Shown piece by piece: positions 1 to 64,000 of a stretch of DNA of 64,000 bases. The stretch is from Aquitalea aquatilis. GTDB lineage: Bacteria > Pseudomonadota > Gammaproteobacteria > Burkholderiales > Chromobacteriaceae. Numbering within the stretch: position 1 is the stretch's first letter; each line of letters starts with the position of its first letter. The position numbers and the translations under genes were made by a program. The stretch is taken from positions 1 through 64,000 of the forward strand of contig NZ_CP039731.1 in NCBI RefSeq assembly GCF_005155025.1, given 5' to 3'. The notes under the pieces are model-generated. The model ran no database searches. It was not told where the DNA came from and worked only from the letters and a program-made list of their open reading frames with translations.

Positions 1-2
1 TG

Positions 3-1292
3 ACGCAGCCTACCGCACGCAAGGGTACCGTGGTGCTGACCGCCAAAGCCGGTGTACCGGCTACTACCGGCAGCCAGACCACCCCGGCGCCAGATTCTGG
101 CAACGTCGGGCTGTATGTGGTAACCGTGGCCTACGGCCAGACCCAGATCGTGGCCGGTAACATCAGCCAGTACGCCGCTGCGCCGTTCATCAACATGGTG
201 AACATGGGCCAGATCCAGGCGCAGACCGGAACCGCCTTCCCGACTGGAGGTACGGCGCCGAACTACACCGTAGCCCCGTCGCCAGTTCCGGCAGCTCTCA
301 CCGACAAGCTGCGCTTCAACGTGACTTTTGGTGCCGCTGGCACGACCGGTAGCAACACCATCAACATCACCCTGGCGTCGGGAACGACTGGCGCCATTGC
401 ACTTAAGCAGTACGACAGCAACGGCAACTTGGTTCCTGCGGTAGTGCCAAGCACTGGCTTCAACAGCGATGTGCAGTACAACCTGGCGAACAACTGCTGC
501 ATCTTGCTCGACCCGGTCATGGTCCAGCCGAACCAGATCCAGCCGATCTCGGCCTCGGTCGCATCGAATGCGCTGACCGTCACGCTCAACCCGACATCGC
601 TGACGTTCCGTTCGTCCACGCTGAGCAATGGTGCCGTCACGACGCTGACCAACAGTGCGGCGCTATCGCTGACGGTACCGTCCGGCGCGACGCTTGGCAG
701 CACTAACGGTGTGGCTGCGACTTACGCCGTGCTGGCCATCAACAACAACGGCACCGAACAGCTCGGCATCGTCAACATGGCCGGTGGTATCAGCCTGGAC
801 GAAAACGGCCTGATCTCCGCGACTGCGATCAGCGCTGGCGCCACCTCGGCCAGCACGATCTACTCGAGCAGCGCCGTGACCAATATGCCGTTCCGAGTGG
901 CTGGGTATGTAACTGCTACCGAGGCAACGGCAGGAACCTGGGCCACTGCGCCGTCTCAGGTGCAGGGTGCATCGGTTTCGCTGCAGGGGTTTGGTTCATC
1001 TCTTGCGGCCAACGGCTACCAGAAGCTGCCGAACGGGTTGATTGTGCAGTGGGGCAAAGTGACCATCAGTAGCTTCTCTGCCAACACGCTCGCTACTGCA
1101 GCTATCACTTGGCCTGTTGCATTCCCGAATAACGTATTTGTGGCCATTGCATCCTTGTCAGCAGGATTGAATACGACTGGGTATTCGCAATGCGACATTG
1201 AAAGTGCCACGACGACAGGCGCGACCGGAAAGTACGTTGGTGCATCCTCGGGATCGAACGCGGTTATCAATTACATTGCCATTGGGGACTAA
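3..1292 (+). CDS. Prophage tail fibre protein, 5' end cut off by the window
   Basis: The reading frame is open to the left edge, so the real start lies outside the window; the first in-frame GTG at 30 is probably internal. The protein is rich in Thr, Ser, Ala, Gly and Asn, as expected of beta-rich fibre proteins. The last ~90 residues contain LPNGLIVQWG followed by alternating hydrophobic strands, the signature of the gp53-like C-terminal domain of phage tail fibres, which usually forms the trimeric receptor-binding tip. A tail fibre assembly gene follows 11 bases downstream, which supports the call. Family assignment is from the motif; receptor specificity cannot be read. Confidence 0.8.
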   Translation, partial: TQPTARKGTVVLTAKAGVPATTGSQTTPAPDSGNVGLYVVTVAYGQTQIVAGNISQYAAAPFINMVNMGQIQAQTGTAFPTGGTAPNYTVAPSPVPAALTDKLRFNVTFGAAGTTGSNTINITLASGTTGAIALKQYDSNGNLVPAVVPSTGFNSDVQYNLANNCCILLDPVMVQPNQIQPISASVASNALTVTLNPTSLTFRSSTLSNGAVTTLTNSAALSLTVPSGATLGSTNGVAATYAVLAINNNGTEQLGIVNMAGGISLDENGLISATAISAGATSASTIYSSSAVTNMPFRVAGYVTATEATAGTWATAPSQVQGASVSLQGFGSSLAANGYQKLPNGLIVQWGKVTISSFSANTLATAAITWPVAFPNNVFVAIASLSAGLNTTGYSQCDIESATTTGATGKYVGASSGSNAVINYIAIGD

Positions 1293-1303
1293 GGAGGGGA
1301 GAC

Positions 1304-1678
1304 ATGACCATTTACTACGCAAAGTCAACCGGTGGCTTCTACGACGACTCAATTCACGGGGGCGCAATTCCGGAAGATGCCGTGGAAATCACGGCCGACG
1401 AGCATGCTGCTCTGCTTGAAGCACAAGCAGGTGGCAAGGTAATCCAGGCAGACTCGAACGGCAACCCGGTGGCAGTTGATCCCCCGCCGCCAACCTCCGA
1501 ACAGACGAACGCCGCAATCAAGGCTCAGTTGGCAGAACTGGACGGCAAATCTGTCCGCGCCTTGCATGAGGCGGTGCTGGCGCTGGCTGCGTCCGGAGCG
1601 GCGCTGCCGGCAGACACTACCAAGCGTCTCCAAGACCTGGAGACACAGAAACAAGCACTGAGGGCAAAACTGGTATGA
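1304..1678 (+). CDS. Tail fibre assembly (chaperone-like) protein
   Basis: A 124-residue protein preceded by a strong AAGGAGG ribosome site. The N-terminal ~50 residues (starting MTIYYAKSTGGFY) look like the first domain of Tfa-type tail fibre assembly proteins, with a Pro-rich linker at about 65-70 and a helical, charged C-terminus. Such proteins help fold or trimerise the fibre. Its place directly after the fibre gene, and a four-base ATGA overlap with the next gene, show a co-translated late operon. The C-terminal half is not clearly matched to a family, so the exact subfamily is open. Confidence 0.7.
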   Translation: MTIYYAKSTGGFYDDSIHGGAIPEDAVEITADEHAALLEAQAGGKVIQADSNGNPVAVDPPPPTSEQTNAAIKAQLAELDGKSVRALHEAVLALAASGAALPADTTKRLQDLETQKQALRAKLV

Positions 1679-2208
1679 GCACGATTCTCTCGATTTTCCG
1701 CTGGCTACTGCTGGCCCCGTTCGACTTCATGGTCGGCTTACTGGCGTTCCCGCTGGCACCGCTGATCGTCCTGCTCAACACGGCGGCCGGCGTCTCGCCG
1801 CCCTGGGCATGGCCCTGGCTGACGCCGGACAACCCCATCGACGGCGACGCTGGCCACCTCGAGCGCTGGCCGGATAACGGTACGCGCTGGCGGGTGTTCT
1901 GCCGGCGCGTGGCCTGGCTCTGGCGCAATCGCGGCAACGGTTTCTCGACGCGAGTCACCGGCCTGAATGCCACCGGCCCCATACGATGGTGGGGCGACCC
2001 GCAGACCTCTGACAACCCGGCACACGCCGGGTTTTGTTTTGCCCTGTGCAACGGCGGCTGGATGCTTTACGTGTTCTGGCCCTGGTGCCCGTGGCTGGGC
2101 TTGCGGATCTATCTGGGTTGGAAGCTGATGACGAAAGTGCATGAGCCCGACAAGCCCGACCAGGCCATGCTGGTCACCAACATCAACCCGTTCAAGGGTT
2201 ACCAATAG
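1675..2208 (+). CDS. Phage membrane-associated protein of unknown function
   Basis: A 177-residue protein whose start overlaps the stop of the assembly gene (ATGA). Residues ~5-40 form a long hydrophobic stretch, and a second hydrophobic patch lies near 120-148 (many Trp and Leu), so it is probably membrane-embedded. The centre is unusually rich in Trp, Arg and Pro. I recognise it as a type of hypothetical protein found near phage lysis genes, possibly DUF7338, but cannot assign a role. A terminator-like hairpin at 2014-2040 lies inside this coding region. Confidence 0.6.
   Translation: MSTILSIFRWLLLAPFDFMVGLLAFPLAPLIVLLNTAAGVSPPWAWPWLTPDNPIDGDAGHLERWPDNGTRWRVFCRRVAWLWRNRGNGFSTRVTGLNATGPIRWWGDPQTSDNPAHAGFCFALCNGGWMLYVFWPWCPWLGLRIYLGWKLMTKVHEPDKPDQAMLVTNINPFKGYQ
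2014..2040 (+). terminator. Terminator-like hairpin inside a coding region
   Basis: AACCCGGC (2014-2021) and GCCGGGTT (2026-2033) form a perfect 8-bp stem with a four-base loop, followed by a T-rich tract. By shape this is an intrinsic terminator or attenuator, yet it lies in the middle of the 1675-2208 gene. It resembles the hairpins found between the following phage genes. Confidence 0.5.
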
Positions 2209-2229
2209 GGGCAACGCCCTACCCTCCAT

Positions 2230-2249
2230 GCCCGCCTCACGCGGGCTTT
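2230..2249 (+). terminator. Intergenic hairpin with T tract (phage)
   Basis: GCCCGC and GCGGGC pair around a five-base loop and are followed by TTT. It lies 26 bases before the next start codon and could trim or attenuate late transcription. Confidence 0.5.
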
Positions 2250-2274
2250 CTCACACCCATAAGAAGGGCGAACG

Positions 2275-2631
2275 ATGCCACAACCCTCTGAGCCGATCGA
2301 GGTCACGGTAGCGAGACTGGATGAGAGATTCCAGGGATTCCAGCGTACATCAGTGCAAATGGCCGACGACATCCGGCGCATGGCTGAGAGCTATGAAAAG
2401 CTGGTGGAAAGCAACGAGCGCATCAGTTTGCTGGAGAAGGACGTTGCCGCCCACAAGGACAGCATTGCCACTCTCTGGAAGAAACACGATGCCCTGGCCG
2501 ACGCCATGACCGCACGCCAGGCCGAGCAAGGGCAGGATGCCAAGAAGGTGCTTTTCAAGATCCTTGAGCTGGCACTGGCGGCCATCATCGGCGGCATTGC
2601 TGCGCACTACGGCGTAACGCCTCCAGCCTGA
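2275..2631 (+). CDS. Small coiled-coil protein with C-terminal membrane anchor (lysis-associated)
   Basis: A 118-residue protein. Residues ~10-85 are charged and predicted helical or coiled-coil. Residues ~93-113 (ILELALAAIIGGIAAHYG) form one membrane segment near the C-terminus. This layout matches XhlA/haemolysin-type and similar phage proteins encoded beside endolysins, which often assist holins. A purine-rich AAGAAGG stretch lies just upstream of the ATG. The lysis role is inferred from topology and position. Confidence 0.6.
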   Translation: MPQPSEPIEVTVARLDERFQGFQRTSVQMADDIRRMAESYEKLVESNERISLLEKDVAAHKDSIATLWKKHDALADAMTARQAEQGQDAKKVLFKILELALAAIIGGIAAHYGVTPPA

Positions 2632-2656
2632 CATTCCCATTTCATCGACCACCAAG

Positions 2657-2677
2657 CCCGGCCATGCGCCGGGTTTT
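2657..2677 (+). terminator. Intergenic hairpin with T tract before endolysin
   Basis: CCCGG and CCGGG pair around a seven-base loop, followed by TTTT. It ends ten bases before the GGAGG of the endolysin gene, so it may act as an attenuator or processing site rather than a final terminator. Confidence 0.45.
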
Positions 2678-2695
2678 GTACTTCTGGAGGCTGAC

Positions 2696-3310
2696 ATGCA
2701 GCTTACTTCATCCATCATCGCCGCCGGCACCGGCTGCACCGCCGCGCGCGCCGCCCAGTGGCTGCTGCACCTACAGGCGGCCTGCGACAAGTTCCAGATC
2801 AACACCCGCAACCGGTTGGCGTGCTTCCTGGCCACCATCGGCGTGGAGAGTGCCGCCCTGTCTGCCGTGGTGGAAAACCTCAACTACAGCGCGCAGGGCC
2901 TGCTTGCCACCTGGCCGAGCCGCTTCACCGCCACCACTGCGGCGGCATGCGCACGCAACCCGCAAGCTATCGCCAACATCGTCTACTGCAACCGGATGGG
3001 CAACGGCGCGCCGGCCAGCGGTGACGGCTGGACCTTCCGGGGGCGCGGCCTAATCCAGATCACCGGCCGGGACAACTACCGGACCTGTGGCCTAAATCTC
3101 AGTCTGGATTTGGAAACTAGTCCAGACCTGCTGGAAAGCCCCGCCAATGCTGCATTGTCGGCTGCCTGGTACTGGACTAGTAACGGCTGCAACCCGCTCG
3201 CTGATGGCGACGACATGGTGGCCATCACCCGCAAGGTCAACGGCGGCACCAACGGGCTCCCCCAGCGACTGGCCCTGTACGCTGCCGCGCTGAAGGCGAT
3301 TCCCGCCTGA
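2696..3310 (+). CDS. Phage endolysin, glycoside hydrolase family 19 (chitinase-like muramidase)
   Basis: A 204-residue protein with GGAGG seven bases before the ATG. Motifs typical of GH19 endolysins are visible: the catalytic-region segment ATIGVESAAL near residue 45, GRGLIQITGRDNY near 115-127, and a KVNGGTNGL segment near 178-187. The length matches single-domain phage lysozymes of this family, which cleave the glycan chain of peptidoglycan at the end of infection. No signal peptide is apparent, so export would depend on a holin. The neighbouring membrane-protein and spanin genes complete a lysis cassette. Confidence 0.88.
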   Translation: MQLTSSIIAAGTGCTAARAAQWLLHLQAACDKFQINTRNRLACFLATIGVESAALSAVVENLNYSAQGLLATWPSRFTATTAAACARNPQAIANIVYCNRMGNGAPASGDGWTFRGRGLIQITGRDNYRTCGLNLSLDLETSPDLLESPANAALSAAWYWTSNGCNPLADGDDMVAITRKVNGGTNGLPQRLALYAAALKAIPA

Positions 3311-3331
3311 CATCCACATAAATCTATGTGC

Positions 3332-3354
3332 AAACCCCGCTTCGGCGGGTTTTT
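3332..3354 (+). terminator. Intergenic hairpin with T tract after endolysin
   Basis: CCCGC and GCGGG pair around a TTCG tetraloop and are followed by five T residues, a compact intrinsic terminator shape. It sits 19 bases before the next start codon. It shares the pattern hairpin, then TTTCTGGAG, with the hairpin upstream of the endolysin gene. Confidence 0.6.
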
Positions 3355-3372
3355 GCATTTCTGGAGCTCCAA

Positions 3373-4113
3373 ATGGAAAAATGCAAACACGGTCTCGCCA
3401 TCGAGCAGGCCTGCAGCGAGTGTGTCGGCGAAACCATGAAATCCATGCCGGCCGTATCGCCTCAGCACCAGCGCCTGGTTGATCTGACCAAGGGCGTGCT
3501 CACCCCGGCCAACGAGCACGAACACACTGACGCCGTGCACGAAGACTTTTTCTACCCCAACCACGACGGCCGTACCGAGTCGCCGACCTTCCTTAAGACC
3601 AAGCATGCAGGCAAAGCCGCCGGTGTGCGTTGCGCCATCACCGGCCAGAAGGTGAAACTCGAGGCGCACCACGGTTTCCTCGAGTGGGCTTTCCAGAACG
3701 CCGTCGACTGGCACACCGTCAAGGGCATCGCCCTCGGTACCGTAAAGGAACTGCCGGTTCGCGATCCCTACACATGGCTGCCCACCGGCGAAATGGCCCC
3801 GGTCGAGGGCTTCCTGATCTACTGGATCATCCTGTTCTTCAAGTGGCGCGGTTTCGATTTCGAGGCCTTCGACCCGGCCAAGCCGGAAACCTTCGTCGAC
3901 AGCCCGCAGGCCATGATCTGGCTGCATGAGTACCTGCACCGCGGCAAGAACCACGGCGCGCACGATATCACCGGGCCGATCTTCCTGTTGCAGGCGTTCC
4001 CGTTCGTCGAGGGCTTCGTGTTCTCACCCGACATCCTCGAGGCTCAGCACCGTGCAGCCTCTCACGCAAGCCAGGAGGCGGCCCATGTCGAGCCTACTCA
4101 AAAAGCTGCTTGA
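3373..4113 (+). CDS. Phage protein of unknown function with zinc-finger-like and HNH-like patterns
   Basis: I place the start at the ATG at 3373 because TGGAG lies just upstream and because an upstream in-frame ATG (3328) would read through the hairpin. The 246-residue protein begins with a CxH...CxxC pattern (residues ~3-17), which recalls short phage zinc fingers. Further on, CAITGQ, then an HH pair about ten residues later, and LHEYLHRGKNHGAH near the C-terminus recall the metal-binding layout of HNH proteins. I cannot confirm a nuclease fold, and a hydrophobic stretch (FLIYWIILFF) in the middle is unusual for one. The stop overlaps the next gene by 29 bases. Confidence 0.5.
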   Translation: MEKCKHGLAIEQACSECVGETMKSMPAVSPQHQRLVDLTKGVLTPANEHEHTDAVHEDFFYPNHDGRTESPTFLKTKHAGKAAGVRCAITGQKVKLEAHHGFLEWAFQNAVDWHTVKGIALGTVKELPVRDPYTWLPTGEMAPVEGFLIYWIILFFKWRGFDFEAFDPAKPETFVDSPQAMIWLHEYLHRGKNHGAHDITGPIFLLQAFPFVEGFVFSPDILEAQHRAASHASQEAAHVEPTQKAA

Positions 4114-4303
4114 GGCGATTACCGGCGAGGATAACCAGACCATCGAACCGGCCTACCTGTGGTGGGCACTGTCGGTACTGGTCGGCCTCGGCCTGGAGGT
4201 CTATTCCGTGGTGGCCGGCAAGCCGTTCGACCTGCAGGCCTACGGCCTGGGCGTGGGTGCGCTGTTGGTGGGTGCCGGCCTCGGCAAGAAAGTGGGGGCG
4301 TGA
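4085..4303 (+). CDS. Small holin-like membrane protein
   Basis: A 72-residue protein; the ATG at 4085 follows an AGGAGG motif. Two hydrophobic segments, at about 22-42 and 49-66, separated by a short polar turn, with a charged C-terminal end (GLGKKVGA), give the topology of class II holins. Its position between the endolysin and the spanin genes fits, and its stop overlaps the next start. Function is inferred from topology and position because holins have little sequence conservation. Confidence 0.6.
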   Translation: MSSLLKKLLEAITGEDNQTIEPAYLWWALSVLVGLGLEVYSVVAGKPFDLQAYGLGVGALLVGAGLGKKVGA

Positions 4304-4803
4304 TGATCGTTTGGATCGTGAAGAACTGGCGGCTGCTGGTGGTGCTGGCGGTCGTCGCCGGCCTGGTGGCACTGGGCGTGGCCATGCGTGGGGCCGTGGA
4401 CAAGCCGGTAATCGCCAGCGCCAAGGCTGATGCCTCTGCCGCACGTGGCGTCACTGTCGCCGTACAGCATGCCCGCACCGTGGAACACCGGGTTGCCGCC
4501 AGCGATGCGGCGGCCTCGACCGATTACCAGAAAGGACTGGAAGATGGGAAAACTCAACTGCAAGGCGCTCTTGATCGGCTTGGTGCTGCTCTCCGGCTGC
4601 GCGACCAGCAACTTGCCGCAGCCCGCGCCGGGAATCTGTCCACAGCTGCCGCCGGCCCCGGCCGACGTGATGCGTCCGCGCCAGCCGACTTTCTTGCAGC
4701 GCATGGAGCAGATGCTGAACGACTCGCTGCCGAAGCCGACGAAGTCACCCGACAGCTGACCGCCTGCCAAGTGATTCTGGCGAACGATCGGGCCGTGCAC
4801 TGA
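4303..4803 (+). CDS. Rz: Rz-like inner-membrane spanin subunit
   Basis: A 166-residue protein with one N-terminal membrane helix (residues ~9-28) and a long, Ala/Gln/Arg-rich coiled-coil region beyond it, the form of i-spanins. The segment DYQKGLEDGKTQLQGALDRL is typical of Rz proteins. Spanins fuse inner and outer membranes in the last step of Gram-negative lysis. A lipoprotein gene nested in another frame (4544-4759) gives the expected Rz1 partner. The start overlaps the stop of the holin-like gene (TGATG). Confidence 0.8.
   Translation: MIVWIVKNWRLLVVLAVVAGLVALGVAMRGAVDKPVIASAKADASAARGVTVAVQHARTVEHRVAASDAAASTDYQKGLEDGKTQLQGALDRLGAALRLRDQQLAAARAGNLSTAAAGPGRRDASAPADFLAAHGADAERLAAEADEVTRQLTACQVILANDRAVH
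4544..4759 (+). CDS. Rz1: Rz1-like outer-membrane spanin lipoprotein nested inside Rz
   Basis: A 71-residue frame lies entirely within the Rz-like gene in a different reading frame. The ATG at 4544 is preceded by AAAGGA. It starts with a basic residue, then a hydrophobic core, then LLSGC, a clear lipobox, and the mature part is Pro-rich (NLPQPAPGICPQLPPAP). These are the hallmarks of Rz1 o-spanins, and full nesting is a known arrangement. Longer upstream in-frame starts would bury the signal sequence, so I prefer this start. Confidence 0.82.
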   Translation: MGKLNCKALLIGLVLLSGCATSNLPQPAPGICPQLPPAPADVMRPRQPTFLQRMEQMLNDSLPKPTKSPDS

Positions 4804-5261
4804 TGGCAGCCACTCCTTATAATAGGAGTGGCCAAGCGCTTCCCCCTCCCCCACTTCTTGGGGTACTTTTCCCCCATGACGGTAAATTTGACGGTATAGT
4901 GATTATGCACACCGTGTAAAACCCTTACTGAACAAGGATTACAGCCATGTAATTCACAATTGAGTGGGAATGAAACTGATTTAATATCAATTAGTTACTT
5001 ACTGCACAAACGATTCGCAGCGAGAGTGAAGGCACTGAAGAGTTTTGCTCTGAGGTGCTTTGCTGGCCAAGCTACTTGGACAGAAATTGGACAGCACACT
5101 CACCATGCCAAGCCCGGGAAACCGGGCTTTTACTTTATCGCCCGCTCATCACACCCTGCTGGAGTGGACACTACCTCATCAGCAGCAAGCCAGATACTTA
5201 GCCTCTTCTCACGCGACATCGGGATGCACCTTCCCTTCGGTGTGCCTATACAGTACAGCCC
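4804..5261. other. Gene-poor stretch at the prophage-chromosome border
   Basis: I find no convincing gene here. It holds a hairpin at 4810-4831 (CCACTCCT and AGGAGTGG), two direct 8-bp repeats TGACGGTA at 4877-4884 and 4889-4896, and a terminator-like hairpin at 5110-5131. It is more AT-rich than its flanks. The right prophage end probably falls here, but without the left end in view the attachment core cannot be identified. Confidence 0.5.
5110..5131 (+). terminator. Intrinsic terminator-like hairpin
   Basis: AGCCCGG (5111-5117) and CCGGGCT (5122-5128) pair around a GAAA loop and are followed by TTTT. It could end rightward prophage transcription or serve the convergent chemoreceptor gene. 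Confidence 0.6.
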
Positions 5262-6875
5262 TCACAGCGTATAGCTTGCTAGCGTGGCAATTTGTTGCCC
5301 GGCAAGGGTAGCCAGATGCACCGCCGTATCCGCCGTAGTCTGCGCCGCAGCACTCGCCTGCTCAGACATCTGCGCAGTCCGCTCGACTTCGCGGGCGATG
5401 TTGTCGCTAGCCACACCTTGCTGGCTAATCGCGGCACTAATCTCGCTTACCAACGCCCCTGCACTGGCCGATGCGCTACCAATTTGCTTGATTGCATGAT
5501 CTGCCAGATCGGCCCGCTCTACACCACGGGCCACCAATATCTCAGCGGATTGCATTTGCACGGTAGCCTGTTGCGCACGCGCAATCATGGTGGTGATGGT
5601 GTGGGATATTTCCTGTGTCGAACGGGCGGTGCGCTCGGCCAGCTTGCGTACTTCATCGGCGACCACGGCAAAGCCACGCCCCTGCTCGCCGGCACGCGCC
5701 GCTTCGATAGCTGCATTTAAGGCCAATAAATTGGTTTGATCGGCAATCTCCCGAATCACCATCACCACCATACTGACCTTGCCACTATCATCTTCCAGTT
5801 CGCGGATGCTGCTGGATGCTGTTTGCACCATACTGGCAATCTCGCGAATATCCATAATGGTCTGGCCGACAATCTCGGAACTCTGCCCCACAAGCAGCCC
5901 CGAGTTAGCAGATAGCGCATGGGCTTCACGTGCCCGGCTGGCAACATGATTAATGCTCACCGTCATTTGCTCAACAGTAGCGGCCATGCTTGCCGCAGCA
6001 TTACTTTGCGCGGAGGATGCGCCAGACACTTGGCTGGCCGTTTCCGACATCTGCAAGGAAGCCTGCGCCACCTGCTGTGCGCCATGCAGAATGCTCTGCA
6101 AATTGCCCTGCAACACACTCAACAGGTGATTGAAGGCAAGCGCGGTCTGGCCAATTTCATCCGGATGCAATACCACCGCCCGCTGGGAAAAATCCAGAGT
6201 TTGACTCACATTGAGCAAGCTGCCCTGAATGCCATTCAGCCCGTTACGGATGATGCGGAACAACTGGGCAGCCAACAAACTCGATGCCATCACCGACGCC
6301 GCCATCAAGGCAATCGCCATTTGCATCGACCACTCATAGCTTTGCTGGTTTTGCGCATTGAGTGCACGCACCTGTTGAAAATTGTAAGCGACATGCTGCT
6401 TGAACTGCTGCCCCAAGGCAGTACTCATGGCGCGCGCATCCACCACCAGTGTGCGGAACGCACCATCACGATCGGTGGCGCTCTGGCGGATCACGCGATC
6501 GCGTACCGCACGATAATGGCTCAAGGCCAATTGATCAGCCGCCAGCATTTGCCGGTCGGTCTCATCGCTTACATCATGTGCAGCATAATCGACCAGAAAG
6601 TCATCCAGCTTTTTGTCATTTTGTGCAATTGCCTGTTGTGCGGCTTGGCGAATTGCCACATCCGGTGCGACCAGATATTTCAAGGTGGCCAGCCGCATTT
6701 CTGCGGTGGTGTGCTGTGCCTCAGTAATGGCGGCGATGCTGGTAGTGGTATTCATCGCGACAAAACGGAAGCGCTGTTGGGCCTGGTGTAATTGCCAAAT
6801 TCCATAACCACCAACGCAGAGCATGGCGAGCAAGCTGATAGACAAAGTCAACGTGAGATGTTTGGTGATTTTCAT
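5262..6875 (-). CDS. Methyl-accepting chemotaxis protein with four-helix-bundle sensor
   Basis: The start is placed at the ATG encoding MKITKHL, directly before an N-terminal membrane helix. The protein (537 residues) has a first membrane helix, a ~150-residue helical periplasmic domain of the 4HB_MCP type, a second membrane helix near 190-210, a HAMP region and a signalling domain. The hairpin tip [22 protein letters not shown] is well preserved, so it should couple to CheA/CheW. No C-terminal CheR pentapeptide is evident. It is a single-gene unit next to the prophage border, and the ligand cannot be predicted. Confidence 0.92.
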
Positions 6876-7299
6876 ATTGATCTCAAAGGAAAAGTACGAG
6901 AAATGTGCGATCGCCTTATCCACAGCATTTGCAACATCTATGCCAGTGAAATCAATAAATCAATCGGTTGATTTTAAATATTTTTCTAAATACAAAGATG
7001 AACTGATGTTCGGTAAGGCGTGTATTCCTACCCTGACAATGCACGCCTTACCGTATGCCATCGCGGCGATAGCACGCCACGACGGGCGGTGCCGCGCTCT
7101 ATGCGCCCCACCCAGCCATGGCAGCCTCCATCTGGCCAGGCTGTGTTGTTGCACTACAGCAAATGTGTGACCGTGAGCATTTGACGTGCTTCATCCCGAC
7201 TGTTACGGTCAACAGGCATACACGGGAGATGGGAACCATTCTTTTAGCATGATGGTCCGATACCGTTTACCCGCTTCAACTTTAGCCAAGGAGATCGCC
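6876..7299. other. Divergent intergenic region
   Basis: This separates the leftward chemoreceptor gene from the rightward DUF883 operon, so it must contain both promoters. It is AT-rich at 6950-7010 and contains a perfect 12-bp inverted repeat (7011-7022 and 7042-7053). I see no gene in it. Confidence 0.6.
7011..7053. repeat. Perfect 12-bp inverted repeat
   Basis: CGGTAAGGCGTG at 7011-7022 is exactly complementary to the sequence at 7042-7053, with a 19-base loop. No T tract follows on either strand, so it is not a simple terminator. It may be an operator or a cruciform-forming element. Confidence 0.7.
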
Positions 7300-7614
7300 A
7301 TGTCCGATGCCGCACTCAATCAGGAAAAAGAACAACTGCTGGAAGATGTCCGTCAAGTTTTGTCCAGCACCGAAGATTTGCTGGGTGCTGCCGGCGATGA
7401 AGGTGGCGAAAAAGGTCGCGAGCTGCGCAAGCGCCTGAGCGAAAACATCAAGCTGGCCAAATCCCGCCTGCTGGAAGCAGAAAAAGTGGTGGTTGGCAAA
7501 GCCAAGGTAGCCGCCAAGGCAACCGATGACTACGTGCATGAAAATCCGTGGAAGTCGATCGGTATCGCAGCCGGTGTGGGCTTCCTGCTGGGTATGCTGG
7601 TTTCGCGCCGCTGA
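7300..7614 (+). CDS. DUF883 family (ElaB/YqjD-like) ribosome- and membrane-associated protein
   Basis: A 104-residue protein starting at the ATG after AAGGAG. Residues 1-75 are charged and helical. The C-terminus (ENPWKSIGIAAGVGFLLGMLVSRR) is the conserved DUF883 tail with one membrane segment, preceded by the typical D-Y-V-H motif. In E. coli, relatives anchor to the inner membrane and bind ribosomes in stationary phase. The next two genes match the yqjE-like layout, so these three form a probable stress or envelope operon. Confidence 0.85.
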   Translation: MSDAALNQEKEQLLEDVRQVLSSTEDLLGAAGDEGGEKGRELRKRLSENIKLAKSRLLEAEKVVVGKAKVAAKATDDYVHENPWKSIGIAAGVGFLLGMLVSRR

Positions 7615-7628
7615 TGCGGATTGACTGA

Positions 7629-8015
7629 ATGAGCGATACCCCACGCCAGACACCTCGCCCGGGCAGCATCCGCTCGCTGATGGGCGGGGTGTTTTCCTTG
7701 CTGCTAACACGCTTTGAGCTTTTTTTGCTTGAAGCCGAAGAGCACAAGGACAATCTGCTGTTCAGCCTGCTGCTTGGCGGACTGGCGCTGATTCTGTTGC
7801 TGATCGGTCTCTTGTGTGCACTGCTGCTGGTGCTGGTGCTGACACCGGCGGCCTACCGCCCGGCGGTTTTGTCCTGTCTCACGCTGGGCAGCGTACTGGG
7901 TGGGCTTGGTTTGCTGTGGCAACTGAGGCGACGCGCGCATCGTAGCCGTGCGCCGTTTGCCGATACTGTCGCTGAAGTCCGCAAGGACTGGGACAGCCTG
8001 AGCGGGAGGCGCTGA
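7629..8015 (+). CDS. YqjE-like phage-holin-family (holin III) membrane protein
   Basis: A 128-residue protein with two adjacent membrane helices (about 46-70 and 77-98) and a basic C-terminal tail. The N-terminal amphipathic stretch RSLMGGVFSLLLTRFELFLLEAEEHK is typical of the YqjE/holin III superfamily. These proteins are chromosomal, co-encoded with DUF883 proteins, and not lytic as far as known. Start lies 14 bases after the preceding stop and the stop is next to the next start, consistent with an operon. Confidence 0.8.
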   Translation: MSDTPRQTPRPGSIRSLMGGVFSLLLTRFELFLLEAEEHKDNLLFSLLLGGLALILLLIGLLCALLLVLVLTPAAYRPAVLSCLTLGSVLGGLGLLWQLRRRAHRSRAPFADTVAEVRKDWDSLSGRR

Positions 8016-8016
8016 G

Positions 8017-8295
8017 ATGTCACCACAGGATCGTGCACTGAAAAAGCAATTGCTGCTGATGAAAGGTGAAGTGCTGCGCGTGAAGCTGAAGCTGGAAATC
8101 GACAGCTTGCGTCAACGCCCACTTGGCCTGGCAGGCGAGGGCTTCAAGGCTTTCTCGACCAGTAGCGCGCTGGGAAAACTGGTCAATACGCTGGCGGCCA
8201 TCCTGCCTTCGGAATCGCTGCGCCAATGGTTGCGCCGGGCATCACGCGTATTTCTGCTGTGGAAGCTGGCCAGCAAGTTTTGGCCATCTCGATGA
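8017..8295 (+). CDS. Small basic protein, third gene of the DUF883 operon (YqjK position)
   Basis: A 92-residue basic protein one base after the previous stop, with GGAGG upstream of its ATG. It has an N-terminal charged helix (ALKKQLLLMKGEVLRVKLKLEI) and no clear membrane segment. Position and charge are like yqjK in enterobacteria, but sequence similarity is too weak for me to assign it. The co-translation suggests it works with the two membrane proteins. Confidence 0.6.
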   Translation: MSPQDRALKKQLLLMKGEVLRVKLKLEIDSLRQRPLGLAGEGFKAFSTSSALGKLVNTLAAILPSESLRQWLRRASRVFLLWKLASKFWPSR

Positions 8296-8334
8296 TCAAG
8301 CAAGCGGCGACAGCCGCTTTTTATTTGGCTGGCT

Positions 8335-9315
8335 TCAAGACTGCACACCGCTGCCAGCGCTGTCAGTGCCACCAGCATTGACGTCCGCCCCGCTGAACTG
8401 GACTGCGATAGTGCTTTGCCCGCTATCACTGTTGTCGCCACCATTGAGCATATGATCAATGGCTGCCATATCCTTGTCACCCGACTCCAGCAATTTTTTC
8501 AAACCATCATCCGACTGCATTTGCTGGCTGCGCTGCTTGAGCCACTGCTGAATCGACTTGATGCTGTTAAGCATGATTTGCAGCTCGAGATTCCCCTTCA
8601 ATGCCGAGCCATTACCGGTCACACCAGCAGCATCTGCGGCCAGGGCGCTACCCAGCTGCTGCCTGCTGTCGCCAGTGGCAGCGGCGGCGTCTGCATCGGC
8701 TGGCGCTTGCTGGGTGACATCGCTGGCATTGGCATCGTCGCTGACTTGAGCTGACTTGCCATCGCTGCTGTCCGTTGCCGTGCTCGCGGCGGCCGGCGCA
8801 CTCGCTGACACGGTCAGCGCCATGCTCTGCTGCGAGTCATTGCCTGTGGCATTGGCAACCATCTGACGCAGCTCGGACGTAATCTGCTTCAGCTGCATCG
8901 CGATGGCACGCAGTCCGCCTTTATCCCGGCCAACCAGCATCATCATCTGGCGCAGATTCTTGATGCGCTCTTTCAGCATGTCCATACGGCTACCATCCAG
9001 CTGCTGCGCCTGACTGGACTGGCTGCGTGTCGCAGAGCGGCTACGCAGGCTGGCTTGTTGTTGCTGCCACTGACTCAAAGCGAGTTGGAGGGATTGATTG
9101 ACCGCTTGCTTGCCGCTATTTGGCAAGGCGGAGGGCAGAACAGCGCTGGCTGATCCCGTTAGCGCTGCCGGCATGCTGGTGGCGGACTTGTTGGCAGCAG
9201 ACGCAGGGGTGTCACTAGCGCGTGACACCGTCTGGCTAAGGAAAGGGGAAAAAAACTGGATCTGGCTCATGCCTGCAGCTACCGAGACGCTATCTTTATG
9301 TGAATGTATCGGCAT
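8335..9315 (-). CDS. Low-complexity Ala/Ser/Gln-rich protein of unknown function
   Basis: I set the start at the ATG at 9315 because AAAGAAG lies about ten bases upstream; a longer frame begins at 9399 and a shorter one (MSQIQFF) at 9270. The 326-residue protein has no signal peptide or membrane helix. A helical segment near residues 110-155 (LKERIKNLRQMMMLVG and LKQITSELRQMV) is the only ordered-looking part. The rest is rich in Ala, Ser, Asp and Gln. It resembles no enzyme I know, and its composition recalls flagellar-hook-length or surface-associated proteins, but that is a guess. Confidence 0.6.
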   Translation of the reverse strand: MPIHSHKDSVSVAAGMSQIQFFSPFLSQTVSRASDTPASAANKSATSMPAALTGSASAVLPSALPNSGKQAVNQSLQLALSQWQQQQASLRSRSATRSQSSQAQQLDGSRMDMLKERIKNLRQMMMLVGRDKGGLRAIAMQLKQITSELRQMVANATGNDSQQSMALTVSASAPAAASTATDSSDGKSAQVSDDANASDVTQQAPADADAAAATGDSRQQLGSALAADAAGVTGNGSALKGNLELQIMLNSIKSIQQWLKQRSQQMQSDDGLKKLLESGDKDMAAIDHMLNGGDNSDSGQSTIAVQFSGADVNAGGTDSAGSGVQS

Positions 9316-9333
9316 TATCGGCAACTTCTTTAA

Positions 9334-10149
<816 letters not shown>

Positions 10150-10150
10150 C

Positions 10151-10798
10151 ATGTACAGACTGTCGTGGAACATGATCCTGCTGTGCGGCCTGCTGGCCTT
10201 GCCCCGCTTTGCGTCTGCAGCTGCGGCAGAGGATGCCGCCGGATTTATCCTGCAAACGCAGCAGGATGGCCCCATTCAAAGCACCCGCGCCAATCTGCGC
10301 CATTATGGACAACCCTGGATTCTGGTTGGCATACGCAGCCAGTCGCTCAGCCTGTTTGACGAGTGGGGCCGGCAGCAGCAACGCTATGTAGCCTCTACGG
10401 CCAAACGCGGAGCAGGCGAACAGGTCAACAGCTACCAGACCCCGCGCGGCTGGCACCATGTGTGTGACAAGCTGGGGGCCGGTGCCGAAGAAAACACCAT
10501 CATTTTTCGCCGCCGGGTCACGCCGTGGAAGTACACGGCCGAATTGCACCAGCAATACCCCGACAAGGACTGGATCCTCACCCGCATCCTGTGGCTGTGC
10601 GGTGATGAACCGGGCAAAAACCAGGGCGGCAATGTCGACAGCTATGACCGCGCCATCTACATTCACGGGGCCGGCGACCATGTCGCCTGGGGCAATCCGA
10701 CTTCGCTGGGTTGCGTACGAATGAAAAACCCGGACATTGTCCAGCTGTTTGAGCAGACGCCAAACGGCATAGACGTTTTGATAGACGAGAATTCCTGA
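10151..10798 (+). CDS. L,D-transpeptidase (YkuD domain), exported
   Basis: A 215-residue protein with a signal peptide (hydrophobic 8-22, then ASAAAA). Near the C-terminus it carries the YkuD active site: H172-G, then S185 and GCVRM with catalytic Cys188. Such enzymes form 3-3 cross-links in peptidoglycan or attach lipoproteins to it. The start codon follows the tadA stop by one base, and the next gene starts five bases after its stop, so these genes are probably co-transcribed. The substrate reaction is not decided by sequence. Confidence 0.85.
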   Translation: MYRLSWNMILLCGLLALPRFASAAAAEDAAGFILQTQQDGPIQSTRANLRHYGQPWILVGIRSQSLSLFDEWGRQQQRYVASTAKRGAGEQVNSYQTPRGWHHVCDKLGAGAEENTIIFRRRVTPWKYTAELHQQYPDKDWILTRILWLCGDEPGKNQGGNVDSYDRAIYIHGAGDHVAWGNPTSLGCVRMKNPDIVQLFEQTPNGIDVLIDENS

Positions 10799-10803
10799 TC
10801 ACC

Positions 10804-11220
10804 ATGCACGCAGCTCTCAACCTGACCACGCCGGCACTGCTGTTTCCCGCCATTTCCCTGCTGTTGCTAGCCTATACCAATCGCTTCCTCGGTCTGGCCA
10901 GCATCATCCGTAATCTGTATACCGATTACAAGGAAGAACAGAATCCCAAGATCCTGCTGCAAATCGGCAATCTGCGTACCCGCATCCAGCTGATCAAATG
11001 GATGCAGTTTCTGGGCATCGGCAGCCTGTTCCTGTGCACCATGGCCATGTTCCAGATCTATACCGGCTGGCAGCAACTGGGCGAGCTGTCTTTCGGCATC
11101 AGCCTGCTGATGATGATTGCCTCGCTGGCCACCTCGCTGTGGGAGCTGGTGCGCTCATCGGATGCCCTGAACATTCTGTTGTCCGATCTGGAAGCCGAAT
11201 CGCACCGCCAGCAGCGCTAA
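10804..11220 (+). CDS. DUF2721 family inner-membrane protein
   Basis: A 138-residue protein with three hydrophobic segments (about 9-30, 65-86 and 92-112) and the conserved early part LTTPALLFPAISLLLLAYTNRFL typical of DUF2721. Function of the family is unknown. It is the last gene of the tadA - L,D-transpeptidase unit and ends just before a strong bidirectional terminator. Confidence 0.8.
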   Translation: MHAALNLTTPALLFPAISLLLLAYTNRFLGLASIIRNLYTDYKEEQNPKILLQIGNLRTRIQLIKWMQFLGIGSLFLCTMAMFQIYTGWQQLGELSFGISLLMMIASLATSLWELVRSSDALNILLSDLEAESHRQQR

Positions 11221-11241
11221 GCGCCTGTCCGACCAGACCAT

Positions 11242-11269
11242 AAAAAAAACCGGCCGCGCCGGTTTTTTT
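11242..11269. terminator. Bidirectional intrinsic terminator
   Basis: AAAAAAAACCGG and CCGGTTTTTTT flank a short CGCG-type core, giving a GC stem with A and T tracts on both sides. It serves the rightward DUF2721 gene and the leftward methyltransferase gene. Confidence 0.85.
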
Positions 11270-11271
11270 GT

Positions 11272-12036
11272 TCAAGCCGGTTTGCGGCCGGCAATGATGT
11301 GCAAGGGCATGCTGACGCGCCGCACGATGGTCGGGTCGCCCCAGCCACGGGCCAGACGCTGGCGGGCATCATTCAGCACATGGTTGCCCAGGCTTTGCAC
11401 GCACAGCTTGGTCGCCGACCAGGTATGCAGATAGCCCAGCAGCTGCTCGAAATTCCAATCCATCATGATCTGACATCGCGGCGTTTCCAGCCGCGGCAAC
11501 GGCAAGTCGACATCACGGTAGCCATCCCACAGCAGCTGACTGCAACTGGACCAGAACGGCTCGATGACGGCGCGGAAAAAGCGCATGGCGTCGTCCACCT
11601 GTGGATTGACATGAAACCAGTCATAGCCCCAGGCCGCAAATACACCGCCGGGCTTGAGTACCCGCTCTACATGAGGCCAGAAACGGGGGAGATCGAACCA
11701 GTGCAGCGACTGTGCCACCGTCACCAGGTCGAATACCGCATCGCCAAAGGGCGGATGCTCCACCGCACACTCGAAATACATGATGTTGTCGGCACGCTCG
11801 GCAGCGGCAAGCTGGCTGTGATTGATATCGCAGGCATCCACTCTGCCAAATCTGCGGGCCAGCTGCAGCGCCGCCAGTCCCGTACCCGTGGCGCAATCCC
11901 AGGCACGCTCGTGCCCGGTAACCGCGGTATTCAGCCAGCGGAATAAACTGTCCGGATAGCGCGGTCGGTAGCGCGCGTATTGGTCGGACTGCAAATCAAA
12001 TGTGGCAATGGCACGCATATCCATGATGGGGCTCAA
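11272..12036 (-). CDS. Class I SAM-dependent methyltransferase
   Basis: About 254 residues with the Rossmann methyltransferase pattern: WDCATGTGLAAL (motif I) near 43-54, DACDINHSQL after it, and LVTVAQSLHWFD followed by RVLKPGGVFAAWGYD. The opening YARYRPRYP is shared with the small-molecule methyltransferases of the UbiE/Tam-like group. The frame opens with TTG at 12036 after a GAGAG stretch; ATGs at 12024 and 12018 are alternatives. Substrate is unknown and there is no operon partner. Confidence 0.8.
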   Translation of the reverse strand: MSPIMDMRAIATFDLQSDQYARYRPRYPDSLFRWLNTAVTGHERAWDCATGTGLAALQLARRFGRVDACDINHSQLAAAERADNIMYFECAVEHPPFGDAVFDLVTVAQSLHWFDLPRFWPHVERVLKPGGVFAAWGYDWFHVNPQVDDAMRFFRAVIEPFWSSCSQLLWDGYRDVDLPLPRLETPRCQIMMDWNFEQLLGYLHTWSATKLCVQSLGNHVLNDARQRLARGWGDPTIVRRVSMPLHIIAGRKPA

Positions 12037-12466
12037 ATAAACGCTCTCTCAGGTAAACAGTGCGCCGGACTATTCCGCGTCACCCTTTCATTTTGCACAG
12101 AAATGATAATAGCATTGAAAATCAGCGCCAATTAGAATTAATTTATTTTACAAATATTTATTTAAACAAGTCGCCATTTCCACCCGGAAATAATAATCAG
12201 ACAGTTAAATAGCAGCCAATATTGGCTACTATTATTCTTTATCGCTTATGCTGGCCAATACTTGTTCCGGATCAGCCATTCAGCAGATTGTGTTGATTAT
12301 TTCAGCGGGAAAAACAACATCAGGCAGGATCAGCAAGCTTGCCGCCCATGGCGAAAATCCGCAGGACAGGCAGACGGAGAGCTGCAGCAAAGCCAGCAGA
12401 CTGAATGGGCCGCTACGGCAGGCAGCCGCAGCAGCATGCGCCAGCATGAAAATGCTGACAGGCGGA
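12037..12466. other. Intergenic region without recognisable gene
   Basis: The left part (about 12100-12240) is strongly AT-rich and likely carries the promoter of the leftward methyltransferase gene. The right part (12280-12466) is GC-richer and open in several frames, but none gives a protein with recognisable pattern. I see no RNA gene or repeat here. Confidence 0.5.
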
Positions 12467-12937
12467 TTACCGGCCTGGTGGGCTGGTGCGACGCAGGCGG
12501 GCTGCCAGCCATTGATCCAGCTTGCCGGCAAACTGTTGACGATCAGCCTGGCTGAATGGCGGCGGGCCGCCGCTCTGAATACCGCTGGCGCGCAGATTGT
12601 CCATGAAATCGCGCAGAGTCAGCTGGCCTTCGATGGTATCGCTGGAATAGGCTTCCCCACGAAAGTTGATGGCAGCAACGCCCTTGGCCAGTACCTGTGC
12701 CGCCAGCGGAATATCACCGCTCACCAGCAGATCCCCTTCCTGGCATTGCCGGGCGATCTCGGCATCGGCCACATCAAAGCCCTGCCCTACCACAATGCTG
12801 CGGATATGAGGACTGGCCGGCAAGGCTGGCCGGCGGTTGGCCACAAATACGGCTGGCGTGGCCGTGCGCTGGGCAGCGCGACAAATGATGTCGCGGATCA
12901 CGGCAGGACAGGCATCGGCATCTACCCAGATGGTCAT
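12467..12937 (-). CDS. UPF0178 (YaiI/YqxD) family protein
   Basis: A 156-residue protein starting at the ATG of MTIWVDADACPA, the conserved opening of UPF0178. Also conserved are the segment VVGQGFDVADAEIA, the GDLLVSGDIPLA motif and the end-region SGGPPPFSQADRQQF. The family has a NYN/PIN-like nuclease fold with clustered Asp residues, but its biological role is not settled. Monocistronic in this window. Confidence 0.9.
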   Translation of the reverse strand: MTIWVDADACPAVIRDIICRAAQRTATPAVFVANRRPALPASPHIRSIVVGQGFDVADAEIARQCQEGDLLVSGDIPLAAQVLAKGVAAINFRGEAYSSDTIEGQLTLRDFMDNLRASGIQSGGPPPFSQADRQQFAGKLDQWLAARLRRTSPPGR

Positions 12938-13111
12938 GATTACGGTTCTTGTGTGGCTGGAGTGCGGCAAGCCTACAACAGTCGCCATGCTTCTGCCCAT
13001 GGCAATTTGTTAAAGTTGGTGCATTCATTACCAAGCTAATGGCATAAACCGGCCAAGGCCACTATAGTAGTGGGGCATGATTTCCGTCCCTCCCCTCACA
13101 AGGTTTGTTGA

Positions 13112-14260
13112 ATGACCCGCGCGCTGACCATCCTGGTGGCCGAAGACAGTCCGACCTCCCGTCAGATTCTGCTCGACTACATCCGTCTGCTTGGCCATGA
13201 AGCCGTGCCGGTGAGCAATGGGCAGGAAGCGGTGGAATACTGCCTCCAGCAGCGGCCCGACGTCATCTTCATGGATGTCACCATGCCGGTGCTGGATGGC
13301 TTTGCCGCGACGGCTGCGATCCGCCAGCTGCTGGGTGAGCACTGGATTCCCATCATCTTCCTGACCTCGCTGTCGGATCGCAGCCAGTTGCTGCGCGGCC
13401 TGGCCATGGGCGGCGATGATTACCTGACCAAACCGATTGATCTGGACATGCTCACCGCCAAGCTGCATGTGCTGATCCGCATTTCGGAGATGCAGCAGCG
13501 CATCGCCTCGGACAGCGAGCGGCTGGAAAGCTACTACCGCATCAACGAGCAGGAGCAGATGTTTGCCCAGATGGTGCTGGACCGCTTTACCCGCCGCGCC
13601 GAGCAGACACCGCCCAATATCCAGCAATGGCAGCGCCCGGCGATGAATTTCAGCGGTGACACCATCTGCATTCGTCGCTGCCAGTCGGGGCTGGACCGCA
13701 TCATGCTAGCCGATAGCACGGGGCATGGGCTGGCGGCGGCCATCTGCGGCCTGCCGGCGGTGGATACATTCTTTGCCATGTGCGACCGCAATCTGCCGGT
13801 GCAGGAGATTGCCCGCACCATCAACCGCAAGCTGCACACCATCCTGCCCATCGGCCGCTTTGTCGCCGCTGCCATCATCGAGGTGGATTACCAGCTGCAA
13901 CGCATAGCGGTATGGAATGGCGGCATTCCCTGTGCCATGTATGTCGACCGCCAGGGTGAGGTGCTCAAGTCTTTTGGCTCGCGCTCACCGCCTCTGGGCA
14001 TTCTGCCGGACAGCGCTTTTGAATCCTCGCTCGACTATTACAGCTGGGAAGATGCCGGTGCGCTCATCGTCTGCTCCGACGGCGTGACCGAAGCCTATGA
14101 CGACAGCCGCCAGCCCTTCGGGGTGGATGGCATCCTGGGTGCGGTAAGCCAGGCGCGCACGCTGGACATCCAGGGCTCCATCACCCATGCCGTCAACCAG
14201 CATCTGGCCGGGCGGGAAAACCACGATGACATCTCGCTGGTGGTGGTCCGCTGCCAGTAA
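13112..14260 (+). CDS. Response regulator with PP2C-type (SpoIIE/RsbU) serine phosphatase output
   Basis: A 382-residue protein. Residues 5-125 are a receiver domain with acidic pocket (E11, D12), phospho-accepting D55 in IFMDVTMP, T85, and K107 in LTKP. Residues ~180-382 are a PP2C-like phosphatase with FSGD, LADSTGHG, VCSDGVTEA and ENHDDISLV metal-binding segments. Such proteins (RssB/HsbR/RsbU-like) dephosphorylate anti-sigma-factor antagonists. No antagonist or kinase gene is adjacent, so the partner is elsewhere. A strong terminator follows. Confidence 0.9.
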   Translation: MTRALTILVAEDSPTSRQILLDYIRLLGHEAVPVSNGQEAVEYCLQQRPDVIFMDVTMPVLDGFAATAAIRQLLGEHWIPIIFLTSLSDRSQLLRGLAMGGDDYLTKPIDLDMLTAKLHVLIRISEMQQRIASDSERLESYYRINEQEQMFAQMVLDRFTRRAEQTPPNIQQWQRPAMNFSGDTICIRRCQSGLDRIMLADSTGHGLAAAICGLPAVDTFFAMCDRNLPVQEIARTINRKLHTILPIGRFVAAAIIEVDYQLQRIAVWNGGIPCAMYVDRQGEVLKSFGSRSPPLGILPDSAFESSLDYYSWEDAGALIVCSDGVTEAYDDSRQPFGVDGILGAVSQARTLDIQGSITHAVNQHLAGRENHDDISLVVVRCQ

Positions 14261-14276
14261 AGCATTACCAGCAAAT

Positions 14277-14316
14277 AAAAAAGCCGATCACCGTTTAGCG
14301 GTGATCGGCTTTTTTC
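14277..14316. terminator. Bidirectional intrinsic terminator
   Basis: A 13-bp perfect stem (14281-14293 with 14299-14311) and five-base loop is flanked by A residues on the left and T residues on the right. It ends the response regulator gene and the convergent DsbA-like gene. Confidence 0.9.
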
Positions 14317-14329
14317 ATGGTGAACCCGC

Positions 14330-15028
14330 TCAAGCTTGCGGTGGTGTGCAATTTTCCGGGGTGCAGAACAGGGCCGCATCTTCGCCGGTGGCCACCAGCT
14401 CTCCCAGCAAGGCTGCGACAAAAGCTTGCGGCTGCCCCAGCCAGGGCGATACATCCACCCGCTGCCACTGGCCGTTCTGCTCCAGCAGCAAGCTGGGAAA
14501 ACCGCTCAAACCGGCCTGCTGCATACGCAAGCGGCTGTCCGCAGTATGTGCGGCCACGCTTTCCAGCTGCCGCTCCAGCTCGGCTGCAAATTCTGCAGCC
14601 GGCAGACCCAGTTCTCCGGCCAGCTCCTGCAGTACCTCGGGTTTGGCAATTTGCCAACCACGCTGATAATGCGCCCGCTGCAGAACAGACAACATGTCCA
14701 GTGCCGGCAGGCCCAGTTGCGCGGCGGCCAGAATGGCTGCCGTTGGCGGGGTCGAATCAAACACCGCGCTGCTGTCTCGCAGCAAGCCCTCAAAGTAAGC
14801 CTCACCAAACTGCAGGCCGGTCATCTTGGCAATACGCTGATCATGCGGCATCACATAGTCGCGTAGCGCCGGGGTCACCGCTTGACGATTGGCACCGCTC
14901 ATCATGCCGCCGCCATGCAGTTGCAGCGACAATTGCGGCTGGGCAGCTGCGGCTTGCAACAGTGGCGAGGCGGCATAGCACCAGCCACACAGCGGATCAT
15001 AAAAATAATGCAGGGTGGCTTTTACCAT
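14330..15028 (-). CDS. DsbA-family thioredoxin-fold protein without signal peptide
   Basis: A 232-residue protein opening with a beta strand and C14-G-W-C17, a CxxC redox motif, followed by long helices and the cis-Pro region LSGFPSLLL near 175. It belongs to the DsbA/FrnE-like group. It lacks a signal peptide, so it should be cytoplasmic. Its start overlaps the stop of the upstream exported MBL-fold gene by seven bases, so both are translated together. The pairing is worth note because one product is exported and the other not. Confidence 0.85.
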   Translation of the reverse strand: MVKATLHYFYDPLCGWCYAASPLLQAAAAQPQLSLQLHGGGMMSGANRQAVTPALRDYVMPHDQRIAKMTGLQFGEAYFEGLLRDSSAVFDSTPPTAAILAAAQLGLPALDMLSVLQRAHYQRGWQIAKPEVLQELAGELGLPAAEFAAELERQLESVAAHTADSRLRMQQAGLSGFPSLLLEQNGQWQRVDVSPWLGQPQAFVAALLGELVATGEDAALFCTPENCTPPQA

Positions 15029-15900
15029 TTCATCTCGCCCTTGTTGACCTTGGCACCAATTTCCAGCGACATGGCTTCACCAGCCTGGGGGAAAGCTTGC
15101 TGCATACGCTGGATCAGCTCGGCACTATTGGCCGAAGACGCCAGATTCTTTTCAAACTGCTGCAGATAGTCGCGGGTAAAGCGCAGGCTGGCCACGCCGG
15201 TGGCAGCACCAGCCGCCATGTGGCCTGGCACGACCTGCTCGGGCTGCAGCGCTTCCATTTCATTCAGCTGGGCCACCCAGGCCTGACGCTCCTGCTTGCT
15301 TTGGGTATCTGCCGTCCACACATGCAGGCCGGAAACCACGCCGACATTACCCACGATGGCGCGAATCGACGGAATCCACACATAGCCACGGTGGGCCAGC
15401 GGGCCGGTAGTGCCGCGCACTTCCAGCACCTGGCCTTCCAGCATCAACTGCTTGCCAGACAAGGCATGCGGCAGTGCCAACGGAGCCTGGGGCGCATTGG
15501 CACCCATTTTCGGCCCCCAGAAAGCCTGCTTGCCTGCCACATTGGCCTTGATCTTGGCTAACGTCGGTGCGGCGGCAAGCAGTTCGGCCTGCGGGAAAAT
15601 CTGCTTGAGCACGGTGGCACCGAAGTAGTAATCCGGATCGGCCTGGCTCACGTAAATGGTTTTCAGCTGCTTACCGCTATCCAGCACGCGGGCGGCAATG
15701 CGGTAGGCGTCGGCACGGGTGAAGCCGGTATCGATCAGCACGGCATCTTTTTCACCGCTGACCAGCACCGAAGTGACATTGAAGCTGTTGTCGTCGGCAT
15801 TGTAGACCGACAGTTTGAGCGGTTCGCCGGCATGGGCAAGCGTGGTGCCCAAGGCCAGGGCAAGCGTCAGCGGCAGGAATTTCAAAGTGGAAAGCTTCAT
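15022..15900 (-). CDS. Exported metallo-beta-lactamase-fold protein with altered metal motif
   Basis: The start is the ATG after AGGAGA, giving 292 residues with a signal peptide (cleavage likely after LAHA, residue 24). The MBL fold is indicated by SVLVSGEKDAVLIDTGF and the motif region VSQADPDYYFG. Where normal enzymes carry HxHxDH, this protein has Q86, D88, D90 and Y91, so the usual zinc ligands are mostly replaced. Later segments IVGNVGV and VVPGHMAAG keep the family outline. A known non-canonical MBL subfamily shows this DPDYYFG motif; its activity is not known to me. Confidence 0.75.
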   Translation of the reverse strand: MKLSTLKFLPLTLALALGTTLAHAGEPLKLSVYNADDNSFNVTSVLVSGEKDAVLIDTGFTRADAYRIAARVLDSGKQLKTIYVSQADPDYYFGATVLKQIFPQAELLAAAPTLAKIKANVAGKQAFWGPKMGANAPQAPLALPHALSGKQLMLEGQVLEVRGTTGPLAHRGYVWIPSIRAIVGNVGVVSGLHVWTADTQSKQERQAWVAQLNEMEALQPEQVVPGHMAAGAATGVASLRFTRDYLQQFEKNLASSANSAELIQRMQQAFPQAGEAMSLEIGAKVNKGEMKW

Positions 15901-16064
15901 GTGTATCTCCTGAATGGTGGCGGGCATCTACCCTGCGTGTCATTGATGGAGTGCACTTTAGCGCTAAAAATAATGCAGATAAATCCGTTAACCTGGGCAG
16001 TATTGTTTCAAAAAAAGAGCAAATCGCTATTGTTAGCCGTTTAGAAAGGAAGCGGAGTTTGCCT

Positions 16065-16108
16065 GGCGTCCATGCGCATTCCGCCGGCGGTATTAACGCG
16101 GTATCACC
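16065..16108. repeat. Dispersed 44-bp intergenic repeat, copy B
   Basis: Aligned without gaps to 22048-22091 it matches at about 32 of 44 positions, with conserved blocks GGCGTCCATG, GCATT, AACGC and ATCACC in identical spacing. It lies 28 bases beyond the 3' end of a leftward gene, as the other copy does. Confidence 0.5.
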
Positions 16109-16135
16109 GCAGCGCAGCAGACGATGAACAGCGTC

Positions 16136-17359
16136 TTAACCGGCCAGTGGCTGGCAGGAGTGCATGGCCACGATACGGTTACGCCCCTGCTTCTTGGCCT
16201 GGTAGACCGCCGCATCCGCCGTATTCACCAGCCAGTCGGGCTGCTGGTTGATGCTGGCGTGCGCCACAGCAATGCCAATGCTGATGGTAACGACCCTGCT
16301 GCAGCCGGATGAGGGATGTGGCAAAGCCAGCGCCTCAACCTCGCTGCGGATGCGCTCGGCCAGCGCCATGGTCTGCTGCAGATTGCAGCCACTGAGCAAC
16401 AGGACAAACTCCTCACCGCCATAGCGTGCCGCACAACCTTGCCAGGGGGCCGCATTACGACTGATCACCTGCGCCACCTTGATCAGGGTCTCGTCCCCCA
16501 TCTGGTGGCCCTGGCTGTCGTTGTAACGCTTGAAGTAATCCACATCGACAAACAGCAGGGCGATGTCTACCTGCTGCTGCAGGCGCCGTTCCCAGAAAAT
16601 GAGCAATTGCTGGTCGAAATAGCGTCGGTTGAACAGGCCGGTCAGGCCATCAACCGTGGAGATTTGCTGCAGATACTTGAAGCCCTGCTGTAGCTGGCGG
16701 TGATCGCGCTGCAACTCCAACGCCAGCAGATAGCTGCGCCGCTCCTCTTTTTCCAGCTGGAACAGGCCGAGCAAGCCCAGCAATACGCAGGAAACCAGCA
16801 GAATGAAGATGAGCGAACGCGCCGCCTCCTCAAGAAAATGCAAACCGCACAATACCCAGCCGAGGTAAGCCAGCGAGACAACGCAGCTATAGCAAGCCAG
16901 GCGGAAGGGAATGCGCAATCCGAACATCATGAACACCAGGCACAGCATCACCCCGCCATAGTAATGCTGGGCGGTCGGCATATGGCTGATCGAGAAAAAC
17001 CAGGTCAGTCCCAACACAAAGGCGGTGCTGGCCACCACCACGGAATATTCGTAGTAAGGCTGGAATGGCCGCCAGAAACTGCAGATGATGGTCAGTGCAG
17101 CAAAACCTGGCAGCAGCAGCAAGCGCCAGATCCAGATGCGCTGATAAACATCCACCAGGTAAAAGCGGTCGACCAGACCGTACAACATGAACACCACGAT
17201 ACCGATGGCACCGAACAGCCGATAACGCCGGATGCGATGCGCCGCCGTATCCCGCTGGTAGATTTTTTCCAGCAGCGGTGGGAACTGTAGCTGATGCCAG
17301 GGCTGCTTGTCGGCAGTCGCCAGCGCCTGATTCAGGCTGGGAGGCATTTTCGCTACCAT
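16136..17359 (-). CDS. Membrane-bound diguanylate cyclase (GGDEF)
   Basis: The ATG at 17359 follows GGGGGAGA, giving 407 residues. About six hydrophobic segments fill residues 48-202, followed by a helical linker and a GGDEF domain with the active-site motif GGEEF at about 314-318. The substrate-region TVDGLTGLFNRRYFD and VDVDYFKRYND are intact, so it should make c-di-GMP. No RxxD inhibition site is seen at the expected place, so feedback control may be absent. The membrane part resembles no ligand-binding domain I can name. Confidence 0.9.
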   Translation of the reverse strand: MVAKMPPSLNQALATADKQPWHQLQFPPLLEKIYQRDTAAHRIRRYRLFGAIGIVVFMLYGLVDRFYLVDVYQRIWIWRLLLLPGFAALTIICSFWRPFQPYYEYSVVVASTAFVLGLTWFFSISHMPTAQHYYGGVMLCLVFMMFGLRIPFRLACYSCVVSLAYLGWVLCGLHFLEEAARSLIFILLVSCVLLGLLGLFQLEKEERRSYLLALELQRDHRQLQQGFKYLQQISTVDGLTGLFNRRYFDQQLLIFWERRLQQQVDIALLFVDVDYFKRYNDSQGHQMGDETLIKVAQVISRNAAPWQGCAARYGGEEFVLLLSGCNLQQTMALAERIRSEVEALALPHPSSGCSRVVTISIGIAVAHASINQQPDWLVNTADAAVYQAKKQGRNRIVAMHSCQPLAG

Positions 17360-17702
17360 GGTCTCCCCCTCGTCAACAAGGTGGTGCCTGGCATCCATTC
17401 GAGATTAGACATGGTGCGATCCAGTGCGTACCGTATGGGTCTGAATAGCGACACGATGCGGAAAAAAGCAGCGCTGCCACGCGATGAGCAGCCTGCTTGC
17501 CGGCAGTATAACGGAAATGCCCGCAGGCAAGCCGCTAGCGCAGCCAGCAGAGCCGCCATTTGATGACAAATGAGCAAATTGCCTAGCTGTTTGGCAGGCA
17601 TGGCTCAAAACTGGCGGATTGCCGCCTTTTTATCTTGCTGTTTCGCTGTGCAAGGGCTCGGCCAAGCCGTATCACTGGCACCGAAAACAAACAAGGAAAA
17701 CC

Positions 17703-18626
17703 ATGGATCGCCTGATTGCCATGCAGGTATTTGTTGAAGTCGCCCGCCGCGGCAGCTTTACCGCAGCCAGCGAAGAGCTGGACCTGAGCCGCGCCATGGT
17801 GACGCGCTATATCGCCGAGCTGGAAGACTGGCTGGGCGCGCGCCTGCTGCAGCGCTCCACCCGCAAGGTGACGCTGACCGATGCCGGTGCCAGCTGCCTG
17901 GCCCGCTGTCAGCAGATGCTGGAACTGGCGGCAGAAACCCGCGAAGAGGTGGGCCTGCGCGATGGCCAGTTGCGCGGCCAGCTACGCATCACTACCAGCA
18001 TGTCCTTTGGCATGGCGCAGCTGGCACCGGCCATCAGCGATTTTCTGGCCGAACACCAGCAGATCCGCATTGACCTGCAATTGGGCGACCGTGCGGTCAA
18101 CCTGATCGAAGAAGGTGTTGATCTGGCCATCCGCATCACCAATGACCCGGAGCCGGGCCTGATCGCGCGCCGGCTGGCTGATTGCCATTCAGTCATTGTC
18201 GCGGCTCCCGCCTATCTGGCGCGGCACGGCCAGCCACTACAGCCCGCCGATCTGGGCCAGCACCATTGCCTGAGCTACAGCCAGTTTGGCCGCAGCGAAT
18301 GGCGCTTGCGCCGCGGCGAGGAAGAAGCCGTGGTCAAGGTACATGGCCGGCTGAGCGCCAATGAAGCCGTGGCGCTGCTGCAGGCCTGCCGCCATGGTGC
18401 CGGCCTGGCCATGCAGCCCTATTATCTGGTCAAACCGCTGCTGCACAGCGGCGAACTGGTGGCACTGCTGCCAGACTGGCAGCCCGTCAGCATGGGCATT
18501 TATGCGCTCTACCCTTCGCGCCGCCAGTTGCCGCTGGCCATGCGCACGCTGCTGGACTTCCTGCAGCAGCACTTTGCCCCCACCCCGCCCTGGGAACAGC
18601 CTGTTGCAACGCCAGTCGCTCATTGA
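17703..18626 (+). CDS. LysR-family transcriptional regulator
   Basis: The ATG at 17703 follows AAGGAA and gives 307 residues. Residues 1-60 hold the winged helix-turn-helix (MDRLIAMQVFVEVARRGSFTAASEELDLSRAMVTRYIAELE). The rest has the two-lobed effector domain, with VDLAIRI and a conserved GLAMQPYYLV segment. It is close to the group that represses or activates neighbouring small-molecule genes, but the adjacent leftward regulator gene is convergent, so no target is obvious. Confidence 0.9.
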   Translation: MDRLIAMQVFVEVARRGSFTAASEELDLSRAMVTRYIAELEDWLGARLLQRSTRKVTLTDAGASCLARCQQMLELAAETREEVGLRDGQLRGQLRITTSMSFGMAQLAPAISDFLAEHQQIRIDLQLGDRAVNLIEEGVDLAIRITNDPEPGLIARRLADCHSVIVAAPAYLARHGQPLQPADLGQHHCLSYSQFGRSEWRLRRGEEEAVVKVHGRLSANEAVALLQACRHGAGLAMQPYYLVKPLLHSGELVALLPDWQPVSMGIYALYPSRRQLPLAMRTLLDFLQQHFAPTPPWEQPVATPVAH

Positions 18627-19569
18627 AAACTCTGCCGCCACTGGCTGGGTGACACGGCATAGCGTTGACGGAAGTGATGACGCAAGGACTCGGGCGAGCC
18701 AAAACCAGCCAGCTGGGCAATCTGTTCAATAGTGTGATCGGCGCGTTCCAGCAGGCGCTGACTCAACAGCAAGCGCTCGTCCAGCAACCACTGGCTCACC
18801 GTGCGCCCGGTAAGTTGCCGGAAATGCCGGGTAAAACTGCGCCGGCTCATCGCCGCCTTGTCTGCCAGGCTGTCCAGGGTATGCGGCGCGGCCAGATTGG
18901 CCCTGATCCAGTCCAGCAGCACCGCCAGCCGTGAATCACCGGCGCTGGCCGGCAGTGGCTGCTCGATGAACTGCGCCTGCCCGCCCTGACGGTGTGGCGG
19001 CACCACCAGCCGCCGCGCCACGCCATTGGCCAGCTCGGCCCCGTAGCGCTGGCGCAGCAGATGCAGGCAGCAATCCAGCCCGGCTGCCGTACCGGCCGAA
19101 GTCAGCATCTGGCCGTCCTCCACATACAGCACCGCCGGGTCCAGCCGTACCTGCGGATAGCGATGGGCAAAGTCATCGGCATAGGCCCAGTGCGTGGTGG
19201 CCGCACGACCATCCAGCAAGCCGGCCTCGGCCAGCACATAAGCCCCCAGACACAGGCCGACGATCTGCACACCACGCGCCGCTGCCTGCTGCAGGGCAAG
19301 CAACAAGGGCGGCGGCACCGCGCGGCCAGCCTGCCAGCCTGCCAGCTGGGCAGGATGATGATGTCGGCAGCAAGCAGTGCTTCCAGACCATGCTCACAGT
19401 GGATGCTGAAACCGGCGCTGGTGCGCAGCTCACCGGCTTCCGCACTGCACACCCGCAGGTCGAATGCTGGCAAGCCCGGATGGGCATCGCCAAACACCAC
19501 GCAAGGCACCGACAGGTGAAAGGGGCTGATCTGGGCAAAGGCGACAACGGCAATGACGGGGGTGGACAT
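18620..19569 (-). pseudogene. GlxA-type AraC-family regulator broken by an 8-bp tandem duplication
   Basis: Two adjacent leftward frames together make one complete regulator. The first frame, from 19569, encodes the start of a DJ-1/PfpI-like domain up to DIIILPSW. The second, ending at 18620, continues with LLLALQQAAARG, the GLCLGAYVLAEAGLLDGR motif and a C-terminal AraC helix-turn-helix pair. The shift occurs at 19329-19344, where GCCTGCCA is present twice in tandem on the + strand. Removing one copy joins the frames perfectly (SWQAG-RAVPPP). In this sequence the gene is not translated as one protein. It lies divergently to an isochorismatase-type gene, its likely target. Confidence 0.85.
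19329..19344. repeat. 8-bp tandem duplication that shifts the frame
   Basis: GCCTGCCA occurs twice back to back. Because eight is not a multiple of three, one extra copy breaks the GlxA-like reading frame. It is a typical slipped-strand product. Confidence 0.85.
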
Positions 19570-19693
19570 GGCGGGATACCAGCGCGAAACAGGATTGGCC
19601 CGATCTTAACGTATTATGGCAAGCGGGCCACTATGGCAGTCTGTCGTCGGTGCTGATAATGAGCGCCTGACCACCTGAAACCGGAGCATGCAC

Positions 19694-20221
19694 ATGACAG
19701 CACAAGACAGCGCACTGATCGTGATCGATCTGCAGAACGACTATTTCCCCGACGGCAAATATCCGCTGTGGAATACGGCAACCGTACTGGATAACTGTGT
19801 GGCGGCCATCGAACGGGCCAACACACTGGGGATGCCGGTGATTCTGGTCCAGCACGTGGCCGACGGCAGCAAGGGCATCGCGCCTTTCTTCAATGCCGGC
19901 AGCGCGGGCGTGGCCATCCACCCGCGTATTCTGGCCGCCGCCCCGCAGGCACCGATGGTGATCAAGCAGGCCGCCGACAGCTTTCATCAGACCACGCTGC
20001 AGGCAACACTCGATCAACTTGGCAGCCGCAAGCTGCTGCTGTGCGGCATGATGACGCAGAACTGCGTGACCCATACCGCCCTGTCACCCGCAGCCGCTCA
20101 GTACGAGGTGGCGGTGCTGGCCGATTGCTGCACCACGGTGGACCAGATGCTGCACGCCATTGCGCTGAATGCCCTGTCTATCCGTGTGGCCCTGCCGACG
20201 GCGGCGCAAGCACTGGCCTGA
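19694..20221 (+). CDS. Cysteine hydrolase of the isochorismatase family
   Basis: I choose the ATG at 19694, seven bases after GGAG, over the ATG at 19688. The 175-residue protein has the family triad: D12 in VIDLQNDY, K91 in IKQAADSF, and C124 in MMTQNCV. A cis-peptide segment (GMMTQNC) precedes the nucleophile. Members hydrolyse amides or isochorismate-type substrates. Its pairing with a divergent GlxA/AraC regulator is common. The substrate is not predictable. A terminator follows. Confidence 0.88.
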   Translation: MTAQDSALIVIDLQNDYFPDGKYPLWNTATVLDNCVAAIERANTLGMPVILVQHVADGSKGIAPFFNAGSAGVAIHPRILAAAPQAPMVIKQAADSFHQTTLQATLDQLGSRKLLLCGMMTQNCVTHTALSPAAAQYEVAVLADCCTTVDQMLHAIALNALSIRVALPTAAQALA

Positions 20222-20248
20222 AGCGCCCCTCTCTCAGCCCAAATAGAA

Positions 20249-20270
20249 AAACCCGCCGGATGGCGGGTTT
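20249..20270. terminator. Intrinsic terminator
   Basis: AACCCGCC and GGCGGGTT pair around a GGAT loop, with an A tract on the left and a short T tract on the right. It serves the hydrolase gene and the convergent fumarase gene. Confidence 0.8.
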
Positions 20271-20298
20271 CTGATTACTGAAAGGCAAAGAAGCAGGA

Positions 20299-21825
20299 TC
20301 AGGCCTTGTTGACCGGAATCTTGCCAATCTTCACGCGCCATTCCGCCGGGCCGGTGTTGTGTACCGAGATACCGTTGGAATCGACTGCCACCGTTACCGG
20401 CATGTCCTTGACTTCGAATTCGTAGATGGCTTCCATGCCCAGATCGGCAAAGCCGACCACCTTGGAGGCCTTGATGGCCTTGGACACCAGGTAGGCCGAA
20501 CCGCCCACTGCCATCAGGTACACCGCTTTATTGTCCTTGATGGCTTCGATGGCAGCCGGGCCACGCTCGGCCTTGCCGATCATGCCCAGGAGACCAGTCT
20601 GCTCCAGCATCTGGCGGGTGAACTTGTCCATGCGGGTGGCAGTGGTGGGGCCTGCCGGGCCAACCACTTCGTCACGCACCGGGTCAACCGGGCCGACGTA
20701 GTAGATGAAGCGGTTGGTGAAGTCCACCGGCAGCGCCTCGCCCTTGTTCAGCATGTCCACCATGCGCTTGTGCGCGGCGTCACGACCGGTGAGGATCTTG
20801 CCGTTGAGCAGCAGCACATCGCCCGGCTGCCAGCTGGCCACTTCTTCCTTGGTGATCTGGTCCAGATCAACGCGCTTGCCATTGCTGGTGTCGTAGGTGA
20901 TTTCCGGCCAGTCTTCCAGGCTGGGCGTAGCCAGATGAGCCGGGCCGCTGCCATCCAGATGGAAATGGATGTGACGGGTGGCGGCGCAGTTGGGGATCAT
21001 GGCGACCGGCAGGCTGGCAGCGTGGGTCGGGTAGTCCAGAATCTTCACGTCCAGCACGGTGGTGAGGCCACCCAGGCCCTGCGCACCAATGCCCAGCGCA
21101 TTCACTTTTTCGAAGATTTCCAGGCGCAGCTGTTCAACGCGGGACAGCTCGGCACCGCTGGCAGCCTTGGCTTTCAGCTCGTGGATGTCCACGTGCGACA
21201 TCAGGCTTTCCTTGGCCAGCAGCATGGCTTTTTCCGGCGTACCGCCAATGCCGATACCCAGGATGCCCGGCGGACACCAGCCAGCGCCCATGGTGGGCAC
21301 GGTGTTGACCACCCAGTCGACAATGCTGTCGGACGGGTTCAGTGCGTAGAACTTGGACTTGTTCTCCGAGCCGCCGCCCTTGGCCGCACAGGTCACTTCC
21401 ACGCCGTCGCCTTCGACGATCTCGAAGTGCACCACGGCCGGGGTGTTGTCCTTGCTGTTCTGGCGCTTGCCAGCCGGGTCCAGCAGCACGGAAGCGCGCA
21501 ACTTGTTGTCCGGGTTGTTGTAGGCGCGGCGCACGCCTTCGTTGACCATTTCCTGTACCGACAGGGTGGCATCCCACTGCACATTCATGCCCACTTTCAG
21601 GAACACCACGGCGATGCCGGTATCCTGGCAGATCGGGCGACGGCCTTCGGCACACATGCGGCTGTTGATCAGGATCTGCGCCATGGCGTCCTTGGCCGCC
21701 GGGCTTTCTTCGTGCAGATACGCCTGGTACAGCGCGTCGATATAGTCCTTGGGGTGGTAGCAGCTGATGTATTGGAAAGCATCGGCGATGCTTTGAATGA
21801 AATCATCCTGACGGATAACGGCCAT
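20299..21825 (-). CDS. fumA: Class I (iron-sulfur) fumarate hydratase
   Basis: A 508-residue enzyme of the 4Fe-4S class I type, with alpha and beta regions fused in one chain. Cluster-ligand cysteines appear in RPICQDTG, WCPPGILGIG and IPNCAATRHIHF, and the conserved KGGGSENKSKF segment is present. The C-terminal part contains the PVRDEVVGPAGPTTATRMDKF substrate-binding region. It interconverts fumarate and malate in the TCA cycle in the cytoplasm. GGAGA lies before the ATG. Monocistronic. Confidence 0.95.
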   Translation of the reverse strand: MAVIRQDDFIQSIADAFQYISCYHPKDYIDALYQAYLHEESPAAKDAMAQILINSRMCAEGRRPICQDTGIAVVFLKVGMNVQWDATLSVQEMVNEGVRRAYNNPDNKLRASVLLDPAGKRQNSKDNTPAVVHFEIVEGDGVEVTCAAKGGGSENKSKFYALNPSDSIVDWVVNTVPTMGAGWCPPGILGIGIGGTPEKAMLLAKESLMSHVDIHELKAKAASGAELSRVEQLRLEIFEKVNALGIGAQGLGGLTTVLDVKILDYPTHAASLPVAMIPNCAATRHIHFHLDGSGPAHLATPSLEDWPEITYDTSNGKRVDLDQITKEEVASWQPGDVLLLNGKILTGRDAAHKRMVDMLNKGEALPVDFTNRFIYYVGPVDPVRDEVVGPAGPTTATRMDKFTRQMLEQTGLLGMIGKAERGPAAIEAIKDNKAVYLMAVGGSAYLVSKAIKASKVVGFADLGMEAIYEFEVKDMPVTVAVDSNGISVHNTGPAEWRVKIGKIPVNKA

Positions 21826-22047
21826 GAGAGGTTTCTCCAGCGTAGTGGGCTGTTAGAAGCTGTACACGATCTGCCGCATGGATGAGGCGGCATGGCGCGA
21901 TCGCGGACACGCTCTTAGGAATTGTCGGATTATTTTAGGGCCTTACGCTGCATTGCGCCATGCCTGCGCCGGGATTAGAAGGTATTCATGATCTAGGGAA
22001 CGAAGGGTCAGACAAGGCGAAAGGGCGTGAAAAAGCGCAATGGACAT

Positions 22048-22091
22048 GGCGTCCATGAGCATTTTGAACGCCATTTCAACGCAGGATCACC
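22048..22091. repeat. Dispersed 44-bp intergenic repeat, copy A
   Basis: This is the partner of 16065-16108 (see there). It lies in the 293-base gap upstream of the fumarase gene and 28 bases past the 3' end of the leftward Hpt gene. Part of it forms a palindrome (ATGGAC and GTCCAT). Nothing else is recognisable in that gap. Confidence 0.5.
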
Positions 22092-22118
22092 CGAGTATCG
22101 CAGAGCGTGAGCAGGTTC

Positions 22119-23039
22119 TCAGATATCAATCAGCGGTCCATCCTGTGCCCGCTGCAGCACGCTGGCAAAGGATTGCAGCGCCTGCTCCAGCGCCCGCAGC
22201 AAGCCAGGCAAACTGGCGTGGTGCTGGCCACGGGCGGCCTGCTCCACCTGTGCGGCAGCCTGTGCCAGCGCGGCCGCTCCCACATTGCGGCTGGCACCCT
22301 TGATCCGGTGCGACAGCAGCACCAAAGCCTGCAGGTCGCCACTGTGCCAGGCTTGCAGCAGCGCATGCAGGTCGGCCTGCTTGTCATGCAGAAAAGCCTG
22401 CAACAGTGCTCGTTGTTGCGACCAGTCATCCTGATACAGCACGCGCAGCACGCGGTGATCCAGCACCGGCAGCGATTCGTCCACAGGCGGTGCCGGCATG
22501 GCGGCTTCGACGACCTCGGCGCGCAGCTGCACAATCAGCTGGCAGCCCAGCCCGCTACCATGCTCCAGCTGCAGCCTGGCACCGCTCAGCCGAGCCAGAC
22601 GGCGAATACTATGCCAGCTGGCGGCATGCTGTCCGGCCTTGCGGGCGGTATCCGGCTGCTGCAACAGCGCGGCCAATGCCACCGCCGGGCCATCATCCTG
22701 ACTACCCTCATGCATGATTTCGATGGTGATGATCTGGCACATCTGCTGCTGTGCCAGCAGCTGCGTCCTGAGCAGAAGGCCACCCTGGCGGGTGTAACGG
22801 ATGCTGGCAGCCAGCAGTTGCTGCAACAGCTGCTGCAAGGCGAGCGAGTGCAGCAGCAAGGACGGTGCCAGCACGGCATCGGTGTCCAGCTGCCAGGCCA
22901 GGCCCTGTTGCGCTGCCGACTGGCGGCAGCTGCCGTGCAGCTGTGCCAGCAATTGTGGCAAGCACATGGCGACCATAGGCCGCTGCTGCGGATTTGCCTG
23001 CTTGCGCTGGCGCAGGTGTGTGGAAGTGGCTCTTTTCAT
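22119..23039 (-). CDS. Hpt-domain protein with degenerate histidine-kinase ATPase region
   Basis: The ATG at 23039, six bases after GGGAAG, gives 306 residues. Residues ~60-175 keep the outline of a kinase ATPase domain (ASIRYTRQGGLLLR and LSGARLQLEHGSGLGCQLIVQL) but lack a clear N-box Asn and the DxGxG and GxGLGL boxes, so ATP use is doubtful. Residues ~195-300 are an Hpt domain with phospho-accepting H244 in LLSHRIKGASRNVG. It is the third gene of the binding-protein/diguanylate-cyclase operon, 57 bases after the cyclase. It may relay or buffer phosphate for a hybrid kinase elsewhere. Confidence 0.75.
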   Translation of the reverse strand: MKRATSTHLRQRKQANPQQRPMVAMCLPQLLAQLHGSCRQSAAQQGLAWQLDTDAVLAPSLLLHSLALQQLLQQLLAASIRYTRQGGLLLRTQLLAQQQMCQIITIEIMHEGSQDDGPAVALAALLQQPDTARKAGQHAASWHSIRRLARLSGARLQLEHGSGLGCQLIVQLRAEVVEAAMPAPPVDESLPVLDHRVLRVLYQDDWSQQRALLQAFLHDKQADLHALLQAWHSGDLQALVLLSHRIKGASRNVGAAALAQAAAQVEQAARGQHHASLPGLLRALEQALQSFASVLQRAQDGPLIDI

Positions 23040-23096
23040 CGGCATCTTCCCGAGCATGTAAGGAGGCGCCGCCGGCGGCGGCTCATGCAACATAGC

Positions 23097-24821
23097 CTAG
23101 CCACAGGGCAAGGCGCTGGCTTCGCCGCCGCGCTGGCTGGCCTTGACATGGTACATGGCGTGATCGGCCTCGTTGACCAGTTGCTCGGCCGTGGTGCCAT
23201 CACGCGGGTACAGGCTGTAGCCAATGCTGGCCCCCACTTCCAGCCGCTGCCCGGCCACGGTGATGGCTTCGCCGATGCTCAGCCGCAGCTTGTACATCAG
23301 CTCGCCCAGCGCCGCATCGGTGAAGTTGCCCTGCAGCAGGATCAGGTATTCATCCCCCCCCATGCGCGCCACCATGTCGCTGCCGCGCACGGTATGCAGC
23401 AAGCGGCGGGCGACAATCTGCAAGACCTGGTCGCCGATGGCATGGCCATGGCGGTCATTCACTTCCTTGAAGTGGTCCAGATCGACAAACAGCACGGCGA
23501 ACGGCGCGCCATTACGCTGCGACAGCTGCAATAGCTGCTCCAGCCGCTGGAAGAACAAGGCGCGGTTGGCCAGCCCGGTCAGGCTGTCGTGGTGGGCCAG
23601 ATAGCTCAGTTCGCGCTGATTGTCGTACAAGCTGGCCATGTGGCTGTTGATCTGCCGCTGCATGCGTTCGAAATTGCGCGCCAGTACGCCGATTTCATCA
23701 TTGCGCTCCACCGGCAGCACCTGCTGCAGCTGGGTTTCGGAAAAACTGCTGGCGGCCTGCGCCAGGGTGTTGATCGGCCGCAACAAGGCGCGGGCGAACA
23801 CCACCGCCAGCAAGATGGCGATGGCGCTGAAGGCCAGTACCATGTGGATGATGCGCAGCCCCAGCGGCGCAGCGCTTTCCAGCACCGCATCCAGCGGCTG
23901 TACCAGCCCGGTCACCACGAAATCATCGCGATTGCCCAGCCCCACCGGCTGGCGCACAAAAGCCATCACCCGGTCTGCGGCCTGCTGTGGCTGTTCCAGC
24001 CCGCTGAGCGCCAGATTGTTGAGCTTGCGCTCGAACAGGGGCTGGGTGGCGGCAAAGCTGTCCTGCATCAGGATACGGCGGCCCTGCTCGAAACCGAAGG
24101 TTTGCGTCGGGTCGGGGTGGACCAGAAAATCGCCCCAGCGGTTGGCCATATACAGCTGATAGCCCTTGGGCAAGTCGGCACGCAGCTGTCCCAGCAGCCG
24201 CTGCAGATCGAGACTGATCACCAGCAGCCCACCCGGCTGGCCGTCGCTGCGCGGCAGCGGCGTCGCCACCATCATGCCGGGGCGTCCTTCGGCGTCATGT
24301 GCGGCCCGTTCGTGATTGATGCCGATGGCTGACTGGTAGATTTGCCCGGCCGGCAAGGCCAGGGTTTCAAACACATAGGGGAAGTGGCCTTTTTCCTGCA
24401 AATCCGCGCCCGCCACCCGCAGGGTCAGCCCGCCACTGCTGTCTACCCTGACCAGTTCCAGCCCGTTGTCAGCCGCACCGATCAGCCTGACCTGCAAGTA
24501 TTCGGGATGCAGCGCCAGCATGCCGGCAAATGCCTGCGCCAGTTCGTCGCGCGCCCCTTGTGCCTGCTGGCCGCCATGACTATTGATCACCTGGGCCACC
24601 TGCACCAGCCGTGCCAGCAGCATGGCGTCATCGGCGGCCTCTTCCTCGGCCTGTTGCAGCCGGCGGTTCACCCCGCGCGCAGCCATCAGCAAATCGCCCT
24701 GCGCCGCCGACACCAGCATGGTGCGGTTGGCGGTAAAGGCGTAATAGCCGGTGAGGCCGGACGACAGGATGCCGAACACCGCCAGTAGCAGCGCCAGTTT
24801 CACCAGCAGACCGGAGCGCAT
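23097..24821 (-). CDS. Membrane diguanylate cyclase with periplasmic CACHE-like sensor (MbaA-like)
   Basis: A 574-residue protein: membrane helix 7-29, a ~290-residue periplasmic domain of CACHE type, membrane helix 325-346, a HAMP region to about 400, and a GGDEF domain. The active site reads GGDEY at 488-492, a functional variant, and R479-x-x-D482 forms the product-inhibition site. It starts three bases after the stop of a periplasmic PotD-like binding-protein gene, so the two are co-translated. This suggests the binding protein docks on the sensor, as NspS does on MbaA. No EAL domain is present, unlike MbaA. Confidence 0.88.
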   Translation of the reverse strand: MRSGLLVKLALLLAVFGILSSGLTGYYAFTANRTMLVSAAQGDLLMAARGVNRRLQQAEEEAADDAMLLARLVQVAQVINSHGGQQAQGARDELAQAFAGMLALHPEYLQVRLIGAADNGLELVRVDSSGGLTLRVAGADLQEKGHFPYVFETLALPAGQIYQSAIGINHERAAHDAEGRPGMMVATPLPRSDGQPGGLLVISLDLQRLLGQLRADLPKGYQLYMANRWGDFLVHPDPTQTFGFEQGRRILMQDSFAATQPLFERKLNNLALSGLEQPQQAADRVMAFVRQPVGLGNRDDFVVTGLVQPLDAVLESAAPLGLRIIHMVLAFSAIAILLAVVFARALLRPINTLAQAASSFSETQLQQVLPVERNDEIGVLARNFERMQRQINSHMASLYDNQRELSYLAHHDSLTGLANRALFFQRLEQLLQLSQRNGAPFAVLFVDLDHFKEVNDRHGHAIGDQVLQIVARRLLHTVRGSDMVARMGGDEYLILLQGNFTDAALGELMYKLRLSIGEAITVAGQRLEVGASIGYSLYPRDGTTAEQLVNEADHAMYHVKASQRGGEASALPCG

Positions 24822-24824
24822 GAT

Positions 24825-25862
24825 TCAGAAGCTCCCCGGCCGGTCGCCGGAATAGATTTTTTGCCATAGCGCTTCACGCTGCGCGGCATTTTCCACCGGC
24901 TGCAACCACAGCACTTTGGCACCGGGTTTCAGTTCGTCGCTGGCGCTGAGGGTATTGGCCAGCCCCTGACGGGTCGGCAGCAGGGCACTGACTGCGGGTT
25001 CCAGCATGTAGTTGATCCATTGCTGTGCCAGCCGTGGCTGGCTGCTGGCTGCGGTCATGGCCCAGCAGTCCAGCCAGGCCAGCACGCCTTCGCGCGGGAT
25101 GGCATAGCCAACATCGGCCCCGGCCTGACGCAGGGAGTTCAGCTGCTGGGTGCCGTAGTTGCCAAACATCAGCGCGATCTTGTGGCGGATGAACAATTCC
25201 GTCCCTTCTTCCGGCAGGCTGTAAAAAGTCAGTACGTTGCGCCGCAGCGCAATCAGCCGCTGCACCAGCCTGCCTTGCTGCGCCGCGCTCAGCGTAAAGG
25301 GCTGCTCGATGCCGCTGGCTAGCGCGCTAAAGGAGAAATTGTGCTGTCCGCTATTGAAGTCGAGCACCTTGTGGCGATAACGCGGGTCCCACAGCACATT
25401 CATCGTGTCGGGCGGTACGGGAAACTGCCGCCGGTCGTAGATGATGCCCATGGTGGAATAGGTGAAGGGAACGGCATACAGCCGGCCTTGCTGCTGCAAG
25501 CCGGGAATGGCCGCCAGATTGCGAAAGCGCGGCAGCTGACGGCGGGTATTGGGCAGCAAGGCCGGGTCCAGCGGCTTGAGCAGACCGGCGGCGAAATAGC
25601 GCTGCATTTCGGCGGTATTGGCAGCCAGCACATCGAAACGCGGGCCGGTGGACGCGTGCATCTTCGCCCACAGCGCCTCGTCCGAATCGACAAAAGTTAC
25701 CTCCACGCTTACCTGAAAGCGCTGTTCGAAGGCATGCACCACATCCGGATCGGCATAGCCAGGCCAGGCCAGCACGCGCAGCACGTCCTTGGCCATGGCC
25801 AGTTGGCAGCACAACAGGCAGCCGATTACCCCCGCAAGCAGGCTGAATTTATTGAATGCCAC
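24825..25862 (-). CDS. Periplasmic PotD/NspS-like polyamine-type binding protein
   Basis: A 345-residue protein with a signal peptide (hydrophobic ~8-22, AMA cleavage). The start of the mature part, LRVLAWPGYADPDVVHAFE, and later MGIIYDRR and RHKVLDFNSGQ are typical of the spermidine/putrescine binding family. No permease or ATPase gene is nearby; instead its stop is three bases from a transmembrane diguanylate cyclase gene. The likely job is sensing, not import. The ligand could be a polyamine or related cation. Confidence 0.82.
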   Translation of the reverse strand: MAFNKFSLLAGVIGCLLCCQLAMAKDVLRVLAWPGYADPDVVHAFEQRFQVSVEVTFVDSDEALWAKMHASTGPRFDVLAANTAEMQRYFAAGLLKPLDPALLPNTRRQLPRFRNLAAIPGLQQQGRLYAVPFTYSTMGIIYDRRQFPVPPDTMNVLWDPRYRHKVLDFNSGQHNFSFSALASGIEQPFTLSAAQQGRLVQRLIALRRNVLTFYSLPEEGTELFIRHKIALMFGNYGTQQLNSLRQAGADVGYAIPREGVLAWLDCWAMTAASSQPRLAQQWINYMLEPAVSALLPTRQGLANTLSASDELKPGAKVLWLQPVENAAQREALWQKIYSGDRPGSF

Positions 25863-26091
25863 GATTGCATTTCTTTTTTTTCAATTCACCGTTTGAATGT
25901 AGCTGCTTGTCATCCCTTATACCTAAGTATTTTTACGAAAATTCGATCAAATGACCACGGCGGCAGCTGGTGGGTCTGGCCGGCCCATGCGCCCGGCAGC
26001 AACACGAGCGGGGTCGCAGCCGTGTCGCCACGCACCGAAGCGGTGCTTTTTACCTTCAATGCACCAATTAACAGCACAGACGTACAACAAA

Positions 26092-26106
26092 ACACCGTTT
26101 TGGTGC
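26092..26106. promoter_or_regulatory. NtrC-like enhancer site
   Basis: ACACC and GGTGC separated by five bases match the NtrC dyad GCACC-N5-GGTGC with one mismatch. A further half site (TGCACCA, starting at 26060) lies upstream. The dyad is about 115 bases upstream of the sigma-54 promoter, a normal enhancer distance. Confidence 0.55.
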
Positions 26107-26218
26107 ATCAACGCACCAGTAGCACCCTCCCAAGCCACACTCGGCATCACCGAAAGCGGGCAGTGCTGTCACCATTTTCGAGCAATCACGGTTCAAACTG
26201 GTGCCACTGGTGACAAGC

Positions 26219-26234
26219 TGGCATTCCCCTTGCT
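26219..26234 (+). promoter_or_regulatory. Sigma-54 promoter for the ammonium transporter
   Basis: TGGCAT-N5-TTGCT has the GG and GC pairs ten bases apart, as required for -24/-12 promoters. The start codon is about 42 bases downstream. Nitrogen-regulated transcription of amtB is expected. Confidence 0.75.
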
Positions 26235-26275
26235 TTAAGGAAGCCCCATAAAAGCCGACAACAACGGGACTCGCC

Positions 26276-27478
26276 ATGCCAAACTCGAATTCACCTTCCG
26301 ACGTACTGTTCCTGCTGCTGGGGGCCATCATGATTCTGGCCATGCATGCAGGCTTCGCCTTTCTGGAACTGGGCACCGTGCGCAAGAAAAACCAGGTCAA
26401 TGCCCTGGTCAAGATCCTGACCGACTTTGCCGTATCGGCCATTGCCTATTTCTTTGTCGGCTACAGCGTGGCCTATGGGGTGAACTTCCTGGGGGATGCC
26501 AGCCATATTGCCCAGCACAATGGCTATGAACTGGTGAAGTTTTTCTTTCTGCTGACCTTCGCCGCCGCCATTCCGGCGATTGTGTCCGGCGGCATTGCCG
26601 AACGGGCAAAATTCCACCCGCAATCGGCTGCCACCTTCCTTTTGGTCGGCTTGGTTTATCCCTTCTTCGAAGGTATTGCCTGGAATAACCACTATGGCGT
26701 GCAAGACTGGCTCAGCCACAGCTTTGGCCAGCCTTTCCACGACTTTGCCGGCTCGGTGGTGGTACATGCAGTAGGCGGCTGGATCGGCCTGGCTGCCGTA
26801 CTCAATCTGGGCGCACGCCGTGGCCGCTACAGCAAGGAAGGCCGCATCTCGGCCCATCCGCCCTCTTCCATTCCGTTTCTGGCACTGGGAGCGTGGATTC
26901 TGATCGTCGGCTGGTTCGGCTTCAACGTGATGAGCGCACAAAGACTGAACGGCATTTCCGGGCTGGTGGCCATCAACTCGCTGATGGCCATGGTGGGCGG
27001 CACGCTCAGCGCGATGTGGGCCGGCAAGAATGACCCCGGCTTTATCCATAACGGCCCGCTGGCCGGCCTGGTGGCGGTGTGTGCCGGCTCGGACATCATG
27101 CATCCGCTGGGTGCGCTGATGGTGGGGCTGGCGGCAGGTGCGATGTTTGTCTGGCTGTTCACCCAGACCCAGAACCGCTGGAAAATTGATGACGTGCTGG
27201 GGGTATGGCCACTGCACGGCATCTGCGGTGCCTGGGGCGGCATTGCTGCCGGCATCTTCGGCCAGAGTGCACTGGGTGGCCTGGGCGGCGTCAGCCTGGT
27301 TTCCCAGCTGCTGGGCACGGCCGGCGGCATCGCCATCGGCTTTGGCGGCGGTTATCTGGTGTATGCCGTGCTGCGCAAGACTGTGGGCATCCGGCTGGAT
27401 GAAGAAGAAGAGTTCAACGGGGCCGACCTCACCATCCACCAGATCACGGCCACTCCCGACCGTGAAACCAACTGGTAA
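26276..27478 (+). CDS. amtB: Ammonium transporter
   Basis: A 400-residue Amt/MEP/Rh channel with about eleven membrane segments. The pore twin histidines are visible as H164 in VVVHAVGGW and H314 in WPLHGICGAW. The GSVVVHAVGG and conserved WNNHYGVQDW regions are present. It admits ammonium under nitrogen limitation. There is no glnK gene next to it, so the usual PII partner must be encoded elsewhere. The C-terminal cytoplasmic tail is short. A sigma-54 promoter and NtrC-like site lie upstream. Confidence 0.93.
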   Translation: MPNSNSPSDVLFLLLGAIMILAMHAGFAFLELGTVRKKNQVNALVKILTDFAVSAIAYFFVGYSVAYGVNFLGDASHIAQHNGYELVKFFFLLTFAAAIPAIVSGGIAERAKFHPQSAATFLLVGLVYPFFEGIAWNNHYGVQDWLSHSFGQPFHDFAGSVVVHAVGGWIGLAAVLNLGARRGRYSKEGRISAHPPSSIPFLALGAWILIVGWFGFNVMSAQRLNGISGLVAINSLMAMVGGTLSAMWAGKNDPGFIHNGPLAGLVAVCAGSDIMHPLGALMVGLAAGAMFVWLFTQTQNRWKIDDVLGVWPLHGICGAWGGIAAGIFGQSALGGLGGVSLVSQLLGTAGGIAIGFGGGYLVYAVLRKTVGIRLDEEEEFNGADLTIHQITATPDRETNW

Positions 27479-27488
27479 TTGACTGGCC

Positions 27489-27515
27489 GGTCGGGCCTGC
27501 CGTACGGGCCCGACC
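27489..27515 (+). terminator. Hairpin after amtB
   Basis: GGTCGGGCC (27489-27497) and GGCCCGACC (27507-27515) form a perfect 9-bp stem. It lacks a T tract, so it may be a weak terminator or an RNA stabiliser. Confidence 0.45.
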
Positions 27516-27636
27516 ACGATGTCATAATCTTGATCCGCCTCAGACATTGGCGGTTTTGTCCGACAAGAAGACACACAGCGCGCAGGGCCTCCGCTATGCT
27601 GACGAGAAGCATTACCCGCAGGCAGCTACCGGAATC

Positions 27637-30600
27637 ATGAGCACGCAATTCTCCCCGCACGGCAGGCGCTCCCTGCGCACTCGCATCACACTTGGCATGC
27701 TGCTGGCACTGGTCATTACCTTGTGGCTGGCCACCCTGCTGATCAGCCATAGTCTGCGCCAGCAGATGGAAGACACCATTTCCGCCCAGCAGTTTTCTAC
27801 CGTATCGCTGGCTGCGCGCGAAGTGGACCGCTCGGTAAGAGAGCGAGTACAGGCATTGCAGTCCCTCACCACACAGTTCAAGGGCAAGCCGGTCACTGCG
27901 GCCGCCATCCAGCCCGAGCTGCAACGGCGGCCCATTTTGCTGATGATGTTCAACTGGGGCATCGTGGTACTGGACAAAAATGGCCAGGTGAAAGCCAGCA
28001 TCCCGGAAAGCCTGGGCCGCAACGGTCGCTCCTATACCGACCGCGCGTTCTTCCAGCTGGCCATGCAGCACGGCGGACGCTATATCACAGAGCCAATGCA
28101 AGGCCAGTACACCGGCAAGCCAGTGATTTCCATGCTGGAACCACTACTGGATGCCAATGGCAAGCTGGTGGGGATGATCATGGGGATCACCAATCTGGCA
28201 CAACCCAATTTTCTGGATGACATCAGTTCGGCGCGCTATGGTGCCACCGGCAGTTTCTTCATTACTGCACCACAAAGCCGCCGCTACATCATGTCCTCGG
28301 ATAAGCAACGCCTGCTCAAGGCCGGGCCGCCACCCGGGATCAACCCGCTGTATGACCGCTACCTGTCCGGTTACCAGGGGTCGGGCATTGCCGTCAGTTC
28401 GCGCGGGATCGCCGAGTTGTCCTCCAGCGTGCGCATCCAGTCCACCGGCTGGCTGATGCAGGCGGTCTTGCCGACGACAGAAGCCTTCGCCCCCATCCGC
28501 ACCTTGCAACAGCAGCTGTTTGGCCTGGCGCTGTGCCTGACCATGCTGGCCGGCGGCTTCTGCTGGTGGTGGCTGCGCCGACAGCTGCTGCCGCTGTCCG
28601 AGGCCACCGCCCTGCTGGCCGGCATGCGTGATGGCACGCTGCCCAAGCAGGCGCTGCCGGTGCGGCAGCAAGATGAGCTTGGCCTGCTGGCCACCTCGTT
28701 CAACGGCTTGCTGGAGCGCATCCTGCGCGAAGAAGAGCAAGCCAGCGAACACGCCGCCAACCGGCTGCTGCGCAAGATCGTGTCGCACATTCCCGGCGTG
28801 GTGTTCCAGTACCGCCTGTTCGAAGATGGCCACGGCTGCCTGCCTTTTGCCAGCGAGGCTTTACTGGATTTGTATGGCCTGACACCGCTGGCAGTCAGCT
28901 GCAACGCCGACCCCATGCGCGCCATGCTGCACCCGGACGACGCGGATGCCTTCTTCAGTGCCATGCATGCCTCGGCCACCAGCCTGACGCTATGGAATAT
29001 CGAGTACCGCATCGTGCTGCCCGACGGCCAGCTCAAATGGCTGCGGGTGGATGCCATGCCCGAGAGAGACGGCCCCTTCGTCACCTGGTATGGCTATATC
29101 GCCGACATCAGCCAGGCCAAGGCCATGGAGGCCGAGCTGCGCATTGCGGCCACCACTTTCCTGACCCAGGAAGGCATCATGGTGACCGACCGCGACGGGG
29201 TGATTCTGCGGGTGAATCCGTCCTTCTGCCAGATTACCGGCTACAGCAGTGCCGAGGTGGTGGGCAAGACCCCGGCCATTCTCAGCTCGCACCGGCATCC
29301 GCCGGCGTTCTACCAGCAACTGTGGCAGTCCCTGCTGCAGGATGGCCGCTGGCAGGGTGAAATCTGGAACAGCCGCCAGAACGGCGAAGTCTTCCCGGAA
29401 TGGCTCACCATTACCGCCGTGCACGACAGCGACGGCCAGACCAGCCACTACGTGGCCATCTTCCAGGACATTACCGAGCGCAAGGCCGCTGCGGACGAAA
29501 TCCAGACCCTGGCGTTTTACGATGCCCTCACCCACCTGCCCAACCGCCGCCTGCTGCTGGACCGGCTGCAGCACGCGCTGGATGCAGCACACCGCCAGCA
29601 GCAATACGGCGCGCTGCTGTTTCTCGACCTGGACAACTTCAAGTCGCTGAACGACACCATGGGGCATGACATCGGCGACCTGCTGCTGCAAGACGTGGCC
29701 GCCCGCCTGCACCACGGCATGCGCGTGGGCGATACCGTGGCGCGGCTGGGGGGTGACGAATTCATCGTGATGCTGGAAAACCTCGGCCCGCAGCGCGAAG
29801 CAGCGCTGCGCGAGGCTGAAAGCGTGGGCCGCAAGATACTGGCGCAGCTCAAGCAGCCCTACGAGCTGCGCGGCCACGACTACCGGGGCAGCTGCAGCCT
29901 GGGCATCGCCCTGTTTGCCGACGAGCACGCCAGCACCGAAGACATCCTCAAGCAGGCTGATCTGGCCATGTATCAGGCCAAATCGGCCGGCCGCAATACC
30001 CTGCGCTTTTTCGATCCGCTGATGCAGGCGGAAATCAATGCCCGCACCCGGCTGGAAGCCGAGCTGCACCATGCGCTGGAGCACGGCGAACTCAGCCTGC
30101 ACTATCAGCCGCAGATCCGCCACGGCCAGCCCTGCCAGAGCGTGGAAGCGCTACTGCGCTGGCACAGCCCGCAACAGGGGCTGCGTCTGCCCGGCTCCTT
30201 CATTCCGCTGGCCGAACAGAGCAATCTGATCCTGGCCATCGACCACTGGGTGCTGCAACAAGCCTGCACCCAGCTGGCCGCCTGGGCCGGCCATGCCGAC
30301 ACCGCCAGCCTGAGCATCGCGGTCAATGTCAGCGCCCGCCAGTTTCACCAGAGCGATTTTGTCAGCCGCCTGAGCCGCCTGCTGCAAGACAGCGGTGCCA
30401 ACCCGGCCCTGCTGAAACTGGAAATCACCGAAAGCCTGCTGCTGATGAAGCTGGACGACGCCGGCAGCAAGATGAACAGCCTGCGCCAGCTGGGCATTAC
30501 CTTTGCCCTGGATGATTTCGGCACCGGTTATTCCTCGCTGTCCTACCTGAAGCAACTGCCGCTGGACCAGGTCAAGATCGACCGCAGCTTTGTGCGCGAT

Positions 30601-30879
30601 GTGCTGGACAACCCCAACGATGCCGCCATCTGCAAGGCCGTCATCGCCCTGGGCCACAGCCTGGGCCTGACGGTGATCGCCGAAGGCGTGGAAACCGTGG
30701 CCCAGTACGATTTCATGGTGGCGCAAGGCTGCCAGGTGATTCAGGGCTATCTGTTCAGCCAGGCACTGCCGCCCGGACAGCTGCAAAACTGGCTGGCAGA
30801 TGCCCAGCCAGCGCGCCATGACGGAAACACACCGCAGGACAGCCAACAGCAAACGCCGGCAGTGGCTGCCGACTCATGA
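27637..30879 (+). CDS. CACHE-HAMP-PAS-PAS-GGDEF-EAL c-di-GMP enzyme
   Basis: The ATG at 27637 gives 1080 residues. Membrane helices flank a periplasmic CACHE-like domain (~42-290), then a HAMP-like segment (~310-365), PAS domains at about 385-495 and 505-615, GGDEF (705-709, with R696-x-x-D699 inhibition site) and an EAL domain (837-839). The EAL residues for metal and catalysis are intact: LEITES, DDFGTGYSSL, VKIDRSF and AEGVET. It could make and break c-di-GMP. Its stop overlaps the stop of the convergent gene by six bases. Confidence 0.9.
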   Translation: MSTQFSPHGRRSLRTRITLGMLLALVITLWLATLLISHSLRQQMEDTISAQQFSTVSLAAREVDRSVRERVQALQSLTTQFKGKPVTAAAIQPELQRRPILLMMFNWGIVVLDKNGQVKASIPESLGRNGRSYTDRAFFQLAMQHGGRYITEPMQGQYTGKPVISMLEPLLDANGKLVGMIMGITNLAQPNFLDDISSARYGATGSFFITAPQSRRYIMSSDKQRLLKAGPPPGINPLYDRYLSGYQGSGIAVSSRGIAELSSSVRIQSTGWLMQAVLPTTEAFAPIRTLQQQLFGLALCLTMLAGGFCWWWLRRQLLPLSEATALLAGMRDGTLPKQALPVRQQDELGLLATSFNGLLERILREEEQASEHAANRLLRKIVSHIPGVVFQYRLFEDGHGCLPFASEALLDLYGLTPLAVSCNADPMRAMLHPDDADAFFSAMHASATSLTLWNIEYRIVLPDGQLKWLRVDAMPERDGPFVTWYGYIADISQAKAMEAELRIAATTFLTQEGIMVTDRDGVILRVNPSFCQITGYSSAEVVGKTPAILSSHRHPPAFYQQLWQSLLQDGRWQGEIWNSRQNGEVFPEWLTITAVHDSDGQTSHYVAIFQDITERKAAADEIQTLAFYDALTHLPNRRLLLDRLQHALDAAHRQQQYGALLFLDLDNFKSLNDTMGHDIGDLLLQDVAARLHHGMRVGDTVARLGGDEFIVMLENLGPQREAALREAESVGRKILAQLKQPYELRGHDYRGSCSLGIALFADEHASTEDILKQADLAMYQAKSAGRNTLRFFDPLMQAEINARTRLEAELHHALEHGELSLHYQPQIRHGQPCQSVEALLRWHSPQQGLRLPGSFIPLAEQSNLILAIDHWVLQQACTQLAAWAGHADTASLSIAVNVSARQFHQSDFVSRLSRLLQDSGANPALLKLEITESLLLMKLDDAGSKMNSLRQLGITFALDDFGTGYSSLSYLKQLPLDQVKIDRSFVRDVLDNPNDAAICKAVIALGHSLGLTVIAEGVETVAQYDFMVAQGCQVIQGYLFSQALPPGQLQNWLADAQPARHDGNTPQDSQQQTPAVAADS

Positions 30880-33800
30880 GCGCAGCAGCGCGGTGGCCGG
30901 CAAGTGCTGCTGCGCATAAGCCGCAAAGGCAGCAGCGGGCAAAGGCCGGCTGAACAGATAACCCTGTAGTTCATCGCAGCCCTGGGCGCGCAGCCAGCTC
31001 AGTTGCTCTTCGGTTTCCACCCCCTCGGCAATGGTCAGCAGGCCAAGGTTTTCCGCCATGTGGATGATGGCGGCCACAATGGCGCGATCTTCCGGATCGG
31101 TTGCGATGTCGCGGACAAAGCTCTGGTCGATTTTCAGCTTGTAGACGCGGAACTGCTTGAGCAGGTTGAGCGAGGAATAGCCGGTGCCAAAATCGTCGAT
31201 CGACATGCGCACTCCCTGCTCATGCAAGACATTCATCACGGCGATGGCCTGTTGCGGGTCGAACATGGCCACGCCTTCGGTCAGCTCCAGCTCCAGCGCG
31301 CTGGCAGGCAAGCCCTCTTCCTGCAGGATGCGCGCCACCAGTGCCGGCAGGTCCGGCTGGCGGAATTGCACGGCCGACAGATTCACCGCCATCACCAGTG
31401 CCAGCCCCTGCTCCCGCCACTGCCGCGCCTGACGCAGCACCCATTCGCCCAGTTGCAGAATCAGCCCGCAATCTTCGGCGACCGGAATGAATTCGGCTGG
31501 CGAAATATTGCCCAGCTCCGGATGCGCCCAGCGCAGCAGCGCCTCCGCCCCCACCAGTTGTCCACCCGCCATGGCCAGCTGTGGCTGGTAATGGATGCTG
31601 AACTGCTGCTGTTCCATTGCCACCCGCAGGGCATTCACCAGTTGCAGATGGCGCGAGGCCTTTTCCTGAATCGCCGCCGTATAAAAGCGGAAACAGCTGC
31701 GGCCAGCCTTCTTGGCCAGATACATGGCGGCATCGGCCCGCCGCGACAGGGTTTCCAGATCCAGCCCATCCCGCGGATACAGTGCAATGCCGATGGAGGC
31801 AGAAACATTCAGGTCGTAAGGCGTCACCTGATAAGGGTGGGCAATGTCGCCCAGCAGTTGCTGGGCCAGTGCTTCCGCCATGGGCGCATTCATCTCGGGT
31901 AGCAGCAGGATGAACTCGTCGCCACCCAGGCGGGACACCAGCGCACCATCCGGCACCAGCTGGCGCAATCTGGCCGCCAGCTGCACCAGCAAGGCATCGC
32001 CCACGCTGTGCCCCAGCGAATCATTGATGTCCTTGAAGTGATCGAGGTCGAGGAACATCAAGGCTAATTCCTGTTGCTGGCGGGCAGCCTGCTGCAATAT
32101 CTGCTCGGCCTGCTCCTCCAGCATCACCCGGTTGGGCAGGCCGGTCAGCACATCGTAATGGGCCAGGTAGCGGATATGCTGCTCGTTCTGCTTGCGCTGG
32201 GTGATATCGCGGGTAATCGCCAGCTGCATGCTGATGCTACCGTCTTCGTCGCGCATGGGCGCGGCATGGGTTTCCAGCCAGCGCCGCTGCCCTTGCAGGC
32301 CGCTTATTTCGAACTCCAGCGTGCCGCTCTGCCCGCTCATCACCTGCTGGTGCAGCTGCATGAAGGCGGCATGATAGTCCGGCAAGACAAAATGCAGCAG
32401 GCCAAGCTGCTGGATCTGCTGCAGCGTGTCGGCTTGCAGCATGGCCATGCCGGCCTGGTTCATTTCCAGCAGCTGGCCATCGGCCGCCACCACCTTGATG
32501 CATTCCGGTTCGGTTTCGATGATGGTGCGCAAGCGTTGCTCGCTCCGCTGCAAGGCGGTGCTGGCAGCCTGTCGCGCCTGCTCGCGCTGGAAGCTGTCCA
32601 GCGCGTAGTCCAGGTCCATCACCATTTCCTCGATCAGCGTGCGTGCCGCTTCGTCAAAGGCGTGCGGCTCGCCACTGTACAGGGTCAGCGCACCGATGAC
32701 CTGGCCATTGCGCTGCAAGGGCAGCGCCGCCGAGGCGCCCCAGCCATAGCGGACAGCACGCTCATGCCAGGGTGTGGTGGCAGGGTCATGCTGGAAGTCC
32801 TGGCACCATTGGGCCAGCCCGCTCAGCACCGCCCGGCCGGTCGGACCGTGGCTGAGCGGATCGGCCGCATCGGTCGCCAGCGGCAGATCCACCAGGTACT
32901 CGGTACCGCTGCCGTGGGCACACAGCGGGCGGATGTGGCGGGCATCTTCATCCAGCAACCCCACCCACACCATTTTCATGCCGCCATGCTCTACGGCGGC
33001 CTGACACATCCGCTCAAATAGCTCGCGTTCGGAGCGACTGCGCACAATGGCCTGATTGCACTGGCTCAGCGCATTGTAGAGCCCGGTCAGGCGCTGATTG
33101 CGCGCATCAGCCTGGCAGCGGGCTTCATTCAGCAGCTGCAGCTTGTAGCGGGTTTCGGCCAGCCAGCCCATCACGCTACGACGGCCGAACTTGCCTTGCG
33201 GCACCGGCTGCGAGAAATCACCACTGCCCAGCCGAGCAATGCTGCTGTGCACTTCGGCCACCGAGCCACCCAGCACATTGTGCAAATTGCGCCGCAGATC
33301 CCACAACAAAGGCAGCAACAGCAGACCAAAGGCAATGAATACCCAGCGCAGCTGCAAGGCATAGCGTTCGGCATCCAGGACCGCCTGCAAGGTACGCTGG
33401 GCAGACAGGCGGTTGAATTCGGCAATCGGCTGCATGATGCCGGCCTTGGCCTGGTGATAGGCGGCGTCGTGCACCATGCGGATGGCTTGCTGCCGTGGCG
33501 CTGAGCCCTGCGGGGGACTGGAGGCCACCAGCGCCATGGCCGCCCATTCGGTACGGGTCAGGGCGTCCGATTTGGCTTTGGCGTCGGCCAGCCTGGCCAT
33601 TTCCTCGGGGGTAAAGCCGGCAGCGCGCATGCGCTGCAGCAGGGAGGGTGCCACACTGGCCGCCTGCGGCCGGCGATCATCGTCCAGCACCAGATCCCAG
33701 TAGATGCTGTGGTAATCCACCGGGCGGGCGGCCATGCCGTCGCGGATGGCCAGAATTTCACGGTAATGCTGCTGATAGACAGGGTCGCCAGTCACCACAT

Positions 33801-34008
33801 AGGTGCGCACCATGCGGGTAAGGTCGTCGGAAGACTGGCGTAATTCACCTGCCAGCAAAATCGATTCATGCCGTGCATCATTGGCGTGGTCGATGGCTTT
33901 CTCTGCCCGTACATACAGCACAAAGCTGACGATAAAGGCAGTGAATACCAACAGGATCAACCAGTAGTAACGGGAGAGCAGCAGCAGCTTGCTCTTGACG
34001 GTCAGCAT
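30874..34008 (-). CDS. Membrane GAF-PAS-GGDEF-EAL c-di-GMP enzyme
   Basis: I place the start at the ATG at 34008, just before the first membrane helix; a longer frame reaches 34119. The 1044-residue protein has a membrane helix at 14-33, a helical periplasmic domain, a second helix near 220-237, GAF (~315-470), PAS (~485-605), GGDEF (695-699) and EAL (822-824). The GGDEF active site is intact, but no RxxD inhibition site precedes it. EAL catalytic segments LELTEG, IDDFGTGYSSL and AEGVET are present. The periplasmic part (SDDLTRMVRTYVVTGDP) resembles sensors of other two-helix receptors. Confidence 0.9.
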   Translation of the reverse strand: MLTVKSKLLLLSRYYWLILLVFTAFIVSFVLYVRAEKAIDHANDARHESILLAGELRQSSDDLTRMVRTYVVTGDPVYQQHYREILAIRDGMAARPVDYHSIYWDLVLDDDRRPQAASVAPSLLQRMRAAGFTPEEMARLADAKAKSDALTRTEWAAMALVASSPPQGSAPRQQAIRMVHDAAYHQAKAGIMQPIAEFNRLSAQRTLQAVLDAERYALQLRWVFIAFGLLLLPLLWDLRRNLHNVLGGSVAEVHSSIARLGSGDFSQPVPQGKFGRRSVMGWLAETRYKLQLLNEARCQADARNQRLTGLYNALSQCNQAIVRSRSERELFERMCQAAVEHGGMKMVWVGLLDEDARHIRPLCAHGSGTEYLVDLPLATDAADPLSHGPTGRAVLSGLAQWCQDFQHDPATTPWHERAVRYGWGASAALPLQRNGQVIGALTLYSGEPHAFDEAARTLIEEMVMDLDYALDSFQREQARQAASTALQRSEQRLRTIIETEPECIKVVAADGQLLEMNQAGMAMLQADTLQQIQQLGLLHFVLPDYHAAFMQLHQQVMSGQSGTLEFEISGLQGQRRWLETHAAPMRDEDGSISMQLAITRDITQRKQNEQHIRYLAHYDVLTGLPNRVMLEEQAEQILQQAARQQQELALMFLDLDHFKDINDSLGHSVGDALLVQLAARLRQLVPDGALVSRLGGDEFILLLPEMNAPMAEALAQQLLGDIAHPYQVTPYDLNVSASIGIALYPRDGLDLETLSRRADAAMYLAKKAGRSCFRFYTAAIQEKASRHLQLVNALRVAMEQQQFSIHYQPQLAMAGGQLVGAEALLRWAHPELGNISPAEFIPVAEDCGLILQLGEWVLRQARQWREQGLALVMAVNLSAVQFRQPDLPALVARILQEEGLPASALELELTEGVAMFDPQQAIAVMNVLHEQGVRMSIDDFGTGYSSLNLLKQFRVYKLKIDQSFVRDIATDPEDRAIVAAIIHMAENLGLLTIAEGVETEEQLSWLRAQGCDELQGYLFSRPLPAAAFAAYAQQHLPATALLRS

Positions 34009-34283
34009 GGCTTCATAGCCCTTTTTATCGTAATGGCCCCGATTGCGATCGAAAACAGGTATGGCTGCCTGATTATGGCGCAAAACCGCCACCATCGCAG
34101 TCAAAATGCCCTCAGCCAAGAGGCAAAAGCAGCCCGGGACTGGCCGACGCTAGCGCTCGCTGAGCAGCAGGCCGCAAGCGTGAGCACGCCCCGGCCGTAC
34201 TCGCCGTGCCGCTCAAGCAGCATGTTCAAGCCGGGCTGGCTGGCCTATGCTGCTGTTTCTACCCAACCCGACTAGGACAGAAC

Positions 34284-36397
<2,114 letters not shown>

Positions 36398-36606
36398 TCA
36401 GGTCGAGCAAAAGCAGCATGATAGCGATTGCCGTGCCGACACAGAAGCCCGCTTTTTGCGTCTTTGCCACCATTTGCCCTGGCATGGCCGGCGGCAATGC
36501 CAATGGTTTGGGGTAAAATCAGCCACAGTGCCGCGCAGCAAGCCGGCACACGACAAGTTATTTGCTGTCAGCCGGGTGGCCATGACACCGGCTGCAGGAC
36601 CACACC

Positions 36607-39600
36607 ATGACCGCGCCCAATTTCCAGCAAGCCTTGCAACAAAGCTCGCAAGCCTTTGCCATCCTCGACCCCCAGGGCCACATTGATTATGCCAATCCGG
36701 CGTTTTGCCGGCTGTTCGGTCATGACAGTGCCGCCCTCAACGGGCAATCCATCAATATCATCATTCCCGCGGATGCACCGGACGGGCTGCACGATGGCGG
36801 TTTTGGCTGTGGACCGAATGTCGCGCTGCCGTTTCAGGGCGAGGTGCGCCGCATCGCCAGCGATGGCCGCAGCGTCATCGCCATGCTGCACTGCAATGCG
36901 CTGTACGACTCGGCCGGTGCCGTTCAGGGCTTTGTGGTGTCCTACACCGATATTGCCGATCGCAAGGCCATGGAACTGGCTTTGCAACAGGCCAACGAAC
37001 AGCTGTCGCTGGCACTGGACGCCTCGCGGCTGTCGCTGTGGGACATGGACATCCTGCAGGATTACGTCAGTATCGATGCCCGCTGGGCACGCATGCTGGG
37101 CTATCCCGAACAGGCGCTACAGCGCAGGGCCACCACCATGTTCGCCAACGTGCATCCGGACGATTTGCCAAAGGTTTACCAGTCCTGCACGGCCGTGTTG
37201 CGTGGCAGCGAGGCGCGCTTCCAGCAGGAATTCCGCTATCGCAACGCCAGTGGCGGCTGGACCTGGATCCGCTGTACCGGCAAGGTGGTGGCGCGCAACG
37301 AGCAGGGCCAGGCCCTGCGCGCCATCGGCACCAATCAGGACATTACCGAGCGCAAGCACAATGAAGAGCTGATCATCAATGCCGCCCATCACGACTGGCT
37401 GACTGCATTGCCCAACCGCTTTGCCCTCACCCGCCACCTGGCAGCCGCGCTGGCGCGTGCCCAGCGCAGCGAGAAGCTGGTGGCGGTGTGCATGATCGAT
37501 CTGGATGACTTCAAACCGGTCAACGACACCTGGGGGCATGAGGCGGGCGACCTTTTGCTCAAGGAACTGGCGCATCGCCTGCAGGCCCTGCTGCGCAAAA
37601 CCGACTTTGTCGCCCGCCTGGGCGGTGATGAGTTCGTGGTCATCATGGAAGACCTGCAGGAAGAAGCCGCCCTGCAACAACTGGAAACCGCCTTGCAGCG
37701 GCTGCACCAGGCCGTGGAAGCGCCATTTGTGCTGGATGCCGGCATCGAGGCGGAAGTCGGCATGACGGTGGGCATCGCGCTCTATCCGCATGACGGCATC
37801 GAACCGGATGCCCTGATGCGCCAGGCCGATGCCGCCATGTATCAGGCCAAGCAACACAAACCCACCCGCCAGCGCTGGTGGCGCATGGTGGCGGACGAGG
37901 CCGGCTATCACGCCGAGGAGAGCAGCCATTTCGAACTCTATGGCGCAGAGGCCAGCCAGCTGCTGCACAAGTCCGCCAGCCTGATCAGCCGCGCCACCGA
38001 GCTGTACATCAGCCGCTTTTACCAGCAGAACCGGCCGGCCCACGAAGCACTGGCCATCCTCGCCAGCCTGCAAGCGGCGGAGCTGGAACAGCTGCAGCGT
38101 GCCCATCGCGACTTTCTGCTACAGGTGCTGTCACCGGAGCGCCAGGCAGCACAGATCCGTCACGACAGCCGGCAACTGGGCCGCATCCACAGCCTGGTCG
38201 GCGTCACCCCGGCCTTGCTGGTACACAGCGTGGAGCTGTTCCGCAGCCATTTCAGCGAACAGCTGAACATCACCCTGCTGCCGATACGCCAGCGCTACCG
38301 GCTGCTGGAAATCATCGACAGCCGGCTGCAGGAACAACTGCACGCCCAGCTGGAAGCCGCCGCACAGGTACAAAGCGCGTATCTGGAAAGCCTGTCGCTG
38401 CCCATGCCGCACCAGGGCACGCTGTGGACCGATGCCGTCGGCAGCGAGCTGGAGCAACTGGGCAAACTGCCCGGCGTGCAGGCGGTATTGCTGATGCGCC
38501 TGATGTCCGATGGCGTTTTCGTGCCGGAAAACAGCCGCGGCCCACTAGGCCAGTTCGTGGCCGATCTGTTGCAGCGACCGGGTTCGGAAGCCGTGGTCGA
38601 CCCCAATTCGCCACGCGGCCAGGGACTGAGCGCGGTCGCCTGGCGCAGCGGCCGCATCTGTAGCTCGGCCTCCTATGGCAATGACCCGCGCTACGCCAGC
38701 TGGCACCAGCAGGCCGGCGCGGTACAGATACGCTCCAGCATGAGCATTCCGGTGCGCAACCAGGACGGGCTGACCGTGGCCGTCATCAGCCTGTTCGGCG
38801 CCTATCCCAACCAGTTTGAATCAGCCACCATGCAGCAGTTTGCCCTGGGCCTGCAACACCGCTGGGAGCTGATCCTGGCCGCCTGCACCAAACCGGCAGC
38901 CGCCATCCAGCAAAACCTGGCCATCGCCCTGCGCGAACGGCTGTTTGCCGGCGGCCTCACCCTGTATCTGCAACCGCTGGTCGACCTCAAGCTGGGCAAG
39001 GTAGTGAAAGTGGAAGCGCTGGCCAGGCTGATCAGGGAAGACGGGCAGATTGTCAGCCCCGGCGTCTTCCTGCCCCTGCTGGGCGATGCCGACCTCGACC
39101 ATCTGTTCCGCCTGGGGCTGGACAAGGCGCTGACCCAGCTGGCCGAACTGGATGGCCACGGCCTGGACATCGACATCTCGCTGAACATCGCCCCCTGCAC
39201 CCTGCAGGACGAGGACTGCCCGCGCTGGGTGGCCGAGGCCCTGGCCCGCCATGGCGTGGCCGCCGAGCGGCTGAGCCTGGAATTGCTGGAAACCGCCGAC
39301 ATCGCCCCGCACGAGCAGGACCGTGCCATCGAGCGGCTGCGCCAGACCGGCGTCAAGCTGGTGATGGATGACCTGGGTTCCGGCTATAGCAGTCTGCAAA
39401 GGCTGAGCGCCCTGCCCTTTGACACGGTCAAGATCGACCAGAGCCTGACGCTGAACCTGCGCAAGACCCCGCTGACCAGCCTGGCGCTGATACGCGCCAT
39501 CCTGCAGCTGGGGCAAGATCTGGAACGACAAGTGGTGGTGGAAGGGCTGGAAGACATCGGCATGCTGGAAGCAGCCTGCATCCTGGGGGCCACGCTGGGA

Positions 39601-39936
39601 CAGGGCTACTGCCTGGCCCGGCCGATGGCGCAAGCCAGCTTCATTCAATGGCAAGCGCAGTTCCAGCTACCCACCACAACCGGCCACATCAGCAGCTATC
39701 TGGGCGCACTGGCCCAGCACTGGCTGTATGCCCAGCCCTCGCAGGCCGCCGCCCGGCCAGCGCTGGCCGACTGTCCGCTGCACCATTTCCTGCAGCGCCA
39801 GCCCGATGTGCCCGAGCAGGTGCGGCAATGGCATGCGGCCTGCCATGATGCCCACCATGCCGGGCAGGCCAGCCAGCAGCTCAGCCAGTGGTTGATCGAG
39901 CAAGTGCAGCGCGAACAACTGCCCGCAACCGCTTAA
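36607..39936 (+). CDS. PAS-PAS-GGDEF-globin-like-GAF-EAL c-di-GMP enzyme
   Basis: A 1109-residue cytoplasmic protein: PAS domains at about 8-120 and 128-250, GGDEF at 339-343 (R330-x-x-D333 inhibition site present), then a ~115-residue helical region (440-555) with RIHSLVGVTP, H528 being the likely proximal haem ligand of a globin-coupled-sensor fold. A GAF-like domain follows (~600-760), then EAL (803-805) with LELLET, MDDLGSGYSSL and VKIDQS. Domain order is unusual because the sensor lies between the cyclase and the phosphodiesterase. A ~90-residue C-terminal tail has Cys/His clusters. Confidence 0.85.
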   Translation: MTAPNFQQALQQSSQAFAILDPQGHIDYANPAFCRLFGHDSAALNGQSINIIIPADAPDGLHDGGFGCGPNVALPFQGEVRRIASDGRSVIAMLHCNALYDSAGAVQGFVVSYTDIADRKAMELALQQANEQLSLALDASRLSLWDMDILQDYVSIDARWARMLGYPEQALQRRATTMFANVHPDDLPKVYQSCTAVLRGSEARFQQEFRYRNASGGWTWIRCTGKVVARNEQGQALRAIGTNQDITERKHNEELIINAAHHDWLTALPNRFALTRHLAAALARAQRSEKLVAVCMIDLDDFKPVNDTWGHEAGDLLLKELAHRLQALLRKTDFVARLGGDEFVVIMEDLQEEAALQQLETALQRLHQAVEAPFVLDAGIEAEVGMTVGIALYPHDGIEPDALMRQADAAMYQAKQHKPTRQRWWRMVADEAGYHAEESSHFELYGAEASQLLHKSASLISRATELYISRFYQQNRPAHEALAILASLQAAELEQLQRAHRDFLLQVLSPERQAAQIRHDSRQLGRIHSLVGVTPALLVHSVELFRSHFSEQLNITLLPIRQRYRLLEIIDSRLQEQLHAQLEAAAQVQSAYLESLSLPMPHQGTLWTDAVGSELEQLGKLPGVQAVLLMRLMSDGVFVPENSRGPLGQFVADLLQRPGSEAVVDPNSPRGQGLSAVAWRSGRICSSASYGNDPRYASWHQQAGAVQIRSSMSIPVRNQDGLTVAVISLFGAYPNQFESATMQQFALGLQHRWELILAACTKPAAAIQQNLAIALRERLFAGGLTLYLQPLVDLKLGKVVKVEALARLIREDGQIVSPGVFLPLLGDADLDHLFRLGLDKALTQLAELDGHGLDIDISLNIAPCTLQDEDCPRWVAEALARHGVAAERLSLELLETADIAPHEQDRAIERLRQTGVKLVMDDLGSGYSSLQRLSALPFDTVKIDQSLTLNLRKTPLTSLALIRAILQLGQDLERQVVVEGLEDIGMLEAACILGATLGQGYCLARPMAQASFIQWQAQFQLPTTTGHISSYLGALAQHWLYAQPSQAAARPALADCPLHHFLQRQPDVPEQVRQWHAACHDAHHAGQASQQLSQWLIEQVQREQLPATA

Positions 39937-39943
39937 GAACCAT

Positions 39944-39969
39944 GTCGTCGCTCTCACAGGGGCGACGAC
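39944..39969 (+). terminator. Hairpin after the globin-like c-di-GMP gene
   Basis: GTCGTCGC (39944-39951) pairs with GCGACGAC (39962-39969). No strong T tract follows, so termination is uncertain. Confidence 0.4.
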
Positions 39970-40133
39970 GCTGGCCCCGTCATTTGCACACCCATCATGA
40001 CAATCGCAATTGGAAACCTTGTATTTTCAAAAATAAAATGAAACTGCTTGCCACGCCTGCTGCTTATTCGCGGCGGGCGCTTGCTTGATAATGGCGAACA
40101 TCAACACACACCCTCACCTGCAAGCAAGGAGTC

Positions 40134-40790
40134 ATGATGAATATTGCCGACCTGGCCCAGACCCGCTACACCACCAAGGCCTTCGACCCCAGCCGCCAGC
40201 TGAGCGCACAACAGGTCGAACAGATCGAAACCCTGCTGCGCTTCAGCCCCTCGTCCACCAACTCGCAGCCCTGGCACTTTTTCATTGCCGGTAGCCCGGA
40301 AGGCAAAGCCCGCGTGGCCAAGGCTACCAGCGGCACCTACGCCTTCAATGAAGCCAAGGTACTGAACGCCTCGCACGTGGTGGTACTGTGCAGCCGCGCC
40401 AGCATCGATGATGCCTATCTGGAAACACTGCTGCAGCAGGAAGAAGCCGACGGCCGTTTTGCCAATGCCGAAGCCCGCGCCGGCCAGCATCGTGGCCGTT
40501 CACACTTCGTCAACATGCACCGCTTCGAATTGCGCGATGCCCACCACTGGATAGAAAAACAGGTTTATCTGGCGGCAGGCACCCTGCTGCTGGGCGCAGC
40601 CGCCCTGCAAATCGACGCCTGCCCGATTGAAGGCTTCGACCAGAAAGTGCTGGATGAAGAACTGGGCCTGCGTGCCATGGGCTATACCAGCGCCGTCATC
40701 GTGGCCCTGGGCTATCGCAGCGGCAGCGACTTCAATGCGCAGCTGCCCAAGTCACGCCTGCCGGCCGACCGCGTGATCAGCCGCATCTGA
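40134..40790 (+). CDS. nfsB: Oxygen-insensitive NAD(P)H nitroreductase
   Basis: A 218-residue FMN enzyme with AAGGAG before tandem ATGs. Conserved segments are RYTTKAFDPSR, the FMN-binding LLRFSPSSTNSQPWHFF, and EELGLRAMGYTSAVIVALGYR near the C-terminus. It reduces nitroaromatics and quinones by two-electron steps. The last 39 bases overlap the 3' end of the convergent methyltransferase gene, which is a large overlap for unrelated genes. Confidence 0.92.
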   Translation: MMNIADLAQTRYTTKAFDPSRQLSAQQVEQIETLLRFSPSSTNSQPWHFFIAGSPEGKARVAKATSGTYAFNEAKVLNASHVVVLCSRASIDDAYLETLLQQEEADGRFANAEARAGQHRGRSHFVNMHRFELRDAHHWIEKQVYLAAGTLLLGAAALQIDACPIEGFDQKVLDEELGLRAMGYTSAVIVALGYRSGSDFNAQLPKSRLPADRVISRI

Positions 40791-41678
40791 GCGGCCACCC
40801 GCTGGCAGCGCACAAGGCAGGGACAAGCCACCCAGCCGGAACCAGCGGGCCAGATTATTGAAGTCGCGCTGTTCCAGCGGGCTCAGGTCGCGATAGGCGG
40901 CCGCCGCCCGCTGAGCCAGCGCGGCATCGACACTGCGACGGGGGGGCGAGCGCAACAGCACCAGGAACGGGGCGACGGCGGTCTGATGGCAGTACAGTGC
41001 CTCGCCTAGCAAGGCAGCGCCCTGGCGCAACTCGTCCAGACTGAAGGCTGCACGCATCGAATTGAGAAAATCCTCGGTGAACTGCGCCGATTGCTGTGCT
41101 GCCCGGTCGTAAGCAAAGAAACGCTGGGTAGCCGCACGCTTGAGACGGCCAAAATCGGCCAGGTAAACCCCGCCATCCGGACGCAGGATGCGCCGCAGCT
41201 GCTGCATGGTCTGCGCCAATTGTCCGGTATCCGCCAGATGGTGCAGCGACATGGTGCACAGCACGCAATCCGCTGCGGCCCGGCCCACGCCATCCAGCTG
41301 GCTGATGTCCGCTTGTTGCAAGCGGATATTATGCATGCCGGCCGCCGCGATATTCGCCTCGGCCTGCTGCAGCATCGGCAGCGAGGCATCGATGCCGACA
41401 AAGCTGGCGTCGGGATGCAGCGCCGCCATTTTCAGCAACTGATTGGCCGGCCCGCAGGCCAGATCAAACACCACATCACCCGGCCGGATCAGCGGCAGCG
41501 CCATCACCGCATGAAACAGATAAAGATAGTTCAGCATGCCGTCGGCCCGGCCGCTGTTCATGAAGGAAGCCACCTGGCCGGATTCCACCATCAGCGCCTG
41601 CGGTTCCGGCTGGCGCGGCAGCACTGCGGGCGTGAAGCGCTCCAGCAGCAGATGGGTAAGCATCAAGGGAAGGGACAT
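40752..41678 (-). CDS. SAM-dependent methyltransferase at the edge of the aryl polyene cluster
   Basis: A 308-residue protein with class I methyltransferase motifs: VVFDLACGPANQLL (motif I, near 68-81), FVGIDASLPML, and LCTMSLHHLAD followed by LRRILRPDGGVYLADFG. It is the third gene of the leftward acyltransferase - glycosyltransferase unit. Related methyltransferases occur in many aryl polyene clusters and may modify the aryl head group or the chain. Link to the pathway is by position and precedent. Confidence 0.75.
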   Translation of the reverse strand: MSLPLMLTHLLLERFTPAVLPRQPEPQALMVESGQVASFMNSGRADGMLNYLYLFHAVMALPLIRPGDVVFDLACGPANQLLKMAALHPDASFVGIDASLPMLQQAEANIAAAGMHNIRLQQADISQLDGVGRAAADCVLCTMSLHHLADTGQLAQTMQQLRRILRPDGGVYLADFGRLKRAATQRFFAYDRAAQQSAQFTEDFLNSMRAAFSLDELRQGAALLGEALYCHQTAVAPFLVLLRSPPRRSVDAALAQRAAAAYRDLSPLEQRDFNNLARWFRLGGLSLPCALPAGGRSDAADHAVGRQA

Positions 41679-41797
41679 GGCTCAGGATGATTGATCTGTC
41701 GGGAAACCCAGCCGCCGCTTGCCTGGCAAGACGAAGCCATGCACGACAGCCGGGCCAATGGCCGCAGCCCTGCCGGCCGAAGGACAGCCGCGCAGCA

Positions 41798-42562
41798 TCA
41801 AGATGGCCGACGCAGGCGTTGTAACAGCAACACCGGCAAGCGCAGGGCAAAACCGAACATCAGCCGGATATGCATCCAGGTCAGCAAGCGGTTGTCACGC
41901 CAGTAATTGAAATGCGACACGCCGCCCTCCCCTGCCTGGAAATATTTCACCGGCGCCGGCAGATTCACCGGCGCGACGCCAGCCCAGCACAGCCGCACCA
42001 CGGCTTCGGGATCGAAATCAAAACGCCGCATCCAGTGCTGGCGCTGCATGATGCGGCGCAAGGGAGCCACCGGATAGACCCGGAAGCCAAACAGCGAGTC
42101 GCCAATGCCCATCCACAGTGTTTCCAGATTGGCCCACCAGTTGGATATCTTGCGCCCCTTTACCCGCAGGCTGGGTGCGCTGGCGTCGAATACCGGCACG
42201 CCCAGCACCATGGCCCCGGGCTGCTGCTGCGACGCTGCCATGAAGGCGGGAATCTGCTCCACCGGGTGCTGGCCATCCGAGTCCATGCACAGCACATGGG
42301 TAAAACCCAGCCGAGTGGCCTCTTCCAGGCCGTGCAGCACCGCCGCCCCCTTGCCGCTGTTCTGCGGCAGAACAAAGACCCGCAAGCCGTCATCCTGCGC
42401 GGCCATCGCCCGCAGCCCCTGCTCCGAGCCATCATCACTGCCATCGACGATCACCCACACCGGCGACCATTGCCGGCGCGCAGCGCGCACGGTGTCGAAC
42501 ACCTTGGGGCCGGGGTTATAACTGGGGATCAGCACCACATGGGTGGTCGAAGGTATGGGCAT
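41798..42562 (-). CDS. Family 2 glycosyltransferase (aryl polyene cluster)
   Basis: A 254-residue GT-A enzyme: VVLIPSYNPGPKV at the start, DGSDDGS, and LCMDSDGQH, which contains the metal-binding Asp-x-Asp-like motif, then a hydrophobic C-terminal helix. This family transfers sugars to lipids or polyprenols. In aryl polyene clusters a glycosyltransferase is often fused with, or beside, an acyltransferase and is believed to make the lipid anchor. Here the two are separate adjacent genes. Confidence 0.8.
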   Translation of the reverse strand: MPIPSTTHVVLIPSYNPGPKVFDTVRAARRQWSPVWVIVDGSDDGSEQGLRAMAAQDDGLRVFVLPQNSGKGAAVLHGLEEATRLGFTHVLCMDSDGQHPVEQIPAFMAASQQQPGAMVLGVPVFDASAPSLRVKGRKISNWWANLETLWMGIGDSLFGFRVYPVAPLRRIMQRQHWMRRFDFDPEAVVRLCWAGVAPVNLPAPVKYFQAGEGGVSHFNYWRDNRLLTWMHIRLMFGFALRLPVLLLQRLRRPS

Positions 42563-42668
42563 GGCGGGCTATTCGGGCTGCTCATCGCCCGGATGACAGC
42601 GATGATGTTTGAATTGGGCAGGACCATAGCCGATTGCCACCGGCCAGGTCAAGAATGCGCGGAGGGTG

Positions 42669-43427
42669 CTACAAACGCAGCGAGGCATCAATGGAGCCAT
42701 TTTGCAAACAGGATTCGAAATACTGCTGCAGCCGCCGCGCCGTTTCATCACGGCGGCCATATGCCTCGAATTGCTGGCCGGGCACAGCGCGGTAAATCAG
42801 TGGAAAAGCGGGCGGCTTCCATATTTTCCAGCCCTTGCTCAAATAGGCTGAATTGGTAGTAAGCAGGATGGTCTGCAAAGGGGCGGCCGCTTTTTTGGCA
42901 ATCAGGGCAACGGCACCGCCAATATCATTAACGGGCTGGCGTGTGGTGCGTGTTCCTTCCGGGAAAATCATCAACACACCGCCTTGCTGAATGGTTTGAA
43001 TTGCCTGGCGAAACATCTGTTCTGGATAACGATTCGAAACATATCCGGCCAGATAAGCCCCACACCCCAGAAACAGATTGGAACTGATACTGGCTTTCAT
43101 CAGGCAAACCGCATGCGGCACGCGCGACAGCACCAGAAAGGCATCGATCATGCTCGGATGATTGGGCACCAGCAGCATGCGCCCGCGGTGATTAAGCTGG
43201 TCCAGCGCGTGCAAATCCAGCTGCATCAGGCGACAGGCCTGCGCACCAGCCAGAAAGCAGCGGCAAATGCGGCTGATGACCCATTGCACCAGCGGCTGGC
43301 GCCAGCGCCCGGGTAACAGCAACAATGGCAGGGCAGCGATATTACCCAATAGCAGCATGGAGCCCAACCACGACAACATGAGATAAAAAAGTATTACCTG
43401 ACCCAGGCGTAAACAGCGGGACGACAT
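42669..43427 (-). CDS. 1-acylglycerol-3-phosphate-type acyltransferase (aryl polyene cluster)
   Basis: A 252-residue protein with two N-terminal membrane segments (about 8-28 and 30-45), the acyltransferase motif NHPSMID (HxxxxD) near residue 90, and FPEGTRT near 160. It is the first gene of the leftward unit that shares a divergent control region with the ACP-ketosynthase-dehydratase genes. It probably acylates the glycan or glycerol anchor on which the polyene is mounted. Confidence 0.82.
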   Translation of the reverse strand: MSSRCLRLGQVILFYLMLSWLGSMLLLGNIAALPLLLLPGRWRQPLVQWVISRICRCFLAGAQACRLMQLDLHALDQLNHRGRMLLVPNHPSMIDAFLVLSRVPHAVCLMKASISSNLFLGCGAYLAGYVSNRYPEQMFRQAIQTIQQGGVLMIFPEGTRTTRQPVNDIGGAVALIAKKAAAPLQTILLTTNSAYLSKGWKIWKPPAFPLIYRAVPGQQFEAYGRRDETARRLQQYFESCLQNGSIDASLRL

Positions 43428-43664
43428 GATTAAACTTTACTTTCAATTTGCAGTAACACACCGCCCGGATTGGTCATGGTGATAATACGGATTCATACTC
43501 TTGCCAGGATAATAAAGGCGATGGTATTAACATCGCCACAGCCGCCATACAGCAGGGATTGACCGCGAATAAGAGCGCAGTAAAACCGCCGGATCAGCCG
43601 ACCCGGATGCCATGATTTTACTATATAATCAGCCCCCTTTGGTGCACGCAACGCTCTGGACTGG
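43428..43664. promoter_or_regulatory. Divergent control region of the aryl polyene cluster
   Basis: This 237-base AT-richer segment separates the two divergent transcription units. A good -10 element TATAAT at 43624-43629 faces the ACP gene, without a recognisable -35. No regulator gene is inside the cluster. Confidence 0.45.
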
Positions 43665-43949
43665 ATGCTTATGCTAGAAGAAATCATCAAGAACTATCTG
43701 ATCAATACCAAGGCCAAGGATCCGGCTTTGTTCAGTGACCCCGCCTTGCAAGTATCTGCACTGGGGCTGGATTCGCTGGACATGGTGGAGATGTTGTTCG
43801 AAATCGAAGATCGCTGCGGTTTCCAGCTGCCCGACCCCAGCCGTTATCCGAAAATGGCTTTCCGCGAAATGCTGGACGATATCGAAAAAGCCATTCGCGA
43901 GCACAATAATGGCGAACTGCCTGAGTTCAGTCTTGAGGCGGGCAAGTAA
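43665..43949 (+). CDS. Acyl carrier protein (aryl polyene cluster)
   Basis: A 94-residue ACP with the phosphopantetheine site GLDSLDMVEM (S37). A second ATG at 43671 is equally plausible as start. The TATAAT box lies ~35 bases upstream. Its stop is followed at once by the TTG start of a ketosynthase gene, so the two are co-translated. It carries the aryl starter or the growing polyene thioester. A second, different ACP is encoded at 56603-56893. Confidence 0.88.
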   Translation: MLMLEEIIKNYLINTKAKDPALFSDPALQVSALGLDSLDMVEMLFEIEDRCGFQLPDPSRYPKMAFREMLDDIEKAIREHNNGELPEFSLEAGK

Positions 43950-45203
43950 TTGAGCAAGGTCCTGATTACCGGCATGGGTGCCATCAGCCCACTGGGTGCC
44001 GACCTGCCCGGCAGCTTTGCCCGTGCGCTGGCTGGCGATTGCGCCATCGGCCCGGCGTCGGCCGACATCGCCAAGTGGCTGCCCAACGTGCTGCTGGCCC
44101 GCGCCGCCGCCGAGCCGCACACCTTGCTGGAGGCCAAACATGCCGCGCTGGACCGGGCCAGCCAGTTTGCCCTGGTGGCAGCGGGCGAGGCGATGAACAC
44201 AGCAGGCATCACGCCACGGCCGAGCGATGCGCGCCGCTTCGGCGTGTTTGTCGGCATCGGCTTTGGTGGAGCCCATACGGTAGATGGCCTGTACGAGCGC
44301 TTTCAGTCGGCAGTCCAGAGCGAGGGCAAGCGCAATCCGACCGTGGTCCATCCGCTGTCGGTGCCACGCATGATGGCCAATGCCGCCGCCGCCGCCATTT
44401 CGATGACTTACGGCCTGAACGGCCCCAGCAATACCTATTCCGTTGCCTGTGCGTCCTCCGCCATCGCCATTGGCGAGGCTTTCCACGCCATCCGGGATGG
44501 CTATCTGGATGCCGCCATCGTGGTGGGATGCGAAGCCATGCTGACGCCTGGCTCACTGCTGGCCTGGAATGCCTTGCGCGTGATGGCCAAGCCGCATGCG
44601 ACCAACCCGGCGCGTAGCTGCCGCCCCTTCTCACAGGACCGCAGTGGTTTCGTGCTGGGCGAAGGTGGCGCGGCCATCGTGCTGGAAAGTGCCGAACGCG
44701 CCCAAGCCCGGCAACAGCCGGCGCTGGCCGAGTTGTGCGGTTATGGCCGCAGCAGTGACGCCGCCCACCTGACTGCCCCCTCCAGTGCGGAACAGGTCTT
44801 TGCCATGCAACAGGCGCTGGCAGATGCGGGCTTGCAACCACAGCACATCCAGTACCTGAATGCCCACGGCACCGCCACCGAGGCTGGTGATGTGGTGGAA
44901 ACAGAATCCATCCGCAGCGTGTTTGGTGATGCGCTGCAGCAGCTGGCCATCAGCTCGACCAAGTCCATGCATGGTCACCTGATCGGTGCCAGCGGCATTC
45001 TGGAATTCGCCCTGGCGGTGATGGCGATGAACAGCGGTTCGCTGCCGCCCACCGCCACGCTGGAAACGCCTGATCCACGCTGCGACCTTGACTTCATCCC
45101 GCTGACCGCACGGCATGGCTGCCAGGTGGAGGCCATCATGTCCAATTCCTTTGCCTTCGGCGGCAGCAATGCCTCGCTGGTGGCACGACGTCTCCCGGCA
45201 TGA
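43950..45203 (+). CDS. Beta-ketoacyl-ACP synthase (KAS II-like, aryl polyene cluster)
   Basis: A 417-residue ketosynthase starting with TTG directly after the ACP stop. The catalytic triad is intact: C167 in VACASS, His in NAHGTATEAGD, and His in KSMHGHLIGASG. It should elongate the chain with malonyl-ACP. Start and stop both touch neighbouring genes (zero spacing and four-base overlap). It is likely equivalent to one of the two active ketosynthases (ApeO or ApeR) known from aryl polyene work; which of them I cannot say. Confidence 0.9.
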   Translation: MSKVLITGMGAISPLGADLPGSFARALAGDCAIGPASADIAKWLPNVLLARAAAEPHTLLEAKHAALDRASQFALVAAGEAMNTAGITPRPSDARRFGVFVGIGFGGAHTVDGLYERFQSAVQSEGKRNPTVVHPLSVPRMMANAAAAAISMTYGLNGPSNTYSVACASSAIAIGEAFHAIRDGYLDAAIVVGCEAMLTPGSLLAWNALRVMAKPHATNPARSCRPFSQDRSGFVLGEGGAAIVLESAERAQARQQPALAELCGYGRSSDAAHLTAPSSAEQVFAMQQALADAGLQPQHIQYLNAHGTATEAGDVVETESIRSVFGDALQQLAISSTKSMHGHLIGASGILEFALAVMAMNSGSLPPTATLETPDPRCDLDFIPLTARHGCQVEAIMSNSFAFGGSNASLVARRLPA

Positions 45204-45694
45204 CGCAGGATTACCACTACCCGATGTTGCTGCAACGCGACGATATCCAGCAGATATTGCCGCATCGCGGGGCCATTTTCGTGTGTGAGCAGCTGTGCAT
45301 CGAAGGGCCGCACCAGTTTCATGGCACGGCCTGCTGGCCACGCGACAATGCAGTGATCCAGGGACATTTCCCCGGCCTGCCCATCGTGCCGGGTGTGATG
45401 CTGATCGAGTCGATGGCGCAATTTGCCGGAGCCGGCCTGCTGGCCGGCGACCCATACGTCAAGACGCTGCCGCAGGATTCAATCGGCGTACTGGCTGCCG
45501 TGCGCAATTGCTGGTTCAAGCAAGCAGTGCTGCCGGATTGCGCAGTGGAGTTTTTCATCCAGTGCCGCCAGGTGGCCCCCTTGCTGGTGCAGGTGAATGC
45601 CCAGGTCAAGGTGGCGGATAGCGAAGTAGCCAAGCTGGAGATCGCGCTGGCTTATACGCCGCGCACGCAATTGCAACTCAACGGCCAGCCATAG
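45200..45694 (+). CDS. FabZ-like 3-hydroxyacyl-ACP dehydratase (aryl polyene cluster)
   Basis: A 164-residue hotdog protein: LPHRGAIFVCEQ, then GHFPGLPIVPGVMLIESMAQFAG with the catalytic His and Glu pair of FabZ. It removes water to give the trans double bond of each cycle. The ATG overlaps the ketosynthase stop (ATGA). Convergent with the ketoreductase gene across a GC-rich hairpin. The cluster also has two other hotdog proteins. Confidence 0.88.
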   Translation: MTQDYHYPMLLQRDDIQQILPHRGAIFVCEQLCIEGPHQFHGTACWPRDNAVIQGHFPGLPIVPGVMLIESMAQFAGAGLLAGDPYVKTLPQDSIGVLAAVRNCWFKQAVLPDCAVEFFIQCRQVAPLLVQVNAQVKVADSEVAKLEIALAYTPRTQLQLNGQP

Positions 45695-45704
45695 GGCGCA
45701 GCAT

Positions 45705-45725
45705 GGCAAGCGCAGTGCGCTTGCC
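45705..45725. terminator. Convergent hairpin between two cluster operons
   Basis: GGCAAGCGC (45705-45713) and GCGCTTGCC (45717-45725) are perfectly complementary with a three-base loop. It separates the converging dehydratase and ketoreductase genes. No T tract is present. Confidence 0.55.
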
Positions 45726-45730
45726 GCTGG

Positions 45731-46450
45731 CTACAGCATGCCGCCATTGATGGAAATGACCTGGCCGCTGATATAGGCGGCCTGTTCCGATGCCAGAAAC
45801 GCCACCAGGCTGGCCACTTCTTCCGGTTTTCCTACCCGTTTCATCGGCACCATCCGTGCCACCATGTCCTTGTCGAACACATCTTGGCTCATCGCCGACT
45901 CGATAATCCCCGGCGCCACCGCATTGACGGTAATGCCACGGCTGGCCAGCTCCAGTGCCAGCGACTTGGTCGCGCCGTGCAGCGCACTCTTGGCTGCCGC
46001 ATAGTTGGTCTGACCGCGATTGCCGGCCAGCGCCGCCACCGAGGTGATATTGATGATGCGCCCCCAGCGGGTGCGGATCATCGGCATGGTCAGGGGCTGG
46101 GTGACATTGAAGAAACCATGCAGCGAAACATCGATCACCCTGTGCCATTGTGCCGCCTGCATGCCAGGGAACACGGCGTCGTCGTGTATGCCGGCATTGT
46201 TCACCAGCACTTGCACCGGGCCTTGCTCGAGCAGCCCTTCCAGCGCAGCCAGACTGGCAGCGGCATCGGCCACATCAAACTGCACCGCCTCGGCACTGTA
46301 GCCCTCGGCCAGCAGCGACTGGCACAGGTTTTGTGCGGCAGCCAGATTGCTGTTGGCGTGGATGATGACATGGAAGCCATCGCTGGCCAGACGCTGGCAG
46401 ATGGCGGCACCGATGGCACCGCTACCGCCGGTAATAAGGGCTCGTTTCAT
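45731..46450 (-). CDS. 3-oxoacyl-ACP reductase (aryl polyene cluster)
   Basis: A 239-residue short-chain dehydrogenase: TGGSGAIGAAICQRLA nucleotide loop at the start, NNAGIHDD, catalytic Ser in ITSVAAL, and Y-x-x-x-K in NYAAAKSAL. FabG/ApeQ type. It reduces the ketone with NADPH in each elongation cycle. It is the last gene of a leftward operon that runs from the ACP at 56893. Confidence 0.9.
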   Translation of the reverse strand: MKRALITGGSGAIGAAICQRLASDGFHVIIHANSNLAAAQNLCQSLLAEGYSAEAVQFDVADAAASLAALEGLLEQGPVQVLVNNAGIHDDAVFPGMQAAQWHRVIDVSLHGFFNVTQPLTMPMIRTRWGRIINITSVAALAGNRGQTNYAAAKSALHGATKSLALELASRGITVNAVAPGIIESAMSQDVFDKDMVARMVPMKRVGKPEEVASLVAFLASEQAAYISGQVISINGGML

Positions 46451-46458
46451 GGCAGGAC

Positions 46459-46914
46459 TCAGGAAGAAGTAAGGCGGGGGGCCAGCGCGGCTGCATCCAG
46501 CACCACGCTGAGACGGCCGCTTGCCAGCACAGCGCCGGCAGCTGCCAGTTCGAATTGATACATGGCGGTGATTGCATTGCCCGACAGGCGCTGCACGTGG
46601 ATGGACAAGGCCGCATCCTGTGTATCCAGCTGCTGGCAGTGCCAGCGCAGCTCGCGCACACTGGCCAGATAGCCGGCACGGGCAGGTGCGGCATCGCCAG
46701 CCAGCAGCGCGCCATGCAAGGCCATGGCCTGGGCGGCATATTCGATGGCATTGGCAATACCAAGCCGGCCAGCCGCACGCAAGGGATTGTCTGCCAGCCG
46801 ATGACTGTGGCTGAAACAGACGATTTGCTCATCATCCCAGCGCTCCACCCCATCCAGCAGACACATGCTGCCCTGGTGCGGAATACGGGCAGCAATGGCC
46901 GTGCGGTCCATCAT
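46459..46914 (-). CDS. ApeP-like hotdog dehydratase subunit (aryl polyene cluster)
   Basis: A 151-residue hotdog-fold protein starting with MMDRT at an ATG overlapping the upstream stop (ATGA). The PHQGSMCLLD opening is shared with the ApeP/FabZ-like group, but the usual HFPG block is missing and instead ADNPLRAAGRLGIANAIEYAAQAMA appears. ApeP-type proteins pair with ApeI-type partners to form an active dehydratase. A candidate partner is encoded at 54268-54567. Confidence 0.75.
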   Translation of the reverse strand: MMDRTAIAARIPHQGSMCLLDGVERWDDEQIVCFSHSHRLADNPLRAAGRLGIANAIEYAAQAMALHGALLAGDAAPARAGYLASVRELRWHCQQLDTQDAALSIHVQRLSGNAITAMYQFELAAAGAVLASGRLSVVLDAAALAPRLTSS

Positions 46915-47705
46915 GCCGCCACCTCGATGGCCAGGCGACAGTCATCCAGATAATCGATCACCACCCGTCCGGGCTGCCCACTAGCCAGCAGCTGCAACAA
47001 GGGCAGGCTGCGGGCGGATGGAATGCTCAGGCGCAACTGCTCCAGGCCGGCATCCGGCATGGTGGTCGCCGGCTCGTGGCTGAAAGACAGCTGCAGCCTG
47101 GCCTTGCTGCTGGCACTGCCTTGTGCGCTGAGCAGCATGCCCACGCCCATCGGATAGGGAATCGGCCGTTGCGCATACAGCGGCTCTGGATACGCCGTAT
47201 CAAAAGACACCAGCAGACAGGGCTGAGGACTGCTCAGTGCCTGGGTGGCGCACTCCAGCAAACCGGCGGCAAAGGTGGCGTCATAGGCGCACAGGCTGGT
47301 GGACGCTGCAGTACAGCCGGTGGCAATGCCCCAGTAACCGGCCGGCGCATTGTGTACCGAATTATGAAAGCGGGTGGGCGAAATCAGCCGCTCGTCCGAA
47401 GCCAGCACGTCCAGCAGGGTGTGGCAATTTTCACAATCACCACCGGTGGAGCTGAAGATATTGGGCAATTGCGCGGCATCGGCCGCCGCATCCGCCACAG
47501 CCGCCAGGCCCACCGCCATCGACAATTTGACCGCCGCACCCACTCTTCTGCGTTCGGTCGCCGGCAGGGCCTGGGCCGGCGGCAAGACCACCTCGGCTGC
47601 CGCATAGGCTTGCTGCCCCTGCAGACAGGGCTGCGCCGCGCTCCAGTCAGGCATGCCCGGGCCAAGAACGCTCAGTCCATCCAGAAAAACCGTTACCGTA
47701 CTCAT
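46911..47705 (-). CDS. Chain-length-factor-like ketosynthase homologue (aryl polyene cluster)
   Basis: A 264-residue protein, shorter than a ketosynthase (~400), starting with MSTVTVFLDGLSVLGPG four bases into the stop of the neighbouring ketosynthase gene. It has the first half of the thiolase fold (FSSTGGDCENCHTLLDVLA and SVHNAPAGYWGIATGCTAASTS) and lacks the two catalytic histidine motifs. This matches the beta-ketoacyl synthase N-terminal-like / chain-length-factor family (ApeC type), which pairs with a ketosynthase and sets chain length. Confidence 0.85.
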   Translation of the reverse strand: MSTVTVFLDGLSVLGPGMPDWSAAQPCLQGQQAYAAAEVVLPPAQALPATERRRVGAAVKLSMAVGLAAVADAAADAAQLPNIFSSTGGDCENCHTLLDVLASDERLISPTRFHNSVHNAPAGYWGIATGCTAASTSLCAYDATFAAGLLECATQALSSPQPCLLVSFDTAYPEPLYAQRPIPYPMGVGMLLSAQGSASSKARLQLSFSHEPATTMPDAGLEQLRLSIPSARSLPLLQLLASGQPGRVVIDYLDDCRLAIEVAA

Positions 47706-48895
47706 GCACCCACCCGCGAAAATACCAGGCTGCAGTTGCTGCCGCCAAAGCCGAAAGAATTGCTCAAGACATGCTGCAAAGGCTGCTCCAGCGTCTGCAG
47801 CAGGTAGTTGCACGGCAACTGCGCATCCACCTGCCGGGTGCCGACACCGCCAGGCAGCAAGCCTTCGCGCAGCGCCAGTACGCTGAACACCGCCTCGATG
47901 CCACCAGCTGCGCCCAGGGTATGGCCGGTATGGCCCTTGGTGGAGCTGCAAGGCGTTTCCCGGCCGAACAGCGACAGCACCGCCGCTCCTTCAGCCGCGT
48001 CATTGCTGGGCGTGGCCGTGCCATGCAGATTGATATAGCCGATATCCGCGGCATGCAGGCCGGCCATGCTCAGGGCCTGCTCCATCGCCGCCCGTGCACC
48101 CAAACCTTGCGGATGGGGCGAGGACATATGATAGGCATCACTGCTTTCACCGATGCCGGTAAACAGGATGTCGCCAGGCTGCGCCAGCTCGGCACGCTCC
48201 AGCAAGGCGTAGGCCGCGCCCTCGCCCACTGAGATACCGTCACGCTCGCCGTCAAAAGGACGACAAGGGTTGGGCGACACCAGTTGCAGCGAGGAAAAGC
48301 CATAAATCGTCGTCAGGCACAGGGTGTCCACGCCGCCGACAATGGCCGCATCGATCAGCCCGGCAGCCAGCATGCGCTGGGCGGTACCGAATACCTTGGC
48401 GCTGGAGGAACAGGCAGTGGATACCACACAGGCCGGGCCGCTCAGGCCGAAAAAATGCCGGACAAAATCCGCCACGGAATAGGCATTATGGGTTTCGCGA
48501 TAGCGATGCCCGGGCGGCAAGGCCCCCGTTTGCGCATCGCGCTGCCGGTAAGCCTGCTCCGAACTGAGAATGCCCGAGGTGCTGGAACCCAGGAAAACGC
48601 CGATACGACCGGCACCATGGCGCGCCACGGCTGCCTGCACGCTGGCGACAAAGCCATCCTGCTCCAGTGCCAGCTGGGCCAGGCGGTTGTTGCGGCAGTC
48701 GTAGTGCTGCAGCGCGGGCGGTAGCCGCACATCATCCAGACCGGCCACTTCGCCGATGCAGACATCGAAATCCACCGTTTCCCAGCGTTTTTTCACGATG
48801 CCGCCACGTTGCTGACGCAGGGCGGCAAGATGGGCGTCCAACCCGCTGCCCAGGGCAGAGGTCAGGGTATAGGCACTAAGTCTGATTGCTTGCAT
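47702..48895 (-). CDS. Beta-ketoacyl-ACP synthase (second, aryl polyene cluster)
   Basis: A 397-residue ketosynthase with C162 in STACSSS, His in NLHGTATPSND, and His in KGHTGHTLGAAGG, so the triad is complete. It directly precedes the chain-length-factor-like gene with a four-base overlap, a pairing typical of heterodimeric KS-CLF enzymes. It differs from the 43950 ketosynthase, so the cluster has two active synthases. The gap to the upstream deacetylase gene is 54 bases. Confidence 0.9.
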   Translation of the reverse strand: MQAIRLSAYTLTSALGSGLDAHLAALRQQRGGIVKKRWETVDFDVCIGEVAGLDDVRLPPALQHYDCRNNRLAQLALEQDGFVASVQAAVARHGAGRIGVFLGSSTSGILSSEQAYRQRDAQTGALPPGHRYRETHNAYSVADFVRHFFGLSGPACVVSTACSSSAKVFGTAQRMLAAGLIDAAIVGGVDTLCLTTIYGFSSLQLVSPNPCRPFDGERDGISVGEGAAYALLERAELAQPGDILFTGIGESSDAYHMSSPHPQGLGARAAMEQALSMAGLHAADIGYINLHGTATPSNDAAEGAAVLSLFGRETPCSSTKGHTGHTLGAAGGIEAVFSVLALREGLLPGGVGTRQVDAQLPCNYLLQTLEQPLQHVLSNSFGFGGSNCSLVFSRVGA

Positions 48896-48949
48896 AAACG
48901 ACAGGACGAGTCAGCTTGGGTTAGCGAAAAGGCAGGCAGCAGCAACCGG

Positions 48950-49753
48950 TCAGTCGGGTTGGCATGCCTGTGGCAGTGTGACCGCCTGCAACTTGCGTCT
49001 GGCCAGCTCCTCCAGCACGCGCGGCAGTACGGCCAGAATCAGCGGCTTGCCATCCGCGGTGCGGGCGGCGTTGCCATCGTGCAGCAGCAGTATATCGCCT
49101 GCCGCCAGATTGCGAAGGAGCCTGGTGTATACCAGCTCGGGGTCTTGGACGCGCGTATCATAGCCACGCCGGGTCCAGCTCGCAAGAAACAAGCCCTCGC
49201 GCTGCAACACCGGGTCGAGCAAGGGATTGCGCAGACCTGCAATCGGTCGGAAAAAACGCGGGGATTGGCCGGTAATGGCCTGCAAGGTGGCCCGGCCCTC
49301 TCCTACCTCGCGCCGCCATCCGGCCACACCAAACAGCGATGTATGCTTGCGATGGCGCTGGCCGTGATTCTCCACCGCATGGCCATCCAGCGCGGCCTGA
49401 CGGCACAGCGCAGGATACTGTGCCGCCCGTTCGCCAATACAGAAAAAAGTAGCCTTCACCCCGTACTGGCGCAGGATATCCAGCACCGCCGGCGTCACCG
49501 CCGGGTCCGGACCATCGTCGATGGTGATGGCCACCTCGCCACGGCGAATGGCCGCAGCTGGCAGCCGGCTCAGATTGGCCCCCAGCAGGCTGCAGCGCGG
49601 CAACAAGCCGGCCACGGCGATAACGCCATGCAGCAACACCAGCAGCAGCAATAACACCAGCCAGTGCTGTGGCATGACACACAGCGCCAGCAGCGCCACA
49701 CCATGCAAGGCCAGGCAACATTTCAGAAAGGGCGAAAGGCGCAGCGGCATCAT
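48950..49753 (-). CDS. Polysaccharide deacetylase (NodB homology) with membrane segments
   Basis: The ATG at 49753 overlaps the upstream stop (ATGA), giving 267 residues. Two N-terminal hydrophobic segments anchor it. The NodB domain shows AITIDDGPDP (catalytic Asp pair), NHGQRHRKH (metal HxxxH), RPIAGLRNP, and ILLLHDG. It should de-N-acetylate a sugar, perhaps on the polyene anchor or on a surface glycan. It is inside the core pigment operon, between exporter and ketosynthase genes. Confidence 0.85.
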   Translation of the reverse strand: MMPLRLSPFLKCCLALHGVALLALCVMPQHWLVLLLLLVLLHGVIAVAGLLPRCSLLGANLSRLPAAAIRRGEVAITIDDGPDPAVTPAVLDILRQYGVKATFFCIGERAAQYPALCRQAALDGHAVENHGQRHRKHTSLFGVAGWRREVGEGRATLQAITGQSPRFFRPIAGLRNPLLDPVLQREGLFLASWTRRGYDTRVQDPELVYTRLLRNLAAGDILLLHDGNAARTADGKPLILAVLPRVLEELARRKLQAVTLPQACQPD

Positions 49754-50430
49754 CGGCACTCCATGGGGGCGGGTCGCTTGCCGGACAAAGGCCCGTGCAG
49801 CAGCCAGTGCTGCCACTGCTCGCGCCACACCGGCCAGCTGTGATCACCAGCGGTGCGCCGGACCTGTGCCGGCGGCAACAGGCTGGCCAGCATGTCCTGT
49901 CCGGCGGCAAAGCGGTCCTCTGCGGCCAGGCTGAGCCATAGCGGGCAGCCAGCCCGCTCGCCCGACATGGCCAGCCAGTGCCACCAGCGGCGCTCATCCT
50001 GCATGGAACAATCCGGATCAGCCGCCCAGGGCTGCGGGCCACCTGCCGCGCGGATTTCCTGCAGGATATCCGCCGTACCGGGATAGGGTGCCAGCAGCTT
50101 GATGCCTGCCAGCTGCGCGCCATGCACGGCAGCGTAATGCAGGGCATTGAAGGCACCCAGCGAAATACCGGCCAGCCAGATGGCAGCATAGCCCTGTTGC
50201 CGCGCCGGCAGGATGACGTCCTGCTGCAGCGTGCTGGCCACCGTGCCTGCCATCACCTGCTGATAGCCCACATCGGCCAGCATGATATCCAGCGGCAGGC
50301 CCAGCTCGCGCACGGCGGCCACCATGCCCTGCGCCAGCAGGTCTTCCAGGCTGGCTTTGGCTGGCGGCAACAACACCAGCAGGGTGTCGGCGCGGCTATC
50401 CGTGCGGTAGGCATCAGCGAGGCAGCGCAC
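49750..50430 (-). CDS. Alpha/beta-hydrolase-fold protein (aryl polyene cluster)
   Basis: A 226-residue protein with the nucleophile elbow LAGISLGAFNAL (Ser in GISLG), an acidic residue in AAEDRF, and AGDHSWPVW for the catalytic His. Start overlaps the exporter gene by 17 bases and stop overlaps the deacetylase start. No thioesterase of the usual hotdog kind is seen in the cluster, so it might take over chain release, but this is only inferred from position. Confidence 0.72.
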   Translation of the reverse strand: MRCLADAYRTDSRADTLLVLLPPAKASLEDLLAQGMVAAVRELGLPLDIMLADVGYQQVMAGTVASTLQQDVILPARQQGYAAIWLAGISLGAFNALHYAAVHGAQLAGIKLLAPYPGTADILQEIRAAGGPQPWAADPDCSMQDERRWWHWLAMSGERAGCPLWLSLAAEDRFAAGQDMLASLLPPAQVRRTAGDHSWPVWREQWQHWLLHGPLSGKRPAPMECR

Positions 50431-52753
50431 GGGGACCTATCCTGGCCATCATGGCAGCAAACACCAGCGCCAGCAGCGCGCCAATCGCCACCGTACTGCC
50501 AATGAAGGACAGCACCGGCACGCTGGAACTGCCCAGCAAGCCGAAGCTGGTGACAGTGGCCAGATTGGCCACCACCAGCGATATCTCGACCTGCCGCTGC
50601 TCGGCATCGCTGCCCAGTTGCTGCTTGTTAGCAAAGAACAGCGCGTAGTTGGAGCCGATGGCCACCACCAGCAGCAGGCCTACCAGATGCAATATGGTCA
50701 GCTGGATGCCGCAGGCGTCCAGAATGGCCACCGTGCACAGCACGGCGCAGCCCAGCGGAATAGTGACGCGCACCGCCTGCCGCCAGCCGCAGCTCACCCA
50801 CAGCAACAGCAGGATGGCCAGGCTGCCCAGCGAGGAGAACAACAGCGCCTCGTGCGTGTAGCTATCAAAAATGGCGGTGGTTTCTTCCAAGAGGTCAATT
50901 ACCGTCACCTGGCCCAGCTGCTGTGCCGCCAGCGCCGCCCTGACCTTGTCCAGGGCAATGGTTTCCCCGCTGGCGGGCTTCAGCGGCAGCAACACCAGAT
51001 AGCTGTCAGCCCGGCGGATCAGCATGGAGTCCAGCAACACGCTGGCCGCACTGCCCTGCAGGCTTTGCCGCTGCAGCAGCGGCTGGGTGCGGGCACGCTC
51101 AAGATCAGCCAGGAAACCCGATAACTGATCCGCCTCCAGCGGCATGCCCTGCAAGGCCAGGCGCAAACGTCGCTCGGCCTCGGCCGGCGTGGGCAGGCTG
51201 GCCTGACGTGCGCGCTGCGTGGCGATGCTGGGCAGCAGTTCGTCCGGGCTATGGAAGCCGCCGATGATGTTTTGCTGGCTCAGCTGCTGCAGTACTACGC
51301 GGCTACGCTCGGCCAGCTGCAGCGCAGTTTGCTGATCCGGTGCGCTGAAACTGGCGACATAGCGCATGTCGTTGCCGCCCAGGTCGCCACGCAGTTCGGC
51401 ATCCAGCTTGTTCTGTGCGGCCGAGGTAGAGCTAAGGGCATTGAGCTGGCGGTTCCAGATATCCTGCTGATGCAAGACCAGCACCGCCACCGCCGCCAGC
51501 AAGGCCACGGCCATCAGCCAGCGCAGCCGGGTCAGACCATCCAGAATCTTTTGCAACAGCAGGCCCGGACGGTGCAAGTCGCGCAGATTCAGTTGCTGCG
51601 GCATCAGTCCGGGCAGGATGTAACGGGTGACCAGCGCCGCCGTCAGCAGGCCGCTGATGGAGTACAGGCCCAGCTGCGACAGGCCGGGAAAGCTGGAGCA
51701 CATCAAGGCGGCAAAACCGGTGGCCGAGGTCAGCACGCCCAGCCGCATGGTGCGCCAGAAATGGGAAGGGTTCTTGCCGCCGGCGCGCTGGATGAACAGG
51801 TAGATCGAGTAGTCCACCGCCTCGCCGATCAGCGTGGTGCCAAAGCCCAGCGTCAGGCCATGCACATGACCAAAGCCCAGGCTGACGCTGGCAATGCCCA
51901 CCAGCGCCCCGGATACCACCGGAATCAGCCCCAGCAGCAGCAGCGGCAACGAGCGATACACCAGCAGCAACAACGCCACCACCAGCAGGCTGCCCATGAT
52001 GGCCAGCCGCTCCACCTCGCTCTGGATGATGTTGCGCGAGGCCACCGAAATGACACTGGTGCCACTCATCACCAACCGGCTGTCAGCATGGCGGCCGGGC
52101 AGGCTGGCAAAGGCCTGTTTCACGTCCTCCAGCGCGGCCGCCTGGGCATCGGTATTCAAGCCCGATTCGCTCAGTTGCAGCAGCAGCACCGCCCGCTTGC
52201 CATCGCGCGACACCCAGATGTCGTCGCTGCTGGCAGGCTGGCTTTCACCAATGAACTGGTCGAGGATTTGCAGGGTTTCGCCCGTGGGGTCGCGGGGCAG
52301 GATTTTCTTGACGATCAGCCCGGCATCGCCAGACATGGCATCCAGCGTGCCCTGAATGGTCTCGTGCAAACCGGGCGCGCTGAAGCGCTGCGGCATCACT
52401 GCCGGGCTGAGCAGGTAGCGGTTGTCAAAGAAATAGCGTTGATCGCGCTGCTGGGTCTGGCGGTCGCCGTTCTGTACCGAGGTAAAGCGCGGATTGTGCG
52501 CCAGCTTGCCTACCAGCAAGCGGGATAGCCGGCCGCGCTCGGCCTCGTCCGCACCCTCGATGCCCACCAGCACGATGCGGGCGATGGCACCGTCGCGCAG
52601 TTGGTCGATCAGCATCTGCTGGCGTGCGCTGGGCAGCTTGGGCATGAAGGCGGACAGGTCGGCGACAAAGCGGGTCTGGCTGATTACCAGCACCGAGCCC
52701 AGCATCACCGCCAGCCACAAGCACAGCGCCAGTTTATGGAGGCGAATCTTCAT
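50414..52753 (-). CDS. MMPL/RND-family exporter (aryl polyene cluster, ApeM-like)
   Basis: A 779-residue membrane protein starting MKIRLHKLALCLWLAV, after which a ~200-residue periplasmic loop follows the first helix. Further membrane helices cluster near 250-420 and 620-770, in the two-fold RND layout. The block GFGTTLIGEAVDYSIYLF in the first half has the polar residues seen in MMPL proton channels. It should move the polyene lipid from the inner membrane to the periplasm. Its start overlaps the stop of the LolA-like gene (TAATG). Confidence 0.88.
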   Translation of the reverse strand: MKIRLHKLALCLWLAVMLGSVLVISQTRFVADLSAFMPKLPSARQQMLIDQLRDGAIARIVLVGIEGADEAERGRLSRLLVGKLAHNPRFTSVQNGDRQTQQRDQRYFFDNRYLLSPAVMPQRFSAPGLHETIQGTLDAMSGDAGLIVKKILPRDPTGETLQILDQFIGESQPASSDDIWVSRDGKRAVLLLQLSESGLNTDAQAAALEDVKQAFASLPGRHADSRLVMSGTSVISVASRNIIQSEVERLAIMGSLLVVALLLLVYRSLPLLLLGLIPVVSGALVGIASVSLGFGHVHGLTLGFGTTLIGEAVDYSIYLFIQRAGGKNPSHFWRTMRLGVLTSATGFAALMCSSFPGLSQLGLYSISGLLTAALVTRYILPGLMPQQLNLRDLHRPGLLLQKILDGLTRLRWLMAVALLAAVAVLVLHQQDIWNRQLNALSSTSAAQNKLDAELRGDLGGNDMRYVASFSAPDQQTALQLAERSRVVLQQLSQQNIIGGFHSPDELLPSIATQRARQASLPTPAEAERRLRLALQGMPLEADQLSGFLADLERARTQPLLQRQSLQGSAASVLLDSMLIRRADSYLVLLPLKPASGETIALDKVRAALAAQQLGQVTVIDLLEETTAIFDSYTHEALLFSSLGSLAILLLLWVSCGWRQAVRVTIPLGCAVLCTVAILDACGIQLTILHLVGLLLVVAIGSNYALFFANKQQLGSDAEQRQVEISLVVANLATVTSFGLLGSSSVPVLSFIGSTVAIGALLALVFAAMMARIGPRALPR

Positions 52754-53340
52754 TATTTGCCGCTGGTGCTGGTAATGGTCATTTCCGAGCGGTCGCCATC
52801 GGCCTGCAGGAATTCGATGGTCCGCACCTGGGCATGGCCACCGGCGATGCGGATCTGGCTGATCACCTTCTGCATGCGCGGCTGCAGCGGCGTCAGATTG
52901 AGCTGCCACTGCTCACTGCCACCGGACAGGGCTGCACTGTAATAGCGCTCCAGCGCACTGCGGTCGCCAGACAGGGTGGCGCGCACGCTTTCGACAAAGG
53001 CCGACACTTCGGGACGATCCGCCAGGTTAACGCTCATCTTGCGGCCATCGCTGCGCTCCAGCGTCAGCTTGTTGCCTTCCAGCACCACCCCTTCCGGCTT
53101 GGGCTTGAGCGTGCGCTTTTCCAGCCGGTCGGGCGCGGTAAAGGCCAGTTCGCCGGAGGACTCCAGCGGCTGCTTCAGCATGGCGATGTATTTCTTTTCG
53201 ACAAAGGTGGCCGTGCCGGCTTTTTTCTGGCCCAGTTGCTGCATCAGATCTGCCAGCGACCAATCCGCCGCCTGGCTGCAACCGGCAGCCAACAGCAACA
53301 GCAGTCCGCCCAGGGTCTTGCTCATGATGGTTACACGCAT
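52753..53340 (-). CDS. LolA-like periplasmic carrier protein (aryl polyene cluster, ApeL-like)
   Basis: A 195-residue protein with an N-terminal signal of lipoprotein type (LLLLLAAGCSQA, with Cys at the lipobox). The remainder has the alternating-strand pattern of LolA/LolB proteins (GELAFTAPDRLEKRTLKPKPE). The start may be ATG 53340 or 53325. Such carriers in aryl polyene clusters are thought to help carry the lipid-linked pigment to the outer membrane together with the MMPL exporter next to it. Confidence 0.82.
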   Translation of the reverse strand: MRVTIMSKTLGGLLLLLAAGCSQAADWSLADLMQQLGQKKAGTATFVEKKYIAMLKQPLESSGELAFTAPDRLEKRTLKPKPEGVVLEGNKLTLERSDGRKMSVNLADRPEVSAFVESVRATLSGDRSALERYYSAALSGGSEQWQLNLTPLQPRMQKVISQIRIAGGHAQVRTIEFLQADGDRSEMTITSTSGK

Positions 53341-53347
53341 GGTCTGT

Positions 53348-54271
53348 CTAGCTTTCATCCCAAAAATCGTAAAAATTGAACCAGTTGAACGGGTAGGCGC
53401 GGCAATGCCGCTCCAGCGCCGCAACATACTTGTCCAGCAATGCCTCGCCCGCGGCAGCACGCTGCTGCCGCGTGACGGTGGAGAAATCCTCCAGCAACTC
53501 GAAATGCACGCGGTAGCGGTTGCCACCCAGATAGATGCCGGCCATGAAATACACCGGATGGCGCAACATCGCTGCCATGCGGAAAGGTCCGCTGGGAAAA
53601 CGGGCCGGCGCACCCAGCAGCTGGCGGCTGAGATAGTGGTCCGGGCCTGCTGCGCGGTCGGCCAGGATGCCCACCAGCGCGCCTTCCTCCAGCCGCTGAT
53701 GCACCTTGAGCATGGCGTCCATGGTGCCCAGCGCAATGATGTCGGGGGCGGCTGCCGGGTTGATGGCCTGCAGCGCCTGGTTGATCTGCCGGGCGTTTTC
53801 CGGATACATCGCCATGCTCATCTGCAGTTCAGGCCGGCTGCGCGCCATGGCACGCAAGACTTCAAAGCTGCCCAGATGCGCGCCGAACAACAGCACACCC
53901 TGACCGCCATCACAGTGCTGATGCAGCGCATCCACGCCGGACAGGTCGATCTGGAAGTCGTCAAAACGGTCACGCAGCAGATAAATCCGGTCGTGTATGG
54001 TGCTGGCGAAACTCAGCACATGTTGGTACATCTCGCGCCAGCGCGGTGGCCGCGCCAGGCTGCGGCTCAGGTAGCTGCGCGAGGCCTGGCGCGCCTTGCT
54101 GGCAAACAGCAGAAAATAAAGCGCAATGCCATACAGCACCAGCCGCGAACAGCGCCGCCCCAGCAAACAGGACAAGCTGGACATGATGCGCAGCCAGAAG
54201 CGGTTGCCACGCTCCTGCTGCCGCATCCACTGCGGCCTGTCCGGCGATGGCGTGGCGGCAGGCTCACTCAC
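53348..54271 (-). CDS. LpxL/HtrB-type acyltransferase (aryl polyene cluster)
   Basis: A 307-residue acyltransferase of the lysophospholipid / lipid A late-acyltransferase group. The HX4E motif is present as HLGSFE near residue 132, and a hydrophobic N-terminal helix (~43-60) anchors it. Its start overlaps the hotdog gene stop by four bases. It probably transfers the polyene acyl chain from ACP to the lipid anchor. Confidence 0.85.
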   Translation of the reverse strand: MSEPAATPSPDRPQWMRQQERGNRFWLRIMSSLSCLLGRRCSRLVLYGIALYFLLFASKARQASRSYLSRSLARPPRWREMYQHVLSFASTIHDRIYLLRDRFDDFQIDLSGVDALHQHCDGGQGVLLFGAHLGSFEVLRAMARSRPELQMSMAMYPENARQINQALQAINPAAAPDIIALGTMDAMLKVHQRLEEGALVGILADRAAGPDHYLSRQLLGAPARFPSGPFRMAAMLRHPVYFMAGIYLGGNRYRVHFELLEDFSTVTRQQRAAAGEALLDKYVAALERHCRAYPFNWFNFYDFWDES

Positions 54272-54567
54272 GCCGGCGACTCCGGCGTGATGATGAACTT
54301 GCCATCGGCCACTTTGCGTTCACCATGCAAAATGGTGAACACCACCATGGCCGCATCCTGGCGGTATGCGATACGCAGGCCCTCACCCGGCGTCACCGGG
54401 CTGTGGAACTTGGCCAGCGACAGCCCGCCCAGCAGCACACCGCAGGCTTTTTCAATCACCAGTTGAGCCTGATCCAGCAGCACCACGCCGGGCAGGATGG
54501 GACGACCGGGGAAATGCCCGGCATAGGCAGGATGATCAGTTGGAATATCAAGCGTGGCGTATTGCAT
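54268..54567 (-). CDS. ApeI-like small hotdog dehydratase (aryl polyene cluster)
   Basis: A 99-residue protein with GHFPGRPILPGVVLLDQAQLV: the His is the same as in FabA/FabZ, and Asp replaces Glu as in FabA. Small size and single hotdog fold match ApeI-type dehydratases, which need an ApeP-like partner (46459-46914). It starts two bases after the ligase stop and overlaps the next gene by four bases. Confidence 0.8.
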   Translation of the reverse strand: MQYATLDIPTDHPAYAGHFPGRPILPGVVLLDQAQLVIEKACGVLLGGLSLAKFHSPVTPGEGLRIAYRQDAAMVVFTILHGERKVADGKFIITPESPA

Positions 54568-54569
54568 GA

Positions 54570-55916
54570 CTAGCTTCGTCCAGGAAGATGTTGTGCAAGC
54601 AATGCCTGCAGCGTGCGTGCCAGAATCTTGCCATTGCCATCACGCGGCAGTGCATCGACAAACACGATATGGCGCGGCAGGAAGACCGAATCCACATGCA
54701 GGCGCAAACCGGCCAGAATGGTGGAGCGATCCAGCGCAGGGGCCACCACAAAGGCCACCAGCCGTTCGACCTCTTCCCCCTCCAGGCGTTCGGGCAGGCA
54801 GAACACACCATCCACCACCCCGGGCAGGCCGGTGAGTGCGGCATTGAGAAAGGACAGCGAGCTGCGCTTGCCAGCCACATTGATCATATTGGCCTTGCGG
54901 TCCAGCAAGCGGAAGGCGCAGGGGCCATACAGCTCGACCGTATCGTTAAGCATCTGCGGCGTTTCATAGACCTCCCCCACCGCCCACACCTCATCCTCAC
55001 GCTGCTCCAGCGTAATGCCCTGCAAGGTCTGCCAGTCGCTCTCCAGATCGGGCTGGCGAGTGGCGACCTGGCCGGTCTCGGTCGAACCATAGATTTCCAG
55101 CACCGGACAGCCCAGCTGACGACGGGTTTGTGCCGCCAGTTCGGCCGACAGCGGGGCCGTGGCCGACAACACCACGGCGATGTCCGGCAGCGCGATGTCC
55201 GCTTCCAGCAATTTGCGCAGATGAAACGGGGTAATCACCAGCAGCCGTGGTGCCGGCAGCTCGGCCAGCGCGCTGGCGATATCGGCAGGGAAAAACGGAA
55301 TTCGCGTCGACATCTGCCCGCCAGCCAGAATGGGCAGCAAGACACTGGATTCCAGCCCATACATATGCCGGATCGGCACCGTCCCCACCACCGAACAAGC
55401 CGCGCCGGCCACGCCCCACACCCGCTCAGCGCCAGCCAGGATCGCCAATTGCAGGCGGCCGAAGGTTTTGAAGTGCGGCATCGGCGCACCGGTAGAGCCC
55501 GAGGTGTACATGCAGGCCACACGCTGATCAAAAGGAATCTGCGGCATGGCGGCGGCATCCATGGCGGGGTCTGCCGGCACGCTATCCACCCGGAAATAAG
55601 ACAGGGCCTCCAGCGGGTTCTGCGGCTGATCGACCAGCACCAACAGGCCCGGCTGCACCGCAGCGACCGCAGCAATATGCTCCGGCGCTGCAGAGTTGGG
55701 CAGCACAGTCAGCATGCCGCGGGCGATGGCCGCGAACAGCGTCACCGCAAACCAGTAGCGGTCGGTACACATATTCAGTACCCGCTCGCGCTCGGGCAGC
55801 GCTGCGGCCAGTGTCAGCACCTGGCGGTAAAAGGTAGCCCGGTCGATGCTGGCGCCATCGTGGAAGGCAAAAGGCGCGGTGCGATCGATAGCGGGAAGAA
55901 GCGGTATCAGGGTCAT
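54570..55916 (-). CDS. AMP-dependent aryl-ACP ligase (aryl polyene cluster, ApeH-like)
   Basis: A 448-residue ANL-superfamily enzyme: the P-loop motif is CMYTSGSTGAP near 136-146, with LEIYGSTETGQ and the C-terminal lysine in RDGNGKILARTL. It is somewhat short, as ACP-loading aryl ligases of these clusters are. It activates the hydroxybenzoate starter with ATP and loads it onto ACP. The putative source of that starter is the chorismatase encoded at 57894. Confidence 0.87.
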   Translation of the reverse strand: MTLIPLLPAIDRTAPFAFHDGASIDRATFYRQVLTLAAALPERERVLNMCTDRYWFAVTLFAAIARGMLTVLPNSAAPEHIAAVAAVQPGLLVLVDQPQNPLEALSYFRVDSVPADPAMDAAAMPQIPFDQRVACMYTSGSTGAPMPHFKTFGRLQLAILAGAERVWGVAGAACSVVGTVPIRHMYGLESSVLLPILAGGQMSTRIPFFPADIASALAELPAPRLLVITPFHLRKLLEADIALPDIAVVLSATAPLSAELAAQTRRQLGCPVLEIYGSTETGQVATRQPDLESDWQTLQGITLEQREDEVWAVGEVYETPQMLNDTVELYGPCAFRLLDRKANMINVAGKRSSLSFLNAALTGLPGVVDGVFCLPERLEGEEVERLVAFVVAPALDRSTILAGLRLHVDSVFLPRHIVFVDALPRDGNGKILARTLQALLAQHLPGRS

Positions 55917-55949
55917 GGACAGATCAGTATGGACTGCAACAACGTGGTT

Positions 55950-56606
55950 TTATTCAGCGGCATTGCGGCACTGCGTGTATTTTCGGTAGGACTGGATGGT
56001 CTGGGCAATGCTGAAGGGCGGACTATCCGGCAGCACCAGCTGGCGCACCAGATACTCGCCACCAAACATCAGCCCCAGCGACAGCGGCGTCAGCACCGCG
56101 GCAAACAGCGCCCAGTAGGCCAGCGGGGCCAGCGCGAACAAAGACAGCGACAACAGCGCCGACACGGCGAAATAGATGGTCCAGGCCAGGGTCACTTTCC
56201 AGGTGTAATGGAAGTAAGCGGCATCCAGCGGCGCGGCGATGGCGATTTTGGCAATGCGCGAGCACAGGGCCGATTCATGCGAACCCAGCGTGCGCCCGAA
56301 CATGATACCCAGCGCGCTCATGATTCCCGCATGCTGCAGCAGGTAGAACCAGGCAGCATGGGCCAGCAACTGCTGCAGATTGAGCGCAATCGCCAGCAGG
56401 CCACCCAGACACAGCAGCATGGCAGGCAGACGAAAGGAGGAATTCCAGCTGGCGCCCAGCAGGGCGATGGTCAGCGGCGCTGCGCCAATCACCACGGCGT
56501 AGGCCGGCGGATGCGGCGAAGAAGAAGCCAGATAATCCAGTACCACATACACCAGTCCGACGACAGCCAGCAAAGCCAGGCGCACATTGCGCCACAGCCC
56601 GGTCAT
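55950..56606 (-). CDS. COG4648-type membrane protein (aryl polyene cluster, ApeG-like)
   Basis: A 218-residue protein with about six membrane helices; conserved polar stretches such as FGRTLGSHESALCSRIA are known from cluster-encoded membrane proteins without defined role. Its start overlaps the ACP stop by four bases. Function in the pathway is unknown; a role in anchoring the enzymes at the membrane is a guess. Confidence 0.72.
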   Translation of the reverse strand: MTGLWRNVRLALLAVVGLVYVVLDYLASSSPHPPAYAVVIGAAPLTIALLGASWNSSFRLPAMLLCLGGLLAIALNLQQLLAHAAWFYLLQHAGIMSALGIMFGRTLGSHESALCSRIAKIAIAAPLDAAYFHYTWKVTLAWTIYFAVSALLSLSLFALAPLAYWALFAAVLTPLSLGLMFGGEYLVRQLVLPDSPPFSIAQTIQSYRKYTQCRNAAE

Positions 56607-56893
56607 TTGCTGCGATGCTCGCGAATATAGGCAGCCAGTTTGCGCAGCGATGCAAAAATGGTGGAATTATCTTCGTTATCCGCCTTCATCTGTACGCCAT
56701 ATTGCTTGGACATAACCAGCGCTATTTCCAGGATGTCGATTGAATCAATACCTAATTCATCGCCATACAAAGGCGCGTCAGGAACAATGTCAGCCGGTGC
56801 GATGTCAAGATTCAGCGCGGAAACAATCAATCCGGCGATTTCGCTTTCAAGCGCCAGATCCGGCTCGTTATGTGCGGAGGGTTGTTGTTCCAT
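56603..56893 (-). CDS. Acyl carrier protein (second, aryl polyene cluster)
   Basis: A 96-residue ACP with the phosphopantetheine site ELGIDSIDILEI (S51). It is the first gene of a long leftward operon ending with the ketoreductase. I start it at MEQQPS (56893); the open frame reaches 56965. The gene pair ACP - COG4648 protein - ligase is the usual order in these clusters. Confidence 0.88.
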   Translation of the reverse strand: MEQQPSAHNEPDLALESEIAGLIVSALNLDIAPADIVPDAPLYGDELGIDSIDILEIALVMSKQYGVQMKADNEDNSTIFASLRKLAAYIREHRSK

Positions 56894-57133
56894 GATTTGC
56901 AATAATCGTGTCAGGTTTATAGGGAATTGCCGGTAATCGCCAATGTCACACAGTTTCGGTATCATCGCCGCTCAAATTAAGCAGCACACGCGAGATGTTG
57001 ATGGCGCCACAGTTTAACCGGGGCGCAACACACATTACCGGCAGCAAAAATAATGAAGCGCGAGTATAACAATATGCCTGCCTGCTTGCCACACGGCAAA
57101 AGCAGGTAATTCCAGCGATATCAAGGAGGTGTT
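56894..57133. promoter_or_regulatory. Second divergent control region of the cluster
   Basis: A 240-base intergenic segment between the leftward ACP operon and the rightward PAP2-chorismatase genes; both promoters should be here. It is AT-richer than coding DNA. I cannot define boxes with confidence. Confidence 0.4.
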
Positions 57134-57817
57134 TTGAACGAGGCCGCGACAAACAGCCGCAGCAAAGCCGGCATTCTGCATACGGTATTGACCCGTTTCT
57201 GGTTCAAGATGTTCGGCACCATGGGTTTTACCCTGGTATTTTTTGTCGCCTACGTTTATCTGCTACGGCATCCGGCCGCGCCGGTGACCATTGTCCCGGC
57301 AAGCAGACTCGATGCACTCGTCGGTTTCCAGCCCTGGGCCTTGCCGGTCTATCTGTCGCTGTGGTGCTATGTTTCACTGCCACCGGTCTTGATGAACTCG
57401 CGGCGGGAAATCCTTGCCTATGGCTGGCGGGTGGCACTGCCCTGCCTGCTCGGCCTGACGATTTTTTACTGCTGGCCCAATGCCATTGCCCCGCCGGATA
57501 TCGACTGGAAGCACTATCCCGCGGTGGCTTTCCTGAAAAACGTCGACACGGCCGGCAATGCCTTTCCCTCGCTGCATGTCGCCACCGCCGTGTTCTCTGC
57601 CGTGTGGCTGCACTGGCGGCTGCGCCTGTTGCAGTGGCCGCCCGCCTGGCAATGGCTCAATCTTGGCTGGTGCCTGGCCATTGCCTACTCCACCATGGCG
57701 GTCAAACAACATGTCGCGCTCGACGTGCTGGGCGGCACTCTGCTGGGCCTGATCTCGGCCTGGGCCTGCGGGCTGCGCGCGCATGCCAGCCGCCACTGGC
57801 CGGCCGACAAAACATAA
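57134..57817 (+). CDS. PAP2-family phosphatase, membrane protein (cluster end)
   Basis: A 227-residue membrane protein starting with TTG five bases after a perfect AAGGAGGT. Five to six membrane helices are seen. The PAP2 motifs are GNAFPSLHVA (with catalytic His) and KQHVALDVLGG. It may remove phosphate from a polyprenyl or phosphatidyl intermediate of the anchor. Its place between the core operon and the chorismatase gene suggests a pathway role. Confidence 0.8.
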   Translation: MNEAATNSRSKAGILHTVLTRFWFKMFGTMGFTLVFFVAYVYLLRHPAAPVTIVPASRLDALVGFQPWALPVYLSLWCYVSLPPVLMNSRREILAYGWRVALPCLLGLTIFYCWPNAIAPPDIDWKHYPAVAFLKNVDTAGNAFPSLHVATAVFSAVWLHWRLRLLQWPPAWQWLNLGWCLAIAYSTMAVKQHVALDVLGGTLLGLISAWACGLRAHASRHWPADKT

Positions 57818-57893
57818 CACGGCAATGGCACCGCCCGATGCGCGGCCTGCTTGCCCTTCCATCATTCCGCCCTTACCGCGACAAGCTTGCACC

Positions 57894-58898
57894 ATGCGCC
57901 CAGAAACCCGCCTGCAGTTTTACTCTTCCGACTCGTCCTCCCCGTCGCCAGCTGCCGCCCATGTGCTGGGCGTCAGCCTGCTTGGCCAGCGCGGCAGCCA
58001 CACCCAGCCCTGGCCGGCGCTGCAGGTATTGATGCCACTGCTGGCCAACCCGGCCCAACAGCTGCAGGAATACTGGCATAGCAGCCAAGCGGTACGCCAC
58101 GGGCAGTTTCACGATGTCCGCTTTGGCAGCGATGGTCACTTGCTGTATGGGGCGATCAGCCTGGATGAAGCACTATTTGCCGACAATCGCGGCAGTGCCC
58201 TGCAGCATGCGGCGGAACAGGCTTACCGGCAGTTGTTCTCCCTGCTGGAGGCAGAGGACTGTCGCCACCTGTGGCGGGTCTGGAACTATATTCCGCGCAT
58301 CAATGCCGTGGAGCATGGCATGGAACGCTATCGGCAATTCAATATCGGCCGCCACCAGGCTTTTGCCGACTTTGACCGCCCGGTGGACAGCAGCCCGGCC
58401 GCCTGCGCCCTGGGCGTGGCCGACGGCCCCTTGAGCATTGCCTTTCTGGCGGCACGGCAAGCGACGCAACGCATCGAAAACCCGCGCCAGGTCAGCGCCT
58501 TTGCCTACCCGCAGCAGTACGGCCCGCGCAGCCCCACCTTCAGCCGCGCGGCACTGGCGGACAATGGCGACAACATCATCCTGTTCATTTCCGGCACGGC
58601 CAGCATTGTCGGCCACCGCACCGTACACCCTGGGGATGCGGCAGCCCAAACCCGCGAGACCATTGCCAATATCGCAGTGCTGCTTGAGCAGGCCAATCGC
58701 CAGCATCAGGGGCAACCCTATACCCTGGCGACACTGGATTATCGCGTTTACATCCGCCACGCCACCGACTACCCCGCTGTGCAGCAGACACTGCAACAAC
58801 TGATCGGCCCAGCCATGCGCGTGGTGTTCATGCAGGCGGACATCTGCCGCGACGACCTGCTGGTGGAAATAGAAGCCCAGGCTTTCGCCGCCCGCTAG
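57894..58898 (+). CDS. Chorismatase (FkbO/Hyg5/XanB2 type), hydroxybenzoate supply
   Basis: A 334-residue protein that ends the pigment cluster. The two key blocks NPRQVSAFAYP...YGPRSPTFSRA and ILFISGTASIVGHRT are characteristic of chorismatases, which share a RutC-like fold. XanB2 of Xanthomonas makes 3- and 4-hydroxybenzoate from chorismate, and 3-hydroxybenzoate primes xanthomonadin. The sequence alone does not tell which isomer forms here. The ATG at 57894 follows the PAP2 stop by 76 bases. Confidence 0.88.
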   Translation: MRPETRLQFYSSDSSSPSPAAAHVLGVSLLGQRGSHTQPWPALQVLMPLLANPAQQLQEYWHSSQAVRHGQFHDVRFGSDGHLLYGAISLDEALFADNRGSALQHAAEQAYRQLFSLLEAEDCRHLWRVWNYIPRINAVEHGMERYRQFNIGRHQAFADFDRPVDSSPAACALGVADGPLSIAFLAARQATQRIENPRQVSAFAYPQQYGPRSPTFSRAALADNGDNIILFISGTASIVGHRTVHPGDAAAQTRETIANIAVLLEQANRQHQGQPYTLATLDYRVYIRHATDYPAVQQTLQQLIGPAMRVVFMQADICRDDLLVEIEAQAFAAR

Positions 58899-59033
58899 CA
58901 CACCACCGGATCAGCGCAGCTGCACATGCGCTATCCACTTGCGCAGACCACCTGTACAGCACATTGCCACCCCTTATCGTCATGCTGGCGGCCACATGGC
59001 CAGCCCGGCCACGCAGCAAGCATCCATGACAAG

Positions 59034-59049
59034 TGGCACGCATCTTGCT
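59034..59049 (+). promoter_or_regulatory. Sigma-54 promoter for the nickel/cobalt transporter operon
   Basis: TGGCACG-N4-TTGCT is a textbook -24/-12 element with correct spacing. The predicted transcription start is near 59060, 75 bases before the cbiM start. Confidence 0.75.
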
Positions 59050-59054
59050 AAAAT

Positions 59055-59083
59055 TTCATACATTTTAAAAAATATTCATACAT
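59055..59083. promoter_or_regulatory. Tandem TTCATACAT half sites, candidate NikR operator
   Basis: TTCATACAT occurs at 59055 and again at 59075, exactly 20 bases apart, and overlaps the expected transcription start of the sigma-54 promoter. TCATAC is a half site of the enterobacterial NikR operator, but here the two are direct rather than inverted. Confidence 0.4.
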
Positions 59084-59134
59084 CACAAACCGGCAGGGCG
59101 GTGTGGTCCGGCTGGTTTTGGGAAGGATAACTGC

Positions 59135-60193
59135 ATGCATATTCCCGACGGCTATCTCAGCCCCGCGACCTGCGCACTGGCCTATGCGGTGGCGCTACCG
59201 TTCTGGCTGCTGGCCTACCGCCATGCCAAGCGCCTGCTGCATACCCGCATGGTGCCGCTGTTTGCGGTGTTTTCTGCCTTCAGCTTCGTCATCATGATGT
59301 TCAACCTGCCGCTGCCCGGCGGCACCAGCGGCCACGCAGTGGGCATGGGCATCATCAGCATCGTCTTGGGGCCGTGGGCGTCCATTGTGGCCATTTCGGT
59401 GGCCCTGCTGATTCAGGCGCTGTTCTTTGGCGACGGCGGCATTACCAGCTTCGGGGCCAATAGCCTGAACATGGCCATCGTCGGCTCGCTGGTGGCCTGG
59501 GCCAGCTATCAGCTGCTGGCGGCCGGTGCCGCGCTGCAATCGCGCCGCCGCGTGCTGGCCGCTGCCGTGGCCGGCTATCTGGCCATCAATGCCGCAGCCT
59601 TGCTGGCCGCCATCGAATTCGGCCTGCAACCGTTGTTGTTCCATGATGCCGCCGGCACGCCGCTGTACGCGCCCTATCCGCTATCGGTGGCGGTTCCCGC
59701 CATGATGCTCGGCCATCTGAGCTTTGCCGGGCTGGCCGAGCTGCTGATCACCGGCGGGCTGGTGGCTTATCTGCAGCGCGCACATCCCGAGCTGCTGTCG
59801 CTGCAAGCAAGCCGGATCAGTGTACCGACCGCAGCGCTGCGTACCACGCGCAAGCTGTGGTACGGCCTGGCGGCGCTGATGATTCTGTCGCCGCTGGGTT
59901 TGCTGGCCGCCGGCACGGCCTGGGGCGAATGGGGCGTGGAAGATTTCGCCAATGCCGACAGCCGCCAGCAGATGGCGCTGGCATCCGGCCAGATGGCACC
60001 GCCGGTGGCTGCGCCGGAGGGCCTGGCACGGCTGGCCAGCCTGTGGTCAGCCCCCTTCCCCGACTATGCGCCGGCCTTCGTGCATAGCCCCAACTTTGGC
60101 TATGTCTTGTCCGCGCTGTTTGGTGCCGGGCTGATTCTGCTGGCCCTGCTGCTGTTGTCGCGGCTAGGCGGCAAGCCAGGCCAGCCGGAATGA
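59135..60193 (+). CDS. cbiM: ECF-type nickel/cobalt transporter substrate-binding component (CbiM with CbiN-like tail)
   Basis: A 352-residue membrane protein with the conserved start MHIPDGYLSP, whose N-terminal Met-His forms the metal site. About six membrane helices fill residues 10-220 (FGDGGITSFGANSLNMAIVG is family-typical). The C-terminal 130 residues, with two more helices, resemble a fused NikN/CbiN part with the PDGLE-like domain. Together with CbiQ and CbiO it imports nickel or cobalt. A sigma-54 promoter lies upstream. Confidence 0.9.
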   Translation: MHIPDGYLSPATCALAYAVALPFWLLAYRHAKRLLHTRMVPLFAVFSAFSFVIMMFNLPLPGGTSGHAVGMGIISIVLGPWASIVAISVALLIQALFFGDGGITSFGANSLNMAIVGSLVAWASYQLLAAGAALQSRRRVLAAAVAGYLAINAAALLAAIEFGLQPLLFHDAAGTPLYAPYPLSVAVPAMMLGHLSFAGLAELLITGGLVAYLQRAHPELLSLQASRISVPTAALRTTRKLWYGLAALMILSPLGLLAAGTAWGEWGVEDFANADSRQQMALASGQMAPPVAAPEGLARLASLWSAPFPDYAPAFVHSPNFGYVLSALFGAGLILLALLLLSRLGGKPGQPE

Positions 60194-60221
60194 GGCGGCC
60201 ACCGCAGCGGCCGGGTGCGGC

Positions 60222-61073
60222 ATGAGCGAGCAATCCTTCATCGCCGGCGGCCATCGCCATGGCGGCCATTTTGCCGAGCGGCTAGTCCATGGCTTGCAGC
60301 AGGCGCTGGAACACTCGCTGGATGCCGAAGCCATCAGCAAGCAGCGCGGCCTGCTGCAGGGGCTGGACCCGCGCATCAAGCTGCTGGCGCTGCTCAGCCT
60401 GATGATCAGCGGCATCCTGGCCGGCCAGCTCAGCACCCTGCTGCTGCTGTTTTGCCTGGCGGTGGTGCTGGCCTTGTTGTCGCAAGTGTCCTTGCGGCGG
60501 CTGTACCGCCAGGCCTGGCTCAGCGTCTTGCTGTTCAGCGGGGCGATTGCCCTGCCAGCCCTCTTCCTGGTGCCCGGCGACATCCTGTTTCGGCTGCCGC
60601 TGCTGCACTGGGGCATCAGCCTGCAAGGCTTGCGCAGCGCGGCCTTTTTGCTGGGGCGGGCGGAAACCTCAGCCAGCTTCGCCTTGCTGCTGATGCTGAC
60701 CACGCCGTGGATGCATGTGCTCAAGGCCATGCGCAGCCTGGGGGTGCCGGTGCTGCTGGTGGCCCTGCTGGGCATGACCCATCGTTATATCTTCGTGCTA
60801 CTGCAAACCGCCAGCCAGATGTTCGAAGCCCGCCGCAGCCGCATGCTGGCACCGCCCAGCGGCTGGCTGGCGCGCCAGGTGGTGGCAGCCAGTAGCGGCG
60901 TGCTGCTCAGCAAGGCTTTTCAGTTGAGCAGCGAAGTGCACCTGGCCATGGTGTCGCGCGGCTACCGTGGCGACATCTACCTGCTGCACAGCTTTCATAC
61001 CCGCCCACGCGACTGGTGCGCCCTGCTGCCGGCGCTGTGCGTGCCGCTGCTGATCTTATGGAAACACGCATGA
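60222..61073 (+). CDS. cbiQ: ECF transporter transmembrane coupling protein CbiQ
   Basis: A 283-residue membrane protein. GLDPRIKLLALLSLMI near 45-60 is the standard CbiQ/EcfT opening, and the coupling helices (ARRSRM and MVSRGYRGD) bind the ATPase. It is 28 bases after cbiM. The stop overlaps the ATPase start (ATGA). Confidence 0.92.
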   Translation: MSEQSFIAGGHRHGGHFAERLVHGLQQALEHSLDAEAISKQRGLLQGLDPRIKLLALLSLMISGILAGQLSTLLLLFCLAVVLALLSQVSLRRLYRQAWLSVLLFSGAIALPALFLVPGDILFRLPLLHWGISLQGLRSAAFLLGRAETSASFALLLMLTTPWMHVLKAMRSLGVPVLLVALLGMTHRYIFVLLQTASQMFEARRSRMLAPPSGWLARQVVAASSGVLLSKAFQLSSEVHLAMVSRGYRGDIYLLHSFHTRPRDWCALLPALCVPLLILWKHA

Positions 61074-61933
61074 CACCGCCGGTATTCGAGCTGCACAACC
61101 TCAGCTATCACTATCAGCAGCAACAGGCGCTGGACAGCCTGTCGCTGCGTATCGAAGCCGGCTGCCGGGTGGCCTTGCTCGGGGCCAATGGCTCGGGCAA
61201 ATCCACCTTGCTGCGCTTGCTGAACGGCCTGTACTTTGCCCAGCAGGGCAGGCTGCTGGCCTTTGGCGAGGAACTGAGCGAGGCGGCACTGGCCGAGGAT
61301 GAGCGCCACTATGCCTTTCGCCGCCGCGTCGGACTGGTGTTCCAGAATCCCGATGTGCAGCTGTTCAACCCCACGGTGTTCGACGAACTGGCTTTCGGTC
61401 CGCTGCAACTGGGCTGGCCACCGGCCACCATCCGCAGCGCCATTGCCGACATGCTGCAACGCTTCGGCATCAGCCAGCTGCAGGACCGCGCCCCGCATCG
61501 CCTGTCCGGTGGCGAGCGCAAACGGGTGGCGCTGGCCTCGGTACTGATCATGCAGCCGGAAGTATTGCTGCTGGACGAACCCACCGCCGCACTGGACCCG
61601 CACAGCCAGGGCGAGGTCATCCGCTTTTTGCTGGACAGCAAGGACAGTGGCCGCACCATCATCACCGCCACGCATGATCTGGACAGCGTGGCCGATATTG
61701 CCGACCACGTATTCGTGCTGGCGGCAGGGCAGCTGGTGGCCAGCGGCAGCCCGGCAGAAATCCTGGCCGATCACGCGCTGCTGGAGCGCACCCATCTGCT
61801 ACACGCCCATCCACACCGCCATGCCGACGGCGTGGTGCACAGCCACCCGCACCAGCATGGCCACGGCCATCAGCATGCCGGCCCGGTCAATGGCTATCGC
61901 TATTACCCGGTGCGGCGCAAGCCATCTGGCTGA
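61070..61933 (+). CDS. cbiO: ECF transporter ATPase CbiO with His-rich C-terminus
   Basis: I use the ATG at 61070 because it overlaps the cbiQ stop as ATGA; METR at 61058 is an alternative. The 287-residue ATPase has Walker A GANGSGKST (38-46), signature LSGGERKR (145-152), Walker B VLLLDEPT, and the Q-loop FQNPDVQLFNP. The last ~50 residues contain a His-rich run (about 12 His in ~30 residues), which probably stores or chaperones metal. Third gene of the operon. Confidence 0.93.
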   Translation: MTPPVFELHNLSYHYQQQQALDSLSLRIEAGCRVALLGANGSGKSTLLRLLNGLYFAQQGRLLAFGEELSEAALAEDERHYAFRRRVGLVFQNPDVQLFNPTVFDELAFGPLQLGWPPATIRSAIADMLQRFGISQLQDRAPHRLSGGERKRVALASVLIMQPEVLLLDEPTAALDPHSQGEVIRFLLDSKDSGRTIITATHDLDSVADIADHVFVLAAGQLVASGSPAEILADHALLERTHLLHAHPHRHADGVVHSHPHQHGHGHQHAGPVNGYRYYPVRRKPSG

Positions 61934-61937
61934 TGCT

Positions 61938-62384
61938 TCAGCGCTTGGCCGGCCGGCGGTAGGCCAAGCCAGCCCCGCTGGCTGCCGCCGTGGGAATCAG
62001 CTGCACCTGACCGTGGCGCACGCCGGTTTCGGCAATGACCGAGCGGGCAAAACTTTCCACCTCGGCGCTGTCGCCACGCAGAATCACCGTTTCGATGCAG
62101 TCATCGTGGTTGATATGGGCATGCATGGTGGCGATGGCCATGTCGTGGTGATCGTGCTGCAGGCCGGTGAGGCGCGAGGACAGCTGGCGCTCGTGGTGAT
62201 CGAACACATAGCTGAGCACCGCCACACAGGGGCCGCCCGCACCGCGCCCCAGATCTTCCTCGCCCAGTTCGCGCCGCAACATGTCGCGCACCGCCTCCGA
62301 ACGGCTGCTGTAGCCACGCCGCGCCATCAGTTCGTCAAAAGCCTGTGCCAGCTCGTCGCTGAGCGAAATCGTCACTCTTTGCAT
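61938..62384 (-). CDS. nikR: Nickel-responsive regulator
   Basis: A 148-residue ribbon-helix-helix protein with an ACT-like metal domain, starting MQRVTISLSD after GGAGG. The four nickel ligands are conserved: H77, H88, H90 and C96, with the same spacing as E. coli H76, H87, H89 and C95. It binds DNA when nickel is bound and represses nickel uptake. It lies convergent to the cbiMQO operon, five bases after its end, and so is likely its regulator. Confidence 0.92.
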   Translation of the reverse strand: MQRVTISLSDELAQAFDELMARRGYSSRSEAVRDMLRRELGEEDLGRGAGGPCVAVLSYVFDHHERQLSSRLTGLQHDHHDMAIATMHAHINHDDCIETVILRGDSAEVESFARSVIAETGVRHGQVQLIPTAAASGAGLAYRRPAKR

Positions 62385-62654
62385 GTCTGCCTCCTGAAAA
62401 CAGAGGCCGAGCATAGCAGAGCGCCGCCGCCGCTGGCGCATTTGCCCCGGTGCATTTGCCCCGGCTCAGCCCGGCATGCGGCGGGCAAAGCACCGCGGGC
62501 ATGACTGATGTCATATTGTGGTGCAGGGAAAAATGCGATATTGCGCCAGCAACGGCACAATGCAGCATTCTGCTGCCCGTACGGCGCGCCGATTAACTAA
62601 GATGACAAGGTTCACCTGCCAGTTTCATGGCGGTAACCACCAGGGACACCACTC

Positions 62655-63812
62655 ATGCGCATCCGCCAGCTCTGCCTGCCTGACAGCCGCCCCGATGCAG
62701 AAGGCTTGCAGCCGCTGCGCGCCATCGATCCCCAGTTGCTGCTGGTATTTGCCACGCTGGATTTTTTTGCCGACGGGCAGGCGCTGGCCACGCTGCAGGC
62801 GGCGTTTCCCGACAGCCTGCTGCTGGGCTGCTCCACCGCAGGCGAAATTTCCAGTCATGGTGTGGATGACCACTCCACGGTGCTGACCGCCATCCATTTT
62901 TCCCATACCCGCGTCCAGCCTGCCGTCACGCCCCTGCATGACATGGCCGACTCTGCTGCGGCCGGTGCCCGGCTGGCACGGCAGCTGGCAGCGGACGATC
63001 TGCAAATGGTGCTGGTGCTGGGCCAGGGCGTGGCCATCAATGGCAGTGCCCTGTTGCAAGGCATCAGCAGCGTGCTGGGAACACGGCTGCCGGTGGTGGG
63101 CGGTCTGGCTGGCGACAACGCAGCCTTCAGCCGCACCTTTACCCTGAACGAACACGGCAGCTCGGATCACCAGCTGGTGGCGGTCGGCCTGTATGGCCGG
63201 CAGTTGCGCCTGGGCCATGGCAGCTATGGCGGCTGGACCACCTTCGGCCCGGCACGCCAGGTGACACGCTGTCAGCAAAACGTGCTGTACGAGCTGGATG
63301 GTGCACCGGCGCTGGAAGTGTACAAGCGCTATCTGGGCGAATATGCGGCCGACCTGCCCGGCTCCGGCCTGCTGTTTCCCTTCTCCATGCTGGGAGAGAA
63401 CCAGCAGGATGCCGGGGTGATCCGCACCATTCTGGCCGTGGATGAAGCCACAGGCAGCCTGACCCTGGCCGGCGAAGTGCACACCGGCTGTTATCTCAAG
63501 CTGATGCACGCCAGCACCGACAATCTGGTGCATGGTGCGGAACAGGCCGCCAGCGCGGCCCGCCTGGCGCAGCCGGTGGACGGCGACAGCCTGGCCCTGC
63601 TGGTGTCCTGCGTTGGCCGCAAGCTGGTGATGGGCGACCGGGTCGATGAAGAAATCGAAGCGGTAGCCGACGAACTGGGCAGCCATACCGTGCTGGCCGG
63701 CTTCTATTCCAATGGCGAAATCAGCCCCTTCGCCCCAGGCCAGCCCTGCCGCCTGCACAACCAGACCATGACCATTACCACGCTTGCCGAAACGGCAAGC
63801 ACCCACGACTGA
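62655..63812 (+). CDS. FIST-domain sensor protein (NosP-like)
   Basis: A 385-residue protein with FIST_N (residues ~30-215, CSTAGEISSHG and VVGGLAGDNAAF) and FIST_C (~225-365, PALEVYKRYLG and CVGRKLVMG). FIST proteins sense small ligands; the NosP group binds haem and nitric oxide and controls a neighbouring histidine kinase. The next gene starts 31 bases later and fits that kinase. The haem ligand cannot be decided from sequence. The 270-base gap to nikR should hold both divergent promoters. Confidence 0.85.
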   Translation: MRIRQLCLPDSRPDAEGLQPLRAIDPQLLLVFATLDFFADGQALATLQAAFPDSLLLGCSTAGEISSHGVDDHSTVLTAIHFSHTRVQPAVTPLHDMADSAAAGARLARQLAADDLQMVLVLGQGVAINGSALLQGISSVLGTRLPVVGGLAGDNAAFSRTFTLNEHGSSDHQLVAVGLYGRQLRLGHGSYGGWTTFGPARQVTRCQQNVLYELDGAPALEVYKRYLGEYAADLPGSGLLFPFSMLGENQQDAGVIRTILAVDEATGSLTLAGEVHTGCYLKLMHASTDNLVHGAEQAASAARLAQPVDGDSLALLVSCVGRKLVMGDRVDEEIEAVADELGSHTVLAGFYSNGEISPFAPGQPCRLHNQTMTITTLAETASTHD

Positions 63813-63843
63813 TGCGAGCGCAGCAGACGCCAGCGGGGACTTC

Positions 63844-64000
63844 ATGCAAAACATTCTGATGCGCCAGTTGCGGCGCATGATGGGCATCGCCGATGACGAG
63901 CAGCTGCAACAGGTGCTGGCCGAGCTGGCCGGCCTGGCAGACAGCGCCGCCGTCTCGCCACAGGCCGCCAGTGCGCTGCAGGGGCTGGGCGGACTGCTGG
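63844..64000 (+). CDS. Start of a probable NahK-type histidine kinase gene, cut off at the window end
   Basis: The frame begins with ATG after GGGGAC and stays open for 52 codons to the end. The N-terminal sequence MQNILMRQLRRMMGIADDEQL, followed by an Ala/Leu-rich helix, is like the lead-in of NosP-associated hybrid kinases, which have helical then PAS and kinase domains. Only the partner context and start are seen, so this call is tentative. Confidence 0.5.
   Translation, partial: MQNILMRQLRRMMGIADDEQLQQVLAELAGLADSAAVSPQAASALQGLGGLL

What the first reader, a model, noticed from the sequence alone, without database searches (positions are those of the whole stretch)
40752..58898. Complete aryl polyene / xanthomonadin-like pigment cluster in three transcription blocks
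Two ACPs, two active ketosynthases with a chain-length-factor-like partner, three hotdog dehydratases, a ketoreductase, an aryl ligase, two acyltransferases, a glycosyltransferase, a LolA-like carrier and an MMPL exporter all lie together with tight overlaps. Combined with the chorismatase, this predicts a hydroxybenzoyl-primed, membrane-bound polyene. No regulator lies in the cluster.
Basis: partly seen in the sequence, partly recalled or inferred. Interest (0 to 1): 0.75.

Follow-up and report, generated by a model that had tools for sequence, protein, structure and literature searches.

The report
Xanthomonadin-type polyene pigment gene cluster
This freshwater bacterium (Aquitalea) carries a complete 21-gene cluster for a yellow membrane pigment of a known kind (xanthomonadin / aryl polyene), with a small extra enzyme set that its family added and whose job is untested.

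Summary
Window 40752-58898 carries 21 genes of a xanthomonadin-type aryl polyene cluster. KS1 and the CLF match solved ApeO:ApeC pairs better than fatty-acid enzymes, the Pfam-invisible dehydratase folds like the ApeI:P complex, and twelve core genes keep the order of an annotated Azospirillum cluster. The chorismatase has the Gly, Cys and Glu of 3-hydroxybenzoate formers. The genome has a separate UbiC, and no DarB or Trp-halogenase over cut-off. Predicted product: a non-brominated, 3-hydroxybenzoyl-primed polyene anchored in the outer membrane.

Corrections: four strand runs, not three; a methyltransferase, polysaccharide deacetylase, alpha/beta-hydrolase, COG4648-like protein and PAP2 phosphatase also belong.

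The unusual part is an ACP / FabF-like KS / FabZ-like DH operon (43665-45694), present with such clusters in 14 of 61 genomes (DH missing in one) and absent from the distant clusters read. It does not group with ApeR; its role is untested. The cluster is absent from 3 of 9 other genomes of the genus: one shows an empty site, one a chorismatase remnant. Known kind, family-level variant.

The parts
40752..41678 (-). MT: SAM methyltransferase (probable O-methylation of the aryl head)
   Evidence: Pfam Methyltransf_25; in the window and all 13 relatives whose cluster carries KS2; no match to ApeB at E<=1
41798..42562 (-). GT2: family 2 glycosyltransferase, counterpart of the N-terminal half of E. 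coli ApeJ
   Evidence: 40% to ApeJ residues 8-243; 70-71% to Caballeronia and Azospirillum
42669..43427 (-). LPLAT: 1-acylglycerol-phosphate-type acyltransferase, ApeD counterpart
   Evidence: PF01553; ApeD E=3e-20; N89, H90, D95, E157, G158 invariant in 15 rows
43665..43949 (+). ACP1: acyl carrier protein of the extra operon
   Evidence: PP-binding; S37 invariant in 14 rows; ApeE/ApeF only at E about 0.01
43950..45203 (+). KS2: FabF-like ketosynthase of the extra operon, active-site residues intact
   Evidence: best solved match 1j3n, a synthase II; C167, H306, K338, H343 invariant in 18 rows; clade apart from ApeR and KS1
45200..45694 (+). DH3: FabZ-like dehydratase of the extra operon
   Evidence: PF07977 over its cut-off, TIGR01750 below; H56 and E70 invariant in 13 rows; missing in G024
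45731..46450 (-). KR: FabG-like ketoreductase (46% to ApeQ)
   Evidence: Y150 and K154 invariant in 14 rows
46459..46914 (-). DH2: ApeP-like hotdog dehydratase
   Evidence: no Pfam match; AlphaFold pLDDT 87.6, best PDB fold match 6qsr_B, the ApeI:P complex; ApeP by sequence only at E=0.04
46911..47705 (-). CLF: half-length chain length factor
   Evidence: PF13723; 6qsp_B E=7e-11; ApeC E=9e-16; Q155 invariant in 17 rows
47702..48895 (-). KS1: ApeO-type ketosynthase
   Evidence: 6qsp_A E=1.7e-81; groups with E. coli ApeO; C162, H291, K320, H325 invariant in 18 rows
48950..49753 (-). PSD: polysaccharide deacetylase
   Evidence: PF01522; D79, D80, H130, H134 invariant in 15 rows; arcN counterpart by annotation and table order
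49750..50430 (-). ABH: alpha/beta-hydrolase, candidate release thioesterase or esterase
   Evidence: no Pfam or NCBIfam match; AlphaFold pLDDT 89.7; 563 PDB matches at E<=0.001, the 50 listed mostly esterases and lipases; S89, D171, H196 (numbered without the start codon) invariant in 14 rows
50414..52753 (-). MMPL exporter (ApeM type)
   Evidence: PF03176; ApeM E=1e-22; 40-98% best match in 18 of 60 relatives
52753..53325 (-). LolA-like periplasmic lipid carrier (ApeL)
   Evidence: PF19574; ApeL E=1e-10
53348..54271 (-). LpxL-like acyltransferase, counterpart of the C-terminal half of ApeJ
   Evidence: PF03279; ApeJ residues 250-549 E=2e-38
54268..54567 (-). DH1: ApeI-like hotdog dehydratase
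   Evidence: PF07977 over its cut-off, PF22818 ApeI-like below; ApeI E=4e-5
54570..55916 (-). LIG: AMP-dependent aryl acid ligase (ApeH/ArcT type)
   Evidence: PF00501; ApeH E=4e-17; K430 invariant in 17 rows
55950..56606 (-). COG4648-like membrane protein (ApeG)
   Evidence: no family match; ApeG E=1e-5
56603..56965 (-). ACP2: main pigment acyl carrier protein (46% to ApeE)
   Evidence: NF006617 over its cut-off; S75 invariant in 15 rows
57134..57817 (+). PAP2-superfamily phosphatase
   Evidence: PF01569; found in 12 of the 13 relatives whose cluster carries KS2, the stretch of the 13th (G020) ending before the place
57894..58898 (+). CHOR: chorismatase, predicted 3-hydroxybenzoate former
   Evidence: TIGR04444 229.6 bits, below its cut-off of 325; 5ag3 E=4e-46; G234, C318, E325 in 16 of 16 aligned

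Best explanation
A chromosomal xanthomonadin-type (3-hydroxybenzoyl-primed) aryl polyene lipid cluster of Aquitalea. CHOR turns chorismate into 3-hydroxybenzoate; LIG loads it on ACP2; KS1:CLF elongates with malonyl units; KR and the DH1:DH2 pair reduce and dehydrate in each cycle, and with no dedicated enoyl reductase apparent among the 21 genes the double bonds build up. MT probably O-methylates the ring. ABH probably frees or trims the polyene acyl group. GT2, PSD, LPLAT and the LpxL-like enzyme build and acylate a glycolipid-type anchor, and MMPL plus the LolA-like carrier move the product to the outer membrane. ACP1-KS2-DH3 is a second, family-specific FabF-like module that supports early elongation or supplies an acyl chain. 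Shown here: homology, predicted fold, catalytic residues, conservation and synteny. Inferred: every reaction, the starter, the anchor and the colour.
For: KS1 and CLF match 6qsp and 7f28; PMC8358021 names 7F28 as ApeO-ApeC, 6qsp as ApeO:ApeC is recalled. DH2 fold matches the ApeI:P entry. Counterparts in the E. coli ape cluster at E<1e-3: ApeC, D, E, G, H, I, L, M, O, Q, and ApeJ as a GT2+LpxL fusion. Table order of arcN-arcV and arcK-arcH equals that of PSD-ABH-MMPL-LolA-LpxL-DH1-LIG-COG4648-ACP2 and KS1-CLF-DH2-KR by annotation; twelve core genes keep their order in Azospirillum. Nine relatives have all 21 genes. Chorismatase: Gly, Cys and Glu in 16 of 16, residues named for CH-Hyg5, whereas FkbO has Ala at the Gly and Cys positions. 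UbiC present separately. No DarB over cut-off; no Trp-halogenase over cut-off.
Against: No pigment data. CHOR scores below the TIGR04444 cut-off and has Ala172 where the paper names a Gly (Nat-hyg5 164) as a CH-Hyg5 residue, in 16 of 16 aligned, so Hyg5 type versus XanB2 type (3- plus 4-HBA) versus CH-IV is open; no XanB2 or ArcB sequence was compared. G033 keeps the other 20 genes without CHOR, so another starter must serve there if that cluster works. No match to ApeK, ApeN, or ApeB in E. coli at E<=1, so the release, outer-membrane and methylation steps rest on non-homologous candidates. KR and DH3 match FabG and FabZ models best.
Confidence: 0.85

Rival explanations
1. An ordinary aryl polyene cluster primed by 4-hydroxybenzoate (from UbiC or from CHOR), as in E. 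coli, not a xanthomonadin.
For: UbiC is encoded; G033 has the other 20 genes with UbiC and without CHOR; XanB2-type enzymes also release 4-HBA.
Against: CHOR sits at the cluster edge beside PAP2 in 11 of the 13 relatives whose clusters carry KS2; G020 has one only in another gene set on another contig and G033 has none. Its Gly/Cys/Glu pattern is that of 3-HBA formers.
Confidence: 0.12
2. A polyene-dialkylresorcinol hybrid (arcuflavin or flexirubin type).
For: Gene set resembles the arc polyene genes; the Azoarcus DAR locus lists an adjacent KS and ACP (darJ, darC), whose relation to KS2-ACP1 was not tested; NCBIfam flexirubin models FlxB and LolA2 hit KR and LolA, both below cut-off.
Against: Three ACP_syn_III places in the genome; none reaches the DarB or StlD/DarB cut-offs. 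DarA was not searched for directly.
Confidence: 0.03
3. ACP1-KS2-DH3 is a small fatty-acid module that makes the acyl chain of the pigment's lipid anchor, not part of polyene elongation.
For: KS2 is FabF-like and apart from ApeR; the operon is divergent from the LPLAT gene with 237 bp between; in G020 it stays with LIG, MMPL and the LpxL-like acyltransferase while KS1, CLF, KR and DH2 are gone from that locus; E. coli apeR mutants still make the primary APE lipid and show late attachment intermediates (passages of PMC8253772).
Against: No KR or enoyl reductase in the operon; [quoted passage not shown] DH3 is missing in G024.
Confidence: 0.35
4. The cluster is silent or decaying in this strain.
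For: The genus loses it: G004 keeps a chorismatase remnant, G007 an empty site.
Against: All 21 window genes are open with catalytic residues that are invariant among relatives.
Confidence: 0.1

Closest known systems
Arcuflavin (arc) cluster, Azoarcus sp. BH72
   Same: Same parts and, by table order, two identical runs: PS-deacetylase, hypothetical, exporter, LolA, acyltransferase, dehydratase, ligase, hypothetical, ACP; and KS, CLF-like, dehydratase, reductase; plus GT, acyltransferase, chorismatase, methyltransferase (Table 1 of PMC3949708)
   Different: arc is split in two loci, has a halogenase-like gene, a Na/H antiporter, a two-component system and a separate DAR locus; its polyene loci list one ACP, two dehydratases, no second full KS and no PAP2. 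The DAR locus lists a KS next to an ACP (darJ, darC). arc sequences were not compared here
Xanthomonadin-type clusters of Xanthomonas (pig) and Lysobacter
   Same: KS plus half-length CLF-like partner, ACP, KR, two DHs, AT, LolA-like, chorismatase homologue (passages of PMC3691225)
   Different: A regulator ORF and one ACP and one KS are named there; the window adds ACP1-KS2-DH3, PAP2 and MT, and has no Trp-halogenase over cut-off. Sequences were not compared here
E. coli CFT073 aryl polyene cluster (ape)
   Same: Counterparts of ApeC, D, E, G, H, I, J, L, M, O, Q by sequence; ApeP by predicted fold
   Different: ApeJ corresponds to two genes, GT2 and LpxL; no match to ApeK, ApeN, ApeA or ApeB at E<1e-3; KS2 does not group with ApeR; none of the 18 ape proteins matches CHOR, PSD, ABH or PAP2 at E<1e-3
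Azospirillum ramasamyi plasmid cluster (NZ_CP029832)
   Same: Twelve genes in the same order: ACP, COG4648-like, ligase, DH1, LpxL-like, LolA, MMPL, PSD, KS, CLF, DH2, KR; GT2 and LPLAT follow
   Different: GT2 and LPLAT are on the opposite strand, a methyltransferase lies between PSD and KS, and no match to ABH, ACP1, PAP2 or CHOR (and none to KS2 apart from KS1's relative) in the 30 kb read; an annotated alpha/beta hydrolase lies 4 kb outside the cluster without matching ABH

Membership tests
Aryl polyene type II PKS | ApeO-type KS paired with a half-length CLF | tested here: met
   6qsp and 7f28 chains, tree, ApeC and ApeO matches, CLF Q155 invariant
Aryl polyene type II PKS | ApeI:ApeP dehydratase pair | tested here: met
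   DH1 to ApeI E=4e-5; DH2 fold best 6qsr_B
Aryl polyene type II PKS | Aryl acid ligase, ACP, KR, LolA and MMPL exporter in the cluster | tested here: met
Aryl polyene type II PKS | Yellow aryl polyene product | not testable with these tools
   needs extraction and mass spectrometry
Xanthomonadin / arcuflavin branch | Linked chorismatase forming 3-HBA | tested here: inconclusive
   Gene present; Gly234, Cys318, Glu325 as in 5ag3, Ala172 instead of Gly; activity untested
Xanthomonadin / arcuflavin branch | Polysaccharide deacetylase, GT2 and acyltransferase set | tested here: met
Xanthomonadin (brominated) | Halogenase | tested here: not met
   PF04820 none over cut-off in the genome; other halogenase families not searched
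Arcuflavin / flexirubin hybrid | DarB ketosynthase for dialkylresorcinol | tested here: not met
   DarA not searched
ApeR (second APE ketosynthase) | KS2 groups with ApeR | tested here: not met
   best solved match FabF, 306 bits against 190 for 7f27, ApeR; separate clade, but only one ApeR row, on a long branch

The most novel reading that the evidence does not exclude
The family independently recruited a FabF-like ACP-KS-DH module into a xanthomonadin cluster, where it makes a dedicated acyl chain for the pigment's glycolipid anchor (or serves as a non-ApeR booster), and the alpha/beta-hydrolase ABH is the release enzyme reported as unknown for the Lysobacter xanthomonadin-like pathway.
Probability: 0.3. 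Interest if true: 0.5.

Novelty: new variant of a known kind. Interest (0 to 1): 0.33.

Why it matters
[quoted passage not shown] This cluster type puts GT2, deacetylase, two acyltransferases, a phosphatase and an alpha/beta-hydrolase next to the core, and natural variants (no CHOR in G033, no DH3 in G024, reduced loci in G011 and G020, empty site in G007) allow steps to be tested by gene removal in an environmental genus.

Tried and rejected
Rejected: KS2 as ApeR; DAR hybrid; chorismatase as the only 4-HBA source for ubiquinone, because UbiC is present, although G003 showed no UbiC hit and G059 and G060 have chorismatase without UbiC; chorismatase replaced by transfer in part of the genus, because CHOR (63-65%) and MT (62-64%) both differ most from the window in G001, G003 and G005 while MMPL and GT2 differ least of the eight genes compared, which reads as fast evolution.

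Led nowhere: promoter scan, 7 sites against a mean of 4.8 in shuffles; Aquitalea with aryl polyene, 0 papers; Aquitalea with pigment, 19 papers of which 12 were listed and none opened; Chromobacterium with aryl polyene, 11 listed, none opened. Novelty of the extra operon was not searched for in print beyond these.

Papers: of PMC3949708 I read the abstract, part 1 of Results and the Discussion; of PMC8253772 the abstract, part 1 of Results and passages; of PMC8358021 the abstract and passages; of PMC3691225, PMC7170507 and PMC9542644 passages only.

Rows dropped or mixed: in the KS tree one sequence (L053) was set aside, and the row labelled KS1_G020a is really that locus's KS2. In one search the KS1 and KS2 families (18 rows each) hold such paralog rows, so their invariant lists are conservative. 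The listing was cut by the tool; counts use its top rows. Genes were scored as present by tblastn at E<=1e-3, some with partial coverage. Not used: one genome search, one paper search, one fold search, four VIA jobs, six protein-family searches.
Full report
Where it is. The nearest named relatives of the chorismatase are Aquitalea aquatica (90%) and A. palustris (89%), then A. sp. LB_tupeE and A. pelogenes at 63-65%. G000 is one contig of 4.36 Mb. Four unnamed same-genus relatives have contigs of exactly the lengths of those four records, so the genus is Aquitalea by inference.

Anatomy. 21 genes lie in four strand runs: MT-GT2-LPLAT (minus), ACP1-KS2-DH3 (plus), ACP2-COG4648-LIG-DH1-LpxL-LolA-MMPL-ABH-PSD-KS1-CLF-DH2-KR (minus, 13 genes, gaps from -17 to 54 bp), PAP2-CHOR (plus). 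nfsB and cbiM flank it; nfsB and MT overlap tail to tail by 39 bp. The names nfsB and cbiM are by eye, helped by a CbiQ and an ABC protein following.

Core enzymes. KS1 matches 6qsp_A at 277 bits and 7f28_B at 258; the next chain has 187. The CLF's only two matches are 6qsp_B and 7f28_A. PMC8358021 names 7F28 as A. baumannii ApeO-ApeC and 7F27 as ApeR; 6qsp as X. doucetiae ApeO:ApeC is recalled. DH2 has no Pfam family; its model (pLDDT 87.6) has 6qsr_B, titled as the ApeI:P heterocomplex, as best of 158 matches at E<=0.001. DH1 is ApeI-like. Presumed catalytic residues of KS1, KS2, KR, ACPs, ligase, acyltransferases, deacetylase and dehydratases are invariant among the relatives aligned; their roles are recalled. 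ApeJ of E. coli matches GT2 with its first half and the LpxL-like enzyme with its second half, so one E. coli gene is two genes here, about 11 kb apart.

Starter. CHOR has the Gly, Cys and Glu (window G234, C318, E325) of 5ag3 in 16 of 16 aligned sequences, and Ala172 at the third named position in 16 of 16 (residues named in passages of PMC7170507). That 5ag3 is Hyg5 is recalled; its Glu334 agrees with the paper's numbering. FkbO differs at the Gly and the Cys. UbiC is found in 50 of 61 genomes including G000; G059 and G060 have a chorismatase without UbiC, while G003 showed no UbiC hit. In the window genome CHOR is therefore free to serve the pigment (inference).

Extra operon. KS2 at 72% identity or more occurs in 14 of 61 genomes, each time with an MMPL gene of a polyene cluster in the same stretch; the next best in those 61 is 49%. 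Among 274 genomes drawn from the class, 4 match at E<=1e-100, the window and three at 46-49%. ACP1 is in 14 of 14, DH3 in 13 of 14. No KS2 orthologue appeared in the other clusters as far as read: G021, G029, G059, the second G020 set, Azospirillum, Caballeronia; G060 was read in part. Three of the four groups of genomes in the KS1 tree recur in the KS2 tree; G016, G024 and G033 are one group for KS1 and a ladder for KS2. So the operon has mostly been inherited with the cluster. Tree caveat: the one ApeR row and the FabF row sit on long branches. Role open: booster as ApeR (PMC8358021) or anchor acyl chain; PMC8253772 reports that apeR mutants still make the primary lipid and also show late intermediates (passages). 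Azoarcus has a KS-ACP pair in its DAR locus that I could not compare.

ABH. No family match; model pLDDT 89.7, alpha/beta-hydrolase fold, listed matches include S-formylglutathione hydrolase, monoacylglycerol lipases, feruloyl esterases and one NRPS thioesterase domain; Ser89, Asp171, His196 invariant in 14 of 14. The Lysobacter paper calls the releasing thioesterase unknown (passage). Azospirillum and Caballeronia show no ABH match in the stretches read, so it is not universal. PSD beside GT2 would fit a deacetylated amino sugar in the anchor; that aryl polyene lipids contain glucosamine is recalled from a preprint that I saw only as a reference entry.

Gain and loss. Six of nine other genomes of the genus have the cluster (G001, G002, G003, G005, G006, G008). 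G007 has nfsB and cbiM adjacent: homology to the window stops at 40805 and resumes at 59024, with 131 bp between in G007. G004 keeps only a chorismatase remnant there. G009 has no MMPL, chorismatase or cbiM hit. Elsewhere in the family G011 lacks KR, DH2, PSD and ABH in this locus and G020 also KS1 and CLF; both have a second MMPL at 47-50%, and G020 has relatives of KS1, CLF, DH2, KR, PSD, GT2 and CHOR on another contig (L033).

Verdict. A sound observation, correctly read, of a known kind. What is new is the architecture of the family-specific variant, not the system.

Noticed in passing
window 27547-30879, 36607-39936, 16136-17398: Three c-di-GMP signalling proteins (GGDEF plus EAL with PAS domains twice, one with GGDEF only) lie in the window; 36607-39936 ends 197 bp before nfsB.
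   Followed up: no
G000:C1:2130966-2132174 (L050 8966-10174): A FabF-like ketosynthase 44% identical to KS2 outside the cluster has counterparts at 44-46% in all nine other genus members, including the three without the pigment cluster; a possible relative of the extra operon's source.
   Followed up: partly
L040 about 10032; L044/L055: Two states of the same site without the cluster: a chorismatase remnant in G004 and a clean nfsB-cbiM junction in G007.
   Followed up: yes
L037 + L057 (G033): A polyene cluster with 20 of the 21 genes and no chorismatase in the genome at E<=0.001, though UbiC is present.
   Followed up: partly
window 57894-58898 and 40752-41678: Chorismatase and methyltransferase diverge about three times as much as exporter and GT2 within the genus (62-65% versus 87-90% identity in G001, G003, G005).
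   Followed up: partly
G000:C1:3063253-3063600: Only one ACPS-family (PF01648) place is found in the genome, in a 132 aa frame, so it may have to activate both pigment ACPs.
   Followed up: no
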